Source: Prevotella sp. (GTDB lineage: Bacteria; Bacteroidota; Bacteroidia; Bacteroidales; Bacteroidaceae). Taken from it: a stretch of 64,000 nt of DNA. The translations under genes were made by a program, and so were the position numbers. A model generated the notes under the pieces. The model was not told where the DNA came from. It saw nothing but the letters and a program-made list of their open reading frames with translations, and searched no databases. Location of the stretch: contig JAGAON010000003.1 in NCBI GenBank assembly GCA_017623655.1, positions 124,001 to 188,000 of the forward strand, given 5' to 3'. Shown one piece after another: positions 1 to 64,000 of the stretch (positions are counted from its first letter, which is position 1; each line of letters opens with the position of its first letter).

Positions 1-878
1 ATGAGGTCGGGGCTGACGCCATAGCGCACGGTTCTACGGGCGCAGGCAACGACCAGATACGCTTCGACATGACCTTCCTCGTTATGGCTCCGGGCGTGGA
101 GATAATCACTTTGACGCGTGACGGCAACCTCTCTCGTCAGGAAGAGATAGACTATCTCAACGAGCATGGCTTCTTCGCGGACTTCACAAAGCTGAAATAT
201 TCATACAATGTAGGTATCTGGGGCACGTCAATCTGCGGCGGAGAGATACTTGACTCCACACAGGGACTGCCGGAAACGGCTTACCTCAAGCATCCGACAA
301 AGGAGGGACCGGAGACCTTGAAACTCGGTTTCGAGAAGGGAGAACTATGCTCCGTCAACGGAAAACACTACGATGACAAGATTGCCGCCATACAGGCTGT
401 GGAGGAAATAGGCGCCGCTTACGGCATAGGCCGTGACTGCCACGTGGGCGATACCATCATAGGCATCAAGGGACGCGTAGGCTTTGAGGCCGCGGCACCG
501 ATGCTTATCATCGGCGCGCACCGCTTCCTTGAGAAATACACACTGTCCAAATGGCAGCAATACTGGAAGGATCAGGTGGCGAACTGGTACGGAATGTTCC
601 TCCATGAGTCACAGTATCTGGAGCCGGTGATGGCAGACATCGAGGCGATGCTGGCCTCTTCACAGCGCAATGTGACCGGTGTCGTGGAGCTGGAACTGCG
701 TCCTCTCTGCTTCCAGACGGTGGGTGTGGATTCTCCTAACGACCTTGTCAAGAACAAACTCGGCGAATACGGCGAGACGGCCAAGGCTTGGTCATCCGAA
801 GATGCCAAGGGATTCATCAAGGTAACGTCAACCGCCCTGCGCGCTTATTACCTCGCACACCCCGACGAAAGGAAGTAA
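1..878 (+). CDS. argG: Argininosuccinate synthase, C-terminal part (5' truncated)
   Basis: Joins citrulline and aspartate, using ATP, to make argininosuccinate, the penultimate step of arginine synthesis in the cytoplasm. The reading frame is open from base 3 and is cut by the window edge. It begins EVGADAIAHGSTGAGNDQIR, which is the conserved HGSTGAGNDQ loop of this family, so an internal ATG at base 69 is not the start. About 292 residues remain of a usual ~400. The stop lies 4 nt before argC, so the two are co-transcribed. Identification is secure; the missing N-terminus holds the ATP P-loop and was not seen. Confidence 0.96.
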   Translation, partial: EVGADAIAHGSTGAGNDQIRFDMTFLVMAPGVEIITLTRDGNLSRQEEIDYLNEHGFFADFTKLKYSYNVGIWGTSICGGEILDSTQGLPETAYLKHPTKEGPETLKLGFEKGELCSVNGKHYDDKIAAIQAVEEIGAAYGIGRDCHVGDTIIGIKGRVGFEAAAPMLIIGAHRFLEKYTLSKWQQYWKDQVANWYGMFLHESQYLEPVMADIEAMLASSQRNVTGVVELELRPLCFQTVGVDSPNDLVKNKLGEYGETAKAWSSEDAKGFIKVTSTALRAYYLAHPDERK

Positions 879-882
879 GGCC

Positions 883-1911
883 ATGGAGAAAGTGAAAGTA
901 GGAATACTGGGAGCGGCCGGATATACGGGCGGAGAACTCATCCGTTTGCTTGTCAACCATCCCGATGTCGAGATAGTGTTCGCCAACAGTGAGAGCAACG
1001 CCGGCAACAAAGTGTGCGACGTTCACGAGGGACTTGTGGGCGATACGGAGCTGGCCTTTACCTCAGAGATGCCTTTTGACAAGGTCGATGTGGTCTTCTT
1101 CTGTTTCGGACACGGCAAGAGTGAGGCGTTTTTGAAGGAACATTCCATTCCGGACAGCGTGAAAATCATAGACCTTGCGCAGGACTTCCGCATCGCGGGA
1201 GACCACGATTACGTCTATGGTCTGCCCGAAACGCACCGTGAGGCCATCGCTTCCTGCAAGCATCTTGCCAACCCCGGCTGTTTCGCAACGTGCATACAGC
1301 TCGGTCTTCTGCCGCTCGCCAAGGCGGGATTGCTGACGGATGACATCGCCGTCAACGCCATAACAGGTTCCACTGGAGCCGGACAGAAGCCGGGAGCGAC
1401 CACACATTTCTCTTGGAGGAACAACAACTTCTCCGTGTATAAGCTCTTCACGCACCAGCATCTGCACGAGATTACGCAGACACTGAACGAGCTTCGTCCC
1501 GCAAACGCGCCCAGAGTGGTCGATACACTCGATGAAGGCTACGGGGTAAAGGACGGTGAAATCACCGTTGACTTCATCCCTTACCGCGGCGATTTCGCGC
1601 GTGGCATCTTCTGTACGGAGGTCATACGCCTCGCCAAGGCAATGCCTGCGGAGGACGTGGTGGCGCTGTTTAAGGAATTCTACGCCACTGCCGCCTTCAC
1701 GCATTACAGCGAAAAGGCGCCTGACATGAAGCAGGTGGTGAACACAAACAAGGCTATCGTGCACGTGGAAGTGTTCGGCCGCAAGGTGGTAGTGACCTCA
1801 ATGATTGACAACCTGCTCAAAGGAGCGGTGGGACAGGCGGTGCAGAACATGAACATCATGTTCGGATTGGACGAGAAGGCCGGCTTGAACCTTAAGGCGT
1901 CGGCATTCTAA
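883..1911 (+). CDS. argC: N-acetyl-gamma-glutamyl-phosphate reductase
   Basis: NADPH-dependent reduction of N-acyl-glutamyl phosphate to the semialdehyde in arginine synthesis. The protein has 342 residues, normal for the family. It shows the Rossmann start GILGAAGYTGGEL, the catalytic Cys in NPGCFATCIQLGLLP, and the GSTGAGQKPG and HQHLHEI segments near the substrate site. The ATG at 883 follows the argG stop by 4 nt. In Bacteroidales the acyl group may be succinyl rather than acetyl, because the pathway there uses an N-succinylornithine carbamoyltransferase; no argF-type gene is visible here to test that. Confidence 0.96.
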   Translation: MEKVKVGILGAAGYTGGELIRLLVNHPDVEIVFANSESNAGNKVCDVHEGLVGDTELAFTSEMPFDKVDVVFFCFGHGKSEAFLKEHSIPDSVKIIDLAQDFRIAGDHDYVYGLPETHREAIASCKHLANPGCFATCIQLGLLPLAKAGLLTDDIAVNAITGSTGAGQKPGATTHFSWRNNNFSVYKLFTHQHLHEITQTLNELRPANAPRVVDTLDEGYGVKDGEITVDFIPYRGDFARGIFCTEVIRLAKAMPAEDVVALFKEFYATAAFTHYSEKAPDMKQVVNTNKAIVHVEVFGRKVVVTSMIDNLLKGAVGQAVQNMNIMFGLDEKAGLNLKASAF

Positions 1912-2068
1912 CGCCCCCTCCCTGCCTCCCCGAGGGGAGGAGAGACGGTGCGATTCTTCCGTGAATTTACGCTATGGCTTGGAGAACGGGGCGCTATTAT
2001 AATAAATAAGGTATAAACAATAAAAGACTAATCCCGTCCTCCTCCCCTCGGGGAGGCAGGGTGGGGGC
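1912..2068. repeat. Inverted repeat, GGGGAGG family, between argC and argD
   Basis: A left arm (1912-1948, core CTGCCTCCCCGAGGGGAGGA) and a right arm (2035-2068, core CCTCCCCTCGGGGAGGCAGG) are inverted copies of each other around an AT-richer centre of about 85 nt. Each arm also contains its own small palindrome. Related elements lie in the proB-proA, nadA-cysS and U32-sufE gaps. The right arm ends 7 nt before the argD ATG. It may act on the transcript between operon genes or be a small non-autonomous mobile element; function unknown. Confidence 0.85.
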
Positions 2069-2075
2069 TATAAAA

Positions 2076-3218
2076 ATGAAATTATTTGACGTATATCCCT
2101 TGTTCGATGTGAACATCGTAAAGGGCAAAGGCTGCGCAGTATGGGACGCCGACGGTCAGGAATATCTCGACCTTTACGGCGGTCATGCGGTCATAAGCAT
2201 AGGACATTGTCACCCGCATTACGTGGAGATGATGACCTCACAGTTAGGTAAACTCGGCTTTTACAGCAATTCAGTGCAGAACAAGTTGCAGGTGGAACTG
2301 GCCCAACGCCTCGGCAAGGCCAGCGGCTATGACGACTACCAGCTGTTCCTTATCAACTCAGGAGCGGAGGCAAACGAGAACGCTTTGAAGCTGGCTTCGT
2401 TCACTAACGGGCGCAAACGTGTCCTTTCGGCGCAGAAAGCGTTTCACGGCCGCACATCGCTTGCGGTGGAGGTTACCAACAATCCCAAGATAATAGCACC
2501 CATAAACGACTGCGGACACGTTACCTATCTGCCGCTGAACGACCTCCCCGCATGGGAGAAAGAACTGGACAAGGGCGATGTCTGCGCCGTAATCATCGAG
2601 TGCATACAGGGTGTCGGCGGCATACAGATGGCCACACCGGAGTTCGCTCAGGGACTTGCCGCTGCCTGCAAACGTAACGGCACCATCCTGATATGCGACG
2701 AGATACAGTGCGGCTACGGCCGTTCCGGAAAGTTCTTCGCCCACCAGTGGCTCGGCATCAGGCCCGACCTGATTACCGTGGCCAAGGGCATCGGCAACGG
2801 ATTCCCTATGTCCGGCGTGCTCATCTCGCCCGACTTCAAGCCCGTCTATGGCCAGCTCGGCACCACATTCGGCGGCAACCACCTCGCGTGTACGTCCGCC
2901 TTGGCCGTGCTTGACGTTATGGAGCAGGAGAATCTGGTGGAGAACGCAAGGGAAGTGGGTGACTATCTCCTCACGAAACTCAAGGAGTTGCAGCAGACAC
3001 AACCCCATATCACCGATGTGCGCGGTCGTGGCCTGATGATAGGAGTGGAGTTTGACGTGCCTCATTCAGACGTGCGCAAGAAGCTGGTATATGAGCAACA
3101 CTGCTTCACCGGCTGTGCGGGAACAAACCTTCTGCGTCTTCTTCCGCCGCTCTGCATCACGAAAGCCGAGGCCGACGACTTCATCTTACGCCTCACAACC
3201 GTGCTGAACAGCCTGTGA
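2076..3218 (+). CDS. argD: Acetylornithine/succinylornithine aminotransferase
   Basis: PLP-dependent transamination of N-acyl-glutamate semialdehyde to N-acyl-ornithine. The protein has 380 residues from the ATG at 2076 (MKLFDVYPLFDVNI). A GTG at 2061 in the same frame is rejected because it lies inside the repeat. Class III aminotransferase signs are NSGAEANENALKLAS, AFHGRTSLAVEVTN, the Asp in ICDEIQCGYGRSG and the PLP lysine in ITVAKGIGNGFPMSG. It follows argC, and the argG-argC-argD order is usual in Bacteroidales. Confidence 0.95.
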   Translation: MKLFDVYPLFDVNIVKGKGCAVWDADGQEYLDLYGGHAVISIGHCHPHYVEMMTSQLGKLGFYSNSVQNKLQVELAQRLGKASGYDDYQLFLINSGAEANENALKLASFTNGRKRVLSAQKAFHGRTSLAVEVTNNPKIIAPINDCGHVTYLPLNDLPAWEKELDKGDVCAVIIECIQGVGGIQMATPEFAQGLAAACKRNGTILICDEIQCGYGRSGKFFAHQWLGIRPDLITVAKGIGNGFPMSGVLISPDFKPVYGQLGTTFGGNHLACTSALAVLDVMEQENLVENAREVGDYLLTKLKELQQTQPHITDVRGRGLMIGVEFDVPHSDVRKKLVYEQHCFTGCAGTNLLRLLPPLCITKAEADDFILRLTTVLNSL

Positions 3219-3280
3219 AAATCCTGCCGGCGGAACGTGCTGAGGGACAGGTGATTATGTAAAGGGCAGAATGTACTGCC

Positions 3281-3365
3281 GTAATCAGCACCCTTTTACA
3301 CTGTAATCAGCACCTGTTTACATCGCAATCAGCACCTGATTACCGTGTAATCGGCACCCTTTTGC
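3281..3365. repeat. 85-bp four-unit dyad array, copy 1
   Basis: Four 19-bp units start at 3281, 3303, 3325 and 3347, separated by 3-bp spacers (ACT, ATC, CGT). The first unit is GTAATCAGCACCCTTTTAC. Code used for all copies: + means centre GGTGC and - means GCACC; the constant arm is CTGATTAC (after GGTG), and the other arm is P (TAATCAG, making a full dyad), A (TAAAAGG) or C (TAAACAG). This copy reads -A -C -P -A. It lies between argD and proC. Confidence 0.97.
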
Positions 3366-3431
3366 AGGGCAATGTGATATGGTGTAAGAAACACCAAGTA
3401 ACCAAACAACAAAAGCACTAAAACACAAACA

Positions 3432-4214
3432 ATGAAGATAACAGTAATAGGAGCAGGCGCAATGGGCGGCTCCACCGTTGAGGGAATGCTGAAATTACAG
3501 TCGCTCAAGGCCGGTGACATCACCGTTTCCGACCCTATGGCCGACCTTTCACGCTTTGCCGCCGCCGGCGCACGCACCACAACAGACAACGCCGGGGCCG
3601 TGAAAGGCGCGGACGTGGTAATGGTCTTCGTCAAGCCTTGGCTCGTTGAGCAGGTGCTGAAAGGCATAAAGGCGACGATGGATTACGCCAACCAGACGCT
3701 TGTCGTAATCGCCGCAGGGGTAAAAGGCGCCTCCATCCTTGAATGGATGGACAAGGACGGCACCGCTCCCGCAACCCTTCTCTGTATCCCCAACATCGCC
3801 ATCGCCCAGTTGGCGAGCATGACTTTCCTTGTGAACGTCAACGCCTCCGACTGTCAGGTGGCCGCCGTCAAGGTACTGTTTGACGAACTTGGCAAGTCAA
3901 TCCTTACCACCGAGAACCTTCTCGGAGCCGGAACCACGCTGGCCTCATGCGGCATTGCCTACGCCATGCGTTATGTCCGCGCCAGCAGTGAGGGCGGAGT
4001 GGAACTTGGTTTCAAGGCTCACGACGCGCAGGAGATAGTCATGCAGACCATGAAGGGTGCCGTGGAACTGCTCCAAGCCAGCGGTATGCACCCGGAGGCG
4101 GCCATAGACCTCGTGACCACTCCGGGCGGAGTGACCATCAAGGGACTTAACGAAATGGAACACGCAGGCTTCACCAGTGCCGTGATACGCGGTCTGAAAG
4201 CCGGCGCGAAGTAG
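3432..4214 (+). CDS. proC: Pyrroline-5-carboxylate reductase
   Basis: Last step of proline synthesis: NAD(P)H reduction of pyrroline-5-carboxylate. The protein has 260 residues, typical. It begins MKITVIGAGAMGGSTVEG (dinucleotide-binding loop), then VFVKPWLVEQVL, and has the C-terminal family signature around VTTPGGVTIKGLNEMEHAGF. The ATG at 3432 follows an A-rich leader. The array upstream separates it from argD, so it may have its own transcript start. Its neighbours proB and proA complete the pathway. Confidence 0.95.
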   Translation: MKITVIGAGAMGGSTVEGMLKLQSLKAGDITVSDPMADLSRFAAAGARTTTDNAGAVKGADVVMVFVKPWLVEQVLKGIKATMDYANQTLVVIAAGVKGASILEWMDKDGTAPATLLCIPNIAIAQLASMTFLVNVNASDCQVAAVKVLFDELGKSILTTENLLGAGTTLASCGIAYAMRYVRASSEGGVELGFKAHDAQEIVMQTMKGAVELLQASGMHPEAAIDLVTTPGGVTIKGLNEMEHAGFTSAVIRGLKAGAK

Positions 4215-4215
4215 T

Positions 4216-4318
4216 CTTCCCGGTTGTAGGTTTCGGGTTATAGGTTTTAGGTCACATCGTTAACGGTCTGCATCCGAAAGACCTTCAACCTTCAACCCAC
4301 AACCTCCAACCCTCAAAA
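4216..4318. repeat. Inverted repeat, CCAACCTCC/GGTTGTAGG family, proC-proB gap
   Basis: Starts with GGTTGTAGGTTTCGGGTTAT and ends with CAACCCACAACCTCCAACCC, so degenerate GGTT(G/A)TAGG arms face CCAACCTCC arms across about 40 nt. The same word family recurs at 8215-8330, 25527-25560 and, inside a coding region, at 29578-29604. It fills nearly the whole gap between two co-directional proline genes. Function unknown. Confidence 0.75.
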
Positions 4319-4325
4319 AACAATC

Positions 4326-5453
4326 ATGCGATTAGTCATAAAGATAGGTTCCAACGTGCTGGCGCGCCCCTGTGGCGGGCTTGACATCACGCGTATGTCG
4401 CACCTTGTGGACCAGATAGCCGAGCTTCGCCGCCGTGGTGTGGAGGTGATAATGGTCTCTTCCGGCGCCGTAGCGGCGGGAAGGGCACTGCTATCTACCA
4501 GCAAACAGCTTGACAGTGTGGAGCAGCGGCAACTCTTTTCAGCCCTCGGACAGGCGAAACTCATCAACCATTATTACGACCTTTTCCGTGAATACGGCCT
4601 TCATGTGGGGCAGGTGCTGACGATGAAGGAGAACTTCTCCACCCGCAGGGAGTACCTTAACCAGCGTGCCTGTATGCAGGTGATGCTGGAAAACGGCGTC
4701 ATACCCATCGTCAACGAGAACGACACGGTGTCTGTTACCGAGCTGATGTTCACCGACAACGACGAGCTTTCCGGCCTCATAGCGGCCATGCTCGACGCCG
4801 ACGAGCTGATAATCCTCTCCAACATCGACGGCATTTACAACGGTTCCCCGAACAATCCGGAGGCCAAGGTGATACCGGCCGTAGAGCCGGACCGTGACCT
4901 TAGCGAGTACATACAGACCGAAAAGAGCGGTCTGGGGCGCGGAGGCATGATAACAAAGTGTAACATTGCCCGCAAGGTAGCGGACGAAGGAATACGCGTT
5001 GTCATCGCCAACGGCAAGAAAGACAACATCCTTCTCCGCCTGTTTGACGCTCCGCAGGAGACGCTCCACACCGAGTTCGTGCCGCGACCCGACGCCGTTT
5101 CCACCGTGAAGAAGTGGATAGCCCACAGCGAGAGCTTCGCGAAAGGCGTGGTGCGGATAAACGACCGTGCCGTGAAGGCCATGTGTTCCGACAAGGCCAC
5201 GAGCCTCCTGTTCGTTGGAGTGACCGACATCGAGGGCGATTTTGAAGAGGGTGACATCGTGAACATCGTCACTCCGGAGAACCGCCGCATAGCGGTTGGC
5301 AGGAGTTCGTTCTCTGCTGACACCGCAAGGACATTGATAGGCCAGCACGACCAGAAGCCGCTGGTGCACTATGACTATCTGGCCATTACGGCCCCCGCCC
5401 CAACCCTCCCCGAGGGGAGGGAGGGTTTTCCCGCAAAACAAAGACAACATTAA
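4326..5453 (+). CDS. proB: Glutamate 5-kinase with PUA domain
   Basis: Phosphorylates glutamate at the gamma-carboxyl, the first committed step of proline synthesis. The protein has 375 residues. The amino-acid kinase domain occupies about 1-255 (MRLVIKIGSNVLARP, VSSGAVAAGRALL, NENDTVSVTEL, FTDNDELSGLIA, SGLGRGGM), and a C-terminal PUA domain about 275-355 (FAKGVVRINDRAVKAM). The last ~20 residues (from about APAPTLPEGREGFPAK) are encoded by a GGGGAGG-family repeat and do not look like family sequence, so the repeat has replaced or extended the natural end. Confidence 0.95.
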   Translation: MRLVIKIGSNVLARPCGGLDITRMSHLVDQIAELRRRGVEVIMVSSGAVAAGRALLSTSKQLDSVEQRQLFSALGQAKLINHYYDLFREYGLHVGQVLTMKENFSTRREYLNQRACMQVMLENGVIPIVNENDTVSVTELMFTDNDELSGLIAAMLDADELIILSNIDGIYNGSPNNPEAKVIPAVEPDRDLSEYIQTEKSGLGRGGMITKCNIARKVADEGIRVVIANGKKDNILLRLFDAPQETLHTEFVPRPDAVSTVKKWIAHSESFAKGVVRINDRAVKAMCSDKATSLLFVGVTDIEGDFEEGDIVNIVTPENRRIAVGRSSFSADTARTLIGQHDQKPLVHYDYLAITAPAPTLPEGREGFPAKQRQH

Positions 5454-5516
5454 ACTTAAAAACAAACCAGTCCGCCATCTCTTCCCTCCTCTTTGGGAGG
5501 GAAAGGGTGGGGACTC
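5390..5516. repeat. GGGGAGG-family inverted repeat spanning the proB end and proB-proA gap
   Basis: The left arm (5390-5432, core CCCTCCCCGAGGGGAGGGAG) lies inside the proB reading frame. The right arm (5480-5516, core CCTCCTCTTTGGGAGGGAAA) lies just before proA and is more degenerate. The pairing and about 45-nt centre match the element between argC and argD. The element supplies the last proB codons and the proB stop lies in its centre. Confidence 0.8.
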
Positions 5517-5522
5517 TTGCCT

Positions 5523-6764
5523 ATGTTACCACAATTTTCCATAGCGAAGAAGGCTTCGCGCACTCTTGCTCTCATCCCTGACGCGCGGCGGGACGAGATA
5601 CTTAACGCTGTTGCCGACGCCATATCACGGAACGAGGAGGCCATACTCGCGGCCAATGCCGCCGACCTCTCGCGCATGGACGCCGCCAACCCGCTTTACG
5701 ACCGCCTGCAACTGACGCCCAAAAGGCTTGCCGACATTGCCGCGGATATGCGTCATGTGGCGCAGCTGCCGTCGCCTTTGGGACGTGTGCTGGCCGAGAA
5801 AACCCTTGACAACGGGCTGCACCTGCGCCGTGTGGCGGTGCCGTTCGGTGTGATAGGCATGGTGTTTGAGGCACGGCCTAACGTCGCTTTCGACGTGTTC
5901 TCGCTCTGTTTCAAGAGCGGTAACGCCTGTGTGCTGAAAGGAGGGCGTGACGCTGACGAGTCAAACAAGGCCATTGTCGGCATGATACACGGCGTGCTTG
6001 AGGCCGAAGGCGTTGACACCGGCGTGGTACAGCTGCTTCCCGCCACCCACGAGGCTACGGGGGAGATGCTTGCGGCGGTAGGGTTCATAGACGTGTGCAT
6101 ACCCCGCGGCGGCAGAAAACTCATCGACTTCGTGCGTGACAACGCCAAGGTGCCGGTGATAGAGACGGGTGCCGGCGTGGTGCACGCATACTTCGACAAG
6201 GACGCCGACCTTGAGATGGGCACGCGCATCATAAACAATGCCAAGACGCGCAGGGTGTCAGTGTGCAACGCCTTGGACTGCCTCATAATGCACCAAGACC
6301 GTCTTTCTGACCTGAAAGCCATTTGCGAGCCGCTGGCGGAGAGCAATGTGAAGGTCTATGCGGACGAGAAGGCGTTTGCGGCACTTGACGGAAGCTATCC
6401 TTCCGGCCTGCTGTTCCGTGCCACCGACGAGTCGTTCGGCACGGAGTTCATGGCATACGCCATGGCCGTAAAGACCGTTTCATCGTTTGGCGAGGCCGTG
6501 GAGCACATAGCGACATACGGCTCCGGCCACAGCGAGTGCATCATAACGCAGGACAAGGCAGCCGCCGAGGCGTTCCAAAAGCAGGTGGATGCGGCGTGCG
6601 TATATGTCAATGCGCCGACCAGTTTCACCGACGGGGCGCAGTTCGGGCTGGGTGCCGAGATAGGCATCTCCACCCAAAAACTCGGCCCTCGCGGCCCCAT
6701 GGCGCTGGAGGAGATAACCACTTACAAGTGGCTCATAGACGGCAACGGACAGATACGTCCGTAA
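5523..6764 (+). CDS. proA: Glutamate-5-semialdehyde dehydrogenase (gamma-glutamyl phosphate reductase)
   Basis: NADPH reduction of glutamyl phosphate to the semialdehyde, second step of proline synthesis, probably in a complex with ProB. The protein has 413 residues from the ATG at 5523 ([18 protein letters not shown]). The TTG at 5493 falls within repeat sequence and is unlikely. Visible motifs are [17 protein letters not shown], the [15 protein letters not shown] loop, the catalytic Cys in VCNALDCLI and [10 protein letters not shown]. The ProA signature [20 protein letters not shown] is present. Confidence 0.96.
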
Positions 6765-6772
6765 GGTGGAAA

Positions 6773-6857
6773 ACAATCAGGTGCTGATTATGGTGTAATC
6801 AGCACCTGATTACAATGTAAACGGCACCTGATTACACCGTAATCAGCACCCTTTTAC
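6773..6857. repeat. 85-bp four-unit dyad array, copy 2
   Basis: Units start at 6773, 6795, 6817 and 6839 with spacers GGT, AAT and ACC. It reads +P -P -P -A. The third unit carries a changed constant arm (GTAAACGG). It begins 8 nt after the proA stop, so it would form the 3' UTR of the proline transcript, and is followed by AACGGCGTTT, also seen after copy 6. Confidence 0.96.
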
Positions 6858-6921
6858 AACGGCGTTTTTAACTATTCGCTTAAATGTTTGATAACCACAG
6901 AAATACAATACTGTAAAAACA

Positions 6922-8211
6922 ATGACCGAATTATATTCCATCTTCTTGCGACACCCGGTCGTTACGACCGACAGCCGCGACTGTCCGGAGGGCAGTATGT
7001 TCTTCGCCTTGAAGGGAGACACGTTTGACGGCAACGCATACGCCGCCGCCGCATTGGAGAAAGGCTGCGCATACGCCGTGGTGGATGAGGCGCGGTATGC
7101 CGTGGATGACCGCTACATCGTGGTGCCCGACGTGCTGACAGCCCTGCAACGGCTTGCCAACGAGCATCGCCGCGCGTTGGGAACACGCATAATCGGCGTT
7201 ACCGGGACAAACGGAAAGACCACTACCAAGGAACTGATAGCCGCGGTGTTGGGCAGGAAATACAGGGTGCTCTACACGCAGGGAAACTTCAACAACCACA
7301 TCGGCGTGCCCAAGACGCTGCTGCGTCTGACGCCGGAAGACGAGATAGCGGTGGTGGAGATGGGTGCGAACCATCCGGGGGAGATAAAGACTCTGGTGGA
7401 TATTGTGGAGCCGGACTGCGGCATCATTACCAATGTCGGTATGGCGCACCTTGAGGGATTCGGCTCTTTCGAGGGCGTGATACGCACCAAGGGCGAGCTG
7501 TATGACAACCTGCGCCTGCGCGGTGCTGGCCCGGTGTTCATCGATGCGGACAACCCTCATCTGGCGAAGATAGCCGGCGGGCTGACACTTGTGAAGTATG
7601 CGGTGGACAGTCAGGCCGAGGACGTGACGGTGAAGGGTGAGGTTATGGATTGCGCCCCGTTCCTGCACTTCCGCTGGCGGGCCTCGGGAGCGGAGCATGA
7701 GGTTATGACTCACCTTGTGGGCGCATACAATATATATAATATGTTGGCCGCCGCCACGATAGGACTGCACTTCGGTGTCAAGCCGGAGCAGGTGGATGAG
7801 GCGCTGGAAGGCTATGTGCCGGGTAACAACCGCTCGCAACTGACGGTGACGGAGAGCAACAAACTGATAGTAGATACGTACAACGCCAACCCTACCTCCA
7901 TGGCTGCTGCGTTGCAAAACTTCGCCATCATGGACGTGAAGCCGAAGATGGCGATACTCGGTGACATGGGAGAACTGGGCGAGGCGAGTGCCGGGGAGCA
8001 TAGCAAGGTGGTGGCATTCCTGCAAGAACACGGCTTTGACAACGTGTGGCTGGTAGGCAGGGAGTTCGGAAAGACGCAGTGTCCGTACCGCAAGTTCCCC
8101 GATGTGGCCGCTGTCAAGGCCGAACTTGCCGCGCATCCAGTGGCTGGCCGCTACATATTGATAAAGGGTTCTAACAGCATGAGGCTGTTTGAACTGCCGC
8201 AACTGCTGTGA
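6922..8211 (+). CDS. murF: UDP-N-acetylmuramoyl-tripeptide:D-alanyl-D-alanine ligase
   Basis: Adds D-Ala-D-Ala to the UDP-MurNAc tripeptide in the cytoplasm, the last soluble step of peptidoglycan precursor synthesis. The protein has 429 residues. It has the N-terminal MurF cap (TDSRDCPEGSMFFALKGD), the P-loop GVTGTNGKTTTKELI, the EMGANHPGEI and ITNVGMAHLEGFGS substrate segments, and the C-terminal ligase domain (VDTYNANPTSM, LGDMGELGE). It stands apart from the division-wall cluster. The diaminopimelate genes of this window feed the same pathway. Confidence 0.95.
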   Translation: MTELYSIFLRHPVVTTDSRDCPEGSMFFALKGDTFDGNAYAAAALEKGCAYAVVDEARYAVDDRYIVVPDVLTALQRLANEHRRALGTRIIGVTGTNGKTTTKELIAAVLGRKYRVLYTQGNFNNHIGVPKTLLRLTPEDEIAVVEMGANHPGEIKTLVDIVEPDCGIITNVGMAHLEGFGSFEGVIRTKGELYDNLRLRGAGPVFIDADNPHLAKIAGGLTLVKYAVDSQAEDVTVKGEVMDCAPFLHFRWRASGAEHEVMTHLVGAYNIYNMLAAATIGLHFGVKPEQVDEALEGYVPGNNRSQLTVTESNKLIVDTYNANPTSMAAALQNFAIMDVKPKMAILGDMGELGEASAGEHSKVVAFLQEHGFDNVWLVGREFGKTQCPYRKFPDVAAVKAELAAHPVAGRYILIKGSNSMRLFELPQLL

Positions 8212-8214
8212 TAT

Positions 8215-8330
8215 GAGGTTGGAGGCTGAAGGTTTTGGGTTGTAGGTCATGTTGTTTACTTGCTGCTCTAACCTCCAGCCTCCAGCCCCAAACCTACGAC
8301 CTGATACCTTAAACCTCCAATTTTTAACCT
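8215..8330. repeat. Inverted repeat, CCAACCTCC family, murF-acyltransferase gap
   Basis: Begins GAGGTTGGAGGCTGAAGGTT and, after about 45 nt, runs into TAACCTCCAGCCTCCAGCCC followed by further CCTA/CCTCCAA words, giving degenerate inverted arms. It resembles the proC-proB gap element. A spurious in-frame start (8249) exists inside it, 29 codons upstream of the likely acyltransferase start. Confidence 0.75.
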
Positions 8331-8335
8331 ACACA

Positions 8336-9277
8336 ATGAACCGTCTTAACGAACTGGACTTTCTTAAATGCGCCTTCATACTGCTGATGGTGGTGTTCCA
8401 TCTGACGTATGTCTCGGCGGTATTTCCTTACGCCAAGCAGGTGACCTACACGTTCCACATGCCCGGTTTCCTCATCATCTCCGGCTATCTGATGAACGTT
8501 CACAAGGAGGCCGGCGCCTTTTTCCGTATGATATGGTGGCTGCTTGTGCCGTACTTGGTGATGGAAAGCGGCTATATAGTGATGGCTTCGCTGCTGCCTA
8601 TCAACGAACACATAGACAATCTGACGCCGGCGGTGTTTGCGGAGCGGCTCTTTGTGCGTCCGCTCGGCCCTTATTGGTATTTGCAGGCGATGATATTGTG
8701 CGGCATTGTGTATTATACTGCCGTGCGGATGACGGGGGGGCACTTCATGATACGCCTGCTGTTGTGCGTCGGGGCGTGCCGTATTCTGTCGCTGACGGGT
8801 GCGTTGTCGTTCCCGTGTGCCATGTATTTCTTTGCCGGTGCGGCCATGCGCATGCTGTCACTGGGCGTGAAGGAGGTGTTCAGGCCGATGTGGCTGAGTG
8901 CCGTCCTGTTCCTGTTGCTGATGGTGGATGGCGCCAACCTTGACAAGGCTTGCCTCGGAGGAGTGCTCATAGTGTATTTCGTGATGAGCGCGGGGATGTG
9001 GGTTTACGGCCTGTTGCCAGAGACTTTCCGCCGTCCTTTGCTGTGGATAGGGCGCAATACGCTTGTGATATATCTGTTTTCACCCGTCTTTACCATTGTG
9101 TGCAGGCAGCTGTTGCCGTTGTTTCCGTCGCTGTTCGGCGAGGAGGTGAGGGCTGTGCTCTTCATCACCGTGTCCCTTCCGCTCTGCGTTCTCGGCAGTG
9201 TGGCGATGGCGAGGGCACTGGAACTGACCGGCGTGGCAAGGCTTATGTTCGGCAGGAAGAAGGTTATCGCCGGCTGA
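8336..9277 (+). CDS. Membrane acyltransferase, acyltransferase-3 family
   Basis: Predicted O-acyltransferase of the inner membrane, of the kind that acetylates surface or extracellular sugars. It has 313 residues from the ATG at 8336 (MNRLNELDFLKCAFILLMVV). The N-terminal LDFLKCAFILLMVVFHLTY matches the family pattern (R/L-x-D-x-L-K with a His in the first membrane span), and about ten hydrophobic segments follow. Upstream in-frame residues are encoded by repeat DNA, so the longer form is rejected. No sugar-synthesis neighbour suggests a substrate. Confidence 0.8.
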   Translation: MNRLNELDFLKCAFILLMVVFHLTYVSAVFPYAKQVTYTFHMPGFLIISGYLMNVHKEAGAFFRMIWWLLVPYLVMESGYIVMASLLPINEHIDNLTPAVFAERLFVRPLGPYWYLQAMILCGIVYYTAVRMTGGHFMIRLLLCVGACRILSLTGALSFPCAMYFFAGAAMRMLSLGVKEVFRPMWLSAVLFLLLMVDGANLDKACLGGVLIVYFVMSAGMWVYGLLPETFRRPLLWIGRNTLVIYLFSPVFTIVCRQLLPLFPSLFGEEVRAVLFITVSLPLCVLGSVAMARALELTGVARLMFGRKKVIAG

Positions 9278-9312
9278 ACACTGGCGGATTACATACGGAA
9301 CAAGGACAAAAT

Positions 9313-9348
9313 GCAAAGGCAACGACCCTCACGGGCTGTTGCCTTTGC
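9313..9348. terminator. Bidirectional intrinsic terminator between convergent genes
   Basis: Perfect 11-bp stem GCAAAGGCAAC (9313-9323) and GTTGCCTTTGC (9338-9348) with a 14-nt loop, followed by TGTTT on the plus side. It lies between the acyltransferase and the convergent porin gene and could end both transcripts. Confidence 0.75.
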
Positions 9349-9402
9349 TGTTTATAAAACCAATAATGTAATGTTATAGTTCGGTATGTGTTGTCCTTTT
9401 GT

Positions 9403-11073
9403 TTAGAAAGACCAATCCACTCCCAGACCAATCACGCGGTTGGTACGTGTGAATTTGTCGCTGCCGGAGAAGTCAGTCTTTTGTATCTGGCCGGCAATAC
9501 CGTTCATGGCGCTGTTAAGGGCGGCAGGGTTGAGGCCGGCAAGTTTGGCAAGTGCCTGTCCGGCTTCTGTCTGCATACCCTCCGTAAGGCCTGTCTGCAA
9601 CTTCTGCGCAAGCCCCTTTATGGTTGCGCCGGCGTTGTTGTAGTCGGCCTGATGGCGCTCATAGTCGCCGTAGAAGGTCTGGAAATACGCCACGTTCACG
9701 TTGACATTCTTCGCCACTTTCACCTTGACGCCGAAGCCGAGTGATGTGGAGCTGACGTTGAATGATATGTCATCCATGTAGTCATCGGTAAAGTTGTACT
9801 GGGTACGCTGGCCTCCTGCGCTGACGGTCAGCCTGTCGCAGACGTCCCATTCGGCACCGAGGAGGTACTCGTTGGTATCGCCTCCGAGCTTGGTCTGCAT
9901 ATCGTCGTGCTGGTGTCCGTCCTTGTCGAAGAAGTGATGCCAGCCTGCATTGACGCGCACATTGGGCAGAACGCTGTACTGTGCGCCTATGGTCAGGAGG
10001 GCAGGGCTGTCCTCTGCGTCGGTTCTTCCGTCCTCAAAGCGGCTCAACTGGGGTATGAGCTTCACGAGTTCACTGTTTGTTGCACGGTTCTCGAGGCGCA
10101 TACGGGTCTTGAACTCGTACTTCGCCGCGAAGTTAAACTTGTCGTTCAGCTTGTAGTCCACGCCTATGATGGGAGCTATTCCGTAACCCTCCTGGTCGCA
10201 GTTGAGCTGTATTCCCTCCTTGAGCAGGCCGTCAATGGCATCCGCCATGAGCGGTGTCGCGGCGTTAAGCATATCAGGATTGGTTATGATGTTGCCCAAA
10301 GCACCCTTCACAACCCTGTCGTTCTCCCTTACCCATTTGCCCAATGCCTCTGTGGAAGTGGACGGGAACATTCCGCTTCCCTGTGTGTTCAGCTGTATGT
10401 TCCTTACATATCCGTAGTAGTTTGTGGTGCCGTAGAGCAGGCGGAGACCGCCATATACGGACCATTGGTCATTGATTCTGTATGCCGCGCCGAGCGTATA
10501 GCCGTAGTAGTACTGGCGTCCGCGCATATAGGTGTCCATACTGTACGTGTTGTTCGTTGGGAAAAGGTTTGCTCCCGCGGCACCGTTCAGCGTGGCGCCG
10601 AGTGCGTTGAACACTCCCGGGACGAGCGAAACGAGGCTCTCTATTGAGCCGAGGCCGTTGTTGAACTCGCACTTTCCGCCTCCGCCGGTGATGGCAAAGT
10701 TGAATTGGAAAGACCAGTTCTTCCAGTTCTTGGCCACCTGTACTGACGGAACGACAGCCACGTCGGCCTTGCCCTCGAATGTCTTTGTCGGCTGGCCTAT
10801 GTGGCCTGAGTTGCCGGCAAAGCCCGCAAAGGTAGATTCTATGGTACGGGTCTGGTGCGCATTTTGAAGGTTCAGCGACACGTGCCAGCCTTCCGGCATG
10901 AACGCAACGCCCGCAGGGTTGCTGTAAACACCGTCTATTCCTATTGCCGCATCGCGCGCCGGATTGCGCAAAAAGGCTATGTTCTGGTTGGTGTTGGTGA
11001 GAAGTCCGCCGGCACTGGCCGTCGTTGCGGCTGCTATGGCAATCACCGCAGCCATAAATAGTTTCTTAATCAT
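9403..11073 (-). CDS. OmpP1/FadL-family outer-membrane transport protein
   Basis: Outer-membrane beta-barrel of the FadL/TodX type, which passes hydrophobic molecules such as long-chain fatty acids. It has 556 residues from the ATG at 11073 (MIKKLFMAAVIAIAAATTASA, a clear signal peptide). The family pattern follows directly: NPARDAAIGIDGVYSNPAG, the hatch region with its asparagine-proline motif. The chain ends GLGVDWSF with C-terminal Phe, the outer-membrane insertion signal. An in-frame start 19 codons upstream would bury the signal peptide and is rejected. An acyl-CoA ligase lies about 7 kb away; a functional link is only inference. Confidence 0.9.
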   Translation of the reverse strand: MIKKLFMAAVIAIAAATTASAGGLLTNTNQNIAFLRNPARDAAIGIDGVYSNPAGVAFMPEGWHVSLNLQNAHQTRTIESTFAGFAGNSGHIGQPTKTFEGKADVAVVPSVQVAKNWKNWSFQFNFAITGGGGKCEFNNGLGSIESLVSLVPGVFNALGATLNGAAGANLFPTNNTYSMDTYMRGRQYYYGYTLGAAYRINDQWSVYGGLRLLYGTTNYYGYVRNIQLNTQGSGMFPSTSTEALGKWVRENDRVVKGALGNIITNPDMLNAATPLMADAIDGLLKEGIQLNCDQEGYGIAPIIGVDYKLNDKFNFAAKYEFKTRMRLENRATNSELVKLIPQLSRFEDGRTDAEDSPALLTIGAQYSVLPNVRVNAGWHHFFDKDGHQHDDMQTKLGGDTNEYLLGAEWDVCDRLTVSAGGQRTQYNFTDDYMDDISFNVSSTSLGFGVKVKVAKNVNVNVAYFQTFYGDYERHQADYNNAGATIKGLAQKLQTGLTEGMQTEAGQALAKLAGLNPAALNSAMNGIAGQIQKTDFSGSDKFTRTNRVIGLGVDWSF

Positions 11074-11127
11074 CTTTTTAATATTCTTTAATCGGTTTGC
11101 TGCACTTTTTGTTTTATTTTGCGGTTG

Positions 11128-11135
11128 CAAAGGTA
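11128..11135 (-). promoter_or_regulatory. Minus-strand -7 box for the OmpP1/FadL-type gene
   Basis: Reads TACCTTTG on the minus strand, a full match to the Bacteroidetes -7 consensus TAnnTTTG, about 55 nt before the chosen start codon. No clear TTTG box was seen at the expected upstream distance; the region is AT-rich. Confidence 0.6.
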
Positions 11136-11227
11136 TTCAATTAATAAATAATTATAATTGATTGTTCGATTTTTCCGTTTGTAATTATGATATATTAACA
11201 TTAGCGTGTGTAACAGTAACGGAAAGT

Positions 11228-11258
11228 TTTGTGGTTTGATATTTTTGTTGTAACTTTG
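11228..11258 (+). promoter_or_regulatory. Promoter of dtd
   Basis: TTTG at 11228-11231, then 19 nt, then TAACTTTG at 11251-11258: a full Bacteroidetes sigma-ABfr promoter. The dtd ATG lies 45 nt downstream. Confidence 0.85.
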
Positions 11259-11303
11259 CAACACTAAGTATATGGTAATAACAAAGTAAACGGACTACAA
11301 GCA

Positions 11304-11756
11304 ATGCGGGCTGTGATACAGAGAGTGGCTCACGCCTCGGTCACCATCGGCGGGGTAGTGAAGTCAAGGATAGGGCAGGGCTGTCTGGTTCTGCTGGGAT
11401 GTGAGAACGCTGACACGCAGGATGACATAGAATGGCTGGCGAAGAAGATTGCCGCACTGAGGATATTCGATGACGATCAGGGCGTGATGAACCGCAGCGT
11501 GACCGATGTTGGCGGCGAGATACTGGTGGTTTCGCAGTTCACCCTGTGGGCTTCGTACAAGAAAGGCAACCGCCCCAGCTACCTCAGGGCGGGCAGTCAC
11601 GAGGTGACGGTGCCGCTTTACGAGAAGTTCGTGGCCGCCATGGCCGTGCAGTTAGGCAAGCCCGTGCAGACGGGAGAGTTCGGGGCGGACATGAAAGTGG
11701 AGCTGCTCAACGACGGTCCGGTGACCATCTGCATGGATACGAAGAACAAGGAGTAG
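11304..11756 (+). CDS. dtd: D-aminoacyl-tRNA deacylase
   Basis: Hydrolyses D-amino acids (for example D-Tyr) wrongly attached to tRNA, protecting translation. The protein has 150 residues, the usual length. It begins MRAVIQRVAHASVTI and shows both active-site signatures: the SQFTL segment (VVSQFTLWASYKKGNRPSY) and the cis Gly-Pro segment (NDGPVTICMDT). It has a strong promoter of its own and is divergent from the OmpP1/FadL-type gene. Confidence 0.96.
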   Translation: MRAVIQRVAHASVTIGGVVKSRIGQGCLVLLGCENADTQDDIEWLAKKIAALRIFDDDQGVMNRSVTDVGGEILVVSQFTLWASYKKGNRPSYLRAGSHEVTVPLYEKFVAAMAVQLGKPVQTGEFGADMKVELLNDGPVTICMDTKNKE

Positions 11757-11821
11757 GGGAGACGTCCGGCAGTCAGTATATGATTGTGCGGAGTTGCAGG
11801 CCGGCAGCGGTCTCATCCGCG

Positions 11822-11922
11822 TTGTAGGGACGCACCTTGGTGCGTCCGCCGATGCGTTGAGACATGACCGCCGACACGTGGAAACCACGGTGATTCGGAC
11901 GCACCAAGGTGCGTCCCTACAA
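11822..11922. repeat. GGACGCACC palindromic element, copy 1
   Basis: Two hairpin arms, the first TTGTAGGGACGCACCTTGGT and onwards (11822-11847), the second its inverted copy ending in GGTGCGTCCCTACAA (11897-11922), around about 49 nt. Each arm is itself a palindrome (GGACGCACC..GGTGCGTCC). It is joined to array copy 3 by a 33-nt linker containing GGCGTTACAAA. Confidence 0.92.
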
Positions 11923-11955
11923 CACATTGCGATTCACGGCGTTACAAAGCCCGTT

Positions 11956-12040
11956 GTAAAAGGGTGCTGATTACCGTGCAATCAGGTGCTAATTACCATG
12001 CAATCAGGTGCTGATTACAACGTAAAAGGGTGCTGATTAC
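11956..12040. repeat. 85-bp four-unit dyad array, copy 3
   Basis: Units start at 11956, 11978, 12000 and 12022; spacers CGT, CAT, AAC. It reads +A +P +P +A, all in one direction. With the adjacent palindromic element it fills most of the 349-bp gap between dtd and the next gene; nothing else recognisable was seen there. Confidence 0.97.
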
Positions 12041-12105
12041 AACGCCCTCTACAACAAACTGGTTTTCAAGATATAAAAAACAATATATAAATAAGGAACA
12101 AACGT

Positions 12106-13041
12106 ATGGCAAACAGGATTAAGGAGATATTCGGAATAGAGCATCCCGTCATAGCCGGCGGCATGGCATGGTGCAGCGGTTGGAGACTCGCCGCGGCGGT
12201 AAGTAACGCCGGCGGCCTGGGACTGATAGGTGCCGGCACCATGACGGTGGAGCTTTTGCGTGAGCATATACAGAAAATCAAGGCGGCGACGGACAAGCCA
12301 TGGGGCATAAACCTGCCGCTGATGTACCCGCAGATAGACTCGCTTATCGACATGATAATAGCTGAAGGCTGCAAGATAGTGTTCACATCAGCCGGCAGTC
12401 CGAAGAAATACACGCAGCGTTTCCATGATGCCGGCATGACGGTAGCCCACGTTGTAAGCTCGTCAAAGTTCGCAAAGAAGTGCGAAGAGGCCGGTGTGGA
12501 TGTGGTAGTGGCCGAAGGTTTCGAGGCGGGAGGCCACAACGGCCGTGAGGAAACGACCACCATGTGCCTCATACCGCAGGTTCGTCAGGCCACCACACTG
12601 CCCGTGATAGCCGCCGGAGGCATAGCGTCAGGCGCGGCGTGCCTTGCCGCACAGGTGCTGGGAGCGGAGGGAGTGCAGATAGGAACGCTCTTCGCGCTGG
12701 CCGAGGAAAGTTCCGCTTCCGACGCGTTCAAGCAGCGCTGCATCGGCCTTCAGGAAGGAGACACGATGCTGTGCCTTAAAAAACTCGCCCCGTCAAGGCT
12801 GGTGAAGAACCCTCTCTACGACCGCATAGCTGAGGCTGAAGGCCGCGGGGCGGACGTGAAGGAACTGCTGGAGATACTTGGGGAGAAATCGACAAGGCGC
12901 GGAATATTTGACGGTGACGTCGAGAATGGTGAGCTGGAGATAGGCCAGATAGCCTCCGCCATAAAGAAGGTAGAGCCTGTAAGCGTCATCATGCGCCGTC
13001 TGGTGGAAGAGTACAACGCCGCCTTGGCGGGATTAAAATAG
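12106..13041 (+). CDS. Nitronate monooxygenase / FabK-type enoyl-ACP reductase family protein
   Basis: FMN-binding TIM-barrel enzyme of the 2-nitropropane dioxygenase family. It has 311 residues. It begins IKEIFGIEHPVIAGGMAW, has the family GFEAGGHNGRE motif (His near FMN), and the phosphate-binding strand PVIAAGGIASGAACLAAQVLGAEGVQIGTLF. FabK enzymes reduce enoyl-ACP in fatty-acid synthesis, whereas nitronate monooxygenases oxidise alkyl nitronates. The sequence by eye does not separate them; the GHxG motif and lptB as neighbour slightly favour a lipid role. No fabK symbol is assigned. Confidence 0.85.
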   Translation: MANRIKEIFGIEHPVIAGGMAWCSGWRLAAAVSNAGGLGLIGAGTMTVELLREHIQKIKAATDKPWGINLPLMYPQIDSLIDMIIAEGCKIVFTSAGSPKKYTQRFHDAGMTVAHVVSSSKFAKKCEEAGVDVVVAEGFEAGGHNGREETTTMCLIPQVRQATTLPVIAAGGIASGAACLAAQVLGAEGVQIGTLFALAEESSASDAFKQRCIGLQEGDTMLCLKKLAPSRLVKNPLYDRIAEAEGRGADVKELLEILGEKSTRRGIFDGDVENGELEIGQIASAIKKVEPVSVIMRRLVEEYNAALAGLK

Positions 13042-13056
13042 ACAGACAGCCCGGTT

Positions 13057-13836
13057 ATGGAAGAACAGACGTGCTCCACACTGCGCAGTGAGGGACTGGT
13101 GAAGATATACGGCAAGCGCACCGTCGTGAACGATGTGTCGTTCAATGTCAGGCAGGGCGAGATAGTAGGACTGCTCGGTCCCAACGGCGCCGGCAAGACA
13201 ACATCCTTCTATATGACCACCGGCCTGGTGGTACCCAATGCCGGCCGCGTGTTCATTGACGACACGGAGATTACCTCCATGGCCGTTTATGAACACGCAC
13301 GCAATGGCGTTGGTTACCTGCCTCAGGAGGCTTCGGTGTTCAGAAAGATGTCAGTCGAGGACAACATACTGTCCGTTCTCGAGATGACGGGGAAGCCTCG
13401 GGCCTACCAAATGGAGAAGCTGGAGAGCCTTATCAATGAGTTCAGCCTGCAAAAGGTACGCAAGAACAACGGCGACCGCCTCTCCGGAGGCGAGAGAAGG
13501 CGCACGGAGATAGCCCGCTGCCTTGCCATCGAGCCGAAATTCATAATGCTTGACGAGCCGTTTGCGGGCGTTGACCCCATCGCCGTGGAGGAGATTCAGA
13601 ACGTGGTGTGGCACCTTAAGCACAAGAACATCGGCATATTGATTACCGACCACAACGTGCACGAGACGCTGAACATTACCGACAGGGCGTACCTCCTGTT
13701 CGAGGGACGCATCCTTTTCCATGGAACGCCGGACGAACTGGCTGCCAACCAGACGGTGAGAGAGAAGTATCTCGGCACCAATTTCAGGCTGCAGCGCAAG
13801 ACATTCGATGCTCCGGGCAGTGGGACGGAGGTCTGA
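13057..13836 (+). CDS. lptB: LPS export ABC transporter ATP-binding protein LptB
   Basis: Cytoplasmic ATPase that drives lipopolysaccharide extraction by LptFG. It has 259 residues. Walker [10 protein letters not shown], the Q-loop region [20 protein letters not shown] (typical of LptB), signature LSGGERRR, Walker [13 protein letters not shown] and the H-loop [10 protein letters not shown] are all present. It starts 16 nt after the FabK-type gene, suggesting co-transcription. The C-terminus (about [11 protein letters not shown]) is normal, followed by about ten extra residues. The other lpt genes are not in this window. Confidence 0.95.
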
Positions 13837-14041
13837 ACCGCCGCTTGCGAAGATAATAAAGAAGAGCGAAGAAGACCTGCCTATTTCCGCCAAGGGCATC
13901 AATGTCGGCATGAGCGGCAAGTCATCGGCCAAGAAAGGCAGTGCCGCGACAAGGAAAAAGGCGGTGAAGAAGAATGCCGGCACGGCTAAGAAAGGCGCAT
14001 CAACAAAGCGTTCCGTGCGGCGGACAAACGCCCTTAAATGA
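13808..14041 (+). CDS. Possible small Lys/Ala-rich basic protein
   Basis: A 77-codon frame overlapping the last 29 nt of lptB. From about residue 37 it is rich in Lys, Ala, Ser and Thr ([17 protein letters not shown]) with no hydrophobic segment, recalling histone-H1-like or nucleic-acid-binding tails. Coding bias and a sensible sequence beyond the lptB stop support it. The first ~10 codons are only the lptB tail read in another frame, so the true start may be later. Not a recognised family. Confidence 0.4.
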
Positions 14042-14085
14042 CCTGCGGCGGCCAAACACCGTTGCAGGATGGGGCAGGGCATAAC

Positions 14086-14170
14086 GCAAACAGGTGCTGA
14101 TTACAATGTAATCAGCACCTGTTTGTTGTGTAATCAGCACCTGATTACGATGTAATTAGCACCCTTTTGC
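14086..14170. repeat. 85-bp four-unit dyad array, copy 4
   Basis: Units start at 14086, 14108, 14130 and 14152; spacers AAT, TGT, GAT. It reads +C -C -P -A. It lies in the convergent gap between lptB (or the small basic frame) and the barrel gene. A 33-nt linker containing CGTTTGTAACGCATTGAATC joins it to palindromic element copy 2; read from the palindrome side the order is the same as in the copy 3 composite. Confidence 0.96.
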
Positions 14171-14203
14171 GGCGGCGTTTGTAACGCATTGAATCATAAC
14201 GTC

Positions 14204-14302
14204 TTGTAGGGACGCACCTTGGTGCGTCCGGTTTCGCTTGCCGGTGCGTCCGAATCGCCGCACAACTCGCATTGGCGGACGCACCAAGGTGCGTCCCTAC
14301 AA
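14204..14302. repeat. GGACGCACC palindromic element, copy 2
   Basis: Outer arms TTGTAGGGACGCACC and GGTGCGTCCCTACAA, with two internal GGTGCGTCC words and a GGACGCACC in between. The right flank (14303-14404) is similar to the right flank of copy 4 of this family (shared GGTTTACA, GGATGCA, GGCAAGGA and GCCGT words), so the mobile or duplicated unit may be longer than the palindrome. It lies 107 nt before the end of the barrel gene. Confidence 0.9.
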
Positions 14303-14408
14303 GGATGGTTTACAAACATCGTACCGGGATGCAGAAGGCTCTTAGCCGTCTGCATGGCAAGGAGGCCGTACCAACTTTCATAGCCATGCAACTACCATTG
14401 TGCCATTA

Positions 14409-15440
14409 TTAGAATGTATATCCGGCCGCAATGCGCAAAGTTCCTTTGCTTGGAGAGTCTTCACTGTCGGATGACACAGTACAATAACCTGCGGATATAT
14501 CGACGCTTTGCTTCTTGCCTGTCATAATTGATATACCAACAGTTGGATTAACTGCAAATTTGATGTCATAATATGCTGCAATTCCCATATCAACCTGTGC
14601 AAACGGGTAGATTCTGTCGGTGATATTTACCTGTTTAACCTTATATCTGGCGCGTGCCATAATGTTTCCATAGAAATCTTGAAGATTGTCACTGGAAGAG
14701 GCATACTTACCGTTCCATTGCCACTTTTCAGTGAACGTACCCATGCCTATGCTATATCCGGCATATAGATTCGGAAGTTTTGTCGGCATTATAGCATTAA
14801 ATCTGAATCCTATAAAGTTCTTGTATTTATATTCTGTAACATCGTCTGACGCTCTTTCTTTTGTGTAAGAAACCGGTAACATGGTCTCTAATTCCATGCT
14901 ATATTCAAACTTCTTGAAGAACCTTGCCAACCCGTGGCCACCGGCATTGAAACTGATACCGGTGTTAAAGCCAAGGTAATCACTGCCACCACCGCTGGCA
15001 AGAGTTCGCGTATAGCCGAACCCCAGATTGACAGTATTGTTCTTTGATACCGGGACTTTTACGCCTACAACGGGATTTATGCGTCCGTTTCCGGTGCCGT
15101 TTCCGCCACTTACGTTGAAGTCATAGCCCGCTTGGAATGATATGTAGGGCGTAAGGCTTTCCGTAGGGAAATCCACTTCGGCGCGTGCAAAGAGCGGAAT
15201 GCCTGCGGTTTTGAATTTTGTGTCTGTTATAATACCTGTGCCGGCGCCGATATAAAACTGCTCGTTGATATGCCTGCCATACTCTGTTTGCAGAAGAAGC
15301 ATATCAGGTACTTCTTTTTTCAGCCCGATGTTGTAGCCTATGTTTACGCTGAACTCATTGGGAGACTTGGCGGTTGTCTGTGCAGATGATATTCCGGCAG
15401 ATGCCATTGTGAGTAAAAATAATAGGAGATGTTTTTTCAT
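14409..15440 (-). CDS. Outer-membrane beta-barrel protein of unknown function
   Basis: 343 residues from the ATG at 15440. The signal peptide MKKHLLLFLLTMASAGISSA is followed by Gln, then a chain of alternating hydrophobic strands with Gly/Asn turns (FSVNIGYNIGLKKE, YISFQAGYDFNVSGGNGTG, VNLGFGYTRTLASGGG) and a terminal aromatic residue (RIAAGYTF). These are hallmarks of a 12-16 strand barrel. No named family was recognised. A 10-codon upstream extension is rejected because it precedes the signal peptide. Upstream on the same strand lies an 86-nt hairpin that could be in its leader. Confidence 0.75.
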   Translation of the reverse strand: MKKHLLLFLLTMASAGISSAQTTAKSPNEFSVNIGYNIGLKKEVPDMLLLQTEYGRHINEQFYIGAGTGIITDTKFKTAGIPLFARAEVDFPTESLTPYISFQAGYDFNVSGGNGTGNGRINPVVGVKVPVSKNNTVNLGFGYTRTLASGGGSDYLGFNTGISFNAGGHGLARFFKKFEYSMELETMLPVSYTKERASDDVTEYKYKNFIGFRFNAIMPTKLPNLYAGYSIGMGTFTEKWQWNGKYASSSDNLQDFYGNIMARARYKVKQVNITDRIYPFAQVDMGIAAYYDIKFAVNPTVGISIMTGKKQSVDISAGYCTVSSDSEDSPSKGTLRIAAGYTF

Positions 15441-15461
15441 TTGTTTGATAAATGCTAAAAA

Positions 15462-15547
15462 GGCGCACACCGTTCCCTAATGCTTGCCTCTTTATCCGGT
15501 TACCGCCAAGTGACCTTACACATGCCAAGCACGGAACGGTCCACGCC
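15462..15547. ncRNA. Candidate structured RNA or leader hairpin, strand uncertain
   Basis: An 86-nt nested inverted repeat. GGCG (15462-15465) pairs with CGCC (15544-15547), CCGTTCC (15470-15476) with GGAACGG (15533-15539), TGCTTG (15481-15486) with CAAGCA (15526-15531), and GGTTAC with GTGACC around 15499-15515. It has no U-tract and does not match SRP RNA, tmRNA, 6S or a riboswitch recognised by eye. It starts 22 nt upstream of the barrel gene's start codon, so it could be that gene's leader or a separate RNA. The rest of the 387-bp gap (15548-15827) shows nothing else recognised. Confidence 0.45.
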
Positions 15548-15827
15548 TTATTGACGTGAACTTCCTGTCTGCTTGTTCTCATGTGTATGGCGAATATTGG
15601 CGGTATTCGATAAAGAGAGAACAAGAGCCTAAAAGCTCATATACTATGTTTGTTTAATTTATATGTTCAAGTGTGCCCACCTTTCGATTGTTAATAAATA
15701 AGAGTAACGTTGGGAACAGTTGCTACCATGGTGGTTAGTTCCCTGATATGGTGGTCGTCTTGTGATGTATTTAAGTTGTTTTGCCTCCTTTCTTGTAATG
15801 TTTTACCTCTGTCTTTGTATTGAAACT

Positions 15828-16319
15828 CTATCGGTATTCCTCCGGCAACTCGTCCCTCCAGTCGGAGTATGGGGCTGTAAGCAGGTTCTTGTTGTAGAAA
15901 TGTCGGTTGCCGGAAACCTCCGGTCCGAGGAACGGGGGGGCTTCAAACGGTTCGTCTTCGCTTTGCAGTTCCACCTCGCAGAACAGCAGTCCCTCGTTTG
16001 AACCGTGAAATTCATCTACTTCAAACACGTGCCCCTTGTATGGCACAAGGTGTCTTACCTTTTCTACATAGCCCCCGCGGCACAGCTGAAGCATGGCTTG
16101 CGCGTCGTCAAGGGGTATCTTGCGCTCGAACTCGTAACGCGAGATTCCGCCGTTCATTGACGGCCCTTTGATGGTGAGATACGCCTCTCCGCCGCGCAGG
16201 CGGATGCGTACCGTGGCGCCTTTCACGTCCATGTAGCCCTGAAGAATCTCCGTTGACGATGTAACGAGGCTCCGGAACGAGCCGTCACGCTTGACAAGGA
16301 ACTTGCGTTCTATCTCCAT
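15828..16319 (-). CDS. CYTH-domain protein (triphosphatase/adenylate-cyclase-like)
   Basis: 163 residues forming one CYTH domain. It opens with the signature EIERKFLV, then RIRLRGGEAYLTIKG and YEFERKIPLDDAQAML, giving the alternating Glu/Arg/Lys pattern of the tunnel that binds triphosphates and two metal ions. Bacterial single-domain members usually hydrolyse inorganic triphosphate or nucleotide triphosphates; a cyclase role is less likely. The start codon follows the stop of the small membrane protein directly, so the two are translated together after prfB. Confidence 0.88.
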   Translation of the reverse strand: MEIERKFLVKRDGSFRSLVTSSTEILQGYMDVKGATVRIRLRGGEAYLTIKGPSMNGGISRYEFERKIPLDDAQAMLQLCRGGYVEKVRHLVPYKGHVFEVDEFHGSNEGLLFCEVELQSEDEPFEAPPFLGPEVSGNRHFYNKNLLTAPYSDWRDELPEEYR

Positions 16320-16472
16320 TTATCCGAGTATCATCATGGAGTAAACGGCATATATCACTCCGAGCAGCACGAGAACGGCGAATATCCAGTTTATGACCTT
16401 GCGTCCCTCCTGCTCTTTCTTCTGTGCGAATGCGGCGCGCTTTGCGTTGGCCTTTGTCTTGTTTTTGTTCAT
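16320..16472 (-). CDS. Small single-span membrane protein
   Basis: A 50-residue frame, beginning MNKNKTKANAKRAAFAQKKE and ending with one hydrophobic span, VINWIFAVLVLLGVIYAVY, then SMMILG. The Lys/Arg-rich first half predicts the N-terminus in the cytoplasm. The ATG at 16472 is 25 nt after the prfB stop and its TAA is immediately before the CYTH ATG. Tight packing between two real genes and a clean membrane span support it as a true gene. No function is known to me. Confidence 0.75.
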   Translation of the reverse strand: MNKNKTKANAKRAAFAQKKEQEGRKVINWIFAVLVLLGVIYAVYSMMILG

Positions 16473-16497
16473 AGTGTTTTGTGATTTGGTTATAGTA

Positions 16498-17622
16498 TTA
16501 TTGTATTTCCTCCTTGTTGTTTATTTCCATGAGGTATGCTTTGATGAAGCCGTCGAGCTTTCCGTCCATCACTGCATCGACGTCTGAGGTCTGATAGTTG
16601 GTCCTGTGGTCTTTCACCCGGCGGTCGTCGAAGACGTATGAGCGTATCTGGCTGCCCCATTCTATCTTCATTTTCCCGGCTTCTATCGCCGCCTGTGCCT
16701 CCATTCTCTTCTTCATGGCGCGGTCATAGAGCTGTGATTTCAGTAGTCGCATGGCGTTTTCGCGGTTCTGCTGCTGCTTGCGGCTCTCGGTGTTGGCAAT
16801 GAGTATCTCCTCTTCTTCGCCCGTGTCGGGGTCGCGGTACATGTATCTCAGCCTCACGCCGGTCTCCACCTTGTTGACGTTCTGTCCTCCCGCTCCTCCC
16901 GAACGGAACGTGTCCCATGAGATGCGGGCGGGATCTACCTCCACTTCTATTGAGTCATCGATGAGCGGGGAGACGAAGACTGACGCGAAACTGGTCATTC
17001 TCTTGCCCTGCGCATTGTACGGACTGACGCGCACAAGGCGGTGTACGCCGTTCTCGGATTTAAGGTATCCGTATGCGTATTCGCCCCCTTCGATCTGCAT
17101 TGTGACGGACTTTATGCCGGCTTCGTCGCCTTCCAGCAGGTCAACGACGGTCACTTTGTACCCGCCTTTCTCCGCCCAGCGCATATACATACGCATAAGC
17201 ATCTGCGCCCAGTCTTGCGCTTCTGTTCCGCCTGCGCCCGAATTGATTTTCAATACGGCGTCCATCGGGTCCTCTTCCTGACGCAGCATATTCCTCAACT
17301 CAAGGCTTTCGATGGCTTTCTGCGCCCTGTCGTAAGCGGCGTCAACCTCTTCTTCCGTCACCATCTCGTCCCGATAGAACTCCATACTCAGCTGAAGCTC
17401 GTCGGCGGCGGTGCGGACTTCATCGTAACCCTCTATCCATTTCTTCAGTTCTCCCACCACCTTCATCTGCTGTCGTGCCCTGTCCGGGTCGTCCCAGAAG
17501 TCCGGTGCCTGTGTCCTCAGGTCCTCTTCCTCGTATGCTATGCGCTTTTTGTCAATGTCAAGATAGCGTGCCAGTGCGTCGGCACGGTCCGTTATGTCTT
17601 TCAGTTGTTCTTGTGTAATCAT
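16498..17622 (-). CDS. prfB: Peptide chain release factor 2
   Basis: Class I release factor for UGA and UAA. It has 374 residues and the catalytic GGQ loop (FRSGGAGGQNVNKVE). The anticodon-like loop reads VSPYNAQGKR, that is SPY where many RF2 proteins have SPF. The frame is continuous: at the place where many bacteria carry the autoregulatory +1 frameshift (TAT CTT TGA C) this gene has TAT CTT GAC (17557-17562, Leu21-Asp22), and the AGGGGG-like stimulator upstream is absent. It is followed by the small membrane protein and CYTH genes. Confidence 0.96.
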   Translation of the reverse strand: MITQEQLKDITDRADALARYLDIDKKRIAYEEEDLRTQAPDFWDDPDRARQQMKVVGELKKWIEGYDEVRTAADELQLSMEFYRDEMVTEEEVDAAYDRAQKAIESLELRNMLRQEEDPMDAVLKINSGAGGTEAQDWAQMLMRMYMRWAEKGGYKVTVVDLLEGDEAGIKSVTMQIEGGEYAYGYLKSENGVHRLVRVSPYNAQGKRMTSFASVFVSPLIDDSIEVEVDPARISWDTFRSGGAGGQNVNKVETGVRLRYMYRDPDTGEEEEILIANTESRKQQQNRENAMRLLKSQLYDRAMKKRMEAQAAIEAGKMKIEWGSQIRSYVFDDRRVKDHRTNYQTSDVDAVMDGKLDGFIKAYLMEINNKEEIQ

Positions 17623-17662
17623 TCAGTTTATGGTTGTTTTTTGCAGGTCTAAGGCGCATTCC

Positions 17663-19471
17663 CTATTCCTGATACATCTTTTCTATAATCTCCGCGTAGT
17701 TCTTTATGATGACAGGCCGCCTTGTTTTCAGCGTGTTTGTCAGCTCTCCGTTCTCCATTGTGAACGGTTCGGGCAGCAGTGTGAAGCGTTTTACCTGCTC
17801 ATATCCCGCCAGTCCCTGCTGCAAGGTGTTGATTCTCTCCGCCAGCATCTTTGTTATCTTCGGGTTATCGCACAGGTCTTGCCTGTTCCCGTACGGTATG
17901 TTGTATTCCCTTGCGAACTCCTCGAGCAGGCCGTATGCCGGCACTATCAGCGCGGACACGAACTTACGCTCGTCCGCTATCACCGCTATCTGCTCGATAT
18001 ATTTATCTACAAGCAGCTTGGACTCAACCGCCTGCGGGGCTACGTACTTGCCGTTCGAGGTCTTGTAGAGGTCTTTTATCCTTTCCGTCAGGAACAGTTC
18101 GTTGCCTTTCAGGTAGCCTGCGTCACCGGTTTTGAAGTACCCGTCCTCGGTGAACGCCTCCTTGTTGAGTGCCTCCCGCTTGTAATATCCCTTTGTGATG
18201 GTCGGTCCTTTCAGCAGAATCTCGCTGTTTTCCCCGATTTTTATGTCTATCCCGTTGATGGGAACGCCCACCGAGCCTACCGTGAACGGCTCGCCTTTGT
18301 GGTTGCATGACACCGTCGCCAGACTCTCCGTCAGGCCATATCCCACGATCATCTGTATGCCGATGCTCTTTACAAAGGTCTCAACCTCCGGCGATACCAC
18401 CGCTCCGGCAGTGGGGAAGATGTTTGGTTGCTCCAGTCCCAGCTGCTTTCTGACCAGCGCAAGGATGGTCTTGTTGATGAATTTGTATTTCAGTGCCAGC
18501 GCAAGTGACGGCTTCCTGCCCTGCGACTTGCACTCCACGTTCACCTTGCGGCCTGTCTCCAGCGCCTCGCGGAACAGCTTTCTCTGCATCGGTGAGGCCG
18601 CGTCTATCTTCTCCTGCACCCCTGCATACACCTTTTCCCAGAACCTTGGCACCGCCGACATACACGTAGGATGCCTCTCGCGCATAGCCTTTTGTATGTT
18701 GTGCGGGTTGGTGTTTATTATCAAAGTGGCCCCTTCGGTCAGTGCAAGCACGTCCCATCCGCGCTCGAAGATATGTGTTATGGGCAGGAACGTTATCACC
18801 CTGTCCCGCTCCGTGACGTCAACACACTCGTCGTTGGCCTTCAACGCCGCGGCAAACTGTCCCGCCGACAGCATGACCCCTTTCGGTTCGCCCGTCGTTC
18901 CCGACGTGTAGAGTATGTTGACGAGGTCGTTTCCGTTCAGTTCCGCCCACCGTTGTTCCAGTTCCTGCTCCTTTGTCATGTTGTGGGCGAGCCTCAAGAA
19001 GTCATGGAAATACATCGAACTGTTGTCGTGGTCGGCCAGTGTCACGGTGTGGTCGTAGATGATTATGCGCTCCAGTGTACCGCATAGCGCCTGCACCCGC
19101 CGCGCTTTGTCGTACTGTTCCTGCTCTCCCACGAACATAAACCTTATTCCCGCGTCGTTAATCACGTATTGCAGCTGGTTCTCCGAGCTTGTTGCGTAGA
19201 ACGGGACGGTCACCGCCCTTATGCCGAACGCGCCGAAGTCCGTGTAGATGTATTGCAGTGCGTTCTGCGAAAACACGCCGATGTTCTCCTGGACGCCCAC
19301 TCCGAGGCACAGCAAAGCGTCCGAGACACGCCTCACATTCTCTGAAAAGTCAGCCCACGAGACGGTCTTCCATGTCTCGCTGCCGAAGTCCTGATACTCA
19401 AAGACGGTTCTGCTGCCGTACTTTTTTGCCTGCTCGTGCGGGAGCATGGCCACATGACAAACAGTCTGCAT
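17663..19471 (-). CDS. Long-chain fatty acid-CoA ligase, AMP-forming
   Basis: Activates fatty acids to acyl-CoA through an acyl-AMP. It has 602 residues, as in FadD15-type enzymes. Motifs: the P-loop-like ILYTSGTTGEPKGVMLS (about 180-196), the GYGLTESLATVS core, the hinge TGDAGYLKGNELFLTERIKD, and the C-terminal catalytic Lys in ETKKILS-type position (NGELTNTLKTRRPVI). No signal peptide. A TTTG/TATTTTTG promoter precedes it. Substrate chain length is inferred only from the family. Confidence 0.9.
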   Translation of the reverse strand: MQTVCHVAMLPHEQAKKYGSRTVFEYQDFGSETWKTVSWADFSENVRRVSDALLCLGVGVQENIGVFSQNALQYIYTDFGAFGIRAVTVPFYATSSENQLQYVINDAGIRFMFVGEQEQYDKARRVQALCGTLERIIIYDHTVTLADHDNSSMYFHDFLRLAHNMTKEQELEQRWAELNGNDLVNILYTSGTTGEPKGVMLSAGQFAAALKANDECVDVTERDRVITFLPITHIFERGWDVLALTEGATLIINTNPHNIQKAMRERHPTCMSAVPRFWEKVYAGVQEKIDAASPMQRKLFREALETGRKVNVECKSQGRKPSLALALKYKFINKTILALVRKQLGLEQPNIFPTAGAVVSPEVETFVKSIGIQMIVGYGLTESLATVSCNHKGEPFTVGSVGVPINGIDIKIGENSEILLKGPTITKGYYKREALNKEAFTEDGYFKTGDAGYLKGNELFLTERIKDLYKTSNGKYVAPQAVESKLLVDKYIEQIAVIADERKFVSALIVPAYGLLEEFAREYNIPYGNRQDLCDNPKITKMLAERINTLQQGLAGYEQVKRFTLLPEPFTMENGELTNTLKTRRPVIIKNYAEIIEKMYQE

Positions 19472-19600
19472 AATACGTTATTTAGGATGGTTTCCATGGC
19501 CTTCCCACCTTGTCACCCCGTCTCTTGCGCCCGTTGTGCTGCCGTGCGTCGGGTAAGGGCGGTTGCCGGACGGTGTGACGGCGGCCATTTAATTCTGTTG

Positions 19601-19632
19601 CAAAAATATGTAAAAATTCCCGAACGGCCAAA
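19601..19632 (-). promoter_or_regulatory. Promoter of the acyl-CoA ligase gene
   Basis: On the minus strand TTTG (19632-19629), 20 nt, TATTTTTG (19608-19601), both matching the Bacteroidetes consensus. It lies back-to-back with the promoter of the REC-PP2C gene, with about 18 nt between the two -33 boxes. Confidence 0.75.
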
Positions 19633-19650
19633 TTTTTTGCCTGTTTTGTG

Positions 19651-19681
19651 TTGCCTGTTAAGGGAATTATTGCTACCTTTG
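19651..19681 (+). promoter_or_regulatory. Promoter of the REC-PP2C gene
   Basis: TTG at 19651-19653, 20 nt, TACCTTTG at 19674-19681. The chosen ATG at 19721 is 39 nt downstream, which supports it over an earlier in-frame start near 19436 that would precede the promoter. Confidence 0.85.
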
Positions 19682-19720
19682 TTCCCAAACTACTTATTTT
19701 TACCCGTAAAAACCACTGCC

Positions 19721-20884
19721 ATGGCGACAAAAATATTAAGTGTTGACGACGAGCTTGACCTCGAACTTCTGCTCACGCAGTATTTCCGGCGCAAGATACG
19801 CAAGGGCGAGTACGAGTTCTTCTTTGTCCACAACGGCATAGAGGCGTTGCAGACGCTGCTGGAGAATCCCGACATCGACATTGTGCTCAGCGACATCAAC
19901 ATGCCTGAGATGGACGGCCTCACGCTGCTGAAGAAACTCAACAGCCGCCACAATCCCGCCTTGAAGGTGATAATGGTCAGCGCATACGGCGAGATGAGCA
20001 ACATACGCACCGCCATGAACAACGGGGCTTTCGACTTCGCCACCAAGCCCATAGACCTTGAGGACCTGTCGGTAACGATAGAGAAGGCCATTGCGGAGAT
20101 AGAGTTCGTGAAGCAGACACAGCGCGAGCACGGGCAGCTTGTTGACATAAAGAGCGACCTTGCCCTTGCGGCGGAGATACAATTGGCGATACTTCCGAGC
20201 CGTTTCCCCCCGTTTGAGGAGCTGGCCGGCCGTGTCGATATATACGCTTCCATGAAGGCCGCGAAGGATGTGGGCGGCGACTTCTACGACCTTTACAAGA
20301 TAGACGATGACCATATAGGCTTCACCATAGCCGACGTGTCGGGCAAGGGAGTGCCGGCGGCGATATTCATGGCCGTCAGCCATACGCTGCTCAGGTTCGC
20401 CGGGCGCAAGAGTCTCGACGCGGTTTCGGTGATAACAGAGAGCAACGAGGTGCTGGCCAAGGAGAGTTTCGACTCCATGTTCGTCACGTTGTTCTACGGA
20501 ATATACAACGTCCGTACCGGAGAAGTGAAGTATGTCAATGCCGGACACAACCCGCCATACGTGCTGAGGCACGACGGCAGGCTGGAGACGCTGCCCGCAT
20601 CGCGTAACATCTGCCTCGGTGTGATAGACGATTACACCTTCCGCTCGGACATGGTGGAACTGAAACCCGGCGACGCCGTCATCGCCTTCACCGACGGGGT
20701 GACCGAGGCTTGCTCCATGTCCGGCGGCCTGTATGGCGAGGAACGCCTTGAGACGCTGCTGCGTGACAGTTCGGGTTCAGACGCCAGACAGTTGGTGGAA
20801 GGGATAAACGAGGCGGTGCGCGCATACGCCGAAGGTGCGGAGCAGAGTGACGACATCACGGTGTTGGCGCTGAAACGCAAGTGA
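19721..20884 (+). CDS. Response regulator with SpoIIE/RsbU-type PP2C phosphatase domain
   Basis: 387 residues. The receiver domain (about 1-125) has the acidic pocket VDDE, phospho-acceptor Asp58 in VLSDINMPEMDG and Lys in FATKPID. A short helical linker leads to a PP2C domain (about 165-387) with the metal-binding motifs DVGGDFYDLY, TIADVSGKGVPAA, NAGHNPPYVL and AFTDGVTEACS. Such proteins dephosphorylate an anti-anti-sigma factor or another serine/threonine phosphoprotein when phosphorylated. No anti-sigma or antagonist gene lies nearby. Its likely input is the kinase set at 22.7-26.4 kb. Confidence 0.93.
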   Translation: MATKILSVDDELDLELLLTQYFRRKIRKGEYEFFFVHNGIEALQTLLENPDIDIVLSDINMPEMDGLTLLKKLNSRHNPALKVIMVSAYGEMSNIRTAMNNGAFDFATKPIDLEDLSVTIEKAIAEIEFVKQTQREHGQLVDIKSDLALAAEIQLAILPSRFPPFEELAGRVDIYASMKAAKDVGGDFYDLYKIDDDHIGFTIADVSGKGVPAAIFMAVSHTLLRFAGRKSLDAVSVITESNEVLAKESFDSMFVTLFYGIYNVRTGEVKYVNAGHNPPYVLRHDGRLETLPASRNICLGVIDDYTFRSDMVELKPGDAVIAFTDGVTEACSMSGGLYGEERLETLLRDSSGSDARQLVEGINEAVRAYAEGAEQSDDITVLALKRK

Positions 20885-21001
20885 CGTTCAGAAGCATTGG
20901 CTGCGAAGGCTGCCACGACAGCGGTCGCCGCACGGTGCTTCTTTTCGCTTTTGTAAAGCATTGGTCTCGTGAGTGTTATGCAATCGGCGGCGAGACCCTC
21001 C

Positions 21002-21086
21002 GCAATCAGCACCTGTTTACCTCGTAAAAGGGTGCTGATTACACAGTGATCAGGTGCTGATTACAAGGTAAACAGGTGCTGATTAC
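21002..21086. repeat. 85-bp four-unit dyad array, copy 5
   Basis: Units start at 21002, 21024, 21046 and 21068; spacers CTC, ACA, AAG. It reads -C +A +P +C. The third unit begins GTGAT, a rare variant shared with the third unit of copy 11, together with the same ACA spacer. The ends are extended by CTCC on the left and GGAG on the right. It separates the phosphatase gene from the sensor genes. Confidence 0.96.
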
Positions 21087-21121
21087 GGAGCTACTGAAAT
21101 ACTATACCCCGGAAAACCGCA

Positions 21122-22753
21122 ATGAACGTACAGAAAATCATAAACAAGGGAATCCCGTTTCTACTCACGGCGGCCGTCAGCGGATGGCTGGCCTACTGGC
21201 TGTGCGCCGTTAAGTACGAGCGCACCGTGGCCGAGCTGAACGACAGGGTGGCCGAGCTGGAAGACAAAGAACTTTCAGCCATGGTGACAAAGCGTGTCAG
21301 CGAGCAGATGGAGGACATCGCCTTTCAGCAGAAAGCCATATCAGACCGCCAGCGCGACCGTGCGGAACGGCAGTCGAGGATTGCCGACATGGAGCGCGGC
21401 AAGGCGGAGATGGAGCGCGGACTGGCACGTGAGGCGGAGAGGCAGGCGGTGAAGGCGGCGCGCCAGGCCGACAGCATGAGGCTGCTGGCGGAACGCCAGA
21501 CCATCGTGGCGACGCAGGAACGGCAGGACGCACTCGCGGCAAGAGCCAAGGCCGACACGCTGTTCTACAACTCGTTGGGAAAGCTGCTGGCGCAGAATGC
21601 CATAGCGCAAAGCGACGCGGGAAGCGGGGAACTGGCGTCGCTGCTGAGCTTCGCGTCATGGCACTACGTCAACTCCTACGGCGGAGACGTCTATCAGCAG
21701 GATGTGTTCACGTCGCTGTTAAGGACGGCGGGAAACTCCATGAAACTGACGGGGACGCTCGTCGGCAGCGTGAGGAGCATGGCGAAGATAGGCGATGACG
21801 GGGAAAGGGGTGGAGACACGTTCGTGGCTGTCAGCGACTATGGCGAGATAGCCGTGCTCGTTCCGCAGCGGGAGGACGGCGGACAGGCGGCACGTTATAA
21901 CACGACGACCATATTTTCCGACTGCAAATGCGTCTTCCGGGATGTCTGCACAGACCCCTCCGGAGCTTGTTACGCACTCGACATAACGGGTAAACTGGTG
22001 CGGCGGCACGTCACGACACCGCAGATGGCGACGCCGCCTTTGCAGCTTCCCCAAGGCAGGTGGGAGCACCTGCTGCGGCGCAGTGACGGCAAACTGGTGG
22101 CCGTGGCTCACGACAAGGTGGCGTGGGTGGACGGGAAAACCATGACGGTGGCGGCTGCCGTGGAGGTGGAGGACGGCATAGCCGAGGCCGGACTGCTGGA
22201 TGATGAGCTGCTGTTGTTCTGCAATTCCGGCAGGATGATAGACTTCAAGGGCTATGAACGGCAGGCATCACTGCCCGTCACCATGCCCAAAGGCGAGGTG
22301 GTGACGGCTTTTGGCTACATGGCCGACAAGGGATGGCTTGTGCTGGGCACCGGGACAGGACCGATATACATATACGACCGCAACGGAAAGCTGCTCAGTT
22401 CGCTCCACGGGCACACCGGCAGAATTACTCATCTGGAACCGGCGTCGTGGATGCTCGTAAGCTCGTCATACGACCATACCGTAAGGTTGTGGGACATGAG
22501 GGACATCACTTCGCTCGTGACACCGGTGAACATAACCTACGACCGATGGCCGCTGTGCTTCGTGACAGACGAGAGACGGCATACCATCCGTGTGGGAATG
22601 GAGGGCGGAGACATACGCAGCGTCAACGTGTCGGCGGAAGGTAACGCGCTAAGCACGCAAAAGAACATCACGAGAGACTTCTCGTCAGACGAATGGGAGT
22701 ACTATATAGGTAAGGAAGTGCCTTACAGGACATTCAGAAAAGACGTGCCATGA
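21122..22753 (+). CDS. Membrane-anchored coiled-coil and beta-propeller (WD40) protein
   Basis: 543 residues. One membrane span near residues 11-30 (IPFLLTAAVSGWLAYWLCAV) after a positive N-terminus predicts most of the protein outside the inner membrane. A long charged coiled coil (about 32-140, repeated ER/RQA patterns) follows, then an alpha-helical module (LAQNAIAQSDAGSGELASLLSFA, about 153-190) often found before WD40 domains, then a propeller. A clear WD40 blade is LHGHTGRITHLEPAS..SSSYDHTVRLWDM (about 423-460). It overlaps the next gene by 4 nt (ATGA), so they are co-translated and probably partners. Role inferred as a sensor or scaffold. Confidence 0.75.
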   Translation: MNVQKIINKGIPFLLTAAVSGWLAYWLCAVKYERTVAELNDRVAELEDKELSAMVTKRVSEQMEDIAFQQKAISDRQRDRAERQSRIADMERGKAEMERGLAREAERQAVKAARQADSMRLLAERQTIVATQERQDALAARAKADTLFYNSLGKLLAQNAIAQSDAGSGELASLLSFASWHYVNSYGGDVYQQDVFTSLLRTAGNSMKLTGTLVGSVRSMAKIGDDGERGGDTFVAVSDYGEIAVLVPQREDGGQAARYNTTTIFSDCKCVFRDVCTDPSGACYALDITGKLVRRHVTTPQMATPPLQLPQGRWEHLLRRSDGKLVAVAHDKVAWVDGKTMTVAAAVEVEDGIAEAGLLDDELLLFCNSGRMIDFKGYERQASLPVTMPKGEVVTAFGYMADKGWLVLGTGTGPIYIYDRNGKLLSSLHGHTGRITHLEPASWMLVSSSYDHTVRLWDMRDITSLVTPVNITYDRWPLCFVTDERRHTIRVGMEGGDIRSVNVSAEGNALSTQKNITRDFSSDEWEYYIGKEVPYRTFRKDVP

Positions 22754-25521
22754 CAATACGCTTCAGGGAACATACCGTGAGAATGCTTGCGCTCGCGCTG
22801 CTCATTCTCGCCGCTGTGGCGGCGGGAGCGGACAACCGCGGCATACCGTTCGTGCGAAGTTATGGCGCGGCGGACTACAACGCGCATAACCGTAACTATG
22901 ACATCGCCTGCGACGCATACGGCACTGTCTTCGTGGCGAACTTCGAGGGACTGCTCTATTACGACGGCTCGGCGTGGAGAAAGATACATACTCCGGGCAT
23001 AAGCCGCGTCACCCGCATAGCAAGAGGCAATGACGGACGGATATGGGTGGGCGGATTCAACGTGCTCGGTTATCTGGAACCCGACGTAAAAGGCCGCCTG
23101 CAGCTGCGCACAATAGTGTCAGACAACGGCGGAAGACTGTTCGGTGAGGTCGATATGATAAAGGTGGAAGGCGATGATGTGTTTGTCCATACCTCGTCAG
23201 GCAGCTCTTATCTGCTGAAGAAAGGCCGCGCGTTGCGCAAGTTGTCGGGGCGGATGGCGGTGAAAATGGTGCAGACCACGGACTCGATAATGAACATCTC
23301 GATGCAGGGACAGGCCGTCTCCGCACTGCGGGGACAAGGCATAGAACTGCGGCAGGACGGTGCATCGAGGCTCATTACGGAGTCGGACGGACTGTGCAGC
23401 ACGGCCATTAACTTCATTACATACGACAAGCGCCGCACGGTTTGGGGCGCTACGGACAACGGGGTGTTTGCCATTGAGCTGCCGTCACCGTTCTCCTGCG
23501 TGTCGGAAGCGCAGGGATTGAAGGGCGAGGTGTATTCCATAGGCATGATAGGCGATACTGTTTTCTTCGGAACATTGCAGGGAATATACTGCCTTCGTGA
23601 CGGTATCGTGACGCAGATGCAGGGCATGAACCTTGCCTGCTGGCAGATAATGCCGCTCTCGGAAGGCGTGTTGCTGGCGGCAACGGCTGACGGTCTCTAC
23701 CGGATAACGGCCGGAGGACTGCGGAGAATGACGGACGGCAACACGCTGTCAGTATGCAAAGGCAGGGGAAACTTGCTCTATACGGGAGAGATGGACGGCG
23801 TGTATGAGGTGTCGGAAAGCGGCGGGTACAGGCTGATAGCGCCCATAGAGAAATGCGTGAAGGTGCAGATGACCGGCGGAACGCTTCATGTCGAGACCCT
23901 GTACGGGGAGTGTTGGAAGGTCTCTTTCGACGGGAGAGACAAGGTGGAGAAGGTTAATGGCCACGCTGCGGAGAACGTTGCGAAGATAGATTACATGGAC
24001 ACTGCGGGCAGAAGATGGTTTACCGACTCCGAGGGAAAGAACCTCCGGGTGTCCGTGAGGGGGAGGATAGACAGGAAACTGACCGAGTGGGTGAGGCCGA
24101 TGGCGGACAGAACGCTCAACGCACTACACGTGAAAGAGGGGCAGACGTTGTGGGTCGGAGGCGATTTCGGGGCCATAAACCTCAGCCTTTCCGCTATAAA
24201 TGACGGACGGACGGTGAGGGAAAAGGCGTCGTTGTATATACGTCAGGTGGTGGCTTTCAATGATTCCGTGATGTGGGGAGGTTATAGTCCCAAGGGCATC
24301 GTGCCCGTTACGGATGTGAGGGACATACGCCTGCCGTCGTCATGTCATAGGGTTACCGTTTATTTCTCTGCCGGAACGATGTCCATCTTCCATCCCACGC
24401 AATACCGTTACCGGCTTAACGGCGGCAGGTGGAGCGCATGGTCGAAAGACGCTTACGTGCGTTTCAACAACCTTTCATACGGCCCGTCGCGCCTGGAAGT
24501 GCAGGCGTTGGATCTCTTCGGAAGGGTCAGCGGCATGGCGAGTGTGGAGTGGTATCTCGAGTTTCCGTTCTATTGGAAGTGGTGGGCGGTGGTGTTCTAT
24601 GTCCTTGTGCTGGGGCTGTTGGTGCGCTCTGTGTCGCTGTACCGGATGAAAAGACTTGAACGTGACAAGCTGAGGTTGGAGCATACGGTGAGGGAACGCA
24701 CCGAGGAACTGTCAACGGCGCTTGATGATTTGCAGCGGACTCAGGTCGATTTGATGCGTATGGAGCGCACGGCTACGGCGGGAAAGCTGACGCAGGGGCT
24801 GATAGACAGGATTCTTAACCCCATCAATTACATTAACAATTTCTCGAAACTGACTTCCGGTCTGGCGAAGGATTTGCATGAAGACATAAAGGACGAGAAG
24901 GAAAACATGTCGGAAGAGAACTTCGACGACTGCGAGGATATTATCAGCATGATGCAGACTAACCTTGCGAAGATTGAGGAACACGGCGTGAACACCACGC
25001 GGACGCTGCGTGCCATGGAGGCGATGCTTAAGAACCAGATAGGCACTTTGCGCAGTACTGACATGACATCGCTGTGCAGGCAGGTGATGAGGGTGACCGC
25101 CGAGTACCACAAGAAAGACATTGAGGCGTGCGGGATAGTGCTGCATCCGGAGCTTCCGGAGACCCCGGTGATGTGCGATGTGGATGCTGACGCAATCAAC
25201 AGAGCGCTCATCGCGGTGCTGACAAACGCCGTCTATGCCGTGGTGAAGAAGTGGCAGCGGCAGCCGTACAGCCCGGAAGTGACGCTGAGGCTGACAACAT
25301 TGGGAGGCAGCCATATCGAGATTCTTGTCCATGACAACGGCATAGGCATAGAGGATGCCATTGTGGGCAAGGTGTTTGACCCGTTCTTCACCACCAAGCC
25401 GACCGGGGAGGCGGCGGGAGTGGGACTGTATCTGGCAAGGGAGATAGTGCAGGACCACAACGGAACCATTGCGGTAAGGTCTGAAAAGGATGTCTTCACG
25501 GAGGTCATAATATCCATATAA
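22750..25521 (+). CDS. Periplasmic-propeller sensor histidine kinase homologue lacking the phospho-acceptor His
   Basis: 923 residues. Signal peptide (about 1-27), periplasmic Reg_prop-type propeller (about 30-540; repeated blades such as AYGTVFVANFEGLLYYDG), a Y_Y_Y-like domain (about 545-608; RYRLNGGRWSAWSKD), a membrane span (about 611-632), a coiled coil, a DHp-like region, and an ATPase domain with N-box (ALIAVLTNAVYAV), G1 (HDNGIGIED), F-box (DPFFTTKP) and G2 (GVGLYLAREIV). In the H-box the His is replaced: LTQGLIDRILNPINYINNFS has Asp686 where the next gene has AHEIRNPLNF. It therefore probably cannot autophosphorylate in the normal way and may act with the next kinase. Confidence 0.85.
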   Translation: MTIRFREHTVRMLALALLILAAVAAGADNRGIPFVRSYGAADYNAHNRNYDIACDAYGTVFVANFEGLLYYDGSAWRKIHTPGISRVTRIARGNDGRIWVGGFNVLGYLEPDVKGRLQLRTIVSDNGGRLFGEVDMIKVEGDDVFVHTSSGSSYLLKKGRALRKLSGRMAVKMVQTTDSIMNISMQGQAVSALRGQGIELRQDGASRLITESDGLCSTAINFITYDKRRTVWGATDNGVFAIELPSPFSCVSEAQGLKGEVYSIGMIGDTVFFGTLQGIYCLRDGIVTQMQGMNLACWQIMPLSEGVLLAATADGLYRITAGGLRRMTDGNTLSVCKGRGNLLYTGEMDGVYEVSESGGYRLIAPIEKCVKVQMTGGTLHVETLYGECWKVSFDGRDKVEKVNGHAAENVAKIDYMDTAGRRWFTDSEGKNLRVSVRGRIDRKLTEWVRPMADRTLNALHVKEGQTLWVGGDFGAINLSLSAINDGRTVREKASLYIRQVVAFNDSVMWGGYSPKGIVPVTDVRDIRLPSSCHRVTVYFSAGTMSIFHPTQYRYRLNGGRWSAWSKDAYVRFNNLSYGPSRLEVQALDLFGRVSGMASVEWYLEFPFYWKWWAVVFYVLVLGLLVRSVSLYRMKRLERDKLRLEHTVRERTEELSTALDDLQRTQVDLMRMERTATAGKLTQGLIDRILNPINYINNFSKLTSGLAKDLHEDIKDEKENMSEENFDDCEDIISMMQTNLAKIEEHGVNTTRTLRAMEAMLKNQIGTLRSTDMTSLCRQVMRVTAEYHKKDIEACGIVLHPELPETPVMCDVDADAINRALIAVLTNAVYAVVKKWQRQPYSPEVTLRLTTLGGSHIEILVHDNGIGIEDAIVGKVFDPFFTTKPTGEAAGVGLYLAREIVQDHNGTIAVRSEKDVFTEVIISI

Positions 25522-25524
25522 AGC

Positions 25525-25560
25525 CTCCGCCCCATAACCTATAACCTTCAACCCTTCGCT
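25525..25560. repeat. Short CCAACC-type repeat remnant between the two kinase genes
   Basis: Contains CCCATAACCTATAACCTTCA and ACCCTT words like the right arm of the elements at 4216 and 8215, but no left arm is evident. It sits 4 nt after a kinase stop. Confidence 0.5.
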
Positions 25561-25616
25561 CGGCTTTGCCGCTTTCATGGCGACGAAGTAGCGGAGAAAG
25601 AACCCCAAACAACACT

Positions 25617-26441
25617 ATGGACGACAAACAGACAATGAAGGAACAACTGCTGAACATGCAGAAGATGGCTTCTCTCGGCATGATCAGCGCAGGGATAGCG
25701 CATGAGATACGCAATCCCCTCAACTTTGTCATTAACTTTTCCAAGCTGTCCGGCAGGCTTCTTGAGGAACTGGAGGAAGTGGTTGACGGGGTGAAGGACA
25801 GGATTGGCGGGGAGGATGCGGCCGATATTGCCGATATAGTGAGAGACCTTGCGCTGAATATGCAGAAGATTCAGGAGCACGGGGAGCGCGCCGTAAGTAT
25901 CATACAGGGCATACTCCTTATATCGAGGGGGAAGGAAAACGAGCGCATACCTACCGACATCCGCCACCTGTTGCATGAATACGTGTGGCTGTCTTACCAC
26001 TCCCGACGCGCCAACGACAAGGATTTCAACGTGTCCATAAAGGAGACGTACCAGCCGGAGATGCCTTATTGCATGGTGATACCGCAGGATTTGTCGCGGG
26101 CAGTCATCAATGTGATGAGCAATGCGTGCTATGCCGTGAAGCAGAAAGAGATGGAAGGCGACGCCGACGGCGGCGGGGTGTATGTCCCGACGATAGAGGT
26201 TACGGCGGCGGTGGCGGACGGACGGCTTGTGATAACCATCGCTGACAACGGCGTGGGGATTCCGGAAGAGGTGCGCGGGAAACTGTTCCGCCAGACGGTG
26301 ACGACCAAGCCGGTAGGCGAAGGCACGGGATTGGGGATGCAGATTACGCATGAGATAATAACAAAGAACCACAACGGGGAAATCAACATAGACTCAAGAC
26401 CGGGGGAAGGGACGACGGTTACTTTTGTCATTCCGCTGTGA
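25617..26441 (+). CDS. Soluble sensor-less histidine kinase
   Basis: 274 residues from the ATG at 25617 (MDDKQTMKEQLLNMQKMASL). An H-box with phospho-acceptor His (GMISAGIAHEIRNPLNFVIN, His about residue 29) is followed by a long DHp helix region and an ATPase domain with N-box (AVINVMSNACYAV), G1 (IADNGVGIPEE), F-like (FRQTVTTKPVGE) and G2 (GTGLGMQITHEII). No membrane span or sensor domain. Its DHp segment closely resembles that of the previous gene (shared NFSKL after the H-box), pointing to tandem duplication. An in-frame TTG at 25566 is rejected because it lies in repeat-like DNA. Confidence 0.9.
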   Translation: MDDKQTMKEQLLNMQKMASLGMISAGIAHEIRNPLNFVINFSKLSGRLLEELEEVVDGVKDRIGGEDAADIADIVRDLALNMQKIQEHGERAVSIIQGILLISRGKENERIPTDIRHLLHEYVWLSYHSRRANDKDFNVSIKETYQPEMPYCMVIPQDLSRAVINVMSNACYAVKQKEMEGDADGGGVYVPTIEVTAAVADGRLVITIADNGVGIPEEVRGKLFRQTVTTKPVGEGTGLGMQITHEIITKNHNGEINIDSRPGEGTTVTFVIPL

Positions 26442-26492
26442 TGACGCAACCGGATATTTCAAGATGAAATCCCGGCATTGTCTGATGGCATT

Positions 26493-26577
26493 GTAAAAGG
26501 GTGCTAATCATGTTGCAATCAGGTGCTGATTACACTGCAATCAGGTGCTGATCACGAGGTAATCAGGCGCTGATTAC
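26493..26577. repeat. 85-bp four-unit dyad array, copy 6
   Basis: Units start at 26493, 26515, 26537 and 26559; spacers GTT, ACT, GAG. It reads +A +P +P +P; the last unit has centre GGCGC. It is followed by AACGGCGTTT, as is copy 2. It lies between the kinase and the TonB receptor gene. Confidence 0.96.
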
Positions 26578-26662
26578 AACGGCGTTTGGCAAGCGTTGAT
26601 TTTCAGTCGGTTACAAAACGGCTTCCCGGGGTTGGTCTGACACACGAAAATATACTGTAAAA

Positions 26663-29191
26663 ATGAGCATAAAAAGCATATCCCTCTGCCTCATGTTGGC
26701 GTTGCTTCCGCTTTGGAGCGTGGCGCAGGACGCGAGGGACAGTGTGGAGCAACGTTACGAAAGGGGGCTGGCCGAATATGGCAACGGGCAGTTTGACCTC
26801 TGCGAAAGCCATACATTGGCCCTCCTTCCGGAGACGGACGGGATGTTAAGGAAGAGTGTTTACAGGCTGCTTGCGCTGTGCAGGATAGAGAAAGGAGACC
26901 TTGACGGAGCGCGGAAGTACGTTGCCGACCTGCTGAGGTATGACCCTTACTTCACCCCTTCGTTGGGAGACCCGCGGCGTTTTGTTGACCTCATAGAGGA
27001 GAAAAGGCAGGAGGAGATGGGCATAACGACCGCTTCACGGCAGAGGGAGACCATAGATGAGGCTCCGGTGCCGGTCACACTGATAACCGAAGAGATGATA
27101 CGCCACAGCGGGGCGGCTACGCTTCAGAAACTGCTGTGCCTGTTTGTGCCGGGCATGACGATGGCGGAGGGAACGGAATCGAATATCGCCATGCACGGGG
27201 TCTATTCCCTTTCGCAGGAGAATATACTGTTCTTGCAGGACGGACACCGCATGAACAGTTACTCCACCAACGCCGAAGCGCCGGACTACCGCACCTCTCT
27301 TGACAAGATACAGCATATCGAGCTGCTGCGGGGGCCGGCCTCTTCGCTTTACGGAAACATAGCCCTCACGGCCGTGGTGAACATCATTACCCGCAAGGGA
27401 GCGTCCCTGAACGGGGGACGACTCAGCGGAACGGCGGGCTCGCAAGGCTCATACGGCGCCTCAATGCTGCTGGGGGGAGGGAACAATGTGGCCGACGTGA
27501 TGGCGTGGGGCTCTGTCTTTTCTTCTGACGGATTCAGGCATGAGATGCCCAATACCGTTGCCGGGACAACGACATTTTATTCACATTCTTTCCGGGACAA
27601 GCCGTCTTACGATGTGGGAATAAAGGGGCATTGGCGCGATTTCACGCTGACGCTGGCGTCACAGAGGTCAAAGAAAGTGCCGTACATAAACGTATTGCAG
27701 ACTTCGGCGACGCAGAAGATTGTTACAGAGTATGATAGTGAGACGCGGCAGAACTACGGCTACTTCGTGTCGGAAGACCTGTTTGACGCCAACCGGAACT
27801 TCAATTATGACCGCTATGCCGCCGTTGACGGTGAGAAACCCGGCGTGTCACGTCTCAACCACAACATGAACGTGGACTATTCCCACACCTTTGGCAATGT
27901 GGACTTGCAGGTTTCGGCATTCCTTTCGGTGGAAAACACGGGGCTGTATAATGTGCTTGGAGACTCGGTCGATTCCGGAATAGCGTCGCTTTACCTCGAT
28001 TTCCTCGGTAAGAGGGAGCCGTTGCCGCAATGGACACGTGGCGCTTACCTTAAAATGAATTGGGAAAACTATACGGCGGGCGGCCAGATACACGCCATGA
28101 CGAACTATGACTTCTTGGGAAAAGGCTCGCTTCTCTGCGGAATACAGTACGAACACTTCTCCCTTTCCGGCGCTTCCCTGCTTATAGGAGGTGATTATAA
28201 TGCTTCGATGGTGCACCGGGCGGATTCCGTTTTCAGCGACGGAGCGGAGAATTCTTATTCTGCATACGCCCAGCTGAAGCACTATTTCACTCCCCGGCTC
28301 ATTCTGAATGCCGGCATAAGGTATGACCATAAGGTCCGCTTTGCGGGCAGTCCGTTGAACCATCTGTCGCCCCGCCTGTCACTGATATATAAGGTCTCGC
28401 CAGCAATCTCCACCCGTTTGTCATACAACCACAGCTTTGTCGATGCGCCATACCTGTACCGCTCCTGCCTCGTTTATCTGTTTTCAGGCGGCAAGGACCT
28501 GCAACCGGAGATAATGAACGCCTTTCAGCTCGGCGCAGTTTACCACAGACCGGGCTCTCGCTTCAGCGCGGAGATGAGCGGTTTCTATAATATTCTGAAA
28601 GACATCGTTATGCTTGACTTCATAATGTCAGGCGACTACGCCTTTGCCAACGCCGCGAAAATGCGGCAGTTAGGCGTTGACGGTTCTGTGCGCTATGTCT
28701 CTCCGCGTTTCTTTTTCAATGCCAACGCCACTTGGCAGCGCGTCTGCAAGGAAGAATATTTCACCCAAAACGCGGAGGGAGAGACCGTATCGTCGGATAA
28801 TTACATCGTCTTCGGAGGCAATACCCTTGGCACTCCCGAGCTGATCTCCAACATAACGGCCGCTTATTGCCCATATACCGGTGAGGGAAAGGGATTCTTC
28901 AAGGGCGGGACATTGTGGCTGCGGGGCACTGTCAGTGCGCAGACGAAGACGTATTATAAGGATATTGATATGCAATCCACATTCCATGGTTATATGGAGT
29001 ACAGCCTGTTGCATGAGGTAAGGTCGCAGTGTACGATAGGCCTTGGGCTGTCTTACGAGTGGAAACACCTTGACTTGGATGTCAGTGTGAAGAACATTAC
29101 CGATAACCAGTATTGCATTGGCTCGATGCTCACCTGCGGCGTACCGCGTCCCGGCAGGCAGTTTGTGGCCAAGGCGACAGTGAAATTCTAA
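26663..29191 (+). CDS. TonB-dependent outer-membrane receptor with N-terminal TPR-like domain
   Basis: 842 residues. Signal peptide MSIKSISLCLMLALLPLWSVA, then about 100 helical residues with TPR-like spacing (EQRYERGLAEYGNGQFDLC, YRLLALCRIEKGDLDGARKY) in place of the carboxypeptidase-like domain usual in Bacteroidales receptors. The plug starts near EAPVPVTLITEEMIRHSGA and contains IELLRGPASSLYGNIALTAV, the conserved plug end. The barrel runs to VAKATVKF with terminal Phe. No SusD-like partner follows, so a glycan role is not indicated; ligand unknown. It ends in TAATG, sharing one base with the next start. Confidence 0.85.
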   Translation: MSIKSISLCLMLALLPLWSVAQDARDSVEQRYERGLAEYGNGQFDLCESHTLALLPETDGMLRKSVYRLLALCRIEKGDLDGARKYVADLLRYDPYFTPSLGDPRRFVDLIEEKRQEEMGITTASRQRETIDEAPVPVTLITEEMIRHSGAATLQKLLCLFVPGMTMAEGTESNIAMHGVYSLSQENILFLQDGHRMNSYSTNAEAPDYRTSLDKIQHIELLRGPASSLYGNIALTAVVNIITRKGASLNGGRLSGTAGSQGSYGASMLLGGGNNVADVMAWGSVFSSDGFRHEMPNTVAGTTTFYSHSFRDKPSYDVGIKGHWRDFTLTLASQRSKKVPYINVLQTSATQKIVTEYDSETRQNYGYFVSEDLFDANRNFNYDRYAAVDGEKPGVSRLNHNMNVDYSHTFGNVDLQVSAFLSVENTGLYNVLGDSVDSGIASLYLDFLGKREPLPQWTRGAYLKMNWENYTAGGQIHAMTNYDFLGKGSLLCGIQYEHFSLSGASLLIGGDYNASMVHRADSVFSDGAENSYSAYAQLKHYFTPRLILNAGIRYDHKVRFAGSPLNHLSPRLSLIYKVSPAISTRLSYNHSFVDAPYLYRSCLVYLFSGGKDLQPEIMNAFQLGAVYHRPGSRFSAEMSGFYNILKDIVMLDFIMSGDYAFANAAKMRQLGVDGSVRYVSPRFFFNANATWQRVCKEEYFTQNAEGETVSSDNYIVFGGNTLGTPELISNITAAYCPYTGEGKGFFKGGTLWLRGTVSAQTKTYYKDIDMQSTFHGYMEYSLLHEVRSQCTIGLGLSYEWKHLDLDVSVKNITDNQYCIGSMLTCGVPRPGRQFVAKATVKF

Positions 29192-30288
29192 TGAAAAGAG
29201 ATATGATGACAGAACAATATGTAGAAGATGCCGTTGCGCTGTTAAGGCAACTGATAGCCGTTCCGTCCGTAAGCCGTGACGAGAAAGGTGCCGCGGACGT
29301 CATGCAGAGAGCCATGCAGGACTATGGCTTCAAGCCGTTCAGGGAGGGAAACAACCTTTGGATAAAGTCGGAAGACTGGGATGACGGTCGTCCCACGCTG
29401 CTTCTGAACGCTCACATAGACACCGTCAAGCCCGTGGCCACATGGGTTCGTGACCCTTTTACGCCTGTGATTGAGGGCGACAGGCTGTACGGTCTCGGCT
29501 CAAACGACTGCGGCGGAGGCTTGGTGTCGCTGCTGCAAGTGTTCCGGATGCTTGCCGACCCGTCACGGAAAGACCGTCAACCTCCAACCTCCAACCTCCA
29601 ACCTTCATTTAATTTCATATACCTTGCCTCGTGTGAAGAGGAGGTAAGCGGAGCCGGAGGCATACGTTCCGTGCTGCCGTTGCTGCCGGAAATCGACGTG
29701 GCGATAGTGGGAGAGCCGACTGGTATGCAGCCGGCCATAGCGGAAAGGGGGCTTATGGTCATTGACGGAGTGGCTCGCGGCAAGTCCGGTCATGCCGCCC
29801 GTAACGAGGGAGTCAACGCCATTTATGCGGCGCTTGACGACCTTGTGTTCATCCGTGACTACCGTTTCGAGAAGGTATCGCCGCTGCTTGGCCCGACGAA
29901 GATGCAGTGTACGGTGGTCAATAGCGGCACACAGCACAACGTAGTGCCTGACGAATGCCGCTTTATCATTGACGTGCGAACCAACGAACACTATACAAAC
30001 GAGGAGGTGTTCGCCTTTCTGCAAGGCAGGATGAAGAGCAGTCTGCAAGCCCGTTCCTTCCATCTCCACTCCTCGTCGATACCTGCTGACCATCCGCTTG
30101 TGCGGCGTTGCGTGGCAATGGGGATGCAACCGTTCGGCTCGCCGACGCTTTCCGATCAGGCTCTCATGCGCTTTCCGTCGTTCAAGTTGGGTCCGGGAGA
30201 GAGCTCGCGGTCGCACAGTGCTGACGAATTTATATGCGTTTCCGAGATAAGGAACGCCATAGAAACGTATATTAGGCTGCTGAGTTAG
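29191..30288 (+). CDS. argE: M20-family acetylornithine (N-acyl) deacylase
   Basis: Zn-dependent amidohydrolase. In Bacteroidales this family removes the acyl group from N-acyl-ornithine or -citrulline in arginine synthesis. It has 365 residues from the ATG at 29191; ATGs at 29203 and 29206 are alternatives. Metal and catalytic residues appear in LLNAHIDTVKP, LGSNDCGGG, ASCEEEVSGAGG, IVGEPTGMQPA and the final His in SSRSHSADEFI. Residues about 130-138 (PPTSNLQPS) are encoded by an intergenic-type repeat and sit in a variable loop. It starts at the receptor stop. Confidence 0.85.
   Translation: MKRDMMTEQYVEDAVALLRQLIAVPSVSRDEKGAADVMQRAMQDYGFKPFREGNNLWIKSEDWDDGRPTLLLNAHIDTVKPVATWVRDPFTPVIEGDRLYGLGSNDCGGGLVSLLQVFRMLADPSRKDRQPPTSNLQPSFNFIYLASCEEEVSGAGGIRSVLPLLPEIDVAIVGEPTGMQPAIAERGLMVIDGVARGKSGHAARNEGVNAIYAALDDLVFIRDYRFEKVSPLLGPTKMQCTVVNSGTQHNVVPDECRFIIDVRTNEHYTNEEVFAFLQGRMKSSLQARSFHLHSSSIPADHPLVRRCVAMGMQPFGSPTLSDQALMRFPSFKLGPGESSRSHSADEFICVSEIRNAIETYIRLLS
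29578..29604. repeat. CCAACCTCCAACC repeat inside the argE reading frame
   Basis: CAACCTCCAACCTCCAACCT is a near-perfect tandem of the word seen in the gaps at 4290-4318 and 8270-8330. It encodes QPPTSNLQP in the deacylase, between the helix ending MLADPSRKD and the strand FNFIYLASCEEE, and it keeps the frame. Confidence 0.75.
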
Positions 30289-30301
30289 GCGTATTCTGCG
30301 C

Positions 30302-30862
30302 TCAGTACAGTTTCAGATATTCGTAAGTGTTACCCGAAATGGCGAGGTAACGCTCAAATTCTTCATGTGAGATAACCACCGTTCCGCGGCAGTCGTTGGG
30401 GTGAAAGCTAAGCGTTTCCGCCTGCTTCAGGCTCTCGTCGAGGAACAGGTGGGTGTGGTTCTCCGTGTCGTTTATAAGTCCGAAGGGCGAGACACTGCCC
30501 GGTTCCAGCCCTAGATACCTCGCCATCCGCTCCGGAGAGGCGAAAGACAGCTTGCCGCAAGACGGCAGTCCCTGTGCCGTCAACGACGCTTTCAACCGTG
30601 CTTCCAAGTCATGTATGGCGAGATCGTGGTCGCAATGGAAGCAGACCAGATAGTGTTTGTTGCCCTTATGGTTGCGCAGAAAGATGTTTTTGCAGTGTAC
30701 CGAGCCGTCATCCCGCCACCATTTCTTCGCTTCCTCTATCGTCTTGCCCTCCGGATGGGTGTAGCAGGAGAAGCGGATGTCATGCAGTGTCAGGAAGTCC
30801 AGCACGCCTTTCATTCTCTCATTGCCCGGTATCAGCTGTATTTCCGTATCGTATGTTGCCAT
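30302..30862 (-). CDS. ProX/YbaK-type prolyl-tRNA deacylase
   Basis: 186 residues of the tRNA trans-editing superfamily, which clears mischarged alanyl- or cysteinyl-tRNA(Pro). The family lysine and surrounding pattern are visible in HCKNIFLRNHKGNKHYLVC, and the substrate pocket in LEPGSVSPFGLINDTENHTHLFLDESL. It is a free-standing domain without a synthetase. It converges on argE with a 13-nt gap and lies downstream of the lipoprotein terminator. Its exact tRNA specificity cannot be read from sequence by eye. Confidence 0.88.
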   Translation of the reverse strand: MATYDTEIQLIPGNERMKGVLDFLTLHDIRFSCYTHPEGKTIEEAKKWWRDDGSVHCKNIFLRNHKGNKHYLVCFHCDHDLAIHDLEARLKASLTAQGLPSCGKLSFASPERMARYLGLEPGSVSPFGLINDTENHTHLFLDESLKQAETLSFHPNDCRGTVVISHEEFERYLAISGNTYEYLKLY

Positions 30863-30894
30863 TAATCCTATATATATAATAAGGTATCACATAA

Positions 30895-30936
30895 AACCTC
30901 CTTCCCGTTACACCTGTGAGTGTAGGGAAGGAGGTT
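30895..30936 (-). terminator. Intrinsic terminator of the surface lipoprotein gene
   Basis: A 12-bp stem AACCTCCTTCCC (30895-30906) with GGGAAGGAGGTT (30925-30936) and an 18-nt loop. It starts 23 nt after the lipoprotein stop on the minus strand, and TTTTAT follows the stem there. Confidence 0.8.
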
Positions 30937-30959
30937 GTTTTATAGAGTAGTTTGTAGTT

Positions 30960-32468
30960 TTACTTTACAGGGTAGATGTAGAGCATTGACTCTTCGTTCA
31001 TGCTCAACTCGCCTGCGGCAGGTGCCGTGCGGTCGTCGATGTCGTCAGGCATTACGACGCAGGCAAGCGGGTCTTCCACTCCGGCTCCCTCTACCATGCC
31101 CTTCGCATACATATAAATCTTGGGCTGCTTGGCAAAGGATACTACGGAGTTGTTGAGTTTCTCCTGTATCTGCTGGCGTGTAAGGCTGCTGTTGTAGTAG
31201 TTCCGTATCTCGAAGTTGATGCCGTCCTCGTACATTGAGCGGCAGTATTTCAGCACGTCGGCGTTGATGCCTTCCGTTGAAACCGTTATGCCGGCAGCGG
31301 AGTAAGTGATGTTAAGTGTCACGGGATTACCGTTCACGTTCATTGTCACCGTCTCCGTTGTCTCGTTGTACTGGTATGCGATGTCGTGCTTCTGGACAAT
31401 CATCATGTCGTCCTGCGGGCAGTAGTACTGCGCCTCTATCGGCATGAACAGGGTGACATCGGTAGTGTCACGCACGTGAATTGACAGGTGAGACTCAATC
31501 CAGTCGCCCTGCTCGTGAGGCGCATTGAGTGCGAGGTTCACCTCAACAGAGCCTCCGCTCGGTACGGCCGGGTCGATAGGATCCACCGGAGTAGTCGGCT
31601 CGACGGGCTCTTCAGGCGTCTCCGTGTCGCCGGGGATGATGTTGTCAGACGGTACAGTCTCCAATTCTCCGTCGATGGAGAATATTATGTCCTGATAGTC
31701 GAAGTCCGTCCAGTCTTCCAGTCCGAGGTATGTCTTGCCGTTGCGGACGAATGTTCCGGCGTGAACCTGGTTGATTGTCTCCGGTGAAATCTTGTTGCCG
31801 CCGCCGTCGGTAGCGAACACTTCCTTGTTCAGGTATGAAGAACTGTAATAGACAGTCTTGTAATTATTCGGGTCACCCTCCTTCATGTCCTGCCAGTTGA
31901 AGTTGCCGTCCCAGTAGAAACCGAACTTGTAACCCTGTTTGACGGTAACCTTTATGCCCTTGCTGTATGTGGAGACAACCTGTGTGTTAGTCTCATTGTC
32001 CCAGCCATAATCGGTGCGTGTGAGGTTATAAATGTTCATGCCTTCCCAGATAAGCTGCTTGTGCATCACGCCACTCTCGTCGTAGTAGAATATGCCGAAG
32101 TTCTGCGGGTTGGTTGATGTCTGCGCGTATATCGGGTACATCTCAAACGTTATGTCGCCGTCCTTTGCGTAATAAAGGAAGTCCGTGTTGATGTTGTCGA
32201 TGTTACCGTTCTTCTCCGGAAGCACGCTTTCGCACAAAGCCTTTTCCGCTTCACGGTCGATGGCCTTGGTTTCTACGGCCTCATACGTTACAACGTCTTC
32301 CCCGCCAAGCGTGGTTCCGTTGGAGGTGAAGAGCACCTTTGATGCTTGTGCCGGCTTGAACTCAACCGCATTACCCGGCGTGGTGACGGTACTTTCGTCG
32401 CTTGATGAGCACGCTGCAAGCCCCATTGACATGGCCAATGTGGCGTAAAGATAAAGTTTTTTTGTCAT
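30960..32468 (-). CDS. Putative surface lipoprotein
   Basis: 502 residues. The signal peptide ends in a lipobox, GLAACSSSDES; acidic residues soon after the Cys resemble Bacteroidetes surface-export signals. Residues about 240-262 (YLGLEDWTDFDYQDIIFSI) resemble the DUF4114/LruC calcium-binding-type motif (G-x-E-D-x-x-D-x-D-Y-x-D). A Pro/Glu/Thr-rich linker (TPEEPVEPTTPVDPIDPAV) separates this from a C-terminal domain of about 180 residues. The substrate is unknown; it may bind or assemble at the surface. It has its own -7 box and terminator, so is monocistronic. Confidence 0.7.
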   Translation of the reverse strand: MTKKLYLYATLAMSMGLAACSSSDESTVTTPGNAVEFKPAQASKVLFTSNGTTLGGEDVVTYEAVETKAIDREAEKALCESVLPEKNGNIDNINTDFLYYAKDGDITFEMYPIYAQTSTNPQNFGIFYYDESGVMHKQLIWEGMNIYNLTRTDYGWDNETNTQVVSTYSKGIKVTVKQGYKFGFYWDGNFNWQDMKEGDPNNYKTVYYSSSYLNKEVFATDGGGNKISPETINQVHAGTFVRNGKTYLGLEDWTDFDYQDIIFSIDGELETVPSDNIIPGDTETPEEPVEPTTPVDPIDPAVPSGGSVEVNLALNAPHEQGDWIESHLSIHVRDTTDVTLFMPIEAQYYCPQDDMMIVQKHDIAYQYNETTETVTMNVNGNPVTLNITYSAAGITVSTEGINADVLKYCRSMYEDGINFEIRNYYNSSLTRQQIQEKLNNSVVSFAKQPKIYMYAKGMVEGAGVEDPLACVVMPDDIDDRTAPAAGELSMNEESMLYIYPVK

Positions 32469-32535
32469 AAATTAAGTTAGTTATTAATGTTTCCTTGATT
32501 TTCTTGTGTTAGTATAAAATGCTTAGTGTCTGCGA

Positions 32536-32543
32536 CAAAGGTA
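32536..32543 (-). promoter_or_regulatory. Minus-strand -7 box for the surface lipoprotein gene
   Basis: TACCTTTG on the minus strand, about 70 nt before the ATG at 32468, giving a leader of roughly 60 nt. The -33 region is T-rich without a clean TTG. Confidence 0.65.
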
Positions 32544-32641
32544 CTGATATATTCTGTATAAGAAAAAGAAAATAGATTAAAAAGTATTAACAGTAAGTTA
32601 AAATATCGTAAAGATAATTGCAAGGGTTATTTGTTGCCGTT

Positions 32642-32726
32642 GTAAAAGGGTGCTGATTACATTGTAATCAGGTGCTAATCGCAGTGTAATCAGCACCCTT
32701 TTGCAATGTAATCAGCACCCTTTTGT
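32642..32726. repeat. 85-bp four-unit dyad array, copy 7
   Basis: Units start at 32642, 32664, 32686 and 32708; spacers ATT, AGT, AAT. It reads +A +P -A -A. Unit 2 ends CTAATCGC, a rare variant shared with unit 2 of copy 10 along with both neighbouring spacers. Outer units are near-complementary, so the whole array could fold as one stem. Confidence 0.97.
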
Positions 32727-32759
32727 GGTGGCCTTTGTAATACGTTGAATTGCAATGCG

Positions 32760-32829
32760 TTGTAGGGACGCACCTTCTTGCCACCGGCATAAAGCCTATG
32801 GCAAGCGGCCAAGCCGAGCGGGTGCGTCC
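32760..32829. repeat. GGACGCACC palindromic element, copy 3, truncated and interrupted
   Basis: Begins TTGTAGGGACGCACC as the other copies do, but the matching GGTGCGTCC comes 46 nt later with CTTGCCACC..GGCAAGCGG hairpin sequence in between, and the second arm is missing. It is joined to array copy 7 by a linker with GGCCTTTGTAATACGTTGAA and runs, after 29 nt, into a AACCCCGAAGGGG element. It looks like a chimera of repeat families. Confidence 0.8.
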
Positions 32830-32858
32830 GAATTGCTGCGCTTCTCCGTATAGGCTGC

Positions 32859-33172
32859 GAACCCCGAAGGGGTGACATATTACAGCACAGGGTGTAAACC
32901 CTGTGTTTAGGTGGTGTGTCCGCAAAATGTATCGGGAACCCCGAAGCCGGCAGGCGAGGAGCACGAAGTGCGACGAGGGGTGACATATCCGCTGCATATA
33001 ATACGACATTACATAAATATATGGTGATGATTATATATTGTTTGGTATCACCCCTCGTCGCACTTCGTGCTCCTCGCCTGCCGGCTTCGGGGTTCCCGAT
33101 ACCATTTCCACGCACAAAATGATAACGCAGGGTTTACACCCTGCGCTTGGATATGTCACCCCTTCGGGGTTC
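32859..33172. repeat. Nested inverted repeat of about 314 bp, AACCCCGAAGGGGTGACA family, copy 1
   Basis: Ends AACCCCGAAGGGGTGACATA and its inverse, TGTCACCCCTTCGGGGTT. Inside are a CAGGGTGTAAACCCTG-type hairpin on each side and a 40-bp inner inverted pair (left from 32937, core CCGGCAGGCGAGGAGCACGA; right from 33050), around an AT-rich centre (about 32982-33048). No frame in it looks coding. It lies just downstream of asnB. Together with array copy 7 and the truncated palindrome it occupies most of the 738-bp gap. Confidence 0.9.
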
Positions 33173-33206
33173 ATCACACCATGTTTGCGGCGATGTTTTG
33201 CCGTTT

Positions 33207-34928
33207 TTACTCGTATGCCTGCTCGTGAACTCCCGCCACGGCGCGGCCTGACGGGTCGTTCATGGTCTTCCATGCCTCGTCCCATTCGAGGGCTTTGGCG
33301 GTAGAGCAGGCCACGCTCGCCTCGTGAGGCACGGCTCTTGCCGCGCTGTCGCTGGGGAAATGCTCCTCAAAAATGCAGCGGTAGTAGTACTCCTCCTTGC
33401 ACAACGGGGTGTTGATGGGGAACCGTTCCGCCGCATGGGCCATCTGTTCGTCGGTCACGGCCTTGGCCGTTATCTCCTTCAAAGTGTCTATCCATGAATA
33501 TCCCACGCCGTCGGAGAACTGCTCCTTCTGCCTCCATGCCACGCTGTCCGGCAGCATATCGGCGAACGCCTCGCGCACTATCTTCTTCTCCATCACCGTT
33601 CCCGGACACATCTTGTACTCCGGATTCAGGGACATTGCCACGTCAAGGAACTCCTTGTCGAGGAACGGCACGCGTCCCTCCACGCCCCATGCGCTCAGTG
33701 ACTTGTTCGCCCTGAGGCAGTCATACTGGTGCAGCTTGCCCAGCTTGCGCACCGTCTCCTCGTGAAACTCCCTTGCGTCCGGAGCCTTATGGAAGTACAG
33801 GTAACCGCCGAACACCTCGTCGGCACCCTCGCCCGACAGCACCATCTTGATGCCCATCGACTTTATCACCCTTGCGAGGAGGTACATTGGCGTTGACGCG
33901 CGCACGGTGGTCACGTCGTAAGTCTCTATGAAATATATCACGTCACGTATCGCATCCAGTCCCTCCTGTATGGTATAGTTGATTTCGTGGTGTACTGTCC
34001 CGATGAAATCAGCCACCTCCCGTGCCTTGGCAAGGTCCGGCGCGCCTTTCAGTCCTACCGCAAACGAGTGCAGCCTCGGCCACCATGCCTTCTCCGCACC
34101 GTCCGTCTCTATGCGTTTCGCGGCGTATTTGCGCGCTATTGCCGACGTGACGCTTGAGTCAAGGCCGCCTGACAGCAGCACGCCGTACGGCACGTCACTC
34201 ATCAGCTGGCGCCTTACCGCCCCCTCGAGAGCGTCATGAACGGCCGCCACGCTGTCCTTGTATGACAGCCGTGCGGTGTCAGCCACGGGTGCGGAACACG
34301 CTCCCGGCATACGTTCCATCCACTCGCGCCTGTACCATCTCACCATCTTTCCGTCCCTTGACCAGTAGTAGTGGCCGGGCAGGAACGGCTCGTACTCGTC
34401 GCAAAAGCCTTCCAGCGCCTTCAGCTCTGACGCCACATAGAGCCTTCCCTCCTTGTCATGTCCGATGTAAAGCGGTATCACTCCTATCGGGTCACGGCCT
34501 ATAAGGTACTCGTCAGTCTCCTCGTCGTATAGGGCGAAGGCGAATATTCCGCTCGCTTTCTCGAAGATACCGCTCGGGTCTTCGCTGCCCGCGGCTTTCC
34601 ATTCGCGGTACAGCGCAAGGATGACTTCGCAGTCGGAACCCGTCTGGAAGTCATATTTCCCCGCAAACTCCGCGCGTATGTCGCGGTGGTTGTAAATCTC
34701 TCCGTTCACCGCCAGCACCTGTTTCCTGTCGGGAGAGAACAGCGGTTGCTGTCCGGACTCGGGGTCAACGATGCTCAACCGCTCATGGGCGAGGATGGCG
34801 GAGCCGCCTACATGGATGCCGCTCCAGTCCGGTCCGCGGTGGCGGATCTTCTGACTCATCTTCAAAGCCTTCTGTCTTAGCTCGGCAGTCTGTTGCCGGA
34901 TGCCGAAAATACATGCAATTCCACACAT
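33207..34928 (-). CDS. asnB: Asparagine synthase, glutamine-hydrolysing
   Basis: Makes asparagine from aspartate, ATP and glutamine amide nitrogen. It has 573 residues, like E. coli AsnB. The nucleophile is Cys2 (MCGIACIFG). The N-terminal amidotransferase domain has HRGPDWSG, LAHERLSIVD and NGEIYNH; the synthase domain has the pyrophosphate loop LLSGGLDSSV and VLSGEGADEVFGGY. It heads a nitrogen-assimilation set with amt and glnK upstream on the same strand, though arrays and repeats separate them. Confidence 0.96.
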   Translation of the reverse strand: MCGIACIFGIRQQTAELRQKALKMSQKIRHRGPDWSGIHVGGSAILAHERLSIVDPESGQQPLFSPDRKQVLAVNGEIYNHRDIRAEFAGKYDFQTGSDCEVILALYREWKAAGSEDPSGIFEKASGIFAFALYDEETDEYLIGRDPIGVIPLYIGHDKEGRLYVASELKALEGFCDEYEPFLPGHYYWSRDGKMVRWYRREWMERMPGACSAPVADTARLSYKDSVAAVHDALEGAVRRQLMSDVPYGVLLSGGLDSSVTSAIARKYAAKRIETDGAEKAWWPRLHSFAVGLKGAPDLAKAREVADFIGTVHHEINYTIQEGLDAIRDVIYFIETYDVTTVRASTPMYLLARVIKSMGIKMVLSGEGADEVFGGYLYFHKAPDAREFHEETVRKLGKLHQYDCLRANKSLSAWGVEGRVPFLDKEFLDVAMSLNPEYKMCPGTVMEKKIVREAFADMLPDSVAWRQKEQFSDGVGYSWIDTLKEITAKAVTDEQMAHAAERFPINTPLCKEEYYYRCIFEEHFPSDSAARAVPHEASVACSTAKALEWDEAWKTMNDPSGRAVAGVHEQAYE

Positions 34929-35048
34929 AATGTTTGTTCTTTTTAATTGGTTATGGTTTAAGTTTGTCTTGTCTGTTCTATGTCGTTCGCCTCTTGCAGG
35001 GTATAGGTTTGTTCGTTGGATTTGCTGTGCATATCGTTTGCATCGTCT

Positions 35049-35382
35049 AACCCTGAAAGGGTGACATAATACAGCCCGGGGTGTTAACCCCGGGAGTTGT
35101 CATGTTGGGCAATGAATAGCATTGGCACCCCAAAGCCGTAAGGCGAGGCGGTCTAAAACCGCCGAGGGGTGTTCTTCGCTTGTTGTCTTGTTCCGATACA
35201 TTGCCGTTTTGTTTTCTTGTGTGACCATTTCTTGTTTTCTTGTCACCCACTTCTTTTACCCCTCGTCGCACGTTGTGCTCCTCGCCTGCCGGCTTCGGGG
35301 TGTCCGATACCTTGTGCTGGTTTGCCAATCTCTTTTCCGGGGTTAACACCCCGGGCTTGGTTCTGTCACCCCTTCGGGGTTC
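35049..35382. repeat. Nested inverted repeat of about 334 bp, AACCCCGAAGGGGTGACA family, copy 2
   Basis: The left end is AACCCTGAAAGGGTGACATA (one arm decayed) and the right end is GTCACCCCTTCGGGGTT. The second tier is CCCGGGGTGTTAACCCCGGG. The inner arms are CACCCCAAAGCCGTAAGGCG and, inverted, CGCCTGCCGGCTTCGGGGTG; the left inner arm carries GGCGGTCTAAAACCGCC in place of the usual hairpin. The centre is T-rich. It lies upstream of asnB, between it and array copy 8. Confidence 0.88.
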
Positions 35383-35434
35383 GTTGTCGATGGTGTAAGC
35401 CGCCGTAATGAACCCATGATGCAGAGGTTCTTTT

Positions 35435-35519
35435 GTGAAAGGGTGCTGATTACACTGTAAACAGGTGCTGATTACGGTGTAAAAGAGGCCTGATTGCGGT
35501 GTAATCAGCACCCTTTTAC
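35435..35519. repeat. 85-bp four-unit dyad array, copy 8
   Basis: Units start at 35435, 35457, 35479 and 35501; spacers ACT, GGT, GGT. It reads +A +C x -A. The third unit (x) is GTAAAAGAGGCCTGATTGC, with a different centre (AGGCC). The same variant occupies the third position of copy 9. It ends 57 nt before the amt stop side. Confidence 0.95.
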
Positions 35520-35576
35520 TTTACGCTCCGCGGCAGGTTGCAATGTGCCGCGTTTAATATACTGACGGACAGAGGT

Positions 35577-36827
35577 TTAGTTGTAGCAAGCCTCGCCGTG
35601 CTCGTAGATGTCGAGTCCTTCCTCCTCGATGATGCGGTCGCAGCGCAGGCCGTGGGTATGCTTGATGACCGTGAAGAGTATCATGCCGCATACGAATGCG
35701 AATACGCCTACCGCCAATGCTCCGAGAGCCTGTGTTCCTATGCTTGCCTCAACGCCGTCGATGGACGGGTCGCAGAACACGCCTGTGAGTATCGTGCCCG
35801 CTATGCCTCCGACACCGTGTACAGAGACAGCACCAACCGGGTCGTCTATCTTGCAGACCTTGTCAATGAAGCTTACGGACATACACATGAGGACACTGGC
35901 TATCACGCCGATGAGGGCGGCGGAGCCTATGCTTACGCAGTCACATCCGGCCGTAATGCCCACAAGTCCGGCGAGGACGCCGTTGCAAAGCATTGACAGT
36001 GACGGCTTGCCATCGACTATCCATGTGTAGAACATCGCCGCTATGGCACCTGTGGCGGCTGCCATGTTGGTGGTCACGAATACGTGTGACATACTCACGG
36101 CGTTGGCGTAACCTGTGGCGGCAACGGTGGATGCGGGGTTGAAGCCGAACCATCCTACCCACAGGCAGAACACGCCGAGCGCGCAGATAAGCAGGTTGTG
36201 GCCGGGGATGGCGCGGCTTTTGCCGTCTTTGCCGTACTTGCCCACACGGGGACCGAGCACTATCGCGCCCGCCAACGCTATCGCGCCGCCGCAGAGATGT
36301 ACCACGGTAGAGCCGGCGAAGTCATGGAATCCCATCTCGGAGAGCCATCCGCCGCCCCATGACCAGTGGCCTTCTATCGGGTAGATGAACGCGGAGATGA
36401 GTACGGAGAACACCACGTACATGGAGAACTTGGTGCGCTCCGCCATGGCGCCGGATACGATTGTGGCTGCCGTGGCGGCGAATACGGTCTGGAACATGAA
36501 CGTACACTCGGCGGGAACGTTTGAGTCGCTGCCGATGAAGCCGAACCCTTCCCAGCCGATGAAGCCGTTGCCGTCGCCGTACATGATGGAGAATCCCATG
36601 ATCCAGAACAACACTGTGCCGAACATGAAATCCACAAAGTTCTTCATAAGGATGTTGGCCGTGTTCTTGGACTGTGTGAGGCCGGCCTCGACAAGGGCGA
36701 ATCCCGGCTGCATCCAGAACACGAGTATCGCGCCGAGCAGCACCCATACGGTATCAAGACCGTTAACGTAGTCTTTCGCTTCCTCCACTACCGCCGCGAG
36801 GGGTGTGGCAAATAATATATCCATCAT
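35577..36827 (-). CDS. amt: Ammonium transporter
   Basis: Inner-membrane Amt/MEP/Rh channel for ammonium. It has 416 residues with about eleven spans. N-terminal LGAILVFWMQPGFALVEAGL and KNTANILMKNF are family-typical. The two pore histidines sit in HDFAGSTVVHLCGG and SVHGVGGIAGT. glnK lies 54 nt upstream on the same strand, the classic glnK-amt pair in which the PII protein plugs the channel when nitrogen is plentiful. Confidence 0.96.
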   Translation of the reverse strand: MMDILFATPLAAVVEEAKDYVNGLDTVWVLLGAILVFWMQPGFALVEAGLTQSKNTANILMKNFVDFMFGTVLFWIMGFSIMYGDGNGFIGWEGFGFIGSDSNVPAECTFMFQTVFAATAATIVSGAMAERTKFSMYVVFSVLISAFIYPIEGHWSWGGGWLSEMGFHDFAGSTVVHLCGGAIALAGAIVLGPRVGKYGKDGKSRAIPGHNLLICALGVFCLWVGWFGFNPASTVAATGYANAVSMSHVFVTTNMAAATGAIAAMFYTWIVDGKPSLSMLCNGVLAGLVGITAGCDCVSIGSAALIGVIASVLMCMSVSFIDKVCKIDDPVGAVSVHGVGGIAGTILTGVFCDPSIDGVEASIGTQALGALAVGVFAFVCGMILFTVIKHTHGLRCDRIIEEEGLDIYEHGEACYN

Positions 36828-36881
36828 AATCTTTTCCTTTCTTTGTGTTTGTGTTATTGTCGTGTGTGTTGTTGTCGGCGG

Positions 36882-37229
36882 CTACTTCTTGTCAGCCAAA
36901 ACGGTGTCTCCGTGGTCGCCGGTGCGGATGGAGTAGCAGTCTATCATGTCGCTGACGAATATGCGTCCGTCGCCCACCTTGCCCGTGTGCGCCACCTCCA
37001 TTATGGCCTTTACGGTGGAATCCACGAAGATTTCGCGGCACACTATGGTGATGGCCACGCGCTCTATCACGTCCGTTGAATACTGAACCCCACGGTAAAT
37101 GCGCTCCTGACGGCTCTGCCCGATGCCGTGGACATCGTGATACTCAAACCAGTCGATGTTGGAGTTAAGCAGGGCTTCCTTCACATCCTCGAACTTAGTC
37201 TTGCGGATGATTGCTTCAATCTTTTTCAT
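36882..37229 (-). CDS. glnK: Nitrogen regulatory protein PII
   Basis: Trimeric sensor of 2-oxoglutarate, ATP/ADP and glutamine status that binds Amt. It has 115 residues. It begins MKKIEAIIRKTKFEDVKEAL. The T-loop region HGIGQSRQERIYRGVQYSTD keeps a Tyr at the usual uridylylation place, and the B-loop TGKVGDGRIFV is complete. It precedes amt in one transcript. A -7 box and an inverted repeat lie upstream. Confidence 0.95.
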   Translation of the reverse strand: MKKIEAIIRKTKFEDVKEALLNSNIDWFEYHDVHGIGQSRQERIYRGVQYSTDVIERVAITIVCREIFVDSTVKAIMEVAHTGKVGDGRIFVSDMIDCYSIRTGDHGDTVLADKK

Positions 37230-37423
37230 ACTAAATACCCTTTTTGATTAATTAATGTTGTGTTTGTGTTGTTGTCCCGCCGTAATAGCGTTCCTTTTGT
37301 CTTGTAATCTGTTTACACCTTATTATATATAAGGGGCGGATAATGCCGCGTTGTGAAACCGTCAGCGTGTCGTTTTGTATTGAATTAATGTGTATAGAAC
37401 GACGTTTTGTTTGGTTTCTGATG

Positions 37424-37431
37424 CAAAATTA
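37424..37431 (-). promoter_or_regulatory. Possible -7 box for glnK-amt
   Basis: TAATTTTG on the minus strand, about 195 nt before glnK. No TTTG box at 19-20 nt. The long leader and the poor -33 box could mean activator dependence, or that another start is used. Confidence 0.45.
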
Positions 37432-37501
37432 CAACATTTTGTTAGGATAATTAGCATATTGAAAGCGTTTTGCTTGACAAAAAGTCAGTGCGGTTTCAGA
37501 T

Positions 37502-37532
37502 TGTAAGCATTGCTGCTTGCATTGCTTATACA
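37502..37532. promoter_or_regulatory. Possible operator in the glnK-dapF divergent gap
   Basis: TGTAAGCA (37502-37509) faces TGCTTATACA (37523-37532), and GCATTGCT occurs twice as a direct repeat 12 nt apart (37507 and 37519). The region lies upstream of both the glnK -7 box and the dapF promoter, where a nitrogen regulator might bind. The rest of the 452-bp gap is AT-rich with no coding sign. Confidence 0.4.
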
Positions 37533-37609
37533 ATGTGCTCAAAAAGTGCTTTGGTTCTTACAATTTGTTATTTTATTGATATTTTTGTGTTAGAATGACA
37601 TGATTTCTC

Positions 37610-37639
37610 TTGTTTTTACGACAAAAAGTAGTAATTTTG
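37610..37639 (+). promoter_or_regulatory. Promoter of dapF
   Basis: TTG at 37610-37612, 19 nt, TAATTTTG at 37632-37639. The dapF ATG at 37682 is 42 nt downstream, so an in-frame TTG start at 37610 within the promoter is rejected. Confidence 0.8.
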
Positions 37640-37681
37640 CAACGAAATCAAGAATGGAAGTCAAACGTATTCAATAAGGAA

Positions 37682-38542
37682 ATGATGAAGAAGACCATCA
37701 AATTCACGAAGATGCACGGTGCGGGCAACGATTATATATATGTCAATACATTGCTGTATGACATACCGGATCCCGCCGCCGCTTCCATCAAGTGGAGCCG
37801 TCCGCACTTCGGCATAGGCTCTGACGGACTGATACTGATAGGCAAGTCCACCGTGCCTGACGCCGATTTCTCCATGCGTATATTCAATAATGACGGCTCG
37901 GAAGCCATGATGTGCGGCAACGGAACGCGCTGTGTGGCGAAGTATCTGCACGACAAAGGCCTGACAACGGCCAATCCTATAAGGCTGCAGACGCTCTCGG
38001 GAGTGAAGGTTCTGAACCTGCATCTCGATAAAGAAGGTGCTGTTGACACCGTGACGGTGGATATGGGAGAGCCCGTATTAAGGCAACCCGCACAGTTCGG
38101 GGTGCGTGGCGGTGCGGCCGTTGACTATGAACTGACGGTGCAGGGACGGGCGTTCAAAGGCACGTTCGTGTCGATGGGCAATCCGCATTTCGTGATATTC
38201 CTTGACGAGGACGTGGAGAAGTTCGACGTGGCGGCCTACGGTTCTCTGCTGGAACGCCATCCGGTCTTTCCCCAAAGGTGCAACATCGAGTTCGCGCAGG
38301 TGCTTCCTGACGGGACGGTAAGGATGAGAGTGTGGGAGAGAGGCAGTGGGATTACCCTCGCCTGCGGTACCGGAGCCTGTGCGACAGCGGTGGCCGCGAA
38401 GCTCACCGGACGGCGGAACAGGGAGAGCAGCGTGCTCATGGACGGCGGAATGCTGGGCATACGGTGGGACGAAACGGACGGGCACGTCATGATGACAGGC
38501 CCTGCGGCGATAGCCTTTGAGGGGGAAACGGAGCTCCCGTAA
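37682..38542 (+). CDS. dapF: Diaminopimelate epimerase
   Basis: Interconverts LL- and meso-diaminopimelate for peptidoglycan and lysine. It has 286 residues from ATG 37682 ([18 protein letters not shown]); the next ATG is an equal option. The two catalytic cysteines lie in [12 protein letters not shown] and [11 protein letters not shown], and KMHGAGNDY is the family N-terminal motif. dapL follows 43 nt later. Confidence 0.96.
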
Positions 38543-38585
38543 CGACAGACAAGCAAACTTACAACAATAAAAGAACACGAGAACA

Positions 38586-39815
38586 ATGGCATTAGTAAAC
38601 GAACATTATCTTAAACTGTCAGCCAATTACCTGTTCGCCGACATAGCGAAGAAGGTAAACGCCTACAAGGTCTCGCACCCGAAGGTGAGGGTTATCAGCC
38701 TCGGCATAGGCGACGTGACACGCCCTTTGGTTCCGGCTGTCACCGAAGCCATGCACAAGGCGGTGGACGAGATGGCGGAAAAGGCCACGTTCAGGGGCTA
38801 CGGACCGGAGCGGGGATACGATTTTCTGCGTGAGGCCATCATAAAGAACGATTACCTTCCGCGCGGAATACACCTTGACCCGAACGAGATTTTCATCAAT
38901 GACGGGGCGAAATCAGACACCGGCAACATCGGCGACATAGTGCGGTGGGACAACTCGATAGGCATGACCGACCCGATATATCCGGTCTATATCGACTCAA
39001 ACGTGATGTGCGGACGTGCCGGAGTGTTCGAGAACGGCTCGTGGAGCAACGTGAACTATATGCCGTGTACGGCGGAAAACAACTTCATACCGCAGATACC
39101 CGACCGCAGGGTCGATATGATTTACCTCTGTTATCCCAACAATCCCACGGGGACTGTGCTGACAAAGGAGGAGCTGCGCAAGTGGGTCAACTACGCGTTG
39201 AGGAACGATACGCTCATACTTTACGACGCCGCGTACGAGGCTTTCATACGGGAGGACGACATACCGCATTCCATTTACGAGATAAAGGGGGCGCGCAAGT
39301 GCGCCATAGAGTTCCGCTCCTATTCTAAGACGGCGGGCTTCACCGGCGTAAGATGCGGCTACACCGTGATACCGAAAGACCTTACGGCGGTGACACTGGA
39401 CGGTTCGCGGCGCATAGAGCTTAACCATCTGTGGGACAGAAGGCAGAGTACCAAGTTCAATGGCACGAGCTATATCTCCCAACGTGCGGCGGAAGCCATC
39501 TACACCCCTGAGGGAAAGGAGCAGACAAAGGCCGTGATAGACTACTACATGGATAACGCCACGCTGATGCGCGAGGCCATGACACGCATGGGCTTCGAGG
39601 TGTTCGGCGGCAGGAACGCACCATATCTGTGGGTGAAGACGCCCGACGGCTGCTCATCGTGGAAGTTCTTTGACCAGCTTCTCTATGGCGCGAGCGTCGT
39701 GTGTACGCCCGGTGTGGGCTTCGGCCCTTCGGGAGAAGGTTATGTACGCCTTACCTCCTTCGGCGAAAGAGAGGACTGCGAGGAAGCCATGCGCAGGATT
39801 CGGGAGTGGCGGTAA
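38586..39815 (+). CDS. dapL: LL-diaminopimelate aminotransferase
   Basis: Converts tetrahydrodipicolinate directly to LL-diaminopimelate with glutamate as donor, bypassing the acylated route. It has 409 residues. The start MALVNEHYLKLSANYLFADI and LGIGDVTRPLVPAV are DapL-specific. The PLP Lys is in SYSKTAGFTGVRCGY, with CYPNNPTGTVLT and the Asp/Tyr pair in LYDAAYEAF. With dapF it gives meso-diaminopimelate, and glutamate use ties it to the surrounding nitrogen genes. Confidence 0.96.
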   Translation: MALVNEHYLKLSANYLFADIAKKVNAYKVSHPKVRVISLGIGDVTRPLVPAVTEAMHKAVDEMAEKATFRGYGPERGYDFLREAIIKNDYLPRGIHLDPNEIFINDGAKSDTGNIGDIVRWDNSIGMTDPIYPVYIDSNVMCGRAGVFENGSWSNVNYMPCTAENNFIPQIPDRRVDMIYLCYPNNPTGTVLTKEELRKWVNYALRNDTLILYDAAYEAFIREDDIPHSIYEIKGARKCAIEFRSYSKTAGFTGVRCGYTVIPKDLTAVTLDGSRRIELNHLWDRRQSTKFNGTSYISQRAAEAIYTPEGKEQTKAVIDYYMDNATLMREAMTRMGFEVFGGRNAPYLWVKTPDGCSSWKFFDQLLYGASVVCTPGVGFGPSGEGYVRLTSFGEREDCEEAMRRIREWR

Positions 39816-39872
39816 CGCCTTGTCGTACAAGGTATTGCACCCGACAGAAGATGACCGCGGACTAAGCGTGCT

Positions 39873-39957
39873 GCAATCAGCACCTGATTACCCCGCAATC
39901 AGCACCTGATTACAGTGTAAAAGAGGCCTGATTACAGTGTAATCGGCACCTGATTGC
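39873..39957. repeat. 85-bp four-unit dyad array, copy 9
   Basis: Units start at 39873, 39895, 39917 and 39939; spacers CCC, AGT, AGT. It reads -P -P x -P with x = GTAAAAGAGGCCTGATTAC, the AGGCC-centred variant also found third in copy 8. It separates dapL from the outer-membrane protein gene. Confidence 0.96.
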
Positions 39958-40047
39958 GAAAGACAAGCCGCACAGGCACAAACACAACACTATATTTATA
40001 CACAAACACAAATTATTAACCCTTTAATTCAGGAAAGGAACAAGATT

Positions 40048-40764
40048 ATGAGAATCATCAAAGTATTGACCCTTGCGGCAATGGGTATCATGGGCATCAG
40101 CGCGGCGAACGCTCAGGACAAGGTGGAAGGTTCTGTTTCGGCAGATGTGGTTTCACGCTACGTATGGCGCGGCCAGGCACTCGGAGACGCAGCCATACAG
40201 CCGTCGGCCGGCCTCTCCTACAAAGGCTTCTCGCTCTCCGCATGGGGCAGCTACGGCTTCCTCAACACGCAGGACGCGAAGGAGTTTGACCTCACGCTGG
40301 CCTACGCCAAGGGCGGTTTCAACGTAGGCGTGACCGACTACTGGTTCTCTTACTACGGGGAGGACAACAAATACTTCGAGTATCGTGCGCATGACACCAA
40401 GCACGTGTGGGAAGCCAACATCGGCTATGACTTCGGTCCGCTGGCCATACAGTGGTACACCAACTTCGCGGGTGCTGACGGTTGTAACAAGAGCGGTGAC
40501 AGGGCATACTCGTCATACGTGCAGTTGAGCGCGCCGTTCACGCTTGCCTCCTGCGACTGGACGGCCACGGTGGGCGCCGTTCCATATTCAACGGACTTCT
40601 ATGCCGACGCCACAGGCGGCTTCAGCGTGACCAACATATCACTCCGCGCGACGAAGACCATACCCGTATGCAAGTCTTGGGGCACCCCGGTGTTTATGGA
40701 AGGCTCATGCAATCCGAGCACGAAGAAAGGCTATCTCGTTGTAGGTTTCACTGTTGCGCCATAA
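40048..40764 (+). CDS. Outer-membrane protein of the TorF/Gcw_chp type
   Basis: 238 residues with signal peptide MRIIKVLTLAAMGIMGISAA, then beta-strand-rich sequence. The family mark is the early SADVVSRYVWRGQALGD, followed by repeated strand-turn units (SLSAWGSYGFLN, FDLTLAYAKGGFNVGVTDYW). The family is known for a short barrel of unclear role. Its place between dapL and glnN suggests a link with nitrogen uptake, by context only. Confidence 0.7.
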   Translation: MRIIKVLTLAAMGIMGISAANAQDKVEGSVSADVVSRYVWRGQALGDAAIQPSAGLSYKGFSLSAWGSYGFLNTQDAKEFDLTLAYAKGGFNVGVTDYWFSYYGEDNKYFEYRAHDTKHVWEANIGYDFGPLAIQWYTNFAGADGCNKSGDRAYSSYVQLSAPFTLASCDWTATVGAVPYSTDFYADATGGFSVTNISLRATKTIPVCKSWGTPVFMEGSCNPSTKKGYLVVGFTVAP

Positions 40765-40783
40765 TATAAAGGTTGCGAAAAAC

Positions 40784-40814
40784 TTGTGTAACTACGGAAA
40801 AAACACTACCTTTG
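40784..40814 (+). promoter_or_regulatory. Promoter of glnN
   Basis: TTG at 40784-40786, 20 nt, TACCTTTG at 40807-40814, 42 nt before the ATG. It is a full Bacteroidetes promoter, so glnN is transcribed on its own. Confidence 0.85.
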
Positions 40815-40856
40815 CAGTAGAAAAAACAGTAAGGACTAATATAAAAACAAAATAAA

Positions 40857-43043
40857 ATGGCAAATCTAAGATTTCAGGTTGTAGCCGAAGCGTTCAAGAA
40901 ACGCCCCGTAGAAGTGCCTGCACCGGCAGAGCGTCCGTCGGAGTTCTTCGGCAAGTATGTCTTCAACAAGCAGAAGATGTTTAAGTATCTTCCAAAGAAA
41001 GTCTATGACAAGATGCTCGATGTCATCGACAATGGCGCACCGCTTGACCGCGCTACCGCGGACAAAGTGGCGGAAGGCATGAAGAAATGGGCGATGGAGC
41101 TTGGCGCGACACACTGCACACACTGGTTCCAGCCGCTTACGGGCACAACGGCGGAGAAGCACGACGCCTTCGTGGAACACGACTGGAAAGGCGGCATGAT
41201 AGAGGAGTTTGAAGGCAAAAGCCTTGTGCAGCAGGAGCCGGACGCATCCTCTTTCCCCTCCGGCGGCATACGTTCCACTTTCGAGGCACGCGGTTATTCC
41301 GCATGGGATCCGACCTCACCCGTGTTCGTTATAGGCGACACGCTGATGATACCGACCGTCTTCATCTCCTATACCGGTGAGGCACTGGACTACAAGACAC
41401 CGCTGCTGAAAGCCATACACGCCGTTGACAGGGCTGCGACGGACGTCGTAAAATACTTTAACCCGGAGGTAAGCAAGGTGGTATCAAACCTCGGTTGGGA
41501 GCAGGAATACTTCCTTGTGGATGAAGGACTGTTCTCCGCACGCCCTGATCTGCTCCTTACCGGACGCACGCTGATGGGACATTCCTCCGCGAAAGACCAG
41601 CAGATGGACGACCACTACTTCGGTTCCATACCGGCACGCGTGGCCGCTTTCATGAAAGACTTGGAGATACAGGCTCTTGAACTGGGCATACCTTGCAAGA
41701 CAAGGCATAACGAAGTCGCCCCGAACCAGTTTGAACTGGCTCCCATCTTCGAGGAAACCAACCTCGCTGTGGACCATAATATGCTCATAATGGCACTCAT
41801 GAAGAAGGTGGCCCGCAACCACGGCTTCCGCTGTCTGCTCCATGAAAAGCCGTTTGACGGCGTGAACGGCTCCGGCAAACACAACAACTGGTCCCTCTCT
41901 ACCGACACCGGCATACTGCTCCACGCACCCGGCAAGGACGAGATCAGCAACCTCCGCTTCGTCACTTTCATCGTGGAGACGCTGATGGGTGTATATAAAC
42001 ACAACGGACTTCTTAAGGCTTCCATCATGTCTGCGACCAATGCGCACCGTCTCGGGGCCAATGAAGCGCCGCCGGCAATAGTATCTTCCTTCCTCGGCAA
42101 GCAGCTTACGGAGGTTCTTGACCACCTTGAGAACTCCGATGACGACACCATCGCCATTGCCGGAAAGGCCGGACTGAAGCTCGACATACCGTCAATACCG
42201 GAGCTCCTGATAGACAATACCGACCGCAACCGCACCTCTCCGTTCGCCTTTACGGGCAACCGCTTCGAGTTCCGCGCACCGGGTTCTGAGGCGAACTGTG
42301 CGTCTGCAATGATAGTACTCAATGCCGCAGTGGCGGAAGCGCTCGTTAGTTTCAAGACGCGTGTTGACGCATTGGTGGCCAACGGCAAGGAGGTTCACGC
42401 GGCGATAATAAGCGTTCTGCGTGACGACATAAAGACCTGCAAGGCTATTCGCTTTGACGGCAACGGCTATTCTGACGCTTGGGTGGCTGAGGCTGAGAAG
42501 CGCGGACTGGACGTCGAGAGCTCTTGCCCGCTTATCTTCGACCGCTATCTCGACAAGGCTTCAATCGATATGTTCGAGTCTCTGAACATCATGACGGCCA
42601 AGGAACTTGAAGCCCGCAACGAAATCAAGTGGGAGACATACACGAAGAAGATACAGATCGAGGCGCGCATATTCGGTGATCTCTCTGTTAACCACATCAT
42701 TCCGCAGGTCGTTGCGTACCAGACCAAGCTCGCGGAGAACGTGGCTGCGCTGAAATCCATACTTCCCGACGATGAGTTCAAGGATGTGGCGGCAAGCAAC
42801 CTCGCCCTTATCTCCAAGATTTCACAGCGCGTGAAGGCCATAGAGGAGGGCTGCGAGGCTCTGACAAACGCCCGCAAGGTGGCCAACAAGATAGAGTCCG
42901 AGCGCGAGAAAGCCATCGCATACCACGACACGGTGGAGCCGTTGATGGGCAAGATACGTTACCACATCGACAAGCTCGAGGCCAAGGTGGATGACGAGGT
43001 ATGGACGCTGCCGAAGTACCGCGAACTGCTTTTTATCAGATAA
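40857..43043 (+). CDS. glnN: Glutamine synthetase type III
   Basis: Assimilates ammonium into glutamine. It has 728 residues, the size of the GSIII class common in Bacteroidales. GSIII-type features are FGKYVFNKQKMFKYLPKKVY at the N-terminus, THCTHWFQPLTGTTAEKHD, SSFPSGGIRSTFEARGYSAW, EQEYFLVDEGLF (metal Glu), HNEVAPNQFELAP, and NGSGKHNNWSLST near the ATP site. It forms the end of the nitrogen island with its own promoter and terminator. It likely responds to nitrogen status, but no operator was identified. Confidence 0.97.
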   Translation: MANLRFQVVAEAFKKRPVEVPAPAERPSEFFGKYVFNKQKMFKYLPKKVYDKMLDVIDNGAPLDRATADKVAEGMKKWAMELGATHCTHWFQPLTGTTAEKHDAFVEHDWKGGMIEEFEGKSLVQQEPDASSFPSGGIRSTFEARGYSAWDPTSPVFVIGDTLMIPTVFISYTGEALDYKTPLLKAIHAVDRAATDVVKYFNPEVSKVVSNLGWEQEYFLVDEGLFSARPDLLLTGRTLMGHSSAKDQQMDDHYFGSIPARVAAFMKDLEIQALELGIPCKTRHNEVAPNQFELAPIFEETNLAVDHNMLIMALMKKVARNHGFRCLLHEKPFDGVNGSGKHNNWSLSTDTGILLHAPGKDEISNLRFVTFIVETLMGVYKHNGLLKASIMSATNAHRLGANEAPPAIVSSFLGKQLTEVLDHLENSDDDTIAIAGKAGLKLDIPSIPELLIDNTDRNRTSPFAFTGNRFEFRAPGSEANCASAMIVLNAAVAEALVSFKTRVDALVANGKEVHAAIISVLRDDIKTCKAIRFDGNGYSDAWVAEAEKRGLDVESSCPLIFDRYLDKASIDMFESLNIMTAKELEARNEIKWETYTKKIQIEARIFGDLSVNHIIPQVVAYQTKLAENVAALKSILPDDEFKDVAASNLALISKISQRVKAIEEGCEALTNARKVANKIESEREKAIAYHDTVEPLMGKIRYHIDKLEAKVDDEVWTLPKYRELLFIR

Positions 43044-43093
43044 TGCTACAAGATAAACAATCCATTTCTTTTATTGGTTGTTTAAGTTTGTAT

Positions 43094-43121
43094 GGATGGA
43101 TGACCGTGAGGTTGTCCATCC
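43094..43121 (+). terminator. Intrinsic terminator of glnN
   Basis: GGATGGA (43094-43100) pairs with TCCATCC (43115-43121), extended by partly paired TGACC/GGTTG, followed by TCTTTGTTTTT. Confidence 0.7.
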
Positions 43122-43177
43122 TCTTTGTTTTTACAGGGGATGCCAGTCTGTCCGGCAATGCGCTGGGTTGTAATGCG

Positions 43178-43209
43178 TTGTAGGGACGCACCAAGGTGCG
43201 TCCCTACAA
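43178..43209. repeat. GGACGCACC palindromic element, copy 4 (minimal form)
   Basis: A single hairpin: TTGTAGGGACGCACC, AA, then the exact inverse. Only one of the two arms found in the other copies is present. Its right flank (43210-43290) resembles that of copy 2 (shared GGTTTACA, CCGG.ATGCA, GGCAAGGA.GCCGT and TGCAACT words). Array copy 10 starts 90 nt on. Confidence 0.92.
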
Positions 43210-43299
43210 AGGTGGTTTACAGCCATCTTGCCGGATGCACGGCAAGGATGCCGTGCCTGCTTTTATGACCTGCAACTTTCATTGCATATTAACGCCTCC

Positions 43300-43384
43300 G
43301 CAAAAGGGTGCTGATTACATTGCAATCAGGTGCTAATCGCAGTGTAATCAGCACCTGTTTACATGGTAATCAGCACCCTTTTGC
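43300..43384. repeat. 85-bp four-unit dyad array, copy 10
   Basis: Units start at 43300, 43322, 43344 and 43366; spacers ATT, AGT, ATG. It reads +A +P -C -A. Units 1 and 4 are exact inverses, and with their flanks (ACGCCTCC on the left, GGAGGCGT on the right) make 27-bp perfect terminal inverted repeats. With the terminator and palindrome upstream it accounts for most of the 531-bp glnN-nadA gap. Confidence 0.97.
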
Positions 43385-43514
43385 GGAGGCGTGTCATATA
43401 TATGGTTATTTGATGCGGTTTTTATTTTTTTGTATTTTTTGCTTTTTGTTCCTTGGAGCCATTCCCGTTATGATATAATATAAAGGTACGCGGATAAAAA
43501 AGGGGCGTAAACTC

Positions 43515-43545
43515 TTGCTTTTACGGAAATAAATTGCTAACTTTG
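43515..43545 (+). promoter_or_regulatory. Promoter of nadA
   Basis: TTG at 43515-43517, 20 nt, TAACTTTG at 43538-43545; the ATG follows 29 nt later. Confidence 0.85.
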
Positions 43546-43574
43546 CACTTTGATAGCAACAACCCGGAAGATAT

Positions 43575-44525
43575 ATGAAACAGAACGATACCAAGGCATT
43601 GCAGGCGGAGATACGCCGTATGTGCAAGGAGAAGAATGCGGTGGTGCTGGCTCACTACTACACTGTTGGCGAGGTGCAGGAGGTGGCGGACTTTGTCGGT
43701 GACTCGCTGGCACTGGCGAGGAAGGCCGCGCAGACGGACGCGGACATCATCGTTATGTGCGGTGTTCACTTCATGGCCGAGACGTGCAAACTGCTGTCGC
43801 CGGAGAAACTGGTGCTGGCTCCTGACTTGTCAGCCGGCTGTTCCCTTGCGGACTCGTGCGACGCGGAGGATTTGCGCAAGTGGAAAGCGGAGCATCCGGA
43901 CTATATGGTGGTGCAATACGTCAACACCACTGCCGCCACAAAGGCTCTGACGGATGTCGTGGTGACATCGGGCAACGCCAAGAAGGTTGTCGATCAGCTG
44001 CCCAAGGACGCCAAAATCCTTTTCGGACCGGACTATAACCTCGGCTCGTACATCAATTCCGTGACCGGCCGCAACATGGAGTTGTGGGACGGAGGATGTC
44101 ATGTGCACGAACGTTTCTCCTGTGAGGCCATAGCAAGGTTGAAGCAAGAGCACCCGGAGGCCGTGGTGATGGCGCACTTGGAGTGCAAGGCTCCCGTGCT
44201 GGCCATGGCTCAGGTGAAAGGCTCGACGGCCGATATGCTGAAATATGCGCAGGAGAATGCGCCGCAAACGTATATCGTCGCCACGGAGGCGGGCATACTT
44301 CACGAGTTGCAGCGCACCTGTCCGGAGTGTACCTTCATCCCCGTTCCGCCGGAAGCGGGCGAGGGAAGTGCGGGATGCAGCTGCAACGAGTGCCAATACA
44401 TGAAGCTAAACACGCTGGAAAAACTGCGTGACTGCCTGAAAAACGAGGCTCCGGTGGTGGAGGTTGCGCCGGAGATTGCCAAGGAAGCGGTGAAGCCTAT
44501 CAACAGAATGCTGAGCTTGAGTTAA
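43575..44525 (+). CDS. nadA: Quinolinate synthase
   Basis: 4Fe-4S enzyme that condenses iminoaspartate with dihydroxyacetone phosphate in NAD synthesis. It has 316 residues, the short three-Cys form. The signs are VVLAHYYTVGEVQEVADFVG at the N-terminus, MAETCKLLSPEK, GCHVHERFSCEAI, and the C-terminal Cys in the GSAGCSCNECQYMKLNTLE segment. nadB and nadC are not in the window. Confidence 0.95.
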   Translation: MKQNDTKALQAEIRRMCKEKNAVVLAHYYTVGEVQEVADFVGDSLALARKAAQTDADIIVMCGVHFMAETCKLLSPEKLVLAPDLSAGCSLADSCDAEDLRKWKAEHPDYMVVQYVNTTAATKALTDVVVTSGNAKKVVDQLPKDAKILFGPDYNLGSYINSVTGRNMELWDGGCHVHERFSCEAIARLKQEHPEAVVMAHLECKAPVLAMAQVKGSTADMLKYAQENAPQTYIVATEAGILHELQRTCPECTFIPVPPEAGEGSAGCSCNECQYMKLNTLEKLRDCLKNEAPVVEVAPEIAKEAVKPINRMLSLS

Positions 44526-44530
44526 CCCAA

Positions 44531-44660
44531 AAGCCCCCTCCCGGCCTCCCCGAGGGAAGGAGAGAAAGGGATGGCACAGGGCATTTAATATGTAAACAAC
44601 TAAATAACAGACCGCCAAACCGTATCTTATCCTCCCCTCGGGGAGGCCGGGAGGGGGCGG
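44531..44660. repeat. GGGGAGG-family inverted repeat, nadA-cysS gap
   Basis: The left arm has core CCCTCCCGGCCTCCCCGAGG (44534-44553); the right arm has CCTCCCCTCGGGGAGGCCGG (44633-44650 region) and GGGAGGGGGC. The centre is about 75 nt and AT-rich. It begins 5 nt after the nadA stop and ends 13 nt before the cysS start, so it fills the gap. Confidence 0.85.
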
Positions 44661-44673
44661 CAGATGATAAAAA

Positions 44674-46164
44674 ATGGAACAGACATTATTATTATACAAC
44701 ACGCTCTCCCGCAAGAAGGAGGCTTTCAAACCGATACATCCGGGACACGTGGGCATGTATGTCTGCGGCCCGACGGTATATGGTGACGCGCATCTCGGGC
44801 ACGCACGCCCCGCTATTACGTTTGACATCCTTTTCCGATACCTGCAACATCTCGGCTACAAGGTGCGCTATGTGCGCAACATAACCGATGTGGGTCACTT
44901 GGAACATGATGCCGACGAGGGCGAGGACAAGATCGCCAAGAAGGCAAGACTGGAGCAGTTGGAGCCGATGGAGATAGCGCAGTACTACACGCGCCGCTTC
45001 AATTCGGCCATGGAAAAGCTCAATGTGCTGCCGCCGTCGATAGAGCCTCACGCCACGGGGCACATCATAGAGCAGCAGCAACTGGTGCAGGAGATACTCG
45101 ACAACGGCTACGCTTACGTTAGCAACGGCAGCGTCTATTTTGACATTGAGAAGTACAACAAGGACTATAAGTACGGCATTCTCTCCGGCCGCACGCTGGA
45201 AAACATCAAGGATGCGTCACGGGACACGCTGGCGGGAGTGGGTGAAAAGAAGAACCAGGCGGACTTCGCGCTGTGGAAAAAGGCGCAGCCCGAGCACATA
45301 ATGCGCTGGCCTTCCCCGTGGTCTGACGGCTTTCCCGGATGGCATTGCGAGTGTACGGCCATGGGAAGGAAGTATCTTGGCGAGGAATTTGACATTCACG
45401 GCGGCGGAATGGACCTCGTTTTCCCGCACCATGAGTGCGAGATAGCGCAGGCGCAGGCCTCGATGGGCCATCCGGCGGTGCGCTACTGGATGCACAATAA
45501 CATGATAACCATCAACGGACAGAAGATGGGTAAGTCGTACAACAACTTCATTACGCTTGACCAATTCTTCAAAGGAGAGCACGAACTGCTCACAAAACCG
45601 TTCTCACCGATGACCATTCGCTTCTTCATCCTGTCCGCCCACTACCGCGGAACGGTCGATTTCTCGTCTGAAGCGCTGGAGTCTGCCGAGAAAGGCTTTG
45701 CCCGTCTGATGCAGGGATTAAAGGACTTGAAGCGCATTCAGCCCGCCAAAGGCTCGTCACCGGAGGTGGATAAGTTCGTCAGCGAGTTGGAACAGAAGCT
45801 CTATGACGCGATGAACGATGACTTGCAGACACCTGTCGTCATATCATTATTGTTCGAGGCGTGCCACAATGTCAACCTGCTCGTTGACCGTAAGGCCAAG
45901 ATTTCGCAGGCGCACCTTGACCAACTGTCGAAGACCATGCACACGTTCACGGAGGATATACTCGGTCTTACCGCCGCGGCGCAGGGCAGTGGCGACGCCA
46001 CGAGGGAGCAGTCGTTCGGCAAGGTGGTCGATATGGTGCTGGAAATGCGTGCCAAGGCCCGTGCCGAGAAGGACTGGGCGACGTGTGACCAGATACGCGA
46101 CGCGCTGAACGAGGCGGGCTTTATCATCAAGGACACACCTGACGGAGCTGTATGGGAGTTGTAG
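44674..46164 (+). CDS. cysS: Cysteinyl-tRNA synthetase
   Basis: Class I aminoacyl-tRNA synthetase. It has 496 residues. Zn and HIGH regions appear as [20 protein letters not shown], the Zn-site His/Cys in [11 protein letters not shown] and [10 protein letters not shown], and the KMSKS loop as [14 protein letters not shown]. The C-terminal DALR and anticodon-binding helices are complete. The last 13 nt overlap the U32-family gene. Confidence 0.97.
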
Positions 46165-47420
46165 ATTATGAGATAATGGCGCCGGTAGGCTCGCGTGAGA
46201 GCCTTGCGGCCGCAATCAATGCCGGGGCGGATTCCATCTACTTCGGCATTGAGAAACTTAATATGCGTGCCCACTCCGCTGCGCCGTTCACCATCGCCGA
46301 CCTTAAAGAAATAGCCGCATTGTGCGGCAGTCACGGCATAAAGACGTACCTGACGGTCAACACCATCATCTACGGTGAGGACATTGGGCAGATGCACGAG
46401 ATAATAGACGCGGCCAAGGAGGCCGGCATTACGGCGGTGATAGCCTCTGACGTGGCGGTGATGATGTACTGTGCGGAGGTCGGACAGGAGGTGCATCTAT
46501 CGACACAGCTTAACATTTCCAACATCGAGGCGTTGCGTTTCTACGCCAAGTTCGCCGATGTGGTGGTGCTGGCGCGTGAGCTTCGCATGGAGCAGGTGAA
46601 GGAAATACACGAGCAGGCGGTGCGCGACAACATCTGCGGGCCAAGCGGCCGTCCCGTCCGCATAGAGATGTTCTGCCACGGTGCGCTGTGTATGGCCATA
46701 TCGGGCAAGTGCTATCTCTCGCTGCACAATGCCAACCGCTCCGCCAACCGGGGCGAATGCGTGCAGATATGCCGCAGGGGTTACGACGTCACTGATGCCG
46801 AAACGGGCAACGAACTGCTTGTGGATAACAAGTATATCATGTCCCCCAAGGACCTGAAAACCATCCGTTTCATCGACAGGATGATGGATGCCGGCGTCAG
46901 AGTGTTCAAGATTGAGGGACGGGCGCGCGGCGCGGAGTATGTTGATACGGTGGTACGTTGCTACCGTGAGGCCATAAACGCTGTGTTGGCCGACAAGGAG
47001 GAGGGGGCGGAAACGCCCGTCCACTTCACGGAAGAGGCCAAGGACGCATGGGACGAGAGGCTCGCCCGCGTTTTCAACCGCGGCTTTTGGGACGGTTATT
47101 ATCAAGGACAGACGCTTGGGGAATGGAACGATTCCTACGGTTCCAAGGCCACGGAGAAGAAGGTTTATGCCGCAAAGGTGGTCAAATACTTCTCGAAAAT
47201 CGGCGTGGCGGAGTTGCAGGTGGAGGCGCACGAGCTTCAGGTGGGTGACAAACTGCTCATCACCGGTCCCACGACCGGCGCCATGTATATAGATAAGGTG
47301 GAGGAGATACGCTTTGACTTAAAGCCCGTTGACGTGGCCAGGAAAGGCTGGCGTGTCAGCATTGCGGTGCCGGGAAAGGTGCGGCCGAGTGACAAACTCT
47401 TCATAATGCAGAAACTTTAA
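46152..47420 (+). CDS. U32 peptidase-family protein (TrhP/RlhA-like)
   Basis: 422 residues. Family start [24 protein letters not shown], with [12 protein letters not shown], then the conserved cluster [19 protein letters not shown] and [17 protein letters not shown] (four cysteines likely binding an iron-sulfur cluster), then [24 protein letters not shown]. Members studied in Enterobacteria hydroxylate uridine in tRNA (TrhP) or cytidine in 23S rRNA (RlhA) rather than degrade protein. Its overlap with cysS fits a translation role; the precise target is not decided. Confidence 0.85.
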
Positions 47421-47446
47421 TTTACGCCATGATTATTAAGCCTCCC

Positions 47447-47531
47447 GCAAAAGGGTGCTGATTACCGTGCAATCAGGTGCTGATTACACAGTGATTAGGT
47501 GCTGATTACAATGTAATCAGGTGCTGATTGC
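47447..47531. repeat. 85-bp four-unit dyad array, copy 11
   Basis: Units start at 47447, 47469, 47491 and 47513; spacers CGT, ACA, AAT. It reads +A +P +P +P, all in one direction. The first unit, spacer and second unit nearly match copy 3, and the third unit (GTGAT start, ACA before it) matches copy 5. Confidence 0.97.
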
Positions 47532-47568
47532 GGAGCAACCAAATTCTATATGGAAAACAAGGCATACA

Positions 47569-47602
47569 AGCCCCTTCCCCTTGGAGAGGTTGGGAGGGGG
47601 CT
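47569..47602. repeat. GGGGAGG-family single hairpin before sufE
   Basis: AGCCCCTTCCCCTTGGAGAG then GTTGGGAGGGGGCT: one arm of the family folding on itself, 28 nt before the sufE ATG. An in-frame start at 47550 reads through it and is rejected. Confidence 0.65.
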
Positions 47603-47630
47603 GGACAATATAAAACAACAAGAAACAAGC

Positions 47631-48047
47631 ATGACAATAAACGAGATTCAGGACGAGGTAATATCCGAATTTGAAGGCTTTGACGACTGGATGGACAAGT
47701 ACCAGCTGCTGATAGACCTCGGAGGAGAGCAGGAACCGCTTGAAGACAAGTACAAGACGGAACAGAACCTCATCGACGGTTGCCAGAGCAGGGTATGGGT
47801 ACAGTGTGACAAAGAGGCGGACGGGACACTCACCTTCACCGCGGAGAGCGACGCGCTCATCGTGAAGGGCATCGTGGCCCTGCTGCTGAGGGTGCTCTCC
47901 GGCCATACTCCGAAGGAGATACTGGACGCCGACCTTTACTTCATCGAGCGCATAGGGCTTAAGGAACATCTCTCGCCCACACGCTCAAACGGCCTGCTTG
48001 CCATGGTTAAGAGAATCAAGGCATACGCCATAGCCTACTCATTGTAA
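47631..48047 (+). CDS. SufE-family cysteine desulfuration protein
   Basis: 138 residues from ATG 47631 (MTINEIQDEVISEFEGFDDW). The active Cys is in NLIDGCQSRVWVQC, the SufE signature, followed by ALIVKGIVALLLRVLSGHTP. SufE accepts sulfur from a SufS desulfurase for iron-sulfur cluster building; sufS is not nearby. NadA and the U32 protein upstream both use iron-sulfur clusters. Confidence 0.9.
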   Translation: MTINEIQDEVISEFEGFDDWMDKYQLLIDLGGEQEPLEDKYKTEQNLIDGCQSRVWVQCDKEADGTLTFTAESDALIVKGIVALLLRVLSGHTPKEILDADLYFIERIGLKEHLSPTRSNGLLAMVKRIKAYAIAYSL

Positions 48048-48081
48048 CCCCTTTCAGACAACAACGCCAAACCGCTGCCAG

Positions 48082-51000
48082 ATGAATAACGCCATATTCT
48101 CCTCCCTCGGTGTCAATGACAAGTACCTGCTTGCCATCTATACGCTGTTCAATGCAGACGGCTCCGAGACGGGAAACCTGAAAGACGCCATGGGGAAACT
48201 GACGGGAAAGCCGTTTGTTGACATGGAGATGGCGGCGGGAATACTGAAAGGCAAGGGGCTGATACGCGAGGGAGCGTACAACTGGCGCACCGCCACATAC
48301 GACTATTCGGTAAGGGATGAATACCTCATCCCGGCCATGATGTACCTGTATGGCGAGGAGAAAGAACTGACGATAGCGGTGCTTGAGGCCGCGAAAGCGT
48401 TGAGACCCTCTGCCGTGCAGAAGATGCTGTGGCGGTATATCAGCAGCGATTACAGGGACATCTCGCTGTTTGAGATAAGCGACTACGAAATATCCATGCG
48501 GCTGCGGTGCTTCATCCCCGCGGTGCACAACCCCGACTTCGCGCAGCTTCTCATGCTGTTCGACCACAATAACTTCTCCTCCCTGCTGCATGACACGTTC
48601 GTAATGATGTTCGTGGACGAGGAGATTGCGGACACGACACACATCCGTTCCCTTCTGTCCGGCTACCGCTTCTTCATGTCCGGCGGTGAGGAACGGGAGA
48701 CTTTGGCAGGCATTTGCGACCTGTATGACTATCTCGCCTACGGCAGGTTGCCCCGTATGCTGCTGCCGGGGTATATGAGTCACCGCATCATCGCTGCCAT
48801 GTCAGAGGCTTACAAGGGCAATATCAGAATATCATTCGAGCATTTCAAGAAGGCTTTGGCGCTTTATAACAACCGGCAGTCACACGCGTCAAAGAAGACA
48901 AACTACTTCCCTCTCGACATAGTCAACTTCTTCTTTGTACTTATATCCTATCTTACAGGCACCGATGAGGGGCGGAGAAGGGCGCTCGGCGTCAGCAAAG
49001 CCGTCGAGAACGACGTCACATCCGCCGGCAAGGTGCTCTATGACATATTGTACGGAGGCTCTACCGACAACGCCGTCAAGCGCAAGCTGACCGCTCTCCT
49101 GTCCTCTTCCGGCAGGACAACGCGCGCCCTTGCCGTGCTGATGTGCCACTACCTCGGCAAGGAACTGTCGCAGGAACCGCAGCCGCAGTGGCTAATCATG
49201 AAACACGAGATGCGTGCTTACCGCGCCATCGACGCCGCATCAGAGTCAGATGCCAATGCAGCGTACGGCAAAGAGGGGCTGCTCGCCTCTACATATCATA
49301 AGAAGGAGTGGGAGAATGTGCTGGAAGACCTGATGGGACAGGCTGCGAGAACGGTGCGGGAAGGTGTCAGGAACTCGAGAATCGCTTACTTCATGGACAG
49401 CACATCGTCGTCACTGGTCACCGTAAAGGTGCAGACGATGCTGAAAAACGGCTCGTGGAGCGCGGGAAAGACGGTCAGTCTGGCGAGCTTCTACAACGGA
49501 GGACTGCCGGAAATGACCCTTGCCGACAGCCGTATAGCCAACGCGGCACGCAAGACTACGTATGATGACAACTGGCTGGAAGTGAAACATCTGCTGCCGG
49601 AAATGACCGAACACAGCCGTCTTTACGTGGGAAGCCACTCGCCATACCGGCTTGTCGAGGTGATAGAGGAGATGCCTTACATCACCCTTCTGCGCACACC
49701 TTCAGGCTTCCTTGTCAGCAGTAACGTGCCGGCAGACAAGATAGACGACGGCATTATCATAGTGCATACGGGGGAAACAACCATCAATTTCCTGCGGATA
49801 ACGGAGGAACAGCAGCCTTATTACAACCGCTTGCTGTCGTTAGGCCATTTCCCTCTCGAGGCGGAAGAGCCCTTGCGGACGTTCCTTAGGGGCATAGGCG
49901 GCAAGATAGAGGTTAACAGTGACCTCATAGAGGGCGGCAGTACGCTGCCGATTACCGGCGGACAGGCGCGGATGACGATGCAGATCAGACCCTACGACCG
50001 TAACAATTACGCCGTCAGCGTGTTTGTACGGCCGTTGGAAGGAGGCCGCATCCGTTGCAGGCCGGGACGGGGTGAGGACATAATAATGGACGGGACGGAC
50101 AGCGCACACTATACAAGGGTGAGGCGGAATATGGCTGAGGAGACTGCGAATATGCAGCATTTCCTTGACAATACGGGCATGAAGTCCGCCGAAACAGACG
50201 CCACCATGGTGCTGGATGCCTACGATCTGCTGCCGCTTGTGGAGTATGCGCAGCAGAATACCGACCGTATCACCTGCGAATGGCAGGACGGTGCGAGGAT
50301 AAAAGTGCGCGGACGCAGTTCCTCAACCGTATGGAACGGGGCGATAAAGAAAACGGAAAACGGATGGTTCGAGATTGAAGGAACGGTGGAACTGGACCAA
50401 GGCAAGGTCATAACCATGGCCCAACTGCTTGACCTTACGAGCCAAGGCCGCGGGCGTTTCATAAAGTTGGGCGACGGAGAGTTCCTCGCTCTCAGCGAAA
50501 AATTGCGCCAACAGCTCAGCAGACTCGATGCCATCGCGTCACGTTCGCATGGTAAGGTGCAGGTATCTCCATTCTCCGCCGCACTGCTTGGCGCCGATTT
50601 GCTGGACGGGGAGCTGTCGATTGCGGAGGACGGGGAGCTGAAACAGATAAGGGAACGCATCAAGGAGGCGAGCACATACTCGCCGGATGTACCGAAAACG
50701 CTTAACGCCACCCTGCGCAAATACCAGAAGGAGGGCTACCGTTGGATGTCAAGGCTGAACCGGTGGGGTGCCGGTGCGCTGCTGGCAGACGACATGGGAC
50801 TGGGCAAAACGATACAGACCATCGCCTTTCTGCTGTTGAAGGCGCAGGAAGGGCCGGCACTTGTCGTCGCTCCGGCATCCGTGGCACCGAACTGGCAGAC
50901 GGAGTTCGCCAAGTTCGCGCCGTCACTTAATGTCACCATCCTCAACTTTGCGGAGAACCGGCGGGCAGTGGTCAGGAACGCACAGGCCGGTGATGTGGTC

Positions 51001-52113
51001 ATAACCACGTACGGACTGCTGCTCAGTGTGAAGGAGTTTCTTGTCAACAAGCACTGGACAACCATCTGTCTTGACGAGGCTCACATCATAAAGAACCGCG
51101 GAGCGAAGACCTCGGCGGTCGCCATGCGGCTGACAAGTGACAACCGTGTCATGCTGACCGGTACTCCCGTGCAGAACCATCTCGGTGAGTTGTGGAATCT
51201 TTTTCAGTTCGTCAACCCCGGCCTCTTGGGCTCTTTTGAGGATTTCAGCAGGCGTTTCATCGTGCCGATAGAGCAGAATGGCGACAAGACGAGGCAGCAG
51301 GAACTGAACCGTATCGTCAAACCTTTCATGCTCCGGCGCACCAAGGACAAGGTGGCCAAGGAACTGCCGGAGAAGGAAGAGATATACCAGCGTGTCACGA
51401 TGAGCGAGGAGGAGATGCTCGTCTATGAGGTGTTGCGCCGCAAGGCGGAGGCGATGCTGCTGACAGAGGGCACCGGCAGGGTGTCGATGAACACCCTTGC
51501 CGAGATAACACGCCTGCGGCAGTGCTCGTGCGACATACGCCTTGTGGAAGAAGGAAGGAGCGGCGGCACAGGCACGACGGGCTCAAAGATTACCGCCCTT
51601 GTGGAGTTGTTGCAGACGATAATAGAGGGTTTCACCACCGATGAGACCGGAAAGATGCAGGGTGGGGCGCTCGTGTTCTCGCAGTTCACGTCGTATCTCG
51701 CGCTGATAAGGCAGGCTCTCGACGCTGTCGGCATCCCTTACCTGTATATAGACGGCTCGGTGGATATAAAGACGCGCCAGAATCTTGTGGAGAAGTTCCA
51801 GAACGGCGCTTGTCCCGTGTTCCTTATCTCCCTCAAGGCCGGTGGTCTCGGACTGAACCTTACGCGCGCCAATTACGTGATACATACCGACCCGTGGTGG
51901 AATCCGGCGATAGAGGCGCAGGCCACGGACCGTGTTCACCGCATAGGGCAGAAACAATCCGTGACCGTCTATCACCTCATTGCGGAGGGAACGATAGAGG
52001 AGAAGATACAGCGTCTGCACGAACGCAAGCAGGCTTTGGTGCAGGACATACTCGACAGCACGGACATGAGCCACAAACTGACGGGCGAAGAGTTGCTGGA
52101 AATGGTGCGGTGA
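48082..52113 (+). CDS. SNF2-family DNA/RNA helicase (Swi2/Snf2 ATPase)
   Basis: 1343 residues. The first ~880 have no recognised motif (helical, with a later beta-rich part near 560-700). The ATPase core spans about 885-1340: the Q-like KYQKEGYRWMSRLN, motif I ADDMGLGKTIQT (about 901), Ia VVAPASVAPNWQTE, II DEAH (about 997), III LTGTPVQNHLGELW, IV and V in ISLKAGGLGLNLTRANYVI, and VI ATDRVHRIGQ. Such proteins move along duplex DNA to remodel bound proteins, as RapA does with RNA polymerase. No restriction or defence gene is beside it, so a housekeeping role is more likely. Confidence 0.9.
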   Translation: MNNAIFSSLGVNDKYLLAIYTLFNADGSETGNLKDAMGKLTGKPFVDMEMAAGILKGKGLIREGAYNWRTATYDYSVRDEYLIPAMMYLYGEEKELTIAVLEAAKALRPSAVQKMLWRYISSDYRDISLFEISDYEISMRLRCFIPAVHNPDFAQLLMLFDHNNFSSLLHDTFVMMFVDEEIADTTHIRSLLSGYRFFMSGGEERETLAGICDLYDYLAYGRLPRMLLPGYMSHRIIAAMSEAYKGNIRISFEHFKKALALYNNRQSHASKKTNYFPLDIVNFFFVLISYLTGTDEGRRRALGVSKAVENDVTSAGKVLYDILYGGSTDNAVKRKLTALLSSSGRTTRALAVLMCHYLGKELSQEPQPQWLIMKHEMRAYRAIDAASESDANAAYGKEGLLASTYHKKEWENVLEDLMGQAARTVREGVRNSRIAYFMDSTSSSLVTVKVQTMLKNGSWSAGKTVSLASFYNGGLPEMTLADSRIANAARKTTYDDNWLEVKHLLPEMTEHSRLYVGSHSPYRLVEVIEEMPYITLLRTPSGFLVSSNVPADKIDDGIIIVHTGETTINFLRITEEQQPYYNRLLSLGHFPLEAEEPLRTFLRGIGGKIEVNSDLIEGGSTLPITGGQARMTMQIRPYDRNNYAVSVFVRPLEGGRIRCRPGRGEDIIMDGTDSAHYTRVRRNMAEETANMQHFLDNTGMKSAETDATMVLDAYDLLPLVEYAQQNTDRITCEWQDGARIKVRGRSSSTVWNGAIKKTENGWFEIEGTVELDQGKVITMAQLLDLTSQGRGRFIKLGDGEFLALSEKLRQQLSRLDAIASRSHGKVQVSPFSAALLGADLLDGELSIAEDGELKQIRERIKEASTYSPDVPKTLNATLRKYQKEGYRWMSRLNRWGAGALLADDMGLGKTIQTIAFLLLKAQEGPALVVAPASVAPNWQTEFAKFAPSLNVTILNFAENRRAVVRNAQAGDVVITTYGLLLSVKEFLVNKHWTTICLDEAHIIKNRGAKTSAVAMRLTSDNRVMLTGTPVQNHLGELWNLFQFVNPGLLGSFEDFSRRFIVPIEQNGDKTRQQELNRIVKPFMLRRTKDKVAKELPEKEEIYQRVTMSEEEMLVYEVLRRKAEAMLLTEGTGRVSMNTLAEITRLRQCSCDIRLVEEGRSGGTGTTGSKITALVELLQTIIEGFTTDETGKMQGGALVFSQFTSYLALIRQALDAVGIPYLYIDGSVDIKTRQNLVEKFQNGACPVFLISLKAGGLGLNLTRANYVIHTDPWWNPAIEAQATDRVHRIGQKQSVTVYHLIAEGTIEEKIQRLHERKQALVQDILDSTDMSHKLTGEELLEMVR

Positions 52114-52139
52114 CATAATAAACGAACTACACAGCGAGG

Positions 52140-52216
52140 TTGTAGGGACGCACCTCGGTGCGTCCACCGATGTGTGTTTCGCGGAGATTCGGACGCACCA
52201 AGGTGCGTCCCTACAA
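52140..52216. repeat. GGACGCACC palindromic element, copy 5
   Basis: Arms TTGTAGGGACGCACCTCGGT and its inverse ending CCTACAA with a 25-nt middle, the shortest two-arm copy. A 56-nt linker with ATGCAATACG words joins it to array copy 12 in the same order as the other composites. Confidence 0.92.
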
Positions 52217-52272
52217 TGTGGCAGATTACAGAAATGCAATACGCTGCAATATAACATATTACATACGTCACG

Positions 52273-52357
52273 GTAAAAGGGTGCTGATTACCTTGTAAAC
52301 AGCACCCTTTTACCGTGTAATCAGCACCTGATTGCAAGGTAATCAGCACCCTTTTAT
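52273..52357. repeat. 85-bp four-unit dyad array, copy 12
   Basis: Units start at 52273, 52295, 52317 and 52339; spacers CTT, CGT, AAG. It reads +A -A -P -A. In unit 2 the constant arm is GTAAACAG. It lies in the convergent gap between the SNF2 gene and the arabinofuranosidase. Confidence 0.97.
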
Positions 52358-52410
52358 TTCGCGCCCCGTATATAGTACAGATTGTACCGGTAACCGATGG
52401 AAATATGACA

Positions 52411-52459
52411 AACGCGAAACAGCCCCGGAAAGAATTGCCTTCCGGGGCTGTTTCGCGTT
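52411..52459. terminator. Strong bidirectional terminator
   Basis: A 20-bp perfect stem (52411-52430, AACGCGAAACAGCCCCGGAA; inverse at 52440-52459) with a 9-nt loop, flanked by TTT runs on both sides. It lies 16 nt after the arabinofuranosidase stop and faces the SNF2 gene from the other direction. Confidence 0.9.
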
Positions 52460-52474
52460 TTATTGTGCCGTCGC

Positions 52475-55400
52475 TTAGTTGTTCACTATGCTGTTGGCAT
52501 CGGCTACCGTTATCTTGGAATCATCGTTCATGTCGGCTACGGAGCGGTCGAAACCTGTCTGCTGAACGCCGTGGAAATGCTTGATTACCATGTCCGCGTC
52601 AATGGAATCCACTGTCCCGTTGCCATCTACGTCACCGAGCAGGCAGCTTGTCAGCCCCTCGGCGGGAAACGCCTTGATGAGCTTGTTGTACTCACTTGCC
52701 GTGATTGGCATCACCGTGCCGTGCCGCGGAGTGAACGCTCCGCTCGTGGCCGTCTGTGCTTTCAGGGTAAACTTCTTCCAGTCCGTGGTGGTGCAGAACT
52801 GGTAGTAGCCGCTGCCGTAACAGTCATACATCACTACCCACGTGTTCTCTCCTATGAGCCGGAATATACCTCCGCCCTCTACCGCCACGTTTGTCTGCTG
52901 CACCGTGCCGGTGGGTGCGCTCCATTGGCTGCCGGTCGGCATCCCCTTTTCCGGCGTCAGACGCTCTGCCGTGACGTGGCATATACCGCCCGAACCCTCG
53001 TTCTTGTATATCATGTGGTACAGTCTGTCGCCCTCGTCATACACGATGTCCGCGTCAATGGTGGCCGATCCGCGGTCGTAGAAATGCACAGGATAATCCA
53101 ACAGGTCGGTGAAGTCGTCGTTGGCGTAGCAGTAATACACCTTGTCGTAGGTGCAGGTGCCGTCGTCACTCGTCAGAAGTGAGAAGTAAATCATGTAGCG
53201 TCCCTTGCTTCCGTCAGTGTTGACATAGTCTGCATCCCATATAACCTCAGGTGCCCACACGCGTGTAACGCTGCTCCATCCGTCGGGAAACCTGTCGGGG
53301 AAGTGTACGGTAGAGTGCTGCCAGTGTATCAGGTCGGTACTCTTGTACATGACAATGCCGCGGTTGCTTGCCCATCCTTCGGCGCATCTCATGTCGGTAG
53401 CGACCATGTAGAACGTCTTGCCGTCGGCTCCCCGCAGTATGTGCGGGTCACGTATTCCTTTCTTTATGGCCACGGTGTCTGACGCCATCACGCGCTGTCC
53501 GTTGTTCAGCACGGTGTAGTTGAAGCCGTCTTCCGAGTATGCGTAGTACAGGTTCTCGTCGCTGTTGGACGGGAAGAAGGCGAAGAGATAGCCTTTGTAG
53601 AGGTCGGAAGAGCGGTCAACGGCTATGCGGTACGCGTCGAGTTCCTCGTACATGGCCTTCACCTTGGCTATCGCGTCAGTGATTTCCTGCTGTGTTTCCG
53701 CCGCCGTTGCGTCCTTAATGAGTTTCCGTGCCTGCTGTTTCTGTGCGTCGGAGAGTATCTTTTTCGTCTCAATCAGGCCTTGCAGCTTGTTAATCCACAG
53801 CTCAAGGGATTTCTTGTAGCCGCTGGTCGCTTCGCCAATCCATTGCAGGCGGAAGTTATCTACCGTCATCCAGTTGGCGTCGGTGCCCGCACTCTTGAAG
53901 CCGATGGTAAGCTCTCCGCCTATCGCCGTGCCCGTAACGGAGTATTCCGCCGTGCCGCTAACCTCGGTAGTGTTCTCTCCTGCGAAGAGGAACACGCCGC
54001 TTGCCTTGGCCGGTGTGCCGCTTTGGTTCTCGGCATGACAGGTCGCCGTCACCCTGTAAGTGCCCTCCGGCAGCCCTGTCACCGTCTGCTGCACGTAGCC
54101 GTCAGGCAGGTGTCCCGGTGCTTTCGTCCACCGTTCGCAGTAGTATGAGCCTGTCTTTGCGGCGGAAGGCTCGCTGTTGTTCTGGGTCTGCATGCCGTTG
54201 TTGTCCCATCCGTTCAATGCGTTCTCGAAGCTGGGGTTGGTTATTGACGATGTGTAATCTACCGCTTCGGCGCACTGTTCCAGCTTGGCCGCGCCCCATA
54301 TAAGCCAGCTTGCCGTGATTTTCTGTTTCAGTTCCAGCCCCACCGTCAGGCATCCGTCCTTGTCGGAGCGGCCTACCACGGCGTTGTTGTACTTCCCTTC
54401 GCTGAAGCATACGGCCGCTTCCTCCATGGAGTTGGGCCCGGTTGCGCCGGTTCTGTCGCTCGCCCAGTCCGCGAAACGGTGCGTATTGCCGCCCGCAAAG
54501 ATGTAGGCGTTGCTCATTTCGTAGCCCTTTTCCGCGTTGGCCACGCATATATCGCTTGCCGTATTGCGGAAGAAGCCTTGCAGAGAGAAGCGGTACAGCG
54601 TGTTAGGTGCAAGTCCTTTCACCGTTTGTTGCAGCAGTGCGCACTTCTCGTACAGCTCGTTCACGCCGGCTCTTGTTGTCGGCGAGTAGGTGTTGCCGCC
54701 CACATAGCCCTTGCATTCCCATCCGTCTGTGCCTTGCGTCATGGCCGGATTCTCCATTATGTCGGTCACATCCACGCTCATTGTGCCGTCAGTCGCGGCG
54801 AGAAGTGAATCCTGTACGGCCGTGATGGCTTTGTATTGCACGTTTCCTATCAGCTCAAACAGCGTCGCCTGAGCCTTGTCCGCGGTCTTGGTGCAGCCTG
54901 AGTGCAGGGCGTTTCCTGCTATATAGGCCTGCGCTTCGGGGCAGAATATCCTTATACGGCCATCCTCTGCCGGGATAAACTGCCATGTTACGGGGAAGGT
55001 CTTGGCCTTGTCGGTGTATATGTCGCCGTCAATTCCGATGAATTTGTCCGTAAAGTCTGTCTGCATCATGGTGTAACCGTCGTCTCCGGACTTCGTTATC
55101 GCCACGGGAAGACCGTATTTGTCCAGCACGGCCTGTGTGCCCCATGCCGCTCCTCTGCCCAAGAACGCGCCCTCTTCCTTATTGTATAGGTAGTACGTTC
55201 CTTCCGGAACAGCCACCGCCTCGCTGCCTGTCTCGCCTTGACTGACGTTGAGTTCAAGGATGTTGAACGAGTAAGCCGGTACCGTTATGAGCATCTTGCT
55301 GCCGCTTAAGGCCATCTCCTGCTCCGTCGGCACCACCGCATAATGGTCGGAGTTGGTGTTCTCCGCCTTGTCGGTCGTGCTTGTCATCTGCACCAGCTTG

Positions 55401-57670
55401 CCGCTTGTGGCGTGGTATCCTTTAAGGTTCAGCGTGGTGTTCTGGCTCTCTGAACCGGGGTTCACTATCTTGACATACAGTTTTCCGGTGCTGTCGTCGA
55501 TGCTGGAAGACACATATACCTTGCGTTCTGTCGGCAAAGCGAAGGAGTGGAGCATACTGCCGTCAAGCCAGCACCTTACCTTTGCCCCCTCAACCTCTAT
55601 CTTTATGTGGTACGTCTTGCCTGTCACGAGGCTGCCGGCGGCACTTGCCACCGTTGTCTTCGTGCCGTCCTTGCATACCTCCACGGCGTGTTGCGTGTTG
55701 TTCCAGCCACCGAGATTCCACCAGCAGAAGTTGTCATTGTCGTTGTAGTTGAACGCTATCAGGAATCCCTCAGCGCCCGATGTCTTGGTGGCATCAAGCT
55801 CAATGGTGTAGTTGTCGCCCAGTTCCGTGCTGAGATTGGCGTACAACAGTCCCTGCATCGATGCGCTTCCCTGCGTCAATGTGCCGTTGCTTTCCGCCCA
55901 AGAACCGCCGTTGTCTGTCCATTTCTCGGTGCCGTTGAACTTGGCGTTGTATGTCGTTCCGTCCGCTTTCGTCACCTTGTAGTTGGTGAATGTGGCCGTT
56001 GTTGACCATGTGCTGAGACCTCCGTAGTTGGCTTTGTCGTTGACTTTGTTGCCTGTCTCCACCCATTTCACGTTCTCCTTGCCCACATAGTTCGGCATCA
56101 GTTTCTGCACATAGTACGACGGAGTGCCGTAACTCTCGCTGGCGTTGAAACGTATCATGTCCGGCATCCACTTCTGATCGTTCTCGTTCACGAATATAGG
56201 AGCGTAGCTTCCCATGATACATATATCGGAATTGTTTTCCATTCCTTGCATATATATGGCCTCGCCGAGCGCTGCGGCCAATGTTCCCGTGGTGCCGAAG
56301 TTCTGTGTTACGGCGTATTCTCCGGCGTAAATCTTCGGTGACTTGGTGCGGTCATAGCCGTCATATTTGCTGTACTGGCTCACGAACCATGACGGTGAAC
56401 GGTAGTAATGCTCGTCCACCGCATCCACGGGATAGCTGTTCCTCCATGTCGGGTTGTCCGTTCCCCATGACTCCACGTTGCCTATGCAGACGGCATCGGG
56501 GTACGCCGCCTTTATGGCTTGGTAGAACTTGTAATAGCGTTCGGCGTATTCAAGGCTCTGGTCGTTGTTCGTCGTGGATGAATAGTTATAGTTCTCGTTG
56601 CCTATCTCTATCAGTCTCAGGTTGAAAGGCGCTTCATGTCCGTTGGCTATTCGCATCGCCCCGTACTTCGTGTCAGCACCCCCGTTGGCGTATTCCATGG
56701 CGTCCAGCGCCTCCTGTATGTACTCGTCAAGGTCGTCCAAGGGCTGATACCACCCGTGGCCGAGACCTACGTTGACCACGAACAGCGGTTCCGCGCCTAT
56801 GTCCTCGGCCAGTTGCAGCATCTCGTGGAAGCCCAGTCCGTCGCTCACGCGGTAGTTCCAGTTCACGTTCTGGTGCCCGGGGCGCGTCTCTATGGCGCCT
56901 ATCGTCTCCTTCCACTTAAACCTGTTCTGCACGCCATTGGCCCACTGCCCCTCTATGTAGCATCCTCCGGGGAAGCGCATGAAAGCCGGTTTCATGTCGG
57001 CCAGCTTCTGCGCAAGGTCTATGCGGCAACCGTTCTCCCTGTCCTTGAAGGTAGGCGGGAAGAGGCTCACCACGTCTATGCTGAACGATGCCGCCCCCGT
57101 GGCGGCGTTTACTATCGCGAACTTGCCGCGCGGACATGAGCCTGTGGCGGTTATCGTGGCTGTCATCTTCTTCCATTCCGTGCCTGCGCTAACCGTCAGC
57201 GGAGCCTCTCCGATGACTTTGCCGCCGTCGTCCTGCAACTGCATCGCAAGCTGTGCCTTTGTGCCGGCTTTTATAAATAAGGAGAGCTTGTACGCCTTTC
57301 CGGCCTCGATGTTCATTCCCCAGAATCCGCTGTTGGCCACAGCGTCGCCTTTTGCGGAGAAAGTAACGTCGGCATATCCCTGCTGTGCGCTGTTCAGCGG
57401 CGCCGTTGTGCCGCGGCTTATGGTGGCCTTGCCCGTGGCAGACCAGTACTCTGTCGAGGCATTGTCCTCAAAAGAGCGGTTGCGTATCAGCTCCGCGTAG
57501 AGGCCGCCGTCACCTGCATGGTTTATTTCCTCGAAGAAAATGCCGTAGTGCAGGTTGCCGATGGCGGTGCCGCGTTCGGCTGGTGAGATGTCAAGAGTTA
57601 CCTGTGCCTGCATCTGTGAGACGCACAATGCAAACATAGTCCATAGGGACAGTAGTCGATGTAGGTTCAT
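52475..57670 (-). CDS. Multidomain arabinofuranosidase: GH51, GH43-like and dockerin-like domains
   Basis: 1731 residues from ATG 57670 (signal peptide MNLHRLLSLWTMFALCVSQM). An in-frame TTG four codons upstream is rejected. Order: carbohydrate-binding segment and GH51 (alpha/beta)8 domain (about 20-540) with acid/base Glu in EIGNENYNY (about 358) and probable nucleophile in IYAGEYAV (about 452); a concanavalin-like insert (about 560-690); the GH51 C-terminal sheet; two SFEN.GW-type binding domains (about 985-1270); a GH43-like propeller (about 1360-1665) with GIRDPHILRG and RVWAPEVIWD; and a dockerin type I pair (GDVDGNGTVDSIDADMVI and ADMNDDSKITVADANSI). Predicted to act outside the cell on arabinan or arabinoxylan. 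Confidence 0.88.
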   Translation of the reverse strand: MNLHRLLSLWTMFALCVSQMQAQVTLDISPAERGTAIGNLHYGIFFEEINHAGDGGLYAELIRNRSFEDNASTEYWSATGKATISRGTTAPLNSAQQGYADVTFSAKGDAVANSGFWGMNIEAGKAYKLSLFIKAGTKAQLAMQLQDDGGKVIGEAPLTVSAGTEWKKMTATITATGSCPRGKFAIVNAATGAASFSIDVVSLFPPTFKDRENGCRIDLAQKLADMKPAFMRFPGGCYIEGQWANGVQNRFKWKETIGAIETRPGHQNVNWNYRVSDGLGFHEMLQLAEDIGAEPLFVVNVGLGHGWYQPLDDLDEYIQEALDAMEYANGGADTKYGAMRIANGHEAPFNLRLIEIGNENYNYSSTTNNDQSLEYAERYYKFYQAIKAAYPDAVCIGNVESWGTDNPTWRNSYPVDAVDEHYYRSPSWFVSQYSKYDGYDRTKSPKIYAGEYAVTQNFGTTGTLAAALGEAIYMQGMENNSDICIMGSYAPIFVNENDQKWMPDMIRFNASESYGTPSYYVQKLMPNYVGKENVKWVETGNKVNDKANYGGLSTWSTTATFTNYKVTKADGTTYNAKFNGTEKWTDNGGSWAESNGTLTQGSASMQGLLYANLSTELGDNYTIELDATKTSGAEGFLIAFNYNDNDNFCWWNLGGWNNTQHAVEVCKDGTKTTVASAAGSLVTGKTYHIKIEVEGAKVRCWLDGSMLHSFALPTERKVYVSSSIDDSTGKLYVKIVNPGSESQNTTLNLKGYHATSGKLVQMTSTTDKAENTNSDHYAVVPTEQEMALSGSKMLITVPAYSFNILELNVSQGETGSEAVAVPEGTYYLYNKEEGAFLGRGAAWGTQAVLDKYGLPVAITKSGDDGYTMMQTDFTDKFIGIDGDIYTDKAKTFPVTWQFIPAEDGRIRIFCPEAQAYIAGNALHSGCTKTADKAQATLFELIGNVQYKAITAVQDSLLAATDGTMSVDVTDIMENPAMTQGTDGWECKGYVGGNTYSPTTRAGVNELYEKCALLQQTVKGLAPNTLYRFSLQGFFRNTASDICVANAEKGYEMSNAYIFAGGNTHRFADWASDRTGATGPNSMEEAAVCFSEGKYNNAVVGRSDKDGCLTVGLELKQKITASWLIWGAAKLEQCAEAVDYTSSITNPSFENALNGWDNNGMQTQNNSEPSAAKTGSYYCERWTKAPGHLPDGYVQQTVTGLPEGTYRVTATCHAENQSGTPAKASGVFLFAGENTTEVSGTAEYSVTGTAIGGELTIGFKSAGTDANWMTVDNFRLQWIGEATSGYKKSLELWINKLQGLIETKKILSDAQKQQARKLIKDATAAETQQEITDAIAKVKAMYEELDAYRIAVDRSSDLYKGYLFAFFPSNSDENLYYAYSEDGFNYTVLNNGQRVMASDTVAIKKGIRDPHILRGADGKTFYMVATDMRCAEGWASNRGIVMYKSTDLIHWQHSTVHFPDRFPDGWSSVTRVWAPEVIWDADYVNTDGSKGRYMIYFSLLTSDDGTCTYDKVYYCYANDDFTDLLDYPVHFYDRGSATIDADIVYDEGDRLYHMIYKNEGSGGICHVTAERLTPEKGMPTGSQWSAPTGTVQQTNVAVEGGGIFRLIGENTWVVMYDCYGSGYYQFCTTTDWKKFTLKAQTATSGAFTPRHGTVMPITASEYNKLIKAFPAEGLTSCLLGDVDGNGTVDSIDADMVIKHFHGVQQTGFDRSVADMNDDSKITVADANSIVNN

Positions 57671-57748
57671 ATCTTTAATCAAGTTAGGTTGTTAATCAGT
57701 TATATGGTGGCCCGCTGTACCACGAAAAAAGTTTAGTCGTATCACCTG

Positions 57749-57780
57749 CAAAGGTACATAACATTCTGTGTAATTGCAAA
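57749..57780 (-). promoter_or_regulatory. Promoter of the arabinofuranosidase gene
   Basis: On the minus strand TTTG (57780-57777), 20 nt, TACCTTTG (57756-57749), with a leader of about 70 nt. It is a full consensus, so expression need not depend on an activator. Confidence 0.8.
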
Positions 57781-57930
57781 TTGTTACACGTTTTTTAACA
57801 TTCTGCGTTCTTGTTTGCAGTGATTTGAAAAAGGGGGAAGGTAATATGCGTTCATGTTAACATATATAAAACAAAAAAAAAAAAACAAAATTCAGAGTTA
57901 CGGGATATAGTTTCTTTGTGGTAAAAGTAC

Positions 57931-57938
57931 TAACTTTG
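57931..57938 (+). promoter_or_regulatory. -7 box for the small basic membrane protein gene
   Basis: TAACTTTG, 73 nt before the ATG at 58012. No TTG at the expected distance. The 341-bp divergent gap (57671-58011) otherwise holds the arabinofuranosidase promoter and A-rich DNA including a run of 13 A (57875-57887); no dyad array. Confidence 0.6.
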
Positions 57939-58011
57939 CACCACCTATTATATATAGGTTCCGGCAAAGGCCGTATCAAAAGGAGTAATAAAGAAGAAAA
58001 AATCATCTATA

Positions 58012-58227
58012 ATGCAGAAAACAACCAATCAAAATGCCTCCGGCGGGCATCACGGGCACAGCCAGCATCAGCATAGGAAAAAGGATTCTACGTCAGAATT
58101 CAGAAGGTATATGCTCAACAGAGGCCGTCGTCGCCGCAGGATGGAGAACTTCCTTTTCGGAACGCTTGTGTGTGTCGCCGTGCTGTTGGGACTGTTTCTG
58201 GTCTCCGTCTATCTGCTGGGCATATAA
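58012..58227 (+). CDS. Small His/Arg-rich single-span membrane protein
   Basis: 71 residues. A His/Gln/Ser-rich start (GGHHGHSQHQHRKK), an Arg-rich stretch (YMLNRGRRRRRMENF), then one membrane span (LFGTLVCVAVLLGLFLVSVYLLGI) at the C-terminus. The positive stretch before the span predicts N-in. A -7 box lies upstream. The His cluster could bind metal, but this is a guess. No family recognised. Confidence 0.6.
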   Translation: MQKTTNQNASGGHHGHSQHQHRKKDSTSEFRRYMLNRGRRRRRMENFLFGTLVCVAVLLGLFLVSVYLLGI

Positions 58228-58270
58228 GCCTGTCGCCGCAATTTCATGGTATGCCGGTTGCGAACCGGCG

Positions 58271-58369
58271 TTATAGGAGCGCATCTTGGCGTGTCCGCCG
58301 ATACGGGAAATGCGGCAATTCGGACGCTACCGCACGAAAATCCGGACGCACCAAGGTGCGTCCCTACAA
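58271..58369. repeat. GGACGCACC palindromic element, copy 6
   Basis: The right arm is intact (GGACGCACCAAGGTGCGTCC then CTACAA); the left arm is decayed (TTATAGGAGCGCATCTTGGC). An extra GGACGCTACCGCACG word lies in the centre. A 34-nt linker with ATTCAATACGTTACAAA joins it to array copy 13. Confidence 0.9.
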
Positions 58370-58403
58370 TAGATTAATATTCAATACGTTACAAAAGTTA
58401 CGA

Positions 58404-58488
58404 TAAAAGGGTGCTGATTGCATTGCAATCAGCACCCTTTTACTGTGTAATCAACACCTGTTCACACGGTAATCAGCACCCTTTTGCG
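58404..58488. repeat. 85-bp four-unit dyad array, copy 13
   Basis: Units start at 58404, 58426, 58448 and 58470; spacers ATT, TGT, ACG. It reads +A -A -C -A. Unit 3 has drifted (GTAATCAACACCTGTTCAC). The right end is followed by GGAG as in several other copies. Confidence 0.95.
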
Positions 58489-58580
58489 GAGAGAACTTTT
58501 ATATGGGCTTATCCGACATAACCTTAAACGCATTGTTTGTACTGCTGTCCGCCCCATGCAAAGGGCTAATACCGGGAACT

Positions 58581-58910
58581 AACCCCGAAGGGGTGACAGA
58601 ACACAGCCCAGGGTGCAACCTTGGGAATTATCGCATTGTACGGCAAGACGTATTGGCACCCCGTAGCCGGCAGGCGAGGAGCACAACGTGCGACGAGGGG
58701 TGTTTGGACTCTATCTTCGTTCGGATGTGTTACCGCTTTGTTTTTGTCGTATAATGATTTACTCCCCTGTCTCGTCCCCTTTTTACACCCCTCGTCGCAC
58801 GTTGTGCTCCTCGCCTGCCGGCTGCGGGGTGCCAATACTTTTTTTCATATACGCCATTAATGTTCCCAGGGTTGCACCCTGGGCTGTATTCTGTCACCCC
58901 TTCGGGGTTC
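58581..58910. repeat. Nested inverted repeat of about 330 bp, AACCCCGAAGGGGTGACA family, copy 3
   Basis: The best preserved copy. Ends AACCCCGAAGGGGTGACAGA and its inverse; second tier CCCAGGGTGCAACCTTGGG and its inverse; inner arms with core GCCGGCAGGCGAGGAGCACA (58667-58686) and inverse (58804-58823 region); a T-rich 85-nt centre. With the palindrome and array it fills most of the 735-bp gap before the transporter gene. Confidence 0.92.
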
Positions 58911-58962
58911 GCCGCCTATATGCGGTTCCCGAATGTTTCTCCTTTTGCGGAGAACCTTGCGG

Positions 58963-60180
58963 TCAGGCCTCCTTTGCCGGCCTTCTCCTTTTGTAGTAAA
59001 CGCTGTATGCCGCTATCACGATATAGCACACCAGCGGCACGGCAAAGGCGCGGCTCATGGCGTGTGTGGTGTCGGCTATGTAGCCCATTATCGGCGGGGC
59101 GACCGCTCCTCCCACGATGGTCATTATGAGCAGTGACGACGCCCGCTTGGTGTTCCCCTTGGCGGAGCGCAGCGCAAGGGCGAAGATGGTGGGGAACATG
59201 ATGGACTCGCAGAGGTAAAGCACAAGGAATGCCGCCATGGATGACCATCCCGCGGCGAAGATGATGAACGCTGTGGCGATGGTGGCTGTGGCGGCGTAGA
59301 TGCCGAGCAGCGTCTCGCCGCGGACGTAGTTCATCACTATGCCGCCCGTCAGACGGCCGAAGACGAACAGTCCCATGCCTCCGAAGGCGAGCCACTGCGA
59401 GGCGGTGACGCTGTCGAGGGCGGTGTTCTCGGTCATGTAGTTGATGAAAAAACTGTTTACGCCGGTCTGGGCGGCCACGTAAAGGAACAGTGCCGTCAGT
59501 CCGAAGACGAACGGTGCGGTGCGGAGAGAGGAGCAACTGTCGCCGGAAGCGGCCTGCACGTCACAAGTCTGCCGCCCGTCTTCTTTGTCCTTTATCTCCG
59601 GCAGCTTGGCGAGGGCGAACATCACCGCCACAAGTAACACGGCGATGCCGACAATGGCGTAGGGCGTGGCGATGCTGCCACCGTTGAACAATAACGCCCC
59701 GCCCACGAAGGGACCGGCAATCCATCCCAGCCCGTTGAGACACTGGGAGAGGTTGATGCGGCTTTCGGCCTTGTCCGGATCGCCGAGGACGGTGGTGTAA
59801 GGGTTGGCGGAAGTTTCAAGACATGTCAGCCCACAGCCTATCACGAACAGCGAGAAGACAAAGAAATAGAATGAGTTTATCTGTGCTCCGGGAATGAAGA
59901 GCAACGCTCCTATGCCGTAAAGGGCCAGTCCCGTCAGTACGCCGGCCTTGTAACCCCAGCGCGAGATGATGTAGCCGGCGGGCAGAGCCATGAGGAAGTA
60001 GCCGCCATATACGGCCGCCTGCACGAGCGAGGCCATGGTCTTTGATATTTGGAACGACTCCTGAAAGTGGGGGTTCAGCACCTCGAGGATGCTGTGGGCG
60101 AAGCCCCACAGAAAGAAGAGTGAGGATATTAACAGGAAGGGAAGCAGGTAGTTGCGCCCTTTGTAGGTGAACATTTGCAT
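58963..60180 (-). CDS. FucP/GluP-type sugar MFS transporter
   Basis: Twelve-span inner-membrane sugar:proton symporter. It has 405 residues. FHS-family signs are the start FLLISSLFFLWGFAHSILEVLNPHFQ, CLTCLETSANPYTTVLGDP and NLSQCLNGLGWIAGPFVGG. Family members carry L-fucose, glucose or galactose. The substrate here is unknown; the nearby arabinofuranosidase hints at sugar use but the two are not in one operon. Confidence 0.9.
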   Translation of the reverse strand: MQMFTYKGRNYLLPFLLISSLFFLWGFAHSILEVLNPHFQESFQISKTMASLVQAAVYGGYFLMALPAGYIISRWGYKAGVLTGLALYGIGALLFIPGAQINSFYFFVFSLFVIGCGLTCLETSANPYTTVLGDPDKAESRINLSQCLNGLGWIAGPFVGGALLFNGGSIATPYAIVGIAVLLVAVMFALAKLPEIKDKEDGRQTCDVQAASGDSCSSLRTAPFVFGLTALFLYVAAQTGVNSFFINYMTENTALDSVTASQWLAFGGMGLFVFGRLTGGIVMNYVRGETLLGIYAATATIATAFIIFAAGWSSMAAFLVLYLCESIMFPTIFALALRSAKGNTKRASSLLIMTIVGGAVAPPIMGYIADTTHAMSRAFAVPLVCYIVIAAYSVYYKRRRPAKEA

Positions 60181-60211
60181 TGGTTTAGTTGTTGGTTTTG
60201 GGGTTATTGGG

Positions 60212-60360
60212 TTAATTAAAAGTTAAAAGTTAGGAATTAATAATTATGATTACCGGACTGATAGTCTTTATGTGCGGCCCCGTATTTCCCGCATTCGGTT
60301 TCGTATTTGCATCTGAAACAGGTAATCATAATTATCAATTCTTAATTGTTAATTATTAAT
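60212..60360. repeat. AT-rich inverted repeat at the O-methyltransferase 3' end
   Basis: The left arm (60212-60254; TTAATTAAAAGTTAAAAGTT then GGAATTAATAATTATGATTA) faces the right arm (60321-60360; GGTAATCATAATTATCAATT then CTTAATTGTTAATTATTAAT). The methyltransferase stop codon (60349-60351) and its last residues RINN are written by the right arm. Confidence 0.8.
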
Positions 60361-61050
60361 TCTGATAATCGTCAGCCCGTCACGCAGGGGCAGTATCACC
60401 CTGCTTACACGCGGGTCGGCGGCTATGTGGTCGTTGAACCGCCTGATGCCGGCGGTCTGTTTGTCCCTGTCATAGTCCGGGTCTATCACGTGCCCGTCCC
60501 AAAGCGTGTTGTCGGCAAGTATGAATCCTCCGGCGTTCATCAGCGGCAGCAGAGCCTCGTAGGTCTTGATGTAGGTGCGCTTGTCACCGTCTATGAACGC
60601 CATGTCGAAGCGTTTGCCCAGCTTCTTGGCCCCGGTTATGGCGTCGCCGATGATGAACGTGATGCGGTCAGCCCATGGCGAGTTCTCAATCCACGGTCTT
60701 GTGAACGGTTCCTGCTCGTCGTTGATTTCGAAGGTATATACGTGTCCGCCGTCGTCCAGCCCCTCCGCCATGCACAGGGCGGAGTAACTGGAGAACGTCC
60801 CGACCTCTATTATGTTGCGGGGGCGTGCCATCTGCACCAGCATCTTAAGCAGTCTGCCCTGCAAACGGCCCGATGCCATGCGGCCGTGAAGTATGTGTAT
60901 GTTCGTGGCCCGCCACAGACGGTACAGGTATTCCGGCTCGGGGTCGGAGTGGGAGAGTACGTATTCGTCAAGCAACGCCTCGCTTTCAGCCCCCTCCCCG
61001 GCAGGGACGGGAGTGGTATGCAGCGGGTTCTGTGTGTGTGACTTGGCCAT
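60349..61050 (-). CDS. Class I SAM-dependent O-methyltransferase
   Basis: 233 residues, of the catechol/caffeoyl-CoA O-methyltransferase type. SAM site IIEVGTFSSYSALCMAEGL, acidic residue in YTFEINDEQE, then the metal and substrate site MAFIDGDKRTYIKTYE and ADNTLWDGHVID. Its start overlaps the aroQ stop by one base, so they form an operon. Methyl acceptor unknown. Confidence 0.9.
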   Translation of the reverse strand: MAKSHTQNPLHTTPVPAGEGAESEALLDEYVLSHSDPEPEYLYRLWRATNIHILHGRMASGRLQGRLLKMLVQMARPRNIIEVGTFSSYSALCMAEGLDDGGHVYTFEINDEQEPFTRPWIENSPWADRITFIIGDAITGAKKLGKRFDMAFIDGDKRTYIKTYEALLPLMNAGGFILADNTLWDGHVIDPDYDRDKQTAGIRRFNDHIAADPRVSRVILPLRDGLTIIRINN

Positions 61051-61475
61051 TATCCGTTACATTCTATTAACGCCTCAATGCCCAGACGGTAGCTGGCCAG
61101 GCCGAAACCGCATATCACTCCCTTGCAGGCGGGGGACAGATAGGAATGGTGGCGGAACTCTTCACGGGTGTGGACATTGCTTATATGCACCTCTATCACG
61201 GGGCATTTCAACGAGCGGATACAGTCGTGCAGGGCGATGGAGGTGTGGGTATAGGCTCCGGCATTGAGCACAACGCCGTCGTAGGTGAAGCCCACCTCTT
61301 GCAGCTTGTCAATCAGTTCGCCCTCGATGTTGCTCTGGAAATACTCCAACTCCACGCCGGGATAACGCCCTTTCAGTTGCGGCAGGTAGCTCTCGAACGA
61401 GCTGTTGCCGTAGATTCCCGGCTCCCTCACGCCGAGAAGGTTGAGGTTCGGGCCGTTCATTATTAGTATCTTCAT
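61050..61475 (-). CDS. aroQ: Type II 3-dehydroquinate dehydratase
   Basis: Third step of the shikimate pathway. It has 141 residues, the usual size of the dodecameric enzyme. The catalytic Tyr is in GVREPGIYGN, with IMNGPNLNLLG at the start, QSNIEGELIDKL, NAGAYTHTSIALHD and the His in VIEVHISNVHTREEFRHHS. It overlaps the sirtuin gene upstream by 4 nt. Confidence 0.96.
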   Translation of the reverse strand: MKILIMNGPNLNLLGVREPGIYGNSSFESYLPQLKGRYPGVELEYFQSNIEGELIDKLQEVGFTYDGVVLNAGAYTHTSIALHDCIRSLKCPVIEVHISNVHTREEFRHHSYLSPACKGVICGFGLASYRLGIEALIECNG

Positions 61476-62191
61476 TGTTCTTTCAGTATTTTTATAAGTC
61501 GTTTCATGCCCTCGCTCGCCCCGCTCTGTATGTGGTTGAGGTCCGCACGCGCCGCCACCGGCTTGGGATCGATGAGATATACCGGCGTGCCGGGGCGCAC
61601 ATACTGCACCAGTCCTGCTGCGGGATAGACGTTGAGTGAGGTGCCTATTATGATGAAAATGTCGGCTGTGAGAGCCTCTTGCACGGCAGACTCCATGTTG
61701 GGGACGGCCTCTCCGAAGAAGACTATGTACGGACGGAGCAGCGAACCGTCGGCGGCCTTGGCGTCATGCGGCACCTCCAATCCCGTCATGCCGAACCCCT
61801 CGTGCGGCAACCGGATGTGACAGCGCGGGTTTTCCACATCGCGGCTGGAGCACATCTTCATCAGTTCGCCGTGCAGGTGTATGATGTTTGTGGAGCCGGC
61901 GGCCTCATGCAGCGCGTCAACGTTCTGTGTTACCACCGTGACATCATACTGGTCTTCCAGCGACGCCACCAGTTTGTGCCCCTCGCAGGGCTTGACGTCC
62001 TTGTATTTGGTGCGCAACATATTGTAGAAGTCATTGACATAGCATGGGTTGGCCTCCCAACCCTCGTGCGTGGCGACACGCTCTACGGGGTAGTTGTCCC
62101 ACAGGCCGCCCGCATCCCTGAACGTGGTCAGGCCGCTTTCCACGGACATTCCCGCACCCGTCAGCACCACTATTTTCTTTTTCAGCTTCAT
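61472..62191 (-). CDS. Sirtuin (NAD-dependent protein deacylase) without the usual Zn cysteines
   Basis: 239 residues from the ATG at 62191 (MKLKKKIVVLTGAGMSVESG). A start at 62212 is less likely because a TACCTTTG promoter box ends 3 nt before it. Core motifs: GAGMSVESGLTTFRD, VVTQNVDALHEAAGSTNIIHLHGE (catalytic His), FFGEAVPNME, IIGTSLNVYPAAGL. In the Zn-ribbon region only two Cys remain (MCSSRDVENPRCHI), and the second CxxC is replaced by DGSLLRPY. Deacylase activity is still likely; specificity unknown. Confidence 0.9.
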   Translation of the reverse strand: MKLKKKIVVLTGAGMSVESGLTTFRDAGGLWDNYPVERVATHEGWEANPCYVNDFYNMLRTKYKDVKPCEGHKLVASLEDQYDVTVVTQNVDALHEAAGSTNIIHLHGELMKMCSSRDVENPRCHIRLPHEGFGMTGLEVPHDAKAADGSLLRPYIVFFGEAVPNMESAVQEALTADIFIIIGTSLNVYPAAGLVQYVRPGTPVYLIDPKPVAARADLNHIQSGASEGMKRLIKILKEQ

Positions 62192-62214
62192 AATCGGCAG
62201 TGTATTTGTCATTG

Positions 62215-62222
62215 CAAAGGTA
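62215..62222 (-). promoter_or_regulatory. Minus-strand -7 box for the sirtuin-aroQ-methyltransferase operon
   Basis: TACCTTTG on the minus strand, so transcription should begin near 62208. This supports translation from 62191 with a short leader. No good -33 box. Confidence 0.6.
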
Positions 62223-62329
62223 GGTATTTTTCTTGATTTATATTAGGTAAGGGTGCGCTTTTAAGTGTTAGGAAACAAGTCTTAACAATATTTAGCGGTA
62301 CTATAAAGCCTTTATTCTAAACTTTTGCT

Positions 62330-62337
62330 TAATTTTG
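62330..62337 (+). promoter_or_regulatory. Possible -7 box for the FKBP genes
   Basis: TAATTTTG, 70 nt before the ATG at 62408. The -33 region is T-rich but without TTG at 19-20 nt. Confidence 0.5.
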
Positions 62338-62407
62338 TCGCAATTATGTGCAGCCGGTTCTCGCCGGCTTTATTCAGCAATAAGAAACAAAAAAACGAAT
62401 AAACAGG

Positions 62408-63010
62408 ATGGATAAAGTAAGCTATGCCCTCGGTTTGGGTATCGGTTCCCAGCTGAAAAGCATGGGCGCAGAGTCTCTCTGCATTGATGATTTCGCTCAG
62501 GCGATAAAGGATTCACTTGCCGGCAAGGAGCAAATCAAGGCCTCCGAGGCGCAGAAGATAGTTCAGGAATTTTTTGAAGAGCAGGAGAAGGTGCAGCGCG
62601 CAAAGGCTGCCGAGAACGGTGCCAAGGCCAAGGCTGCCGGCGAGCAGTATCTGGCCGAGAACGCAAAGAAGGACGGCGTGAAGGTGACTGAGTCCGGATT
62701 GCAGTACATTGTGCTCAATGAGGGCACAGGAAAGCAGCCCAAGGCCACTGACAGTGTGGTGTGTCACTACGAGGGTTTCCTCACGGACGGCACCATGTTC
62801 GATTCAAGTGTGCAGCGCGGAGCGCCCGCCACATTCCCGCTTAACGGTGTCATTGCGGGATGGACGGAAGGCTTGCAGCTGATGAAGGAGGGTGCGAAGT
62901 ACCGTTTCTTCATCCCTTACAACCTCGGATATGGCGAGGCCGGCGCCGCGGGAGCCATCCCTCCGTATGCCGCTCTCATCTTCGACGTGGAGCTGATAGA
63001 AGTGAAGTAA
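62408..63010 (+). CDS. Cytoplasmic FKBP-type peptidyl-prolyl isomerase
   Basis: 200 residues with no signal peptide. An N-terminal helical dimerisation region (about 1-85, ALGLGIGSQLKSMGAESLC, Mip/FkpA-like) is followed by an FKBP domain (about 95-200): VVCHYEGFLTDGTMFDSS, VIAGWTEGLQLMKEGAKYRF, NLGYGEAGAAGAIPPYAAL. Active-site residues appear complete. A secreted paralogue follows 52 nt later. Confidence 0.93.
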   Translation: MDKVSYALGLGIGSQLKSMGAESLCIDDFAQAIKDSLAGKEQIKASEAQKIVQEFFEEQEKVQRAKAAENGAKAKAAGEQYLAENAKKDGVKVTESGLQYIVLNEGTGKQPKATDSVVCHYEGFLTDGTMFDSSVQRGAPATFPLNGVIAGWTEGLQLMKEGAKYRFFIPYNLGYGEAGAAGAIPPYAALIFDVELIEVK

Positions 63011-63062
63011 GGCACGGAAGAGTACAGAAAACATAAGAACACATAAAATAACAGAACTAAAA

Positions 63063-63935
63063 ATGAAGAAAGTCACACTTGCAGCAATGGTTGCTATCGC
63101 AGCGGCTGCTTTCACATCTTGCGGTAACGGTACCCCAAGTGCAAACCTGAAAAACGACATTGACACCCTGAGCTATGCCATAGGCGTGGCGCAGTCAGAC
63201 GGTATCAAGGAATATCTTGCCGAGCGTATGGGCATAGACACAGCATACGTGGACGAGTTCCTCAAAGGTGTAACAGAGGGAGCAACGGCCGGTGACGACA
63301 AAAAGAAGGCCGCATACATGGCCGGCTTGCAGATAGGACAGCAGTTCGGAACGCAGATGGTGAAGGGCGCCAACTACGAACTCTTCGGCAATGACAGCAC
63401 GCAGACAATATCATTGAAGAACGTTATCGCCGGTTTCGCCGCCGGAGTGAAGGGCAAGGGCATGCTGATGACCACGGAAGTGGCACGCAAGACGCTTGAC
63501 ACAAAGATGACAGCGATAAAGAAAGCCAGCATGGAAAAGCAGTTCGGCGACTACAAGAAGGAGAACGAGAAGTTCCTTGCCGACAACGCCAAGAAGCCGG
63601 GCGTGCAGACATTGCCAAGCGGCGTACAGTACAAGGTGCTCACAGAGGGCAAGGGAGCGGTAGCTACCGACACCACAAAGCTGAAGGTTCACTATGAGGG
63701 CAAGACCATCGACGGGCAGGTATTCGACTCAAGCTACAAGCGCGGCGAGCCGGTTGAGATGATTCCTACACAGGTTATACCGGGATGGAAGGAAGTGCTC
63801 ACCAAGATGCCGGTAGGCTCAAAGTGGGAGGTTTACATCCCTTCTGACCTCGCTTACGGTCCGGAAGGCCGCGGACAGGTAATCAAGCCTTTCTCAACCC
63901 TCGTGTTTACAATAGAGGTTATCGGCGTTAAATAA
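63063..63935 (+). CDS. Lipoprotein FKBP-type peptidyl-prolyl isomerase
   Basis: 290 residues. The signal peptide ends in a lipobox-like AAFTSCGNG, so it is likely lipid-anchored in the periplasm. An FkpA/Mip-type helical region (about 25-180, LSYAIGVAQSDGIKEYL and GLQIGQQFGTQMV) is followed by an FKBP domain with KVHYEGKTIDGQVFDSSYKRG, VIPGWKEVLTKMPVGSKW, PSDLAYGPEGRGQVI and ending VFTIEVIGVK. It pairs with the cytoplasmic isomerase upstream. The remaining 65 nt to the window edge show no gene. Confidence 0.93.
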   Translation: MKKVTLAAMVAIAAAAFTSCGNGTPSANLKNDIDTLSYAIGVAQSDGIKEYLAERMGIDTAYVDEFLKGVTEGATAGDDKKKAAYMAGLQIGQQFGTQMVKGANYELFGNDSTQTISLKNVIAGFAAGVKGKGMLMTTEVARKTLDTKMTAIKKASMEKQFGDYKKENEKFLADNAKKPGVQTLPSGVQYKVLTEGKGAVATDTTKLKVHYEGKTIDGQVFDSSYKRGEPVEMIPTQVIPGWKEVLTKMPVGSKWEVYIPSDLAYGPEGRGQVIKPFSTLVFTIEVIGVK

Positions 63936-64000
63936 GACTAAACAGTATAAGTTTTGGGTTGTATGTCCTTCGTATTCGGATGTGATAGCGTCAGAATGCG

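Follow-up and report, generated by a model that had tools for sequence, protein, structure and literature searches.

Tetrad arrays in the window

The window, a 64-kb stretch of a Prevotella genome (G000), contains 13 arrays, each consisting of four 19-bp dyads at an exact 22-bp pitch with three 3-bp spacers, which amounts to 52 units. This layout had been proposed in an earlier sequence-only reading and is true of all 13 arrays; twelve of the starts given there are right, and the thirteenth array begins at 58403 rather than 58404. On the unit matrix the weakest of these 52 has a score of 15.23; when the window was simulated 50 times under a first-order Markov model, no two units scoring that much or more fell 22 bp apart. 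By geometry alone, the 22-bp pitch would place the four sites of an array on one face of the DNA. Rfam models gave six matches in the window, all to Acido-Lenti-1 and none over an array. The arrays (no strand assigned) and the copies of an abutting flank module, denoted A, are listed here with the state of the orthologous gap in a second genome, G021, where one was traced.

3281..3365, tetrad array 1; orthologous gap in G021 empty
6773..6857, tetrad array 2; orthologous gap in G021 also with a four-unit array
11916..11955, + strand, flank module A (linker after a GTAG-type palindrome), abuts array 3
11956..12040, tetrad array 3
14086..14170, tetrad array 4
14171..14210, - strand, flank module A, abuts array 4
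21002..21086, tetrad array 5; orthologous gap in G021 also with a four-unit array
26493..26577, tetrad array 6; orthologous gap in G021 without an array
26578..26617, - strand, flank module A (diverged), abuts array 6
32642..32726, tetrad array 7
32727..32766, - strand, flank module A, abuts array 7
35435..35519, tetrad array 8
39873..39957, tetrad array 9
43300..43384, tetrad array 10; orthologous gap in G021 also with a four-unit array
47447..47531, tetrad array 11
52273..52357, tetrad array 12; matches the array at L034:1057 at 79/85 positions, with 15/40 and 13/40 in the flanks
58363..58402, + strand, flank module A, abuts array 13
58403..58487, tetrad array 13, start corrected from 58404

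Number, sequence and placement of the units

The scan was extended unit by unit to 464 kb of the genome (24%, window included, with some stretches chosen with matches in view), and returned 86 clusters, namely 62 of four units, one of five, two of three, six of two (one of them doubtful, its units lying 44 bp apart with weak scores) and 15 single units. In a shuffled copy, 10 positions exceeded the score cut-off of the scan. Exactly four units are thus present in 62 of the 71 multi-unit clusters, and the gap between neighbouring units is 3 bp in 198/200 cases. Under a looser rule, in which worn outer units are also counted, 59 of 69 clusters have four units, seven have five, and there is one each of seven, three and two. 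The claim that arrays have ‘never three, never five’ units therefore holds inside the window, where it was made, and four clearly predominates beyond it, but other sizes occur in the same genome; the number four is nearly constant and is no absolute rule. All unit-level statistics below rest on the 62 strict four-unit arrays (248 units), clusters of other sizes being left out.

The unit, GTAATCAGCACCTGATTAC, and its variants have the skeleton GYAA/TTRC and carry no GTAG or CGTC tag. Position 4 is A, and position 16 is T, in every one of the 248 units. One arm side reads TCA in 185/248 units; the other is divided among AAG (109), TCA (75), ACA (41) and rarer forms (23). Units do run in both directions, as had been noted, with eight order patterns up to reversal. 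No unit is AAG on both sides (0/248 vs 12.6 expected), an absence which may just reflect an inherently asymmetric unit, and C at position 2 on both sides is found in 6/248 units vs 21.2 expected. The outermost half-sites are mostly of the same form at both ends of the array, with AAG facing outward in 37/62 and 39/62.

Nothing points to RNA, neither base-pair covariation nor strand bias. Units pair internally less than their permuted counterparts do, and pairing between units is not above permutation; the direction of units relative to transcription is 92 vs 84, and wobble-type pairs number 75 vs 79, showing no strand asymmetry. In spacers 1 and 3, complementarity is slightly higher than after permutation (1.50 vs 1.36 +- 0.09), a point against the copied-element reading put forward below. 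An RNA hairpin or a long cruciform was rejected on these permutation tests together with the strand symmetry. The earlier suggestion of protein-binding sites fares better, in that the unit pattern and the missing RNA-type signal fit sites on double-stranded DNA, but no such protein was found.

By the gene calls made in this analysis, all 62 strict arrays are intergenic and never do two share one gap. In G000 they sit in convergent and tandem gaps, and among gaps of at least 100 bp they occupy 2/32 divergent gaps vs 60/143 others, a distribution that would suit transcription terminators, or hairpins in the RNA, at the ends of genes. That explanation is extremely improbable, however, as arrays lie in 17/47 divergent gaps vs 30/162 others in seven other genomes, with no avoidance, and neither covariation nor strand asymmetry nor an Rfam family over the arrays speaks for it; the terminator suggested by the G000 gap types was not upheld in these genomes. 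Since divergent gaps are used there, the arrays have no fixed place relative to genes.

Copying, shared gaps and spread

Whole 85-bp arrays are copied, and their dispersal as a unit is supported by 12 array pairs that share at least 78 of their 85 positions. When units were reshuffled among arrays, the mean was 0.62 such pairs and the maximum 3 in 60 trials; a stricter null, reshuffling within the same orientation pattern, doubles the expectation (mean 1.22, highest 6) and reaches 12 in 0/200 trials, so that the excess stands. In 10 of the 12 pairs the flanks are unrelated, both matching at 19/40 or fewer. Units within one array are no more alike (15.24/19) than units of different arrays (15.20/19), indicating that local duplication is not how arrays grow. 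The copying constraint that had been suspected from the fixed count is supported by these pairs. No mobilising gene was found, and direct repeats at the array ends average 2.34 vs 2.12 +- 0.20 permuted, giving no target-site duplication; both results count against reading the arrays as a copied element. Inverted matches between the immediate flanks do not exceed permutation, and plasmid and phage records have no match to the one array queried.

A comparison of orthologous gaps, which the sequence-only reading had proposed, reveals gaps with and without whole arrays between G000 and G021. Five G000 arrays were placed in G021 gaps through gene homology, and the gap holds an array in three and none in two; in the reverse view, six of eight G021 clusters can be mapped to the G000 sample, and an array is present at each of these six places. 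The clearest empty site (gaps of 216 vs 106) differs by 110 bp rather than 85, which counts against the copied-element reading. Across the six shared gaps the skeleton is identical at 156/192 positions and the spacers at 27/54, from which it had appeared that individual copies persist where they are. This was withdrawn, as wrong partners show equal skeleton identity (0.812 for same-gap arrays vs 0.809); spacer likeness is 0.50 vs 0.39, a value reached by 69/720 partner permutations. Since same-gap arrays are hardly more alike, constraint with saturation, replacement and independent arrival are indistinguishable.

Presence of the arrays is patchy within Prevotella: a mixed model matches 38/120 genomes, the window's own included, and leaves 82/120 without a match, and in an order-wide draw of 149 genomes it matches only the window's own. 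The same layout is found in several other genomes of the genus with quite different cores. The sequence-only reading recognised no described repeat family, and none turned up in the papers or RNA families searched, a coverage outside which most subscription journals lie; the partial texts of PMC12306157, PMC5771137 and PMC2864571 contain no match to tetrad arrays.

Candidate binding proteins and rival readings

Resemblance to REP, BIME and REPIN elements is considerable, as these too have short palindromic units in high copy, intergenic, with species-specific sequence, and in the REPIN doublet a multi-unit arrangement is the copied unit (PMC3116915, partial text). The arrays nevertheless differ in being four 19-bp dyads at a rigid 22-bp pitch, in copying a tetrad rather than a hairpin-forming inverted doublet, with no hairpin signal, and in having units without the GTAG or CGTC tag of the 20–40 bp palindromes that accompany RAYT (PMC3733652, partial text). 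Mobilisation by a RAYT (Y1) transposase, for which a co-occurring gene had been suggested as the thing to look for, is accordingly very unlikely. One Y1 gene was found in the window's genome, with an array ~0.6 kb away, but six palindromes of another kind surround it, three within 160 bp. At E <= 1e-6, Y1 is found in 10/16 strong carriers vs 49/104 other genomes (p = 0.29, taking two 120-genome draws as identical, as the genome handles suggest); no association is shown, and the arrays differ from REP and REPIN elements also in their lack of a demonstrated RAYT link.

The number four makes an Lrp/AsnC octamer (four dimers) attractive as a reader of the arrays, and AsnC-family genes occur in 32/32 genomes tested, but in carriers and non-carriers alike. 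At what we take to be the position of the helix, one AsnC paralogue is identical in 9/9 readable rows across several array cores, and the other (8 rows) has two forms which follow kinship, one of them common to a match-free genome. This comparison used 17 of 22 rows, leaving out G000a, G077a, G082a and G089a (wrong open frames) and G001b (another paralogue). Operators of such an octamer, or of another housekeeping oligomeric regulator such as ArgR, are an unlikely explanation, even if the architecture is close: for archaeal BarR, the octamer is described with 4 to 5 sites at regular intervals of two helical turns (PMC10201364, partial text), and ARG boxes are 18-bp semi-palindromes separated by 3 bp, the same spacer as in the arrays, architecture alone being compared (PMC6640053, partial text). 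Both share with the arrays semi-palindromic dimer-type sites about two helical turns apart. Unlike operators that serve particular promoters, however, the arrays number dozens, lie in all kinds of gap across the genus and change their core between species. The binding protein was not found, and neither the RAYT nor the Lrp/AsnC candidate has clear support.

A host platform for chromosome organisation or regulation, in which a nucleoid-type complex of four dimers would bind the arrays at intervals and dispersal would be incidental, appears rather doubtful. It would explain the shared gaps (3/5 G000 arrays, 6/6 mappable G021 clusters), the single array per gap, the avoidance of divergent gaps in G000 (2/32 vs 60/143) and the spacing, which is more even than that of random eligible gaps in one stretch (CV 0.52 vs 0.86 +- 0.12) and in a second (0.56 vs 0.78 +- 0.17). 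Even spacing need not be shown by a purely selfish element and counts against the copied-element reading. Against a host platform stand the patchy occurrence in the genus (38/120), near-identical pairs in unrelated flanks, the use of divergent gaps in seven other genomes (17/47 vs 30/162) and a sequence in shared gaps that is not clearly kept.

The reading we put forward, with the evidence about evenly poised, is that the arrays represent a miniature element that disperses, being copied each time as a tetrad of dimer-binding dyads, while its core turns over from one species to the next. The whole 85-bp tetrad would be copied round the genome. A protein dimer would bind each 19-bp dyad in double-stranded form, and a DNA-binding protein acting in trans could then find eight half-sites per array, 11 bp apart and alternating in direction. 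That protein might be an enzyme that mobilises the element or one that the host uses too; the core that it recognises would change from species to species and the geometry would stay. The dimer and the protein that forms it, the way in which arrays are copied and any function for the host are what we infer here. A bolder proposal, which we offer tentatively and expect may well fail, is that tetrads constitute a novel class of DNA platform, genome-wide and addressed by protein: a fixed four-dimer complex on ~85 bp, copied as a block and rather evenly spaced, its recognition code rewritten between species of one genus and its geometry (19 + 3, four times) frozen.

A family of repeats that keeps to four units hints at how large a protein complex may be, and the constant geometry combined with a core that differs among many sequenced species should make the binding protein findable by pull-down or co-variation. 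The family would provide a natural series in which to follow how DNA recognition evolves, and would add a high-copy intergenic element to the genus Prevotella, which is common in gut and rumen; no description of such an element was found in the papers and RNA families searched.

Porphyromonas gingivalis, host of the BrickBuilt MITE, is also a member of the Bacteroidota. BrickBuilt likewise has intergenic tandem short units flanked by leader or tail modules that are absent from some copies, but its units are 23-nt direct repeats without spacers, their number varies between strains and ATCC 33277 has 19 copies (PMC4596501, partial text), whereas the arrays are dyads at a 22-bp pitch with 3-bp spacers, near-fixed in number, with 62 strict copies in 464 kb. 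Unlike MITEs in general, the arrays show no target-site duplication and have no known parent transposase, and their common part is an internal tandem structure; like them, they are miniature, non-coding and dispersed, with outer half-sites that are mostly the same at both ends.

Unit number, anatomy and genomic place

All 13 arrays of the window were confirmed as real, and none of 50 Markov copies of it contained so much as two units with the correct spacing. Across 464 kb of the same genome (G000; 1.93 Mb, 9 contigs, completeness about 60%), exactly four units at a pitch of 22 bp were found in 62 of the 71 clusters with at least two units. The sequence-only reading held of the window’s copies that units come ‘never three, never five’; four is indeed the usual number, but one cluster of five, two of three and six of two also occur, plus 15 single matches. 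Counting worn outer units too gives four in 59 of 69 clusters, five in seven, and seven, three and two in one each. Four units were also seen in 12 of 13 loci of Prevotella SUG853, which were found with a two-unit pattern and so unselected for four, and in 33 of 34 arrays of a relative, G021, on contigs mostly picked by a four-unit model.

The unit is an imperfect dyad with GYAA and TTRC as the common letters at its ends, G at position 8 and C at 12, and its strongest columns are 4, 8, 12 and 16 (ungapped alignment of 34 arrays from eight sources); successive half-sites alternate in direction at 11-bp intervals. One arm in G000 is almost constant and the other relaxed, the outermost halves being mostly AAG (37 and 39 of 62) and the inner halves mostly TCA. 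Two AAG arms never share a unit (0 of 248, 12.6 expected), which may only mirror an asymmetric unit, and both arms carry C at position 2 in six of 248 units (21.2 expected). Over the 62 arrays there was no conserved base pairing inside units, values falling below permuted ones, while pairing of units 1 and 4 equalled permuted values and that of units 2 and 3 was lower; complementarity was slightly raised for spacers 1 and 3 only (1.50 versus 1.36 ± 0.09 permuted). The 44 tandem gaps gave no unit strand bias along transcription (92 versus 84) and no RNA-type asymmetry of wobble-type versus anti-wobble pairs (75 versus 79). With neither pairing conservation nor strand or wobble asymmetry, nothing was seen acting at the RNA level.

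By simple gene calls made in this analysis, none of the 62 arrays of G000 lies inside a gene and no gap holds two. Counting gaps of at least 100 bp, an array is present in 16 of the 29 that are convergent, in 44 of the 114 tandem ones and in 2 of the 32 divergent ones. Across seven other genomes, arrays are again intergenic in 48 of 50 cases, and divergent gaps are occupied (17 of 47, versus 30 of 162 of the others), showing that a place between genes is general and contradicting gene ends as a general rule. The arrays of G000 are more regularly spaced than random picks of non-divergent gaps (CV 0.52 versus 0.86 ± 0.12; 0.56 versus 0.78 ± 0.17 in another stretch).

Copying, flanks and shared gaps

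In G000, twelve pairs of arrays share at least 78 of their 85 positions. When units were reshuffled among arrays, a mean of 0.62 such pairs arose (maximum 3), and the stricter reshuffling inside the same orientation pattern gave 1.22 (maximum 6), with 12 reached in 0 of 200 trials. This supports the copying of whole arrays, in line with the earlier suggestion of a copying constraint or a small mobile element. Similarity stops at the array edges, since both flanks are at background in 10 of the 12 pairs; on the left flank, one exceptional pair is identical at 36 of 40 positions and another at 22 of 40. Units of one array are no more similar than units from different arrays, so the arrays have not grown by local duplication.

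Module A, a linker beside a GTAG-type palindrome, abuts an array in 23 of up to 124 flanks of G000; its strong matches in the 464 kb number 20, of which 19 adjoin an array. A GTAG-type palindrome (TGTAGGGACGCACC and its complement; for example window 11821-11857, 14203-14239 and 43177-43234) has 62 exact half matches in the 464 kb, 40 of them no more than 300 bp from the centre of an array. Other flanks common to arrays are present in G016 and G001, with two pairs in G089, and none passed the cut in G021, G102, G077 or G004. Those of G016 occur in direct and inverted order (L107:2143 and 9389, L109:2122 and 16685), with 11 matches among 231 flank pairs, seven of them inverted, as if they were ends of a larger copied element. 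By eye, a short dyad like TTGATTATCAA adjoins arrays in several genomes (flanks of L218:6654, L218:10283 and L222:15712).

Of the five window gaps found in G021 via gene homology, three carry a four-unit array (those at 6773, 21002 and 43300) and two carry none (3281 and 26493); five more shared gaps come from contigs fetched for carrying arrays, which biases the total of 8 of 10 upward. In the reverse direction, all eight G021 clusters have a counterpart in G000, six in the sample taken by place and two on array-chosen loci. The more distant G122 and G008 lack an array in both the 3281 and 6773 gaps. Unit number can differ within a shared gap: G021 has four units where G000 has two clear ones, two inner units being lost, and other gaps show 4 versus 3, and 5 versus 3 (or 4, counting a worn unit by eye). 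Six four-on-four pairs agree at 156 of 192 skeleton and 27 of 54 spacer positions, with transitions in 34 of 36 skeleton changes. Wrong partners agree equally in skeleton (0.809 versus 0.812 for right ones), making the shared gap clearer than the shared copy; right partners score 0.62 versus 0.59 in arms and 0.50 versus 0.39 in spacers, a spacer identity reached by 69 of 720 partner permutations. Saturation inside a kept motif, replacement, conversion and repeated arrival would all fit.

Spread and changing cores

The two-unit pattern was met in 40 stretches of named genomes, 26 of them Prevotella or Prevotellaceae metagenome assemblies; unit clusters are present in all 26 of these and absent from the remaining 14 (Treponema, archaea, Streptococcus and others). 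The window’s own model matched 6 of 60 genomes and the 34-array model, run on 120 genomes of the genus, at least 38 of them, own genome included in each; at least 16 of the latter have 12 or more matches, under strict filters with up to 37 candidates scored per genome and both strands counted, a match not being equal to an array. An order-wide draw of 149 genomes gave, among the matches listed, only the window’s own genome, and one array queried against plasmid and phage records had no match.

In eight further genomes, seven of them outside the model (G010 inside), the 40 chains comprise 28 of four units, seven of five, two of three, two of seven and one of two, in stretches around four-unit-model matches and thus leaning to four. 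Chains of four make up 5 of 12 in G016 and 6 of 8 in G004. The core changes between genomes: TCA-type in G000, G021 and SUG853, AAG-type in G004, G102, G089 and G010, TCT-type in G016, and GCC and related centres in G001, often with an extra fifth unit of another type (five units in 7 of 13). G093 departs from these in having tandem GTAATATGGGCCATATTAC units at 22-bp pitch in runs of 7, 3 and 2 (L224:7406-7640, L224:19506-19657), a variant without the fixed four.

Candidate readers and neighbouring elements

Considering the proposal of protein sites or a small mobile element, the mobile part gains from the copying of whole arrays, while no array-binding protein was found when Y1 transposases and AsnC-family genes were compared across genomes. 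No clear co-occurrence with a RAYT-type transposase emerged, Y1 transposases being present in 10 of 16 strong carriers versus 49 of 104 other genomes. AsnC-family genes occur in all 32 genomes tested; in the readable rows, one paralogue does not vary and the second comes in two forms tracking kinship. The presence of four sites would suit an octamer assembled from dimers, which is described for BarR (PMC10201364), and the 3-bp spacing recalls paired ARG boxes (PMC6640053), both being likenesses of working, not of membership. Host use of the arrays is suggested by the shared gaps and even spacing, selfish spread by patchiness and copying. A miniature dispersing element, whose copied unit is the tetrad and which is read as double-stranded DNA by a putative dimeric protein, covers most of the evidence, and this reading has about even odds. 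No described family matching the tetrads was found in the literature searched, mostly without subscription journals.

The genome yielded a single Y1 transposase gene (L009:1248-2384), which is surrounded by CCCCGGGG-type hairpins and six GCCCT-AAA/TTT-AGGGC palindromes, with no Rfam match around it. Six Acido-Lenti-1 matches form three inverted pairs in the window (32860-33171, 35049-35381 and 58581-58909), each pair bounding a composite element of about 310-335 bp. Two of these elements flank an asnB-like gene (33207-34928), one on each side; the composite resembles mobile DNA more than an ordinary small RNA. A CAACCTC heptamer is repeated 3.9 times at window 29578-29604, with related CAACCT runs near 4276.
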